Assembly: GCA_009602725.1 (NCBI GenBank)
Contig: WELB01000084.1
Location: 445,706-480,033, forward strand
Length of the DNA: 34,328 nt
DNA from: Spirogloea muscicola
Taxonomy: Eukaryota; Streptophyta; Zygnematophyceae; Spirogloeales; Spirogloeaceae
Direction: 5' to 3'
In this document: positions 1-34,328 of the stretch, piece by piece
Layout: every line of letters begins with the position of its first letter
Position numbering within the stretch: the first letter of the stretch is position 1
Notes under the pieces: generated by a model
What the model saw: the letters and a program-made list of their open reading frames with translations, nothing else
What the model was told of the DNA's origin: nothing
Databases searched by the model: none
Made by a program: the position numbers and the translations under genes

Positions 1-64
1 CGTCGCCGCCGCCCGCCCCGCGCTAGCCGCCGCGCCGCGCACCTGTGCAAGCCGCGCCCTGGCC

Positions 65-3000
65 ATGGCTGCCGCAGCGGCGGCCTGTCTCGGGCGCTGC
101 TCCGCCACGGAGGCTGTGGCGACGCTCGCCACGCTGCCGCCCATGGCGTCACTGCTCGATGGCTCAATGGCGCGCGGCTTTACCACTGCCTGCTCAGCTG
201 CGTCCGCAGGGTATCTTCGCATACGCTGATGTGCATCGACTATCTTCCATCCTTCAGTACAGCAGGCCAAGTTGGCGCCAGCCGGCGTGTGTGTGACAAG
301 CTACTGCCTGTCCCCAGTACCTTGTTACACAAAAGATCGTGGCATTGGCCGACGGCATTATTGTAATACCTCGGAAGTAATGCAAGCTGAACAACGGCTG
401 CATTGCACTGAGGTCAGCTGCGCAAGGATTGGCAATAATCAACTTAAATCTGCAAGTTGCAGGTGGAAGACGTCTCTACAGGGGAGGTTACGGTACAACA
501 AGAACCCTTCGAGAAGCAGGGGAACCCCGGGCCGTGTGCAGATGAGCCTGACAAGCGAGACGCTAGTGAGCGACGATCTTTTCACTGACCTGAAAGTCAG
601 CACAGCCTTCCTCTTTCCTGGCCAGGTAGGTCACATATATCTTGAGAAGGTGCATTTCTTAATGCACTACCTGCATGCCGGCTCTGAAAAGCATCATGGT
701 AGCATGTCCAAGAAGCTATGACAATTGAGTCACTAGGTTCTTGTCAAAGTGAATGTGATTGACAAGGTCGAGCTGCGGTGCGATGGCGAAAGAGGTCACA
801 ATGTGGAGTCAAGGCTAGTCAGGCTAAACAATGTCTTCTTTGCTGACTACGTAGGGAGCTCAAGCATTGGGCATGGGAGCAGATGCTGCCAAGGTTCCTG
901 CAGCTGCTAAGCTTTTTGAGAGGGCCAATGAGATCTTGGGGTACAGATCCAGCTTCAGCTCTACTACTTGATTGCCTCTGGACAGGCTTGTGAGCTTCAC
1001 ACATCCTCCAAGAGATATGCATCAAACTTGATAATACTCAATCATACCTTGACCAGCATCTGCCGCTGTAAGCGCATGATTCTGCAGGAGGCAGACGCAG
1101 AGAATGCTTAATAGCTTGATATGTTTGTTGACCTTGTCATGTATGCAAGGTATGACTTACTGGATGTCTGCATAAATGGGCCCAAGGAGAAGCTGGATTC
1201 CACCGTTGTCAGCCAGGTGGACAAAACTTACACATACAGCCATTTATGTTAAATTGTGCTGACTATCTAGCAGTGCATGTGGTAAATAGAGGAGCTCGAT
1301 ATGTGGGTTGCTCCACATACCTGCTCCACATACCATAGACCAGATAACTGATGTCTTAAGCTAGAAAAGTTCCCAACACAACCAACCTGGACTGGTCAGG
1401 TTGTGAATTTGTAGCTGACAGGCGTCCCACTTTCAAGCAAGTTGATCTGCTGGTCTGTCACCTATATGTGCAGCCTGCAATTTATGTGGCCAGCCTGGCT
1501 GCTGTTGAAGGTCTCCGAGTGCAAGATGGAGGACAGGCCATCATTGACTCTGTAGATGCCACTTGCGGCCTCAGTCTTGGAGAGTATACTGCATTGGCCT
1601 TTGCAGGCGCAATGAGGTCAAACAAACCTTTGCTCTGAAGATGCAGTGACAAACTCTTAAGATCTCTCTTATGCTTGATCTTCCGCCGTCCAGACGTTCA
1701 GAAACTTTCTTGTGTGATGCTAGATAGCTTGTCACAATAGGTTGCTCTATGCTATTGAAGGGGTGCGGTTTTACATATCACCACGTGTGCTCTTTCAGCT
1801 TTGAAGATGGACTGAAGCTAGTGAAGCTCAGGGGAGAGGCAATGCAGGTAACTTGTTGCAGCCCTTTGAGCTTTATGATGCCTTTCTTGACTTGACTTCT
1901 TAATAGTAGTGAAATTTAGGGCCCAGGTGTACACTAAGCTGTTGTATTTCCTCTGACCAGGCAGCTGCGGATGCGACTCCCAGTGGGATGGCCAGTATTA
2001 TTGGCCTTGACTCTGCTAAAGTACAAGAGCTCTGCGATGCTGCCAACAAGGATGTGAGTGTGGAGGAGCAAGTTGAAATTGCAAACTTCCTGTGCCCGGT
2101 ATGTATTCACCTCTTGATCAGTAAGTGACCCTTGCGGGTCTGTCTCTTGAACTAGCTCAGCAAGTACGTGCAACTCTACTTGTTCTCTTTTCGTTACCTC
2201 TAATCAGAAGTCTGTAATGCCACTTCAATGGCACACACAGTTGCAGACTATCTGACTCAATATTTTGGCACATACTTGGTATCCTTTGGTTCAGGGCAAC
2301 TATGCCGTGTCTGGGGGGCTGAAGGGCATAGAGGCAGTGGAGGCAAGGGCTAAGAGCTTCAAGGCCCGCATGGCGGTAGGTTTACTCTTATGCCATATTG
2401 AACCTTTACAGAATTCATGCCATGGCTGCTACACGTCTGTCTTCGTGGCACAGCTCCATTCAGAAGCTCTTATCATGGACCTTCTCTGCCTGTCCCGGCC
2501 ATTCTAAACGATGCAGGTGAGATTGGCTGTAGCTGGGGCCTTTCACACAAGATTCATGTTGCCAGCCGTTGCCCAGTTGGAGGAGGGGCTCTTGCAGACG
2601 GAGTTTCAAACTCCAAGAATTCCTGTCATCTCCAATGTGGATGCCAAGGCTCATTCTGACCCCAATACAATCAGAAGGATATTGGCCAAGCAGGTAACTT
2701 CCATCTTCATTGTTCCCTTTGTATAAACACTCCCCCCAACTCCCAAAGCTGACCCCCCTCCTCCCTTGGCATCTCTATCTGTGCTACGAGATAAGGAGGT
2801 GATTAGGGTCAGCCCGTATTCAGGGCCAGGAAGGGCGCTGATGCATGCACCTGATTGACATCCATGGGCTATATTGTTCATCGAGATGGAAGAACAAATG
2901 TGTTCAGATTGTTGAAGTAACGTGAAGCTAAATATAATGTGTAGAACAATGTGCATCATATGGCCAATAGCAGGTCTTGTTCCATTTAGCTCCACATACA

Positions 3001-3477
3001 AGACGTTTCTTGGTGAAACGTGCCCTAACAACAACAAAGAAACATCTCCCCAGGCGTGGAGCTTGGTGTGCACTGACATATCAGCATAATGAAGAGAGTC
3101 CAGGAAGTATTGTCGTAGGTGAGTTGGATTTGGCTTGTCTTTGGCAAGCAGATAAGTCGTAGGGCTGACGGATTTTACATCCGTTCATGTTCCAGGTTAC
3201 ATCACCAGTCCAGTGGGAGACAACCCTGAAGCTGCTTCTAGGGAGAGGCTTGCAAACTAGTTATGAGCTAGGTCCTGGCAAGGTAATCTTGACCTAATCC
3301 ATTCATTGCCTCTTCGACTGTTTAATCATACTCACTAAGTGCCTTCAAGACATGACCAATTTGCCATTCAGCGCATCAGTGTTCACAAAAGGCTTTTTTC
3401 TCCTGTCACAGGTTATTGCTGGCATCATGAAGCGCATTGACAAGGCGGCCCCAGTTGTAAACAACATCAGTGTCTGA
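65..3477 (+). CDS. MCAT: Malonyl-CoA:ACP transacylase, plastid type (11 exons)
   Basis: Transfers malonyl from CoA to acyl carrier protein, feeding type II fatty acid synthesis in the plastid. Exons: 65-210, 463-625, 855-940, 1150-1216, 1474-1616, 1799-1847, 1961-2098, 2295-2375, 2517-2693, 3196-3282, 3412-3477; all junctions are GT-AG and in phase, giving about 400 residues. FLFPGQ lies at residues 98-103, the nucleophile motif GLSLGEY has Ser188, GAFHTRF holds His301, and SPVQWE holds Gln356, the usual catalytic and oxyanion positions of the FabD family. The first ~75 residues are Ala/Ser/Arg-rich with few acids, as in a chloroplast transit peptide. The start is the first ATG in frame; it lies 65 bp from the window edge, so an upstream start cannot be excluded. 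Similarity to plant MCAT runs along every exon from number 2 on. Confidence is high for identity and good for exon limits. Confidence 0.95.
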
Positions 3478-4042
3478 CGGCCAGACACATTAGAAACCTC
3501 ATTAGCCAAAGAGGTTTGGAGGACAAGTGCTCTGCTAAGGCGTCCTTCTCTGCAACACACGCTAAATTCATGAAAGGGAACTGATACTATGTCCCGCCCA
3601 TTACACCGGAGTTCATTAGGAACAGTGAGTTGGCTGCAGGTCGGAGAAAGCATGAGTAGCCCTTCTGCTGAGCGTTGTGGCACATGTATGTTTTTGCCCC
3701 TGTGCTGCTCTGGTATGCTTAGCAACCTGTGACTATCCCATGAAGGCCGGCTTCCTTTGGGGAATTGTGTCAAGATGGCCAAGTCTTGCATTCTTTGAGA
3801 AATCTGATGACCTCATGACTTGATGACCTCCTTGTGCTGAATCACCTACTAGGCTGCACGGGGCTCGCCACACACTTGTCAGTATTTGCAGCCAGTATCA
3901 TCCTTTCAAAGTTAAGTCATATATCAATCACGGTATAGTGTGCACTTCTAGCTGATACTTAAGCAATAAGGCTTGGCAAGTGTTGCTAGCGCCTGCAACC
4001 GTGCCAAGTCTAATATCCATTAGCTCCGTCAACGATTTGTTA
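3478..4042. other. Convergent 3' spacer between MCAT and AUG2
   Basis: About 565 bases between two convergent stop codons. No open frame with recognisable similarity and no RNA gene seen. It must hold the 3' untranslated regions of both neighbours. Confidence 0.6.
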
Positions 4043-5510
4043 TCAGAGAGCGTCGTCGATCCCTCCTCGGTGCATGCTTGACACAAAGGTAGCACGTATA
4101 CTCGTCAAAGCCTCATGATGCTGCAGAATAGCGGATGTGGCAGCAGTGTGTTCCTGCAAACTCGACTGCAGAAAGAGGACATGAATGGTTGGCTTACTGC
4201 ATCTGTTACGGTCATTGAAGCACTTCACATAATCATAGTAGCACATCTTGCTGCCAACAGCAGCCGCACTCCTGTGACTGCAGTCTGAATACTGCCGCAG
4301 CTACTTTGGATGCAATGGGATTCGCCTACCTGCCAACTTGAAGCAGGCGCATCAAATGCCAGCGCCCAGGCAACAGCCTCGTGAGCTGTCACCAGATTGC
4401 CGGCCTCTGCCGCCGCCCTTTTCACAAGTTGATAGAAGTCTTGCTGGTGATCATGCATCAAATTCCACTTGCCAAAAATAAGGTGTTGTAGTTGATGCAC
4501 AAACTCACAAGCTGGGAGCAAAAGCTGGGATGTAGCATCACTGTCTCTCTTACAGCCCTCTACTTTATGGCGGTCTTCCACAAAGGGGATGTGAGAATGC
4601 GAAAATAGATCATGATAGGGCAGGCTTTCATAAGGAAATGTGAAGATAGACCATGACCACGGCTAGAAGCAGCTCTAGTCGTGTCTCCTGAGTCTCCCCT
4701 CTCTTACTACTGTCCCCCTTCAAGGGACAAAGTCAAGGGTGTGTCACCTGATGAGCAATCTCCACAGGGATGCAGGGCTCCACCTTGGGCTGCTGAAGCT
4801 GCACCAGCAGCTTGTCCTGCAAAGTACGGCGGTGCCCATCAGCGGCAGTGCAGGAACAGCTCTAAGCGTAGAGCATTTAAGCGAGACAACACCATTCAAG
4901 CCATTGTCATGGGGCATTACTTTGATAGAAGGGAGTGAGACCTCGCGTTTGTGAATCAGACCCCCAGTGTCAATGACGAAGTTATAACAGAATCCGATCC
5001 AAACGTGCATGCTGTCAGGGTTTAAGATAAGGACGCCCTGAAAGATTGCACAGGACCAGTAGCCCAAATGCCCCACCGTGGTCTTAAATGAGCAATTAGG
5101 ACGCACCCAACGCACTGTCTGCGCCCCTGCATCACCTTCACCTTGTTGGCTGTCAGGCTGCGGAGGACGTCGGAAACGGCCCGGAGCTGCCGCGCCTTGG
5201 CCTCGACGGCTTCGGGCCTCACCAGGTGGGCGAGCTCACGCTCGTGCTGGACCATGCGCACTCATGCCGCGGCTCAGAACGTCGGCGATCCAGCAGGAGC
5301 GGCTATCCAGCCGTGGCTGAGATGGGTTGCGAGCTCGCGCCATTGCCATAACGCCGCGACGTGCATGACGGGCCGCACCTCGCGGTCATGCGCCTCGACG
5401 CTCAGCCGCGCGATGGCGCGCTGGGCGTCCGCCGTGGCCGCCAGCGCGTCCAGGAGCTCGCGCGAGCTCGGCGGCGGGCCTCCTTGCGCGCCAGCAGCGC
5501 CATCCTCGTC
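4043..5510 (-). CDS. AUG2: Augmin complex subunit 2 (HAUS2/AUG2-like), 5' end incomplete
   Basis: Augmin recruits gamma-tubulin ring complex to the sides of existing microtubules, driving branching nucleation in spindle and phragmoplast. Exons on the minus strand, in order: 5510-5379, 5246-5142, 4816-4748, 4443-4330, 4165-4043; all junctions are phase 0 and GT-AG, giving 180 residues. Recognised from the family pattern: a coiled-coil start (LLDALAATADAQRAIARLS), then LQQPKVEPCIPVEIAHQ matching the plant LQQP...CIPVEAEYQ block, then DFYQLVKRAAAEAGNLVTA and EALTSIRATF matching the C-terminal helices. Spacing from the conserved Trp to EALTS equals the plant spacing only if the last exon begins at 4165. 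The first exon has no ATG in frame. An open stretch starting with ATG at 5709 (or 5700) and running to 5599 may be the true N-terminus, but it contains the N at 5651 and its splice to 5510 is unproven. Confidence 0.78.
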
Positions 5511-5650
5511 CTGGGAAGGCCGCAGGCGAGGCTCCCACCGCCGTTCAGAGTCGCGCGGCGGCCTTCACGGCGCTCTGGCGCCACGGCCGCCGCCGTCAGG
5601 CCGCGACGGCGGCGGCGACGCGCGCCATGGCCGCGCGGATTCTCAAGATC

Positions 5651-5651
5651 N
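5651..5651. other. Single undetermined base in 5' end of AUG2
   Basis: One N inside the open stretch that probably encodes the AUG2 N-terminus, within (GCC)n-rich sequence. It may stand for one base or for a collapsed gap, so the reading frame across it cannot be trusted. Confidence 0.9.
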
Positions 5652-5709
5652 CGCCGCCCAGAGCGAGCGCGCGCTGCGGCGGCGGCGACGGCTCGGCCAT
5701 GGCTGCCAT

Positions 5710-6170
5710 GGCTGCCGCCGCCGCCGCAGGGCTATGCTGGTTCGAATCCCCCGCCAAGCGCGCAACGGGCGCCGATTCGAGATGTTCTGGACATCCTGCG
5801 GAGTCTTTGTGCCGCGGAGCAGCTGTTCTTGATATGCGAATGGGATGTGTTGGCGAGGGACCCCCGGCTCTGCGGCCGCGCCAGACCCTCGGAGCCGCTC
5901 CCAGCGATGCCCGTTTCGGAGACGGCGGCGTTGCCGTGGCGCCGGGCTCGTTTCTGGCCTCAAAGGATCAAGAAATCTGCAAATCTGCAAGCACGGTTGC
6001 AAAATCAAACGACTCGACCTTTCGTGCACAACTAGGCCTTGGCGAAGCAAAGCTGTGCGCGTCCCTGCGCCGCCGTCCCCGCTGCCGCCGCCGCTGCTGC
6101 CGCCGCCGCCGCCGTTTCCTCTACCGCCGCCGTCGCCGCCGCCGCCGCGCCGTGTACTTCGCGAGGCGCC
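5710..6170. promoter_or_regulatory. Putative bidirectional promoter, AUG2 / RPN10
   Basis: About 460 bases lie between the possible AUG2 start on the minus strand and the RPN10 start on the plus strand. The stretch is GC-rich with runs of CCG/GCC near 6070-6150 and has no TATA-like box that I can see. Open frames here on both strands are low-complexity and look like by-products of the GC-rich triplet runs. The assignment as a shared promoter rests on gene orientation only. Confidence 0.45.
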
Positions 6171-9100
6171 ATGGTCCTTGAGGTCAGTGACGAGGGGGCC
6201 GGCGTCTTTGCCTGCCTGCTCATCCGCACGCCGCCATGGTCCTCCTGCGCCTGTGGTGGCGCAGAGGCGCTTAGAGGTTGCTGTGACCGCTTCGAGCATG
6301 CGGATGGCGCTCACGACGCCGACCTGCGTTGCTGGTGACCGTCAGGCGACGCTGGTGTGCATCGACAACTCGGAGTGGATGCGCAACGGGGACTACCCCC
6401 CGACGCGCTTCCAGGCGCAGGCCGACGCTGTCAATCTCATATGTGGCGCCAAGACGCAGGTCGGACGGCGCTGCCTTTACTCAAACGAGCTTCTGCCTTA
6501 AGTGCAATTGCGAGGTCCTTGTCGCTATAAACAATAAGGTATATTGGCGACAAAGTGCCTGCTAATTACACGCCGCTAAGTCATCTCGTTTTGCCTATTG
6601 CTTGGTGCAGTCCAATCCGGAGAACACTGTTGGTATCCTGACGATGGCCGGCAAGGGCGTCCGTGTCCTAGTCACCCCCACCGGCGATCTCGGCAAGATC
6701 CTCTCCTCCATGCAGGGTGGGCAGCCTCAGCCTCTCCCCTTGCTTTTGCCAAAGCAATATGATTTATTAGTTACATCATTTGAATGATGGGTCAACATTT
6801 TGCCATTTCTGCAATTTGGACAAGTATCTAGAGCAAAAACTTGAAAGAATATGCTGGCTGTGGGCTGCATATGCTCAGTCTGCCAGCGACGCAGCCATTG
6901 ATGGGTGTAGATCAATGTGTGGCGGGCAAGCATATGTCCATTTGATTCGGCTGCTGGCTGGTAGGGTTTTGGACTCTGAGCGTGCCTGAGTTCAGGATCG
7001 CCATAAGACATTGCAGGACTCGATCTTGGAGGGGACGTGCATCTTACATCTGGAGTACAGGTCGCGCAGCTGGCGCTAAAGCACCGGCAGAATAAAAACC
7101 AGCGGCAGCGCATCGTACTGTTTGCTGGAAGGTATGAACACATTCATGGCACACAGGTTTCGTACTGCAGGATTGACAGGGTTTCAAGTCGATACCGTTC
7201 GATTGTGTCCAGCAGTGGACCAGAGAGTAATACACGTCATGCTTTGCCTATTGCAGCCCTATTATGTCGGCCAAGGAGGTGCTCGTGGCCATGGGCAAGA
7301 AGCTGAAAAAGAACAACGTGGCACTCGACATAGTCAGCTTTGGCGAGGAGGACAATGGCAAGGCGGAGAAGCTCGAGGCCCTCCTGGCAGCCGTGAATAG
7401 CAACGACAACAGCCACCTGGTGCACGTGCCTTCTGGCCCCAATGTCCTCTCTGACGTCCTAATCAGGTACTACTTCTTCCACTACTGCTATTGTCTATGT
7501 GGTAGCGGCCAGCAGAGGCGGAGTCGGCTCTTGCAATGCTTGACATGCTAGCCCTTTGCATTGTCATGAGCAAAGTGACCTAGTTTACAACCGCAAGATT
7601 TGGAGCCCAGAAACTTGTGGTATTCTGTTGCGGAAATGGAGGGTGGCTTACCTCAACACAATATCATGCACGGGGTTGTAGGATGAGCTTGGGAAACTGG
7701 GTCAGAGGTGTAACATCTATCTGCATCGCAGGCTGTGCTGTGCCATGACAGTCACTTGTGATATTTGTCGTGCAGCTCTCCAATCTTCACTGGTGATGGG
7801 GAAGGGGGCAGCGGTTTTGCAGCAGCAGCCGCAGCAGGCGCTGCGGCAGCTGCAGCTGCTGGTGGAGCAGGAGCCAGCGGGGCAGGCTATGACTTCGGCG
7901 TGGACCCGAATCTGGACCCCGAGCTTGCCTTGGCGTTGCGCGTGTCTATGGAGGAGGAGAGGGCGAGGCAGGAGGCAGCTGCAAAGCGTGCCGCGGAGGA
8001 GGTTGCAGGAAGTGGCTCAGCCAAGCCAAGTGCAGAGGAGCCGGTGGAGGACAGTGCTCAGGTAGCCTATTTGGACAACATCATCAAGGGAGCATGGAAG
8101 GCTGCCACAGACGAGCAGGGGGGACAAGCTGAGAAGGAGCCGGCTGAGGTTGAGGCGCCAATGACAGATGCTAGGGCCCCTCCAGGTGGCGACGAGAATA
8201 TGGTGAGTCATCTATGTCTCCTGAGCAGTCAATGTACACACTTCGATTCTGGAGAGACCTCCACTTGATGTTGGCCTGTGTCATTGGGAAAAAGCTCATG
8301 AGCTAGATGTCCAGGTCTGCAATTTGAAGCGACAAGGTTGTGACTATGAACAAGCCGTATGCAGTATCGTGATGGAAGTTTGTGGCAATCTCATTATCAG
8401 GATGAGCAAGCTGAGCTGCTGCGGCAGGCCCTTGCGATGTCCATGGCCAGCACGCCTGGCGCCTTGGACATTGCAATGCCTGACTCTGCCGGGGATGACA
8501 CAGAGCTGTCATTAGGTTAGCTTGCTTTGGCCAAACTCATGCGCTTTGCAAGATAGGTAGTTTTAGCTTCAAAGCGCAGCCAAGATGCTATTTGCTGCCT
8601 TTTCTGCTGACCACTTACATGATGTCTCTTTTCGCTCTGTCTTGGACAGCCCTGCAGATGTCCATGCAGCAAGACACTGGTGCAGCAACTTCGAGTGCAG
8701 AAAGAGCTATCACTGATGTTCTCGGTGATGCTGACTTTGTGAACTCTGTACTCTCATCAGTGAGTTGTTGATATACCGCGGCTCCTTCAAGAATTTATGT
8801 CATATTAAGCTGGCGACTACTGGCTATACCTTCTGCACCACTGAGTATGAGCTAGTGTTACAATGGAGTCGTGTGATATTCTGTAGAACGCCTGACAACA
8901 AGAAGGTGACCATATGGGCATGCATTTGCTTGTGTGGCGCAGTTGCCAGGCGTGGATCCCAATGACCCTCAAGTACAGAATGTAATTGCTTCCTTGCAAA
9001 AGGTATGAGCTCGCTCCATCGTATGTTGACCATTCTACTATGTTGGTAGGAGCAATCATATCGATTAGTGGTGCATTGGCAAGGCATTTGAGCGACCCTC

Positions 9101-9207
9101 TGTAGTGAGGGAAGTCTTTCTGAAATGGCACTTGTGGTCCTCCTACGCAGAGCAATAAGGATTCAACGGAACAGGAGACAGAGAAGAAGGATGATGGCAA
9201 GTCATGA
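6171..9207 (+). CDS. RPN10: 26S proteasome non-ATPase subunit RPN10 (ubiquitin receptor)
   Basis: Subunit of the 19S regulatory particle that binds polyubiquitin and stabilises the lid-base contact. Exons: 6171-6182, 6346-6459, 6611-6716, 7017-7131, 7257-7466, 7776-8202, 8401-8515, 8650-8759, 8943-9002, 9151-9207; all GT-AG and in phase, about 441 residues. The N-terminal vWA domain (about 1-190) opens [20 protein letters not shown], almost identical to plant RPN10, and includes [11 protein letters not shown] and [14 protein letters not shown]. Three ubiquitin-interacting motifs follow: [14 protein letters not shown] near 234-247, [12 protein letters not shown] near 332-343 and TELSLALQMSM near 362-372. 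The C-terminal block [16 protein letters not shown] is also plant-like. An Ala/Gly-rich linker at about 199-223 makes the protein longer than land-plant homologues (about 386). The first coding exon is only 12 nt. Confidence 0.96.
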
Positions 9208-10349
9208 CCAGCTTGGAGGTAGCTGTTTAATGCTCATGACTGGGAGTTGGTGTATAGGCCGTAGCTTCATATGACAAACCACTCAAGTTTTGCAGTTGGC
9301 TCCAGACATAATTACCTACAAATTCCACCTGGATGCTATCTCATTGGCCTTGTGGGCCCGAACTTAAGTCTGGCCTGCACTGGATTTCCTAACCCGGGTC
9401 AGAATGCACTTTAGAAGCTGCCTTCGAAGCAGCACCGCATTGCAAAATTGACTGTGTCTCTCCTATGCCATACACCGAAGAAGAGAATGCTGAAAGCCAC
9501 ACGTCTTCAAGGCCCACTGGCAAGCAGCATTGCTGCTTTTGCCTAGGGGAATATACTTGAAAGACAAAGACATATTATGAGACTATTATGAGACGCTGCT
9601 TTTGAGTTCTAAGTCATGTTGCTGTCTGAACCAAGAGCAGTGGGGCTCAGGGCGATGTCAAGGAGGTTGGGACGGACATCACTATTACTGACAAGATTCT
9701 GTTGATGGCGCTTGGAGGCGAAGAGGAGGCCAGTAAATGAGTGCAATTTGGGATGGCTTCACGGCTCGGAGATATACTGACATTGAAGCGGCTCTCTCAA
9801 GGGCCAGTGTTGTGGTGGCCCCTCGAGATTGTGGCGCTTCCACAAAATTGAAGAGGTTTGGACACCTCTTGAGACTCTACACTCCCATCCTCCACATTCA
9901 CACTGGCCGAACCCCCAAGGAGCTGGGAGATGCTTGGGGATGAGGCAAGGCTGCTTAACGGCCAACGTGAAGCGGAAAGTGAGTGATGTTGTCGCCTCCC
10001 TTCAGACGGTAGGTTTGGGAAGGCCGCCGTATTACCCATTAGAAGCTCATTAGAAGGGAACTCCGAGATTCGAAGATGGGGTGGCGAGCCGCTCGAGCAG
10101 ACGCGCGCCGTCGGATGAGAGTGGCAAGCTGCTCGAATCCGACGGCTGCAGCCGTCCGGGACAGGCCACGTCACCGAGTGTGAAAGGGACCCCGGACGCT
10201 GCTCCAGCAGCCAGCCAGCACCCCGCCGCGGGGCCCGCCGCGTTTGGCGGCAGCCGCCACGGCGGGCGGCGAATGCGCGGCCCTGGCGCCGGCGGCGCCG
10301 CCGAACCCGGTGGACCGGCTTTAGGGCTTACGGTCTAGCCGCGGCGCCG
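9208..10349. other. Spacer between RPN10 and the AT-hook gene
   Basis: No recognisable gene. A short exon-like open stretch at 9641-9740 is listed separately. From about 10080 the sequence becomes GC-rich, with an 8-bp inverted repeat (10109-10116 with 10137-10144), and probably forms the promoter and 5' untranslated region of the next gene. Confidence 0.5.
9641..9740 (+). other. Orphan exon-like open stretch
   Basis: Follows a plausible acceptor (AGAGCAG ending at 9640) and encodes about 32 residues with a charged, non-repetitive composition (DVKEVGTDITITDKILLMAL) ending GGEEEASK and a TGA. No upstream partner exon was found and it does not resemble the RPN10 tail. It could be the last exon of an unrecognised small gene, an alternative 3' exon of RPN10, or chance. 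Confidence 0.2.
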
Positions 10350-13300
10350 ATGGACCTCGCGCTGGAGCTCGGCGTCGGCGTGCCGGCCGCGGCTGGCGGC
10401 NACGGCCACGTGGTCCGCTGAGCTGGCCCGGGCCAAGTCAGCTCCAGTGCCCCTCTCCGGCGCCGGCGGCGGTGGCGGCAATTGCGGCGGCGTTGGCGGC
10501 GACGGCGGCGGCGGCGGCGGCGGCGCAGGCGGCGGCTTCGGCGACGCGTACTGCGGCGTCGCCGTCGCCCGCCTCCCGATACAGCTGCCGCCGCTGTGCG
10601 CCGAGGACGTCGAGACCAGCCAGCTGGCGACGGCAGCCCCGCCGGCGCTGGCAGGCGGCCTGTTGGACGTTAGCAATTCTGACCTTGCCACCTTTGGCAC
10701 CGCCAATGGAACCACTGCCGTCGAGACGGCGCCGCTGGCGGAGGCCGTCGGTGGCGCTGTGAAGGCGGAGGAGAAGGGAAACGAGCGGAGGACCGATAGC
10801 CCAACAACGGCTGCAGTGGCGGAGGCGGCCTGCGTGGTGGTGGAATTAGATGGGCAGGATGTGGCGACGACGACGGCGGCGAGCGACGCTGGCGGAGGGC
10901 AGCGCGGGCGGCACGGCGGCGGCGGCGGCAGCCGTAGTGGCCGTCGGCAGCGGCTGCTGCCGCCGGAGCTCCAGCAGCAGCAGCCGCTGCTTCCGACGGC
11001 GCTGCCGTACCTGGCTCCGCCGCCACCGCCCCCGCCGCCGATTCCACCGCCAACGGCGCTACGGCCGCCAATGCCGCCAATGTACATGTACCCCTTCGCG
11101 CCGCCCTACAGCTTCCCCACGCCGTTGCCGCCGCCCTTTGCCCCGGAGGTCACTGCTGCCTCACCGCCATCAGCCTTGACCTCGGCCATGACCAGGCTTA
11201 GTGGTAGCGGCTACTACCACCAGCTCGTTGGCAGCCTCTGCGCCAGCTGCCGCGCACACGCGCTGCGCCTGGGGCCGCCCTTGTTGTCCAAGCGCCTTGC
11301 GAGCAACACAAAGGGCTCGGCAGGAGGCTTCGAAGCGGAGGACCCCGCCGAGGACCTTGTGCCCATCTTTGCAGACGAGGACATTGTGGACGTCCACAGC
11401 GGCGCAGCGCAGCTGGGCGTAATGGTGCGGGGTCGGCGGCAGAGTGCGGAGCCAGCGGAGGCAGAGGCAGAGGCAGCGGAAGAGGAGGCAGGGTTGGATG
11501 CTCCGGCGATTGCTGGGGTAGCAGCTGTGACTCCTGATGTCGCAGAAGCTGATGGCTGGTGCGACGGTGAGGGCGCCAACGGCGAGGAGGGTGCTGCTAC
11601 AGTAGGCCTCCTTGCCCCTCTTTTCAGACAGTATCCACCTTAGTCACATTATGGCTGCCGACCTTGCTGGCAGGTCTTGCTAGCACAACTTCAGCCGGCG
11701 CGCTTCTGTTAGTGGGGTTCTATGGAATGTAAATTCTTCGCACTGACGATTATGTTGGCTGTGCTGTCTTTGTGGCCTGCACCAGAAGCAGGACCCGCTG
11801 TACGTTCGCTGGGAGGCCTTCGCTCGCCTTGGTCGCCACGCCGTCGACGCTGAGATCCACGCGCGCAGTGTGCGGCGCAGCCGGTCAGTCACAGCCCGGC
11901 CTCGGTCTGTCCACTGTTCATTGGGAAGCCGCTGGAGACGCTGCGGCATTGCGGTGGAGCAAGTTGGCATCACTTCATGAGAAGAGATGTGCACATGCGA
12001 TCAGCTTAGGATATTTCCCCCCTCTTCCGTGCATCTGGTCTGAGGCTATATGGAGCTAAACATGTCAATTTGGGGCTTGCAGAGCATTCAAGCGGCAGCT
12101 GGCGCAGCTCACGGCGCAGCTGAGCCAGCAGGCGGCAGAGCTCGTCGCTGCCCGTGCCGAGCTCGCCCGTCGCGACCGGAGGGCCGCCCACGCCATTCAC
12201 AAGCGCGAGCTTCAGCAGCGGCTGCGGTCCCTGGGGCGGCCCATCACTGCCGCCGATGCTGCGGAGCTGTCCCTGTCGGACTCGGACGACGGCGAGGAGG
12301 ACGGAGTTGCGTTTGCTGCTCCCGCTGCTACTGCTGCCGCTTCAGTCGCTGGCTGGGGCCTTCCCGCCCCAATCCTTGCCAGTGGCTACCCAGCGTGGGG
12401 TCAGGCGGCCGGCACCACACTAGCTGGGTATAGCTACCCGTGGGCGCCACCATACAGAGCTCCGTATCCGCCGTTGCCACTGCCTGCGAGGGGCCCGGGC
12501 AGACCGCGCGACGACACCGGACTTGCTGCCCACGCTCCTCCATCGGCGGTGGAGGCCAAGGGGCGGCGCGGCCGGCCGCCTGGCAGCATGTCCAAGGCCA
12601 GGGCGGCTCTTGCAGGCATGGCAGTGAGCATGCCAACTCCTTCTTTCGGCGAGAACTCCGGGGCTGTGCCTGCGACACCATCGACAGCTTTGTCTGCGCT
12701 GCACAACAGCTCCACCGCGGCGGGCCCGACGTCACCAGCTGGACTCCTGCAGCCGCGACGGTCACGGTTGCTGCCCAGTGAGATCCCGGCTGACTTCTCC
12801 AAGCGCAAGCGCGGGCGTCCTTCCAAGGTGTCAGTTGCGGCAGCAGCGGCAGCTACAACTTCGGCGGATGGGCAGCCAAAGCCCCGCTTCCGGGAGCCCA
12901 GCCCGGCTGAGAAGGCCGAGATGCAGCGAGACCGTGATCGAGTTGCACAGATGGTGAGCAGTATAGGCAGGGCAAATGCGTCGAGCTGTGAATGTTGACA
13001 CTTGTCTTCCTGATTTGGTCTCTGCATTCTGACCTTGTGCTGTGCTCATCACAGCCGTACATGACGTCTTGGGTGCACCTGCATGCCATTCTTGTGCAGA
13101 AGCGCCAGATGCACTCGAGCAATGGCATTCTTGTCTTTGAGTCTCAAGGCATCGGCAACTTCTTGCCCTCAACTGTGGCAGCGTCAGCTATGCAGCCTCC
13201 ACCACAGAGCGGCGTAGAGAAGTCGTTTGGTAATGGTGATCAAATGGCTTCCAAAGCTACCGCTGCATTGGACGAGATGGCTATGAATGCAAACCTTGCG

Positions 13301-13471
13301 GCTGCGGGCGACCACAGCGGCATGGATGAGGACCATGGCCGGCCTGAGGAGCATGTGGAGGAGTACGCAATGGAGGCACGGGACAATGGTGAGGATGCGT
13401 ATGGCATGGAGCACGGCGGTGCTGGCAGCGAGGCATACAGGGATGTTGATATTGTCCTCAACCTCCTGTAA
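10350..13471 (+). CDS. Unrecognised AT-hook / coiled-coil protein
   Basis: I do not recognise the family. Exon model: 10350-11601 (start uncertain), 11792-11883, 12083-12953, 13055-13471, in phase with GT-AG borders; about 860 residues. Exon 1 is Gly/Ala/Pro-rich with PPPPPPPIPPP and MPPMYMYPFAPPYSFPTPLP. Exons 2-3 give LYVRWEAFARLGRHA and then a predicted coiled coil (FKRQLAQLTAQLSQQAAELV onward), followed by an acidic LSDSDDGEEDG. Three AT-hook-like cores follow: RGPGRPRD near 12490, KGRRGRPPGS near 12560 and KRKRGRPSKV near 12805. AT-hooks bind the minor groove of AT-rich DNA, so a nuclear, chromatin-associated role is inferred. Exon 4 is Met/Glu/His-rich and ends VDIVLNLL. ATG 10350 reads MDLALELGVGVP but falls out of frame at the N at 10401; downstream of the N the main frame is open (ATATWSAELARAKS). 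Confidence 0.72.
10401..10401. other. Single undetermined base in exon 1 of the AT-hook gene
   Basis: The frame opened by ATG 10350 and the long frame after the N differ by one position. They agree if the N stands for a multiple of three bases or for none. Confidence 0.9.
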
Positions 13472-14309
13472 GAGGAGGCACTATGACCAGCTCATCGCTT
13501 CTTGTGTTGTTGCCAGCAGTCTCGTTCAATAAATGCGGCTCTATATTTGGCTGTTGCACTAGTTGCTTCAGCTACAGTGTGAAAGCATGCATGATCAGAG
13601 CTGCATCTGTCCCTGACTGGCAAGCAAGCACCAGCTGTGTCAATCCAGAAGGCCACCTTCCTTGGTCCGTGCCTGGTGGCTTACGTGTTGCACGTTCCCA
13701 TGAGGTGTGCCTCTGACCAACAATGAGACACGGCATGTAATTAGACAGGCAGGTGCCAAGTCAGGAGCAGATTAGCAGCCCCTGATGGCCCAGTTGCAGG
13801 GCTGAGCACTCCGCACCATCAGGCCACCACAAGCATACAGTGGCAATGACACGGCGATGCAACGCAGGCAGAGGCTCAGACGCATGCGCAGAGGAGCTGG
13901 TTCAGAATTGGGCATGGTAGTGCAGTGTCAGCTAGAGCAAGCATCTGTATGAAGGAAAACGTCCCCTATGTAGAGACGAGAGGTTGATGCTGTTATCCAG
14001 AGCTACAGGAAATAGGCGCAGGTAACCTTCTCTTAATAAGCTGGTTGTCATTTTACTGGCCAGCTGGGGAGCTGCTTCTCCACGTCTGGTAAACAACGGA
14101 GGGTTGTAGTGGAGTCTGGATGCTGCCACAAGAGGGTAAGGCCTGGCAGGGCTCTGACTACAATCAGCCGACAGACGGTGGAGTCAGGCAGAGAGAAGGG
14201 CTCAGAAGATAATTGAGGCCTAGAGAGGCCAGCCCGAATGGACAGAGTCAGGCGCCCAGTGCCGACCGTGGGGGGCTCATTGTACGAGTGCCCAGAGAAG
14301 AAAGGAATA
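13472..14309. other. Spacer downstream of the AT-hook gene
   Basis: 3' untranslated and intergenic sequence. No open frame of note and no RNA gene seen. Repeat-family sequence begins at about 14310. Confidence 0.5.
13528..13533 (+). promoter_or_regulatory. Possible polyadenylation signal AATAAA
   Basis: AATAAA 57 bases after the AT-hook gene stop codon. Chlorophytes commonly use TGTAA instead, so this may be fortuitous. Confidence 0.25.
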
Positions 14310-14530
14310 GAAGATGCTCGAAGGCCTCAGAAACGCGTCAAAGCACACAGCGACTCAAGTGGCCATCGATGCTCAGTATCCCGTCTTGAGCAGCCGCAGG
14401 TCCGAGAAAGTAGTCTCCGTGTTTTCCTGTCTAAAGCCAGAGGCTGCAGCCAAAGCGCGACCAGCACGCAGACGAAGCGCGTTTGCCATGACCGTTGCAG
14501 CGGCACGGACAGGCGCATACTGTAGCGGGC
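14310..14530 (-). repeat. Dispersed repeat copy, minus strand (SDLRLL type)
   Basis: Minus-strand 14405-14373 reads FSDLRLLKTGY followed by TGA, like the ends of the copies near 32.95, 33.51 and 33.73 kb. The flank beyond the stop (CCACTTGAGTCGCTG) matches the copy at 25.9-26.07 kb. Upstream on the same strand, near 14515-14455, is a weaker copy of the MRLSVPLQRS segment seen at 15.6 and 33.4 kb. Confidence 0.6.
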
Positions 14531-14660
14531 ACGCCCCGCCGGTAAGAGTCAGGACAAACCGTTACATAACCGTAAATGTAAAGCGTCAGTCCTCCAGCCG
14601 ACAGCCACCTATGCATAGGTGGGCCTGCGGGCTTAATCCATGCCCCGTTGTGGCATGGAT

Positions 14661-14865
14661 CTTTCCCTGCAGCGAGCTACTCAGACCTGATGTAGCTCAC
14701 TCGTGGGTACTGAGCTTCCCTCTGCATCGTCTCTGTGTTCTGCAGTGTTTTGTAGTGTAGTCTTTTTTCCGGCTCCTCTTTCTCTGGCTTTGGACATTGT
14801 CCATTATTTTTTTGGGCTGGCTTTGCCAGCCCCTCTTCTCTATGGGCGCGCACTTCTTCTTCTGT
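14661..14865 (+). repeat. Dispersed repeat copy, plus strand, with hairpin and CTT tail
   Basis: Bases 14661-14850 are about 90% identical by eye to 33496-33684 in the same orientation. The copy starts with the element's C-terminal coding-like end, continues through about 100 bases of T-rich 3' sequence to a perfect 8-bp hairpin at 14814-14832 (GGGCTGGC, TTT, GCCAGCCC), and ends in a short CTT run. Confidence 0.75.
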
Positions 14866-14963
14866 TGTGGGCATAGAGCTTTTGGGCTAGCGGGGTGATT
14901 CCCGTCACAATACATAACACGAGCCTGCCGCTTCAAAATCTCTAATTTTTTTTTTCTTTTTTG

Positions 14964-15110
14964 AGAGAAGGGCTCGCCCATTGAGGATAGGGGCTGGAAA
15001 AAGAAGAAGTGGCTCTCCCAATGGGGGCAAGGGCTGTGAGACGCCAGCCCGAAAAGAATTGACAAGGTTCGAAGGGGCCAAACTACGAGCTAAGCAGCGA
15101 CTGTGGGGCC
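14964..15110 (-). repeat. Dispersed repeat, two minus-strand 3' ends
   Basis: 15005-15110 is the reverse complement of about 33010-33147 (CCCAATGGGGGCAAGG, then a CAGCCC hairpin half, then GGTTCGAAGGGGCC). 14964-15001 is a second, shorter 3' end that matches the reverse complement of about 33852-33893 (GGATAGGGGCTGGAAAAAG). Confidence 0.7.
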
Positions 15111-15299
15111 TGAAGAGGCTATGGCAGAAAGAGAGAAAGGCGCGCGGGGCGCATGAAATGAAAAGGGAGGCCAATTCAAGCCAATACACATTTCAAGCAG
15201 AGGCGAGTGCAAACTAAACAAGGCTACATAATATAGAGACCTAAACTAACGTGCCTAAGGTGACATTAGTACCCACGGGAGAGCACAAACAAAATGGAC

Positions 15300-15700
15300 A
15301 AGCTAACTTGGGGAGCTGGAGCGCCGCCACAAAAGCCGGAGGCCCGACTTAGAGCCAAGGCTTGCGAGCGCAGCAAACAAAGCGAGAGCCGCATTCTACA
15401 GTATGCAACTAAGGCCTGTGGAATGCTGGAGTGGCCCAAGCTGCCCCCCCGACATCTACGACGCGCATCAACCAGCCGGGCCAGATGCTGGATCAGAGAG
15501 GACCATTTCAAGCCGTAGCCGCCTGACGAAAGCCGGAGGCCGCAGCGAGAGCACGGCCAGCACGCAGATGCAAGGCGTGGGCCATGGACCGCTGGAGGGA
15601 GACGGACAAGCGCATACGATACACCTGAGCCCACGAGCCAGCGGCGTTGAAGTCAGCCCAGAAAAGCCAGCCAGCCCAGAAAAGAATGTACAAAGGACGA
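15300..15700 (-). repeat. Repeat copy with conserved coding-like segment
   Basis: Minus-strand frame 15693-15508 contains FNAAGSWAQVYRMRLSVSLQ and continues to RAGRALAAASGFRQ. The plus-strand copy at 33351-33548 has the same segment with mostly conservative substitutions. The rest of the stretch is diverged repeat sequence. No reverse transcriptase, transposase or integrase motif is visible. Confidence 0.6.
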
Positions 15701-16108
15701 GAAGGGAAAATCGGCCTGCTCCCCTTGGGACCGTCGGAACACCGCGCTGGAGCGAACGAAATTGAAAGAGCCGGGAGGCGCCGGAAACGGGCGCCGAGCC
15801 AGACCAGGGTGTCGACGGCGGGTAGGTGCCGACGGCGGCAGTATCGGTGTGGCTTCGCGCCCGGTCCCCACTAACACTCGGCTCTCGTTCGCTCATCTCA
15901 GTTCTGATCGCCGACACGGGGGTACTAATTTAAGGGCGCCCTGTCTGCCTAAGCCCGTGGCTCCGCCAAAGTGGTCACGTTCACCCGGCTGGCTTTTACA
16001 ACTGCTCCCTTCAAACCAGCAGCCAGAATGCAGCCTTCCTAACCAGCAGGCGGCACCCCCCGTCCCCCGCCCCACCGTCCCCCGGCGGCGCTCCCCGCGG
16101 CGGCGGCG

Positions 16109-16609
16109 ANGCTGTCGCGGCGCCGGCCGTGGGCGGAGCTGGTGGACCGCTCGGCGCTGGCGCGCCCCGACTCGCTGGGCGAGGCCGCGTCGCGCCTCCG
16201 CCGCAACGTCGCGTACTTCCGCGTCAACTACGCCGTCATCGTCGCCGCCACCGTCGCCCTGGCGCTCCTGTGGCGCCCCATCACGCTGCTGTTCCTCGGC
16301 GGCACCGCCGCGCTGTGGATGTACATCCTGGCGGTGCGCACAGAGCCGCTGGTCATCGCCGGGCGCACGCTGAGCGAGCGCGAGAAGCTCCTGGCGCTCG
16401 CCGCCGTCACGCTGCTCGCCTTCCTCCTCGGCGGCGTCCTCAACGTCCTCATCACCGGCGTCACGGTCGGCGGAGCTGCCTGCGCCCTGCACGCCGCCTG
16501 CCGCATCCCCGACGACCTCTTCCTCGACGACGCCGACGCCGCCGGCGGCTTCCTCGCCGCCTTCCTCGGCGGCGGCTCCACGCCCGCCGGCCTCGTGCCC
16601 CACGTCTAG
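16109..16609 (+). CDS. PRA1 family protein (prenylated Rab acceptor)
   Basis: Small integral membrane protein of ER, Golgi and endosomes that binds prenylated Rab GTPases and helps sort them to membranes. Single exon, about 166 residues. The plant PRA1 pattern is clear: RRPWAELVDRSALARPDSLG, then RRNVAYFRVNYAVIVAA, then two hydrophobic hairpins (VAATVALALLWRPITLLFL and LLALAAVTLLAFLLGGVLNV) separated by a short polar loop, with a Pro/Asp-rich acidic C-terminus. The start is uncertain. The codon at 16109-16111 is A-N-G, which would be ATG if N is T and would give MLSRRRPWAEL. Otherwise the frame is open from 16043 with no ATG. The length suits the family, which usually has 180-220 residues. 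Confidence 0.9.
   Translation, partial: XLSRRRPWAELVDRSALARPDSLGEAASRLRRNVAYFRVNYAVIVAATVALALLWRPITLLFLGGTAALWMYILAVRTEPLVIAGRTLSEREKLLALAAVTLLAFLLGGVLNVLITGVTVGGAACALHAACRIPDDLFLDDADAAGGFLAAFLGGGSTPAGLVPHV
16110..16110. other. Single undetermined base at the PRA1 start
   Basis: The N is the middle base of the only candidate start codon in frame near the PRA1 N-terminus, inside a CGG-rich run. Confidence 0.9.
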
Positions 16610-17460
16610 CCTTGCTCTCCCGCAGCCCATCCAGCCCCATTGTCACGATCTGCTTCTGGACACTAGCTTCTGCTTCTGGCTGCCACTCGTTCTTCTGGCG
16701 CCTCCTGCTGATCCTGGCCGCTCTGCCGACTTCCGAGACCTGCACGGGGCTGCCCTCACGCACCCGCTTGTGGCGTACTCGATTCTGGTCCGATCAGCTG
16801 TACTATGTAGAGGCGCCGACTGCAGTCCACAGATTGCAGCGCCCATCGTCCACTGCTCTCATACTAGAGGCGGGCCACCCCTGAAGCTCGCCAATGTGCA
16901 CTTTGGGCACAGAGGCTGCCTTCGACCTGAAAAGTCTTTACATTCCCTTGGCAACAAGTTTGGTGGGTGTGATGGAATTGATCACGTTGCGGTGGAGCGC
17001 CATTGGCCTCAATCAATGAATGACGACTAAATGGTGAGCCATTTGAGGGCCCGCGACTGAAGACACAGTCTGGCAGCCTGAGCAGTCAATGCTTACTCAA
17101 GAGGGCGCCACCACATGTCGACATCCATAAGATCGATCTCAATCATTACCAAGCCTAAGCCAGAGAGACAGTAGAGGCTAATGCAGCAAGCTTACAGCCT
17201 GGCAACAGTACTGGCGGACAGTGGCACAGTTGCAGGCCCGGAGAAGCTCCTCCCCAGTCGCACCTGTGCCTACCTCCGGCAGCGCTGTTCATAGCCGCCG
17301 GCAGCTGTGGAGGGGCTCAGTACATCTGCAGCCTACCCTCCTGCACCTGCCGGGTTGAGGGTGCAGATTGTGCTGATGTACACACAAGCTTGAGCCGAGC
17401 GCCGTGTCATCCCAAGTGATGGTTGCAAGGAGCGCACGTAGGTAGCCGCCAGGGCTTGGC
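16610..17460. other. Convergent spacer between PRA1 and the U-box gene
   Basis: Holds the two 3' untranslated regions. Open frames are short and unlike any family I know; no RNA gene or repeat family member seen. Confidence 0.5.
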
Positions 17461-20400
17461 TTAGCATCCCTCGTCAACTGCCGCCGCTGCTGCCTCCCCC
17501 GGGACATCTGCCCTAGCACTCTCATTTGTGGCGTCCTCTGCCAGCTGCTGCTCTGCTACTCCAGAGTTCTGCTGCTGCAGCTGCTCCAAGTGTTGCAAGA
17601 GCTGCGCCGCCTTGCGCTTCGCACGCGGCGTCCCAGCCTGCAGCAGTGATGAGAGCGGAGGGACAACGCCCAGCTCCAGCGCCGACTGCGAGTGCGCCAC
17701 CCCGTTGAGGCAGAGCGCCAGCAGAACTGCAGCAGCATTCTCCTTGTTCCGTGGCGTCCCAACTCTGCAAAGCGAAATTTTATCAATTGAGTTTTATGCA
17801 ATATGTCTCCAAAGTTACGCCAGGAGCAAGAGATAACAAGAAGGTAACAGCTTTACACTCTATGCAAGTATAAGGTTAGGCTGCCACAGCTTAGGCAAGA
17901 GATTGACAACCTAGCATCAAGGCGCCAATAGCATAATTGAAGGTCATGCATGGGTTGGCGCTTATACATGCTAAGCAGCCACGTACGCATGGCATGGGCT
18001 GCAAGGAGGAGCAGAAGTCAAATTCGCTTGCTACCTGATCAAGTCAACCAATGCAGGCACGGCTGAGGCCTGGCCAATGGCAGCCCGGCCTTCACTGGCG
18101 GTAGTAAGGATGGCAAGAATTGCTAGGGCCTCATCTGTCATTCCGGCGGTTCGGTCGATCAGCAGGTCCATCAAAGGGGGCACAACGCCAGCCCTTACGG
18201 CAAGCGACTTGTTTCCCTGCAGTAAGGGCACACAATAAATGTAAGGCCCCTTGCTTGTCGTGGCAAGCCCAATATAGACAATCCTCTGAGACTTAACAGT
18301 GCAGAGCTTCAACTATCACGATTTGCCTAGAGTCTGACTATAAAGACGTGATCAATGAAGTGCTCATAAGGAAACACTCAATGGATACGGAGCTTGACGG
18401 CTGCAGGTCATCAGATGGACTTGCTGTACGCAGTGTGTGCCAGGATTTGCTGTTGACAGGTCACAAGCATGTTGAGCTTGCGCCTAAAAAGGTGCTCTCC
18501 CATCGAGACAAGCAGCTCATTCTCCTCATTCAACATCATCCGCAAAGATCCACCAAATTGAATTCAGAATTCTTGCACTAGATGGCAGGCTCTGTACCCC
18601 ATAGATGGACAGGTTGAAGAGCGCCGTGGCTGCGTCCTTCTTCCCGCGCGGGGTGCCTTCTTCCAGCAGCTCCACCAGCGCTGGAATAGCTCCTGAGTTG
18701 CCAATGCTTACTTTGTTGTCATCAACAACAGAGAGGCTGAAGAGCGTCGCTGCTGCATTCTCTCGGGCCTCCATGCTGCCATTCCTCAGCACAGTGACAA
18801 TGGGATCGATAGCGCCGCACTGCACAATCGACGCCTGAAGGCAAGCCAAGGGTCTGATGTCAATGACACCCAACCAAGCAATTTGCGGGGTTGCATCAGT
18901 CAAGACGGAGACCGTCGAGAGCAGGTGACACTCAACCTGGGCAGGCCCAAGGTGCAATTTATGCAAAGCAAATGACAGTCCTCTGAAAGTCACTAACAAT
19001 CCACTAGCAGCAGGTGCCTTGATTTCAATTGCTAATCTGTAGTACCGCTGACCAACCTTGTTGTCTTCATTGATGGAAAGATTTAGAAGGGCAGTCACGG
19101 CATGTTCCTGAGTCTTCTGATCTGGCGAAGTCAAGAGCCCAACGAGCTTGGGGATGGCTCCCGAGCGAGCGATGCAGACGCGGTTCTCCATGCTCTTCTT
19201 GGCCAGCAGGCGGAGCTCGCCGGCTGCTGCTCTTGTCACATCTTACAGACACAATGGAGAGCTGTGTTAAGCCTTGTTACACTTATTGACAGCAGTAATT
19301 AAGCAACCACACAGAAGAGATATCAAGTGACATTCAAGTGACATTGGTTGCACTAACAGCCGATTGATATTCAGGTCATTAGAAGAGTCAACTAAACAGA
19401 TGCTGATGTGAACGATGATGAGGGATGAACGAGCAAAGTGTTGACCCAGTCTTCCAGTTGGACAATCTTCATTCTAGAGTATTAAAGCTCAAATGTGAGG
19501 GAGGACATCAGAAACTTTACTTGCTAGAGTGTAGTACATCACAGAGCAAGCTATGAAGTGCAGGCGACGTGCAATACCTTGTGGCCCGGCTGTGAGTTTC
19601 TCCAGAAGAGTCTTGACAAGAACCTGGTCTGGACCCACTTCCACACCTATGTCCGACGCTGTGCGCCCCATTTTCTGATTGCAGATATCCAGAACAAGCT
19701 AGCGTCAATTTGAGCACATGAAAATGGTCCCCAAAAGTGGTCGCCCTCTTGTCGCAAGTGTCTGTGACTACAAACCCAAAAAGCTGCTGGTGTACCAATT
19801 ACAGTGAAGGAGGGTTACCTTGAGCGCAGGCTTTGAGCCAGGCTTTTTGGGGACCTCCACCCCATTTTCGTCACACCATTGAGCAATGAGGCTGCGGAGA
19901 ACATAGTTGGGGATGAGCACTAGGTGAGATAGCTTCTGTTGCGTCTTTGGACAAGTTCGCTGCCCAGAATCGAGCCACTTCTGGATGCAGGCCCTTTCAT
20001 ATGTCTGCAGCACAAGCCAACAAAGTTCCAGCCGTTAACTCAAATGACGAGATATTTCAAGGTGACAAAGCTGTGATTCAGATGTATCAGTTGTTGCTTG
20101 GAACTGCCAAGACCTATACATTCATGGTACGGTTGAAAATATGCCGCAGACAGTGGCTGCTCCAGGGTAAAGAGTAAAATTGGCAGATGCAACCATGGAT
20201 CCAGGGCCAGATCACAGAGTAAGGGATGTGACAAAGCTATTGTGCACTATCTGCAAAACTTTGACACACAGCACACCCACGCACTTGGTAGCACTGCACA
20301 ACCGTACCTGTCCTGTCGCTACGATCACAGGGTCATGCATCAGCTCTAGCGAGACGGGGCACTTGAAATCCTCTGGCGGCTGCGGAGCGGCGTCAATCCT

Positions 20401-21787
20401 GCTCGATGAGCCCGTGCCATCGTCCCCTGTGTCGCCACCAATGTAGGTCTTCCATTTGCGTAGCAAGGCCAGAGTGACCGACATCTCGTTCTCCGTGATC
20501 GCGGGGTCGAGCTGCCTGACCAGCCTTCGGTCCCGCAGCAAGGCGCGCTGCTTCTGGAGTGCCCTGATGTCCCCCGCTACGGTGTCGACAGCCATGAGGT
20601 CCAGCCGCTCCGCGACTGACTGCATGTCAGACAACGCCAGGCAGCCCTGCCGCTCCTTGGCGAGGAGGTTCTTGATGTCGGTGTAAAGCTGCTCCTCCTG
20701 CGAGTCTGTCGTGCCCTTGGATCGCCTCAGTTGCATGTGGACCAGCTCCACCTGCAGAACAACCGCGGCCCTGTCAACGTCTTATGATGTATGCTGTCCA
20801 GCGACCAGACAGCTGCTGCTGAGCTTGGCTTGCAACGGCGGCTTGAGAGAGCGGCTCCGACATGGTACCTGCTCCTTCGTGTCTTCGGACAAGCCTATCA
20901 ACTCAAGCGGCAACTTGTCCAAGGCAGCGATGAGGTCGCTGGTCACCTCCTGGAACATGGACATGATAAACGGCTGGTTCATCACCTGCACCGAGTCCAC
21001 AACTCCACCAAGCGTCAGCACTCCGAGCACTTCCAGAGGCTTGCTTTAAGACCGAACAGCACAACCCCTGTGATGCATCGCGATCCGATGAGGGCACCCA
21101 GCAAAGTGGGGAGAAGGAGAGCCTGAGAATGGCAGCTCTCTAGAATGAAATGACATCTTAGTTGGCAAATCAATCAGCCATATGATGCAGCCGGTAAGAG
21201 GGCAAAGACGCTGACGACAGCATGCTAGGTCGCAGCCGGAAGCGAGGACGGTTAAAAAACCAATCAAGCGGCGCAGCATCAGTGCCAAGCCCGCAGACCA
21301 GGAAGACCATTACTATGGCGCCGCTGCCAAGACCGCAGGAAGGTAGACTCAAAGGCAGGCGCACAGGTGTGGCTTTGTCAAGCACAGCACATGCGTTCAC
21401 CTCTCAAGAGACCTTCCAGTGCAAGTGCCAGGTGGTGTGGCCTGACAATCGGCCGCTACCGCAACGAACAAGAGAAGGTGGCGCGGCGGGCCGCCTCACC
21501 ATGTAGAGCTTGGAGCCGTCGCGGCATTGCTCGAGGAGCGCGGCGGTGGTCTGCAGCGTGACGTGGAGGTCCTGGAAGGCCTTGAGCACGGTGGGCGCGA
21601 GCGGGAGGTCGCCTTCCCGGACCTCCTCGAAGACCTGCTCCAGGACCTGGATGCGGCGCACCAGCTTGGCGGCGCGCCGGCGGTAGCTCCGCGCCGAGTC
21701 GGCGAGCGCCGCCACCGCCTGCACCGCCTGCAGCAGCGCCACCACCAGCGCCTTGGGCGTCGTCGTCGTCCTCATCTTGGACACCAT
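17461..21787 (-). CDS. U-box E3 ubiquitin ligase with UND and ARM repeats (PUB12/13/14-like)
   Basis: Predicted E3 ligase that recruits a ubiquitin-loaded E2 through its U-box and substrate through ARM repeats. Minus-strand exons: 21787-21500, 20985-20869, 20751-20308, 20004-19819, 19674-19578, 19241-19057, 18834-18598, 18216-18035, 17764-17461; all GT-AG and in phase, 679 residues (PUB12-14 have 610-660). Residues 1-260 are the helical U-box N-terminal domain. The U-box, about 261-335, runs [21 protein letters not shown] across the exon 3-4 junction into [19 protein letters not shown] and [19 protein letters not shown] repeats from about 379 include [48 protein letters not shown] and [17 protein letters not shown]. 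The tail is Gln/Ala/Glu-rich. ATG 21787 is the first in-frame start after an upstream N at 21869; a second Met follows four codons later. Confidence 0.94.
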
Positions 21788-22540
21788 GGCCCTTGCCGGT
21801 CGCCGCTCCCGCCGCGCGCGGCGCTCACATCGCGCGCCGCCGAGCCGCCGCCGCCGCCGCCGTTGCCGNGCCGCGGGCGCTGGCGATGGCGATGGCGCGG
21901 GGCGGGCGGGCGGACGGGAAGCGACGCGGGGGGCAATGGGCGGCCGGCTGAGGAGAAGATCCTGGCTGCTGATACTAGAAGAGCCGGCCAAGTGCACCCA
22001 AACGTTGTTTCATGACTTATTTAGCGGAGCCGAAGGCCAGGCGGACAGGGCAGCACTCCTGATGCCCCCGCGACGGGGAGAAGAAGGCGGCGCCGCCCCA
22101 TCTCGGGAAGCGGCGGGGAGCGCGGCTGAACGACCGCCAAGCGGGCCGCAGCGAAGCTGCCATCCAAGCGATCCACTTTCTTCCATCACCCATGCGATAC
22201 GCCGTGGGCCCCCCCACTTTTCGGGAGGGCGCCCGCGCTAACCGGGTTGGGGTTGGGCTTGACCCGGTTAGTCGACCCATCGCCACCAGCCCAACCTCGC
22301 CCCCCGCGCTTTTGCGGGGCCGGGAAGTTTGTCGTGACGCGGCTGGCTTCAGGAGTAGGCAGCGGGGGCCCCGGCTGCGCCGACGGCACCACACGCGCAG
22401 GGGGCGGTCTGTTTGTCGTCAAGCGCGAGCACCCGGGCTGGCTGGTGTCGGCAACGGTCCCGGCTCTCGCGCGCCGGCGATCGTGCGCTCGGGAGCACGC
22501 GTGATCGTCTGCGGAGGAGTCGCAAAGCGTCCGCCGCCGG
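21788..22540. other. GC-rich 5' flank of the U-box gene
   Basis: Upstream region and probable 5' untranslated region of the minus-strand U-box gene. It contains a 10-bp inverted repeat (22238-22247 CTAACCGGGT with 22262-22271) with a 14-base loop. Open frames here are low-complexity Pro/Arg/Gly and I do not call them. Confidence 0.5.
21869..21869. other. Single undetermined base upstream of the U-box gene start
   Basis: Lies 82 bases upstream of the chosen ATG in CGC-rich sequence. It would matter only if translation starts further upstream. Confidence 0.9.
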
Positions 22541-22627
22541 CGGGTGCCCGTCAACCCCGCTAGGCCGCCGTGCCCTGCCAGCCCCGACGGTGTCCCCTTT
22601 CTCGTCCAACGTGCCGCAAATCGGCCC

Positions 22628-23029
22628 ATGATGCGGCCGCCCGTCGCATACTGCCCCCGCTGGGGAGCTGCTTGTGAGAAAGGCTCTCTCCTTCTGGAAA
22701 TGCCTTCCCCTTCTGGAAGAGCCTTCTTCTCGTCGGCGAGACCCACGTCTCCGTTTCTCTTCCCGACCCCGGCCACGACCTGCCCGAGCCCGCCGCTCTC
22801 AGCGAACCCCCCCAGCTCTGCTGTTCCTGCCCCGCCCGCCGGCCATGGTCCCCTTTGGGTCCCCCAGCGTCCCCTAATGGCGTCCGCCCCTGCCTTTGGC
22901 GCCGGTGCCGCCCTCCCTGTGGGCGGCCAGTGCCCCTCGCCAGTCAGCTGTGGCCTTCAGTACGAGGTGGCGGCTCCACTTCCCCGCACGCAGCCACGAT
23001 GCACGCGCAATGGGCGGGGGCGCCAATGA
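22628..23029 (+). CDS. Doubtful proline-rich open frame
   Basis: 133 codons from ATG to TAG, rich in Pro, Ala and Ser (FPTPATTCPSPPLSANPPSS), with no recognisable domain and no partner exon downstream. It could be the first exon of an unrecognised gene facing away from the U-box gene, or GC-driven chance. Confidence 0.15.
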   Translation: MMRPPVAYCPRWGAACEKGSLLLEMPSPSGRAFFSSARPTSPFLFPTPATTCPSPPLSANPPSSAVPAPPAGHGPLWVPQRPLMASAPAFGAGAALPVGGQCPSPVSCGLQYEVAAPLPRTQPRCTRNGRGRQ

Positions 23030-24566
23030 GCCACGGAGGCTCGCAGTGATAAGGAACGACAGCCACAGAACGTGCGTACCCTCTTAGTGTACCCTTTTTC
23101 CTTGTCGAGTCTGGGTCGTATCTCCAAAGTTCTGGTGCCGCACCCTGTCAATGGGACCCCTTATCTCAGACACGCGCGCATAATTTGTCTGACAAGTGAA
23201 CGCGCTTGGATGCTTGGCCAACCGCGCCCGACATCAGCGAAGTCTGCAGCCAAGTGCAGCCACTTGCACCTTCAGAGCAAAAGGCTGGGCAGGTAGCTCT
23301 CGTCAGATTAGCAGATAAATGTGCTCCACTCAGACCTGAAATGCTTTTGCGCCGAGATCCTCGACTCGCGGGACAAAAATGTTTGCTTTTTCACCCAGTC
23401 AAGCATAAACTCTTCTTGCTCATTACTCATGTTTTAGGTTGGAAACATCAATTGTTTTGTTCAGAGCACGCTAGGAACCAAAGCTACTGCTCTCAAATAA
23501 CATGACCCTGTACTATACTTGATCGGAAGTAGAGCCTGCAGATGTGGAGCTTTACAATGTATGACTTCAATGGCTGAGCGAGCGATACTCTGAGCACATT
23601 GGACATAAAATCGGCATTCAGGCAAGCGTACCACCTCGAAGGAGGAAGTTGATCCTGTCAGCTGCTATATGGACTGGGACCGTCAAAGTGATGTGTTGCT
23701 GGCTGAAGCCCGCCCCTGAGGACTCAGCTTTACGCTGCAGCCCAAGCCCCGAAACCATAACGCTTAAACCCCAGTGTTGTAAGTGTGGGCCATGAGACGT
23801 GGGTTGACATGAATCACCGGTCAAAAGGTTTTCCAGGTGGTTATACACTTGTACTCAGCAATGGTGGCCCTGTTGGCCTGACTGATTGGATGCTCTTCGG
23901 CCTGGATGAGGTAGGTCTAGCCAACACGGTCCAGGCAAGCAAGGCTCAAGTATGGGAGGCTGCCGTATATGGGAGAGATCGACCAGCCAATACTTAGCTC
24001 TTATGATCCTGGCTAGCAAGTGTTTGCCAAGCACGGCCCAAGACTTCTGTGATTCAATGATACTGTTGCTAACCTTTTCCCTGGCATATCCATTGCGCCG
24101 ATGACCATTATTCACTGGCCACTCTTAGGCCATATCAAGCGCCTGCAGGCTTGCAGATGAAACAAATCAAGCAATTTAAGCTCACTCAAGCGTGCAGGCT
24201 CTCCTTTGGTAAATTCTTGCGCTCAGCTTGAAGCTAGCAGCGGCCCAGCCACAACGACCAGGCGAATAGTCATTTTTGGAGGGGTGTGGTGGTAGTGGTG
24301 GTGGTCCGGCTCCTCAGCTTAGCTTGTCAAAATGATATGCGATTACTCGTGGATATTGGTGTCCCCCTTAGCCAGCTTAATGCCCCGTTCCCAGGACTTT
24401 TGGAAGGCTCGAATTGGCCTCCGTTTCTTTGTCATGCGCAACGCGCGCCTTTCTCATACAGAGTAGGTCACAGCCTTAGGGGCGCTCATTTTAGTGACTA
24501 TGATTGCCTCGGGCGACTCAGAGGGCAATAAGCTGAGCTATGAGGTGACCAACCGTGCAACATGTC
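23030..24566. other. Gene-poor stretch
   Basis: About 1.5 kb with only short open frames on either strand, none of which I recognise. No RNA gene, repeat-family copy or ordered tandem repeat seen. Confidence 0.5.
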
Positions 24567-24914
24567 TCTTCCAGAGGGGGGCGACGGCTGTGAAAAGCCA
24601 GCCCATAAATGATGGACAAATGGACTCCCTACGGCAGAATGCTGAGGCGATCAAATGCTCTGCCAATGAGGATGCTCTTTGCTGTGCGGCCGATCAGCTC
24701 AGCAGAAATGTGGAGACGTGGACCTTGTCATATTGGCCGCTTACAGCCATCGCTTTGCAATGAAAAAGCTTATGGTCTGTTTGTTCGTGTGGAAGTGGAG
24801 CGGTCTCTGCGTTCCTCTATTTTCGGGCTGGCCAATCACAGCCATCGCTCTCTAGTGGAAGAGTTTTCCTTCCTCAGTTTACTGTGGGCTGGCTCTTCAC
24901 AGCCCTTGGCCCCC
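24567..24914. repeat. Three hairpin repeat copies
   Basis: Copies at 24567-24605 (minus orientation), 24824-24865 and 24885-24914 (plus orientation). Each keeps GGGCTGG, a variable 5-6 base loop, then CAGCC[C] and a C-rich or TCGC flank. Confidence 0.6.
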
Positions 24915-25595
24915 CGTGTCGCCGCACCACATGGTAGAGACCTGCATTCGCATGCAAAAGGACGAGTTCACTGCACTGCATCTGACTTTCATACGTTTCC
25001 TTTGTGATCAGATCAGGCTCGACTTGCCATCATTCTAGGCAGCAGAATGTTGGACCTGTCTATTGAGCAGGAATTGTCAGTAATCTTCAATTATCACTGT
25101 CAAACACCTGAAGGATCTTGATTTCCACTCCTGACGTAATCCGTGGATTGTCAATGAGCTGCCTCATATTCCACGTATGCAGCCACCTCACCATCCATGT
25201 TAAGGTTCAGTATCAGCAATCAGTTTGTCCCTTTGGGGTATGTGTGGGGTTTCTTCAGCGTCCGGACCTCCTGGTGCCTACGCCCATGCCTTCTTGGCAT
25301 GGCGCGCAATGCTACGACGACACCCGCCTGTGCAGCGGCGCGGCGGCGGTGCTGATGACCCTAGGTCATATACGTTTCAAGGAAGAGGCTGGACGTTGTC
25401 CAATGCTCATTTCCGGCCCTCCAAACCTTCATGCTCAACCTTGGCCACTTTTAGCTCAGGGCTTCACTTTCTGTACACTCGTTGTGCAGCTTTTGCTTGA
25501 ACAGTGTGTTGGCCTGATTTGGTCTCCCTTTCAATTTATGCGCGCCGCGTGCTACCCACCCTCTTCTTGCATGCTTCTTCTCCAGATGGTGAAAG

Positions 25596-26067
25596 CTTCT
25601 CAGAGGGCGGCGATGGCTGTGAAAGGCCAGCCCGAAACGATGATATGCAGTCTGGATACTTCTAAGGGGGCGAGGGCTGCGAAGGGCCAGCCCACATTAT
25701 GACAAGGCTCAGAAGTTATAACGGATAGCACGCAGGAAAGGAAGTCATCACCAAGGATGGGCCGCTCTGTGTTCGCTAGTAAGCAAGTGACTGAACACGC
25801 AGGCGCGCAGCTCCGGTCTTTCAGACTCTGTCCATTTGTTTGGAACGTAAGCTCATCCAGAAAGAAGAAATGGCTTTTCCGGGAGAGGCCAGCCCAAAAA
25901 GAGTAGGCCTTCTCCAAAAGGGGCGGGGCTTTGAAAAGCGAGCCAAGAAGTGGCTCTCCGAGAAGGAATGAAGTTCGAAGGGGCCAGAAAAGCGTTAGAA
26001 AGCAAATCGCGACCCAAGTGGCCAATGGTGCCCATTATCCTCTGTTGAGCAGCCGCAGGTCAGAATG
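25596..26067 (-). repeat. Cluster of minus-strand repeat copies
   Basis: Hairpin copies at 25596-25634, 25658-25693 and 25861-25899, and a diverged one at 25907-25965. Behind the last, minus-strand 26067-26035 reads HSDLRLLNRG and a TAA, followed by CCACTTGGGTCGCG and GGCCCCTTCGAAC, as in the copies at 14.3 and 33.0 kb. Confidence 0.65.
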
Positions 26068-26257
26068 ACCAGTCTCACAGCCATTGCCTCACAGCCATTG
26101 CCATCACATTGGAAAAAGCTTTTCTTTTCATGAGGGAGCCCCCACGGGCTCCCGGCCTACAACGCGCTCGTCCACGTGCGCTGCCCCAGCCGACGTGGCT
26201 GTCCGACTCAGCGATTTTTGCGCCGACGTGGCAGTCCGACCAGGGACCCTCTCCGAC

Positions 26258-26611
26258 GGCCGGGTTACACCGGGTTGGCCAAACACCGTTTTGACCGCCG
26301 GGTCAAGGGGGTGTCGCTGCCACGGAGGCCGAGGCCGCCTGCACGTGCGGATGCGTATTTGACATATCTGTGTATTTGGAGGAGGTTGGTGCCAGCTGTC
26401 CCTTCTCGGGCGGGGTCGCGGTGGGGGAGGGAGGTCGGAATCCAGACCACCTCGGGAGGTGGTCTGGAGTCCGGCCGCCAGCGTGGCAAACGCGCGCGTT
26501 TCTCCCTTCAACGCGCCCAAAAGGCGTCCTAGTCAGCCTCCGATGTGGCGCCTTCGTGGCGTGCGACCACGACCGGGAGCGCGAGGCCGACCGCCCCGGT
26601 GTAACCCGGCC
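26258..26611. mobile_element. Possible foldback/MITE-like element with 17-bp inverted ends
   Basis: GGCCGGGTTACACCGGG at 26258-26274 recurs as a perfect reverse complement at 26595-26611, bounding about 354 bases. Near the middle is a perfect 12-bp-arm palindrome (26441-26468). No clear target duplication was seen and there is no transposase, so it would be non-autonomous. It may instead be an unrelated pair of protein-binding sites. Confidence 0.35.
26441..26468. repeat. Perfect palindrome, 12-bp arms with 4-base loop
   Basis: TCCAGACCACCT, loop CGGG, AGGTGGTCTGGA. Allowing two mismatches the arms extend to about 20 bp, enough to form a stable hairpin or cruciform. Confidence 0.8.
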
Positions 26612-26657
26612 CCAAGTCCTCCCCACACCTTTCTTGCAGAGCTCCGCGCGCGTTGCC

Positions 26658-26936
26658 ATGGCCGCGGCCGCCGCCGCCCCGCCGCCGCCGCCGCCACCCA
26701 GGCCTAGTCTTGGGCTCTCGCCCAATCCTGCATTCGCCAGGCTCGACCACGGCCCTGACTGCACGGCGGCGGAGGTCTTTGCCGCCTTCAGCCTGTCGAC
26801 TGTGGCGACGGCGACACCACCACGGGTGCCTCTGTGCGCGCCGCTTGGTGAAATAGTCGTGTACTCGGAAACAAGCGAAGGCCGAAGTGGCCAAGTACAA
26901 CGGCAAGCACATCTAATCCGCTGCTCCGCTTTGTGA
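26658..26936 (+). CDS. Doubtful first-exon-like frame upstream of NOA1
   Basis: Starts MAAAAAAPPPPPPPRPS and continues with a less biased AFARLDHGPDCTAAEVFAAF. It has a possible donor GTGAAA at 26847. It resembles an N-terminal, perhaps transit-peptide-coding exon and could belong to NOA1, separated from it by inserted repeats, or to a lost gene. No homology supports either. Confidence 0.25.
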   Translation: MAAAAAAPPPPPPPRPSLGLSPNPAFARLDHGPDCTAAEVFAAFSLSTVATATPPRVPLCAPLGEIVVYSETSEGRSGQVQRQAHLIRCSAL

Positions 26937-26953
26937 AGGACTCCTTTAGTTGT

Positions 26954-27025
26954 CCATTCTTTTGGGCTGGCCTCTCCCAGCCCTTGCCCCCATTGGGAGA
27001 GCCACTTCTTCTTCTTCTTCTCCCA
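26954..27025 (+). repeat. Dispersed repeat 3' end with CTT run
   Basis: TTTTGGGCTGGCCTCTCCCA continues into AGCCCTTGCCCCCATTGGGA and then a (CTT)n run. This is one of the best preserved 3' ends of the family. Confidence 0.7.
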
Positions 27026-27094
27026 GCCACCAGTTAATCTGGCCGCGCTTGCTTCTTTAGTAGAGGGCGATGGCCCACAGAAACGGATGAACGA

Positions 27095-27137
27095 ACTCGG
27101 CCTCCGGCTTTCGTCAGGGGGATAGTTTACCGGCAGC
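27095..27137 (+). repeat. Repeat fragment abutting the N
   Basis: CAGGGGGATAGTTTACCGGC is shared, with one change, with about 32921-32940, where it lies just before the SDLRLL end. Here it stops exactly at the N at 27138, and GC-rich coding-like sequence begins on the other side. Confidence 0.65.
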
Positions 27138-27138
27138 N
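27138..27138. other. Single undetermined base at a repeat/NOA1 boundary
   Basis: Repeat sequence on the left, first recognisable NOA1-side exon on the right. The abrupt change suggests a join with sequence missing, which would explain why no NOA1 start codon is visible. Confidence 0.85.
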
Positions 27139-27139
27139 C

Positions 27140-30100
27140 GGCGGGGCCGCGCAGCCACGCGCTGCAGCTCTCGCAGAGTGACCAGCTCCCGCTGCCGCGG
27201 CGCGCCGTCGACGGTGGTCCTGCCGCTGCTGCAGATGCTGCGCCGCCGCTGCGAAGGCTCCACCAGGACAGGAGCCGCGGCGAGGTCCACCTAGATAGGG
27301 CACTGCTGCTGCAGGTAGAACCTAACCCTGAACCCTTAACCCTAAACCCCAAACCTAAATGTAAGCTTAATTGCTGACCCTTCTAAAACCTAGCCCTCAC
27401 TCTGAGATCGTCACAGGGAGCGCAGTGCAGGCAGCTAACGTCTCGGACAGTGTTCTGCTTGAAACAGAGATTGTTGTTCATGTTGAGGTCCCGGTTCAAG
27501 TCGAGCACGGAGGCTGTAAAGCTGTCAAGGCTTTTGTCCATGAATCAAGGCGAGCCAGGAGGCTTGTCCACTGCTGCAGTGCTCTCCACACGCTAGTGAC
27601 TGCAGTAGTCAAGATTTCCAGATATTAGTAGCATTCTCTTTGCTCAAGGATCAAAGGTGGAGGGCAATAGTAAGCTACTAACAAGGGATACAAATAATAG
27701 TTGCAGTCTGCTCCTGCAATTCAGTATTGATTGTCCCCAGTGGCAGCGCCGAGTAATTAGCAATTTGGATGGTGCACTTCCTGTAGAAGCAGGGCCAGGA
27801 GGAGCGCATGGTGCCCAGCGTAGGGCCGACAGCGGTGAGGAGAGCGGGCGATCCGAGATCAGCGTCGAGGAGCCGAGCGCGGGCGTCGGCGGCAGCAGCA
27901 GGCCGGCTTGCGGCTGTGCCCTGCTATGGCTGTGGGGCTGGCCTGCAGTCCGCCGAGCCCAAGGCCCCCGGCTACGTCCCGACTGAGAAGTTCGAGCTTG
28001 TGAGTCGCGCTGCCTCTGTGTTGCCAGATCCTGCTAACGGTAATTGTTGGCGGCTTTGGTGGTGGGCCCAGTTACCAGCTTCCGATGTTGGACCCGAAGT
28101 CCTGAGCCCTTAGCCATGAGCTGAGAGAGCCCCAAGCCCCGACCCTAAGCCTGAAGCCCTAAACTCTAGAACCAACATTGCATACATTATGCCTAATGAT
28201 GGGTCTTGTTGGACCTATTCAATTATTGTCAGGTGTTAACCGATTGGAAGTGAGTGCTCTCAGAAGTCCAGCCTGACCAAGCCCATCCTGCCTTTGCCTG
28301 CAAGCAGAAGCAGCGGCACCACCAGCTGCAGTCAGTCCTGTGCGAGCGCTGCCTCCAGCTGGCGCAGGGGCACATGATTCCGGCGGTCGGGGGCAACGGC
28401 GGCTACGGCAGCGGCCCGGGCTTTGTGTCGGCTGACGAGCTGCGCGCACAGCTGCTGCACCTGCGCGACCACAAGGCCCTTATTGTGAAGCTGGTAAGGC
28501 CAACTTGCAAGATAGGATTTAGTTGCCAAAGTCAGCTTATAACATTATGAAATAAAGCAAGAAATTGTCCTGTAATCCCTCGTTCATCCTTGGTGACACT
28601 GTACCACTGTTAACCAATGCTTGGGGGAGTGTGTTCATGAGTGCCGGATCCAACTTGCTGTGGCTGCAGGTGGACATTGTTGACTTCAACGGGAGCTTCT
28701 TGTCAAGGGTTCGGGAACTCGTTGGGGCGAATCCCATCATCCTTGTGGTCACCAAGGTCCACAATTGCAGACTCTCTGTGCTGCAGCTGCTCAGTATCTC
28801 TACATTGGTCCTATGGACTGGTGGTTTTGTGGGGCCTAAGCTGCAGGCTCTGAGTTGAATTTATGAAAGTAAGCCAAAATTCGGAGCCTTGTATTGGTAC
28901 GTCCTAGTGCTAGGTGGTGCTGCTTGGTGTGACACTTGCTGGCATCATTCGTCATGCCCAGGTTGATCTGCTGCCCCTTGGCACTCTCCTCGCCGTCGTT
29001 GGTGACTGGGTTGTGGATGCCATCTCCCGGAAGAAGCTCAAGTTCGTGAGACTGCCTCAACACCAGCACTTCTTTCCATCACCAGTGTTCTCCTTAGCAG
29101 TTCTTTGACTTTAAAAGAAGAAGGACGTGATGATGGCAATGAGAAGTCGCCAGAGGCAGACAAGCAGGATGACATGCTCCTAAGCGTGGCAGCAACCCAT
29201 GTGCAGTGGCTCATTGAGATCTCATGGTTGAAGCTTCTTGTCCTGCCTGCAGCGTTATTGCCGTTCATCTTGTCAGCTCCAAAGCGCAGACTGGCATCTC
29301 AAGCCTTGCAGGCAACATCTACCGCGAGCGACAGGTTGACTCTACCTTGGAATGACAGATGCGGCATTGATACGAAGCCGCAAGAATTGGAACGATACAG
29401 ACTGTCATTCTGTCTTGTTTTTGTTTCTGTTTCTGTTAGTAATGAAGAGGACACAAGCTTCAACCTCTGGATGATTCTCTGATTGGCGTTTAAAACAAGC
29501 ATCAGCATTAATATGACTGTTAAACAGTGTTGCTTCGCTGCTACGCACTGTTTAGATAAGTGGGACTGATCTGGTACATGTCTCCATACAATGTCCTGCA
29601 GGGGCGGGATGTATATGTGCTGGTAATGCACATCCACGCTCAATGATTCAGTCTTGCATAAAGACCAGGAGTAGTGTTGGCCCCTGCTATTCTACTGGAC
29701 ATTGTAGCTGTCATAATCTCGAGCATCTGCATCCTTCACAGGGAGCAGCAAATGTGGGAAAGTCGGCTCTGATTTCTGCTTTACTAGGTTTGGATGCCCA
29801 TGAAGCTTTCTACGCTTTTCCAAGTTAATTTTCTTGAATTGAAGGGATCGTACTCGCGTGTTAGCCCATAGTCATCTCCTCCAGACTTAGAACGACGAAT
29901 GGCAGTACCGTGCTTACACTTGAAATACCACTAAGTACCATTTTTCTCCAGGTTCTTGATTTGTTTAATCTACTCCTCATTGAAGTGTGACTGCTTAGTA
30001 TATACGCCTCGTTTGTGATGCATGCTGCAGCGGAGATGTCGTTGAGAGACCCTTCCGTGCAGCCGGCACTCAGGCACCGGCCCATCCAGTCGGCCATGCC

Positions 30101-31748
30101 AGGCACCACTCTGGGGCCCATCCGTATACACGCGTTCCCCAATGGCGGAGGGGTAAGCTGAGCACTCCTCATGACAGAGTTGTTACAAGATCACCTTATA
30201 TCAAAGGAGACATACTCCACATGACTGCCACCAGCAGGCAACATATAAGCAGCATTTCCTCTGTGCACCGAAGATGCTTTCAGCTGGCTTTCACTAACAT
30301 GTCAGCCTCCAAACGAATGTCAACATGTAGTAATAACAGTCTATATTGGCAGCGCTGCTAGGCGTGACTGCAACGCCGCCATCATATGGCTACTCTTCTT
30401 GCAGGACCTTGTGGACACCCCTGGCGTGCACCTTCACCACAGAATGGCTGCAAAGGTCAACCCTGTTGATTTGCCTGCACTTGGTCCCCGGCACCGCCTG
30501 CGCGGCTTTGTCCCTACCCTGGCCTCGTTTCTCCAACCTCTTGACACAAGCGACGGAGACAGTCTCCATGGCAGAGCTGCGGTGGAAGGGGAAGCTGGAA
30601 GCATGTCTGCTGATCGCAACGGCCTCGGCCTCGAGGGTTGCACTCTGATGTGGGGCGGCCTGGTCCGCCTTGACATCTTGGAGGTGACTTGCCCACTACC
30701 TGACTGAGTAGAGGGCTAGCATGCTGTGCCAAGACAGAACACCTATTGTCAAGCGGTCACACATGACATGAAACTTGTGGACCCACATCTTTCTCAATTA
30801 TTTTCTTTAACAGTCTCGGCATTCGTCTTTGTAGGTCCCCACCTCGATCAAGTTCACATTCTTTGGGCCTACTGCTGTCCGTGTACATTCACTCTTGACA
30901 GCCAACGCTGACGCCTTCTACAAGGTGCCATCTCAATGCCAGAAGCTTCCTCTCTCGCTGGATCTTGATAATCCACGATACTATGATGATCCATCGAAGC
31001 TGACCTTCCTGAAACTGGGAGGCTGCCAGCTGTGGCGTTGCTTGTGTGTCCATCTACCTCGTTTGAGGTAGTTAGCAACGTCGTCACATACCCATGTGGG
31101 TCCTAGCTTGGGTTCTTACACTCAATTTGTACCACTTGTGCTCATTTGTGCTGCAGGAGGAGCTTGGAACCTCGCTGACCCCCCCCTCGGCGTCTGGAGG
31201 ATTGGCCGGCTGGGAGGGCCTGGTCAGCTCCCACTCGCTGTCAATCCCGCCCCCTCCTACGCTCAGAAGGTACCAGGCTCTTCTTGATCTTGCCTGAGAG
31301 CAATGGTTCAAGTCCAAATCTTCAACTGAGGCTAGCCCAAGATGACTGTGCCTTATAGTCTTGTAGAAATTCAATCTGCATAGGTACAATGTCAATTTAG
31401 GGGCAAGTGCTCGCTTCAATGTCGAAACATCTCAAGGCAATCTGGGATTGGCCTCTTATTTTTGTAGCTGCTTAATATTATTGCTGACCCTTGTCATATG
31501 GTATTATGGGCAGGCCGTACGGCGACATCGCAGTCTCCGGCCTGGGCTGGATACAGGTGTCAGCTCAGCCGCCGCGAGGTAGCGCGGCCGCCAGCCCTCT
31601 GGGCAATGTAAGGGTCAGCATTCAGACTGCTAGGGGCGTGGAGGTCTTTTTGCGGCCCTCGTTGCCGGTGGGTGAGGATGCCGCCAGGTGGTACGAGTTC
31701 ATTGACCTGGGGCCGAACGAGGACAACCGTCCCCCCCTGAGTTATTAG
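27140..31748 (+). CDS. NOA1: NOA1/RIF1-type circularly permuted GTPase, plastid (5' end incomplete)
   Basis: YqeH-related GTPase needed for plastid ribosome assembly (AtNOA1/RIF1 in Arabidopsis). Firm exons: 27793-27999, 28308-28493, 28670-28756, 28962-29041, 29253-29334, 29602-29622, 29742-29787, 30031-30152, 30405-30683, 30835-30924, 31157-31269, 31514-31748; all in phase, 515 residues. Two upstream exons, ending at 27314 and starting at 27431, are likely but unmatched. Order of motifs: zinc-finger halves CYGCG and CERC, GHMIPAVGGNGGYGSGPGFV, then permuted GTPase motifs G4 TKVD, G5 SSK, G1 GAANVGKS, G2 region PGTTLGPI, G3 DTPG, and a C-terminal domain (WGGLVRLDIL, ISGLGW-like VSGLGW, VEVFLRPSLPVG). 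Similarity to AtNOA1 is continuous. BPG2, the other plant YqeH relative, fits worse. No start codon is seen because of the N at 27138. Confidence 0.93.
27318..27358 (+). repeat. Degenerate telomere-like repeat in an intron
   Basis: ACCCTGAACCCTTAACCCTA continues into AACCCCAAACCTAAAT: several imperfect units of the plant-type CCCTAAA telomere repeat, within the first visible NOA1 intron. Weaker traces (CCTAAGCC, GCCCTAAAC) lie near 28100-28170 in a later intron. Confidence 0.5.
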
Positions 31749-32551
31749 CACATGCAGGGGTCCCTCCATCATTAGACTGGGACCACATTGGCGCTTATTA
31801 GCTCTTTGCTGGATCCTTCAAACTTCTGGGTCTTGTTGGGGTTCCTCTTCCCCAGCTGCAAGTTACTCCGACTTGCAGCTGCTGACTCGGGGTTACTAAG
31901 CTCCTACTCTCTGTAGTCTCTTGCATAGCTGTGTGGTCTTGGCGCCTTTCGGCCCTTAAGACCTTGTCCAATCTTTCACAGCCCCCGCCCCCTTTGGAAG
32001 GACTCACTTCTTTCGTACCTGCTGTAGTAGTCCACCGAGTGATATGTTCGTGTAGAGCAGGTTTCGGTCTATCCAATTTTCAAAAGCAAGGCTGGCTCCT
32101 CTTCCTCACAGATTAGTCGTCTTACCTCAATAACTTGGTATGGACACGAGCATGATCTAGTTTGCAGTGGTCTAGCTCGGAACAGGTTACCCCCAAAGGG
32201 CATGGCATTTGAGCACGATCCCAGTATATGAGAGATGAATGAGCACAACAACATGCAATAAGTGCTCCTGATTAGCACTACAAGCTGGGGCCCGCTACAA
32301 AGAATCCCTTTGCGGGTAGTCGGAGTCAGGCCTCTCCTTCTTCCCTTTCATTGACTTTGACCTGTCGGCCTACCCTGTTTGCATCTCGGCGCCCGCCTGG
32401 GGAGCTCCACTCGTTTGGCGGCTTGTCTCTCGTTGTTGAGGCCCTAGCATGGTAGAAAGTTGCACATAATGGAGATCATATCTTAAATATATGCATGAGC
32501 GTGCAGAAGGTAAGGATATATAACCCTGGTTCTCCAGCAAGAAGGAGATTC
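31749..32551. other. Spacer downstream of NOA1
   Basis: 3' untranslated and intergenic sequence. Possible traces of repeat flank near 31965-32015 (CCCCCGCCCCCTTTGGAAGG). No gene seen. Confidence 0.5.
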
Positions 32552-32800
32552 GTTCTTCTCAGAAGGGGGCAATGGCTGTGAAAAGGAAGGAAGGCTCTTC
32601 CAGTAGAGGGCTATGGCCGCGACAAGGACCTGCCCAAGAATCAACGGCTCTTCCAATTCAAGGCAGTGGCAGAAAGAAGCAGCAGCTGAGGGCTATGGAA
32701 AGCCAGCCGACAGAAATGGACGTTTCCACGCTTCCAGATTGACAGCAGTGGCTGTGAGAAGCCAGCCCACAAGAATGGACAAGGACTGAAAGGGCCAGAT
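32552..32800 (-). repeat. Decayed tandem-like array of repeat 3' ends
   Basis: Five or so imperfect units of 40-60 bases begin near 32553, 32597, 32649, 32683 and 32732. Each has a CTTCCA-like start, a GGCTATGGCTGTG-like core and, in the best units, CCAGCCCACAAGAATGGACA. Confidence 0.5.
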
Positions 32801-32904
32801 GGCGCAAGAAGCAGGATACTAATCGCTAAGACGTCAGAAAGGAGACTCTCAGAAAGCTCTTGGCAGCAAGTGCAGACCAGGAAGGTGGTCTCAGACGAGC
32901 GACT

Positions 32905-33180
32905 CCTCCAGTCGGCTTTCAGCAGGGGGATAGTTTTCCGGCAGCTAGTCTGTCGGATTTGAGGCTCCTCACTCGTAAGTACTGAGTGGTCCATCCTCCC
33001 CCGTTCTGACATTAGCATCTTCAGGCCCCTTCGTAGCTGCTTAGCGCTTTTTAGGCCCCTCCATCGTTTGGCCCCTTCGAACCTTTGTCAATTCTTTTTC
33101 GGGCTGGCTTTTCACACCCCTTGCCCCCATTGGGAGTGCCACTTCTCCAGTAGAGGGCGATGGCTGTGATTGGCCAGCCT
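32905..33180 (+). repeat. Long repeat copy with coding-like end and hairpin
   Basis: A frame running through DSFPAASLSDLRLLTRKY ends in TGA at 32983-32985. About 115 bases of T-rich 3' sequence follow, with CTTCGTAGCTGCTTAGCGCT and GGCCCCTTCGAACC. The hairpin block is at 33101-33146, and a second, opposite-facing hairpin lies at 33147-33180. Confidence 0.7.
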
Positions 33181-33339
33181 TAAGGAAGAAGGTTCACAGG
33201 AAGAAGGTTCACAGGTGGCTCTGGCCTGGGGGGGATGAATTCGCGGCCCTGGCGATAGATGTACACGGGGCTTTCGGCAGCCGCTGGCTGGATCTCATTC
33301 AGCGCCTTGCTCGCCAGGCCATTGACCGGCGGCCGGGTC

Positions 33340-33895
33340 TGCCAGGGGCGATGCCCGGCTTCAACGCCGCCGGGTCGCTCGCACAAGTCTTCCGCATGCG
33401 CCTGGCCGTATCGCTTCAACGCTCCCTTGCCCACGCCGTCCATACGCGCGCAGGCCGTGCTATGGCCGCCGCCTCTAGGTCTCGGCGGAGCGCCTCTTTC
33501 CCTGCAGCGAGCTACTCAGACCTGATGTTGCTCACTCGTGGGTACTGAGCTTTCCTCTGCATCGTTTCTGTGTTCTGCAGTATGTTGTAGTGTAGTCCTT
33601 TCTCCGGCTCCTCTTGCTTTGGCTTTGGACATTGTCCATTCTTTTTTGGGCTGGCTTGGCCAGCCCCTCTTTTCTATGGGCGCGCTCTTCTTTGGCCAGG
33701 GGACCCGCTTCCAGGAACGGAGTCTCTCTGACCTGAGGCTGCTTAGCAGGGGTTTGTGAGTGCTTCGTAGCTGCTTCGCTTTTTATTGTGCTTGTTGTTT
33801 TTCGTACCTCCCCTGGCCCCTTCTCGGCCTTTGTTCTTCTTTTTTGGGCTGCCTTTTTCCAGCCCCTATCCTCAATTGGCGAGCCCTTCATCATA
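33340..33895 (+). repeat. Longest repeat copy, two nested 3' ends
   Basis: Plus-strand frame 33351-33548 contains FNAAGSLAQVFRMRLAVSLQ and later FPAASYSDLMLLTRGY, then TGA. A hairpin follows at 33648-33666. A second end then appears, with SLSDLRLLSRGL and TGA at 33757-33759 and a further hairpin near 33857-33877. The 33496-33684 part matches 14661-14850. No catalytic domain is present, so the copy is 5'-truncated. Confidence 0.7.
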
Positions 33896-34209
33896 GGAGC
33901 CGGGAAGCGCAAACCAGGGAGCTACACTAACCGACGTTTACAAGTGGAAGCTCAGAAACCACCAAGTCAACAAACCCGCAAGTGGGAGCCGGAGAGCACC
34001 GGTGGCCGGCTCCGCCGCCGCAGAAGTCCTAAGCCCAGCCAACGGGCAGGCCGGGACTGCTTTGCCCCGGCTGCCCGTGCCACAGGAGGCCCGGGGCCGG
34101 CGGGCCGAGCACCAGCCGCGGCGACCGATCGCGCAACGCTGAGCAGCCCGCTCCCGGAAGTTTTCCCAAAGCTGCCCTGACTCGCGTCCCAAACCTCCGG
34201 GCCGTCAGC
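33896..34209. other. GC-rich spacer near the window end
   Basis: No recognisable gene. The rise in GC resembles the 5' flanks of the other genes in the window and may be the promoter of a gene starting at the right edge. Confidence 0.35.
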
Positions 34210-34328
34210 TATGCCGCCAGTTATACTACACTTATATCCAGCCGCCGCCACCGCCGCCGTCGCCGCCGCCGCCGCCGCCGACGCCGCCTCCGCCGCCGCA
34301 GATTGCGCCGATGGCGGCACTGGGGCCC
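34210..34328 (+). CDS. Possible start of a proline- or alanine-rich protein, cut by the window edge
   Basis: One plus-strand frame encodes [19 protein letters not shown] then QIAPMAALGP. A second, from ATG 34210, encodes an Ala-rich run (MPPVILHLYPAAATAAVAAA). The Pro-rich frame resembles exon 1 of the AT-hook gene and algal hydroxyproline-rich proteins in composition only. Frame and start cannot be decided. Confidence 0.25.

Follow-up and report, generated by a model that had tools for sequence, protein, structure and literature searches.

Repeat copies in the window

The window, a stretch of 34,328 nt from Spirogloea muscicola (contig WELB01000084.1), carries repeat copies, fragments and isolated 3' ends on both strands; the same eukaryotic genome also holds U-box and Armadillo exons (Pfam scan of two exons, with ARM_PUB below the cut-off). 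The features are as follows.

14319..14525 (-): copy with terminus SDLRLLKTGY*
14660..14858 (+): copy of family B that matches the one at 33.5 kb at 93%; SDLM is immediately followed by TAG (by eye)
14967..15129 (-): a pair of adjacent 3' ends, one resembling family D (14967-15001), the other family A (15004-15129)
15269..15658 (-): coding fragments, 15516-15658 of family A (94% DNA) adjoining a more distant piece that ends SILFVLSRGY*
24568..24620 (-): 3' end, from the 3'-end profile
24807..24871 (+): 3' end of type E (GGGCTGGCCAATCACAGCC), from the 3'-end profile
25971..26076 (-): copy with terminus SDLRLLNRG*
26939..27067 (+): family F 3' end (26949-27010) with a CTTCTTCTTCTTC tail
27098..27137 (+): family A fragment of 40 nt around the GGGGGATAG point
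31822..32014 (+): sixth copy, with the terminus SDLQLLTRGY* and a 3' part that ends in CTCACTTCTTTC
32729..32883 (-): repeat fragment, including the 3' end 32738-32783
32913..33146 (+): family A copy that retains the final 23 codons (..SDLRLLTRKY*) and the 3' UTR, with 3' end ...GGGAGTGCCACTTCT
33083..33147 (+): family A 3' tail with the GGGCTGG..CAGCCC hairpin, whose 3' arm carries C instead of G in this copy
33143..33185 (-): 3' end of another copy, beside the family A copy
33222..33697 (+): family B copy and longest coding remnant of the window, open frame 33222-33548, ending SDLMLLTRGY*
33690..33892 (+): relative of family D, to which L042 belongs, ending SDLRLLSRGL*

All five of the SDL(R/M)LL termini with a nearby stop that a preliminary description had listed were recovered by a six-frame scan, at 14405(-) SDLRLLKTGY*, 26064(-) SDLRLLNRG*, 32953(+) SDLRLLTRKY*, 33516(+) SDLMLLTRGY* and 33727(+) SDLRLLSRGL*, and a sixth lies at 31867(+) SDLQLLTRGY*. 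The six occurrences of SDL..L plus stop compare with 0.68 on average in 100 windows simulated with a Markov model. In the real window, a more permissive pattern adds 15298(-) SILFVLSRGY*, the simulated windows having been scanned with the stricter pattern only. A 3'-end profile finds 11 related 3' ends, on the plus strand at 14795-14858, 24807-24871, 26949-27010, 33083-33147, 33630-33693 and 33829-33892, and on the minus strand at 14967-15001, 15004-15065, 24568-24620, 32738-32783 and 33143-33185. The CTTCGTAGCTGCTT part previously ascribed to the 3' sequence can be made out clearly in the copies at 32.97 and 33.75 kb but not in that at 33.5 kb, and the hairpin, previously ascribed to the plus-strand copies, is present there and in minus-strand copies too. 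The copy at 33690..33892 has 77% DNA identity to L042 over 33690-33888. The family A copy at 32913..33146 adjoins the minus-strand 3' end at 33143-33185 and has CCAGT at both flanks, a match of 5 nt only, at least 5 being shared in 74 of 812 mismatched flank pairs.

A search of the 153-Mb genome with the block 32950-33147 gave 3308 first-look candidates, and the 40 that were scored yielded 42 matches; in 40 of these the block aligns almost end to end at 94-100%, so that copies exist outside the window. It is scarcely credible that the motif and the 3' blocks reflect chance or host-gene paralogy: a GC-rich window and short motifs favour random matches, but the excess of termini over simulation and the number of genomic matches both speak against this, as does the alignment of two window pieces to one ORF C-terminus. 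The SDLxLL terminus is the C-terminus of a retrotransposon protein.

Ends of the copies and the 3' hairpin

The preliminary description read the repeats as LINE-like, with coincident 3' ends and varying 5' ends, and this pattern was found in family A, the family of the 32.91-33.15 kb copy. In 30 copies, the window's own included, the 3' ends coincide at ...GCCACTTCT and the 5' ends differ (20 loci compared pairwise and 30 copies placed on longer references; the set was chosen by match to the block 32950-33147 and does not include copies shorter than the block). Twenty of the 30 start away from GGGGATAG, up to hundreds of nt upstream, and the insertion flanks differ from copy to copy. Flanking duplications of 7-9 nt are present in 7 of 29 copies, whereas only 12 of 812 mismatched flank pairs share at least 7 nt; the other 22 copies have no duplication of at least 7 nt. 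In an alignment of 42 divergent 3' ends, which omits six of 45 representative ends (the hairpin being altered in some of these), 85.3% of stem cells pair, and two of the seven stem pairs fail, in 14 and 23 of the 42 rows. No compensatory change occurs in the stem across these rows, the stem hardly varying.

Long copies and their protein

Longer copies with open genes are found elsewhere in the same genome, and the find is therefore real and largely ordinary. L021 has a 646-residue open frame that ends SDLRLLTRNY* at the block, and L042 and L043 carry an identical open frame of 1350 codons. The long frame contains a reverse transcriptase (RT; Pfam RVT_1, E 7.9e-16), and a PDB sequence search returned three sequences at E<=0.1, all R2 proteins, the best at 6.8e-07. 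The 5' starts of full-length copies cluster: L042/L043 aside, the starts of 30 of the 38 scored copies fall within 18 nt. In a self-comparison, seven long loci showed direct matches of 39-268 nt, none of them forming an LTR pair that bounds the 4.1-kb element. Among the direct matches, one of 101 nt (74%) between the sequence just upstream of the L042 start and the L042 3' UTR is read as the tail of another copy because its distance varies in other loci. The shared 3' ends, the variable 5' ends and the RT of the longer copies together support the LINE interpretation.

LINEs often have an apurinic/apyrimidinic-type endonuclease (APE), which in L1/Zepp and Dualen elements is expected upstream of the RT. 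No APE family is among the five families listed for the 1302-residue protein P0001 (Pfam-A, E<=1), nor is Myb listed for it at the same threshold, and the zinc-finger calls in the long protein are sub-threshold in Pfam or were made by eye. The expectation of longer copies with both RT and endonuclease thus holds for the RT, and the endonuclease takes the form of residues resembling a restriction-like endonuclease (RLE) downstream of the RT, not of an APE. In L042, these residues are D-X14-D and, 30 residues on, KELKY, a D-to-D spacing in keeping with the rule for RLEs. KX2KY is also found in L044 and L045, the family A loci L021, L041 and L046 have KX2KH, and GXW appears as GXXW. The RLE features with which the L042 residues (D...D, KX2KY) were compared are those given in passages of PMC5678591. 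Between the RT and the endonuclease region lies a C-C-H-C set spaced C-X-C-X12-H-X3-C, whereas the same passages give CX2-3CX7-8HX4C, together with Myb, for the RLE group (PMC5678591). The RLE assignment is based on motifs, because Pfam found nothing in the 646-residue C-terminal protein and a profile of the C-terminal region against PDB found no solved structure at E<=5. Judged from these residues, the elements probably carry a candidate RLE.

The inverted-repeat junction of L042 and L043

A unit of 5451 bp is common to L042 and L043 (99.98%), and the 3' end of this unit recurs in inverted orientation, over 947 bp at 99.9%, as its left end. Terminal inverted repeats or LTRs had been named beforehand as features at odds with the LINE reading; inverted repeats occur in these two near-identical loci only, and no LTR pair was seen at the ends of the long copies. 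The 947-bp arm would suit terminal-inverted-repeat elements with outward-facing 3' ends on both sides that move as a DNA unit, but this is very improbable, given that, of 40 matches scored out of 343 candidates, a query across the junction aligned over its full length in 2 and over the coding half alone in 38, that the 30 copies with clustered starts begin near the ORF start without the L042 upstream sequence, that the units of L021, L041, L044, L045 and L046 showed no inverted arms at their ends, and that the encoded domain is an RT. As a general structure, terminal inverted repeats were rejected on the strength of the junction search.

Proposed element and its cycle

Common 3' ends, variable 5' ends, duplications, an RT domain, long open frames and RLE-like residues are all present at the level of the sequence. 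Very probably the repeats are dead copies, in most cases truncated at the 5' end, and belong to several sister families of LINEs (non-LTR retrotransposons) that work like the RLE LINEs of the R2 group. The complete element would be about 4.1 kb long with one ORF, predicted to encode, in order, zinc-finger-like motifs, RT, a cysteine/histidine knuckle, the putative RLE and a C-terminal tail ending SDLxLLxRxY. We infer that the stem forms, that the protein binds the 3' tail of its own RNA, a conserved end of about 65 nt with the GGGCTGG/CCAGCCC stem-loop and CACTTCT, through this hairpin, and that the RLE nicks the target DNA, the nick priming reverse transcription from the RNA 3' end. Early stops of synthesis would give a common 3' end and variable 5' ends, some copies having duplications of 7-9 nt.

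The recurrent 5' breakpoint

In 10 of the 30 family A copies the 5' end lies no further than about 10 nt from GGGGATAG, with unrelated flanking sequence, and in eight of these it lies at the G run itself. Among local matches that reach the 3' end, 11 of 77 start at reference 498-500, and nine of these belong to the copies just mentioned. Family D shows that this short start is no general feature, with 2 of 46 matches starting within 10 nt of the homologous place. This favoured breakpoint is odd, less ordinary than the rest and worth a second look. The clustered starts, and a T-to-A change in some short copies that was not seen by eye in long ones, could indicate a non-autonomous, SINE-like family whose 5' end is fixed in its own right and whose 3' tail was borrowed from a LINE. 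Such a family is unlikely, however, as two-thirds of the copies begin elsewhere, short and long copies are mixed on the 30-copy tree (10 changes against a shuffled mean of 8.6, the tree being poorly resolved and the bootstrap unsettled), and the window has no tRNA gene and no Rfam match at gathering score. In addition, the T-to-A variant marks no large lineage, because it has five exact genomic matches, and one with coding sequence upstream.

An HDV-like ribozyme at the GGGGATAG start was also considered and is speculation: P1 and P2 can be drawn by eye in family A, the helix order is lost in family D, and Rfam at E<=5 gave no ribozyme, its six sub-gathering matches all being to unrelated families.

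Insertion sites

No Rfam family, those of rRNA and U2 included, reached gathering score in 20 loci or in the window, many loci covering about 1.5 kb on each side only. General self-targeting is not supported: a repeat spans the reconstructed empty site of 13 of 29 copies (several of these matches being to the locus of the copy itself), compared with 529 of 1500 sites drawn at random (p 0.19). A wider 3'-UTR profile is found at 5 of 29 insertion sites against 287 of 3000 (p 0.14), with 11 of 321 random window sites, and a looser count places a 3'-end match near the site in 12 of 29 copies against 171 of 1000. Four of the 29 insertions (L006, L007, L015 and L033) lie at the same spot in an antisense 3' hairpin, as judged by eye, which is likewise less ordinary, with p about 1e-6 before allowing for the post hoc choice of site (195 hairpins in 280 kb).

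It is conceivable, if doubtful, that one family makes, alongside its full RNA, a discrete short RNA starting at GGGGAUAG in the last ORF codons, which the same protein copies as a unit of about 220 bp, and that this protein preferentially targets the 3' hairpin of copies already in place, the family feeding on its own tails and not on host genes. The GGGGAUAG end would then come from RNA processing, perhaps self-cleavage, or from an internal start.

Relation to known LINEs and significance

R2-group RLE LINEs have a single ORF with N-terminal zinc fingers, a central RT and a C-terminal zinc knuckle and RLE, according to section 9 of PMC4640811 and parts of PMC5678591. The architecture proposed here resembles that of this group (R2, R4, NeSL, HERO, CRE; Utopia), R2 proteins being the only PDB relatives at E<=0.1, but the flanks differ with no single target gene seen, the knuckle spacing differs and no Myb is listed. 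Unlike 28S-specific R2 and U2-specific Utopia, the 20 loci have no rRNA or U2 match at gathering score. Dualen/RandI elements, reported in Chlamydomonas and relatives, have an RLE-like endonuclease (portions of PMC8226300 and PMC3636483), and Dualen also encodes an APE (same portion of PMC3636483). The putative RLE-like endonuclease is the feature shared with the present elements, whereas no APE is listed for the 1302-residue protein here (E<=1). Zepp is an L1, with APE as in L1s, and its copies nest in one another. Clustering of Zepp elements is described in part of PMC8226300. As in the green-algal L1 LINEs Zepp and ZeppL, copies here sit in and beside one another; in contrast to Zepp, RLE-like residues follow the RT and copies are spread over many contigs.

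Titles and abstract openings of the literature searched contained no description of these families, which does not prove absence. The present families add abundant, apparently recent LINEs with RLE-like residues, two loci being identical over the whole ORF. The fixed 3' end and the favoured 5' breakpoint provide material on what stops target-primed reverse transcription, and the families also offer material on how the host is spared by an element that has no fixed target gene. Self-targeting, if true, would be an RLE counterpart to Zepp clustering.

Genomic Copies and Their Ends

A genome search (153.1 Mb, 471 contigs) with window block 32950–33147, the 3′ part of a family A copy, gave 42 matches from 40 scored of 3308 first-look candidates. 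In pairwise comparison of 20 loci, similarity stops on the 3′ side at median positions 1694–1700 (medians from the listing), at ...GCCACTTCT, and its 5′ limit spreads over hundreds of nucleotides; some single pairs match beyond the common 3′ end, where the flanks are themselves repeats. The copy set was then enlarged to 30 (the 20 loci and ten further copies, that of the window among them). On longer references the 3′ end fell at 1694–1705 in 28 of these, and the other two (L002 and L009), ending at 1671 and 1672 on their reference, were like the rest in the 20-locus comparison. The coinciding 3′ ends and varying 5′ limits across these 20 loci and 30 copies bear out the preliminary description, which proposed LINE-like retroposons with 5′ truncation.

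Duplications of 7 nt or more flank 7 of 29 copies (L003, L006, L007, L010, L015, L033, and L039); a control with mismatched flank pairs gave 12 of 812. At a threshold of 5 nt the counts are 9 of 29 and 74 of 812. One long copy (L004) of the 30 was excluded, and the right boundary of L007 and of L018 was set beyond a short tandem 3′-tail piece before counting. These pieces, of ∼45 nt, directly follow the complete 3′ end (L007:1690–1750; L018, reversed, 1690–1745). Four of the 29 copies (L006, L007, L015, and L033) share, as judged by eye, one insertion point within an antisense hairpin (binomial p ∼1e-6 against 195 hairpins in 280 kb, noticed post hoc), and general nesting of copies in repeats was not above the repeat-rich background.

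Encoded Protein and Full-Length Element

The long locus L021 has a 646-residue open frame with the terminus SDLRLLTRNY* at the block start, and this copy is broken because the RT motifs RQGDPL and YADDT, found upstream by eye, lie in a different frame. A tblastn search with its protein, in which 68 of 21352 candidates were scored, yielded 76 matches. Of these, 24, at 63–65% identity over residues ∼175–184 to 646, have no internal stop, with open frames ranging from 474 to 1558 codons, and form a sister family. Two of them, L042 and L043, share an identical 1350-codon open frame, whose 1302-residue product (P0001) matches Pfam RVT_1 (E 7.9e-16) and, in a PDB sequence search, three sequences at E<=0.1, all R2 proteins (best 6.8e-07). 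Sub-threshold C2H2 matches in Pfam lie at residues 267–287, and a further zinc-finger-like motif was seen by eye at position 69.

Motifs of P0001 downstream of RT
1075, cysteine/histidine knuckle
1104, HDRLRD
1145–1160, D1145-X14-D1160
1190, KELKY
1212, GALGARW

RLEs follow a D-to-D spacing rule. KX2KY is present in L042, L044, and L045 and is replaced by KX2KH in L021, L041, and L046. Compared with the RLE features given in PMC5678591, knuckle and GXW spacing differ in P0001. No Myb, APE or RNase H family was found in P0001 in Pfam at E<=1, the 646-residue protein had zero Pfam matches at E<=1, and a C-terminal region profile had zero matches in the PDB at E<=5. Since these profile searches of the C-terminal part were empty, the endonuclease was called on residues and position, as a candidate of RLE type. 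The SDL(R/M)LL terminus is the tail of a LINE ORF that probably works like RLE-type ones, which is why it matched no family familiar to the preliminary description.

With the 5′ part of L042 as query (40 scored of 2768 candidates), 30 of 38 5′ starts, L042 and L043 excepted, fell within query 308–325 (L042:1207–1224) and 8 elsewhere; the complete element therefore extends from about there to L042:5321, ∼4.1 kb. L042 and L043 have 5451 bp in common at 99.98%, with 947-bp inverted arms whose junction was full length in none of the other matches among the 40 scored; the unit is a composite that was copied once or duplicated. In L042 (with L047) and L043 (with L048) alike, this nearly identical 5.45-kb unit has 3′ ends facing outward at its borders, and the flanks of L043 are also partly inverted copies of one another.

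Copies Within the Window

The five SDL(R/M)LL...stop termini described previously are present, at 14405(-), 26064(-), 32953(+), 33516(+), and 33727(+), and a six-frame scan added a sixth; the chance level is a mean of 0.68 matches (100 windows, first-order Markov simulation). A looser pattern, run without a simulated control, gave an additional site at 15298(-). A profile built from seven 3′ ends located 11 ends in the window; across the non-redundant DNA analysed, 280,047 bases, it located 192.

LINE features of the window
31867, plus, sixth SDL..L terminus
32.91–33.15 kb, plus, family A copy, in a row with B and D-like copies
33.22–33.70 kb, plus, family B copy, in the same row
14.66–14.86 kb, plus, family B copy
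33.69–33.89 kb, plus, D-like copy, in the same row
33222–33548, plus, ORF C-terminus match, by alignment with LINE ORFs
15269–15634, minus, ORF C-terminus match, by alignment with LINE ORFs
33177–33545, 32914–32982, 33694–33753, and 15523–15657, C-terminus matches by tblastn, placed on the LINE ORF
15269–15529, weak C-terminus match by tblastn, placed on the LINE ORF

The family A copy is flanked on both sides by CCAGT, weak at only 5 nt, and adjoins a minus-strand 3′ end (33143–33185).

Conserved 3′ Tail

Forty-two divergent ends were aligned (39 of 45 representatives, the six left out including some with an altered hairpin, and three window ends), and have in common TTGTCCATT..TTTT-GGGCTGG-loop-CAGCCC...GGGAGAGCC. 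In the stem, a candidate pairing whose constancy the alignment shows, 85.3% of cells pair; the inner pairs are nearly invariant, the two pairs at the stem ends are broken in 14 and 23 of the 42 rows, and none of the aligned sequences shows a compensatory change. Structured 3′ ends serve other LINEs as RT recognition sites, and by analogy this tail is a putative one.

Recurrent 5′ Start

Ten of the 30 family A copies start within ∼10 nt of GGGGATAG, eight at the G run itself and two (L005 and L039) a few nt inward. Among local matches reaching the 3′ end, 11 of 77 start at 498–500 of the reference; nine are copies already counted and two are new, one being older, as it is only 84% identical. 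Genome-wide there are 212 exact matches to the 32-mer at this start and 145 to a 33-mer with nine upstream coding bases, the 145 not being a strict subset of the 212. A recurrent stop or a processed template fits such a start better than a separate lineage of short copies, because short and long forms are intermixed on the copy tree, itself poorly resolved.

A T directly precedes the G run in seven of the eight short copies (L002, L003, L007, L010, L015, L019, and L031) and a C in L020. The base stands at about position 1475 of each locus, with L002 and L015 read in reverse and L031 numbered within its own cut-out. In L007 and L010 the duplication does not include the T, as would follow from untemplated addition.

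Literature and Other Window Features

The kind of element, probably an RLE-type LINE, is already known; no description of these particular families turned up in the literature searched, the comparison papers on LINEs being PMC4640811, PMC5678591, PMC8226300, and PMC3636483.

18526–20751, minus, U-box exon and Armadillo exon (Pfam; ARM_PUB below cut-off)

These exons perhaps encode a plant-type U-box protein, and the host is probably of the green lineage. Degenerate CCCTAAA-like telomeric repeats lie at 27320–27360, in the interior of the contig, and CCG/CGG-rich stretches (6060–6150, 10450–10550, and 34235–34310) are possibly near 5′ ends of genes.
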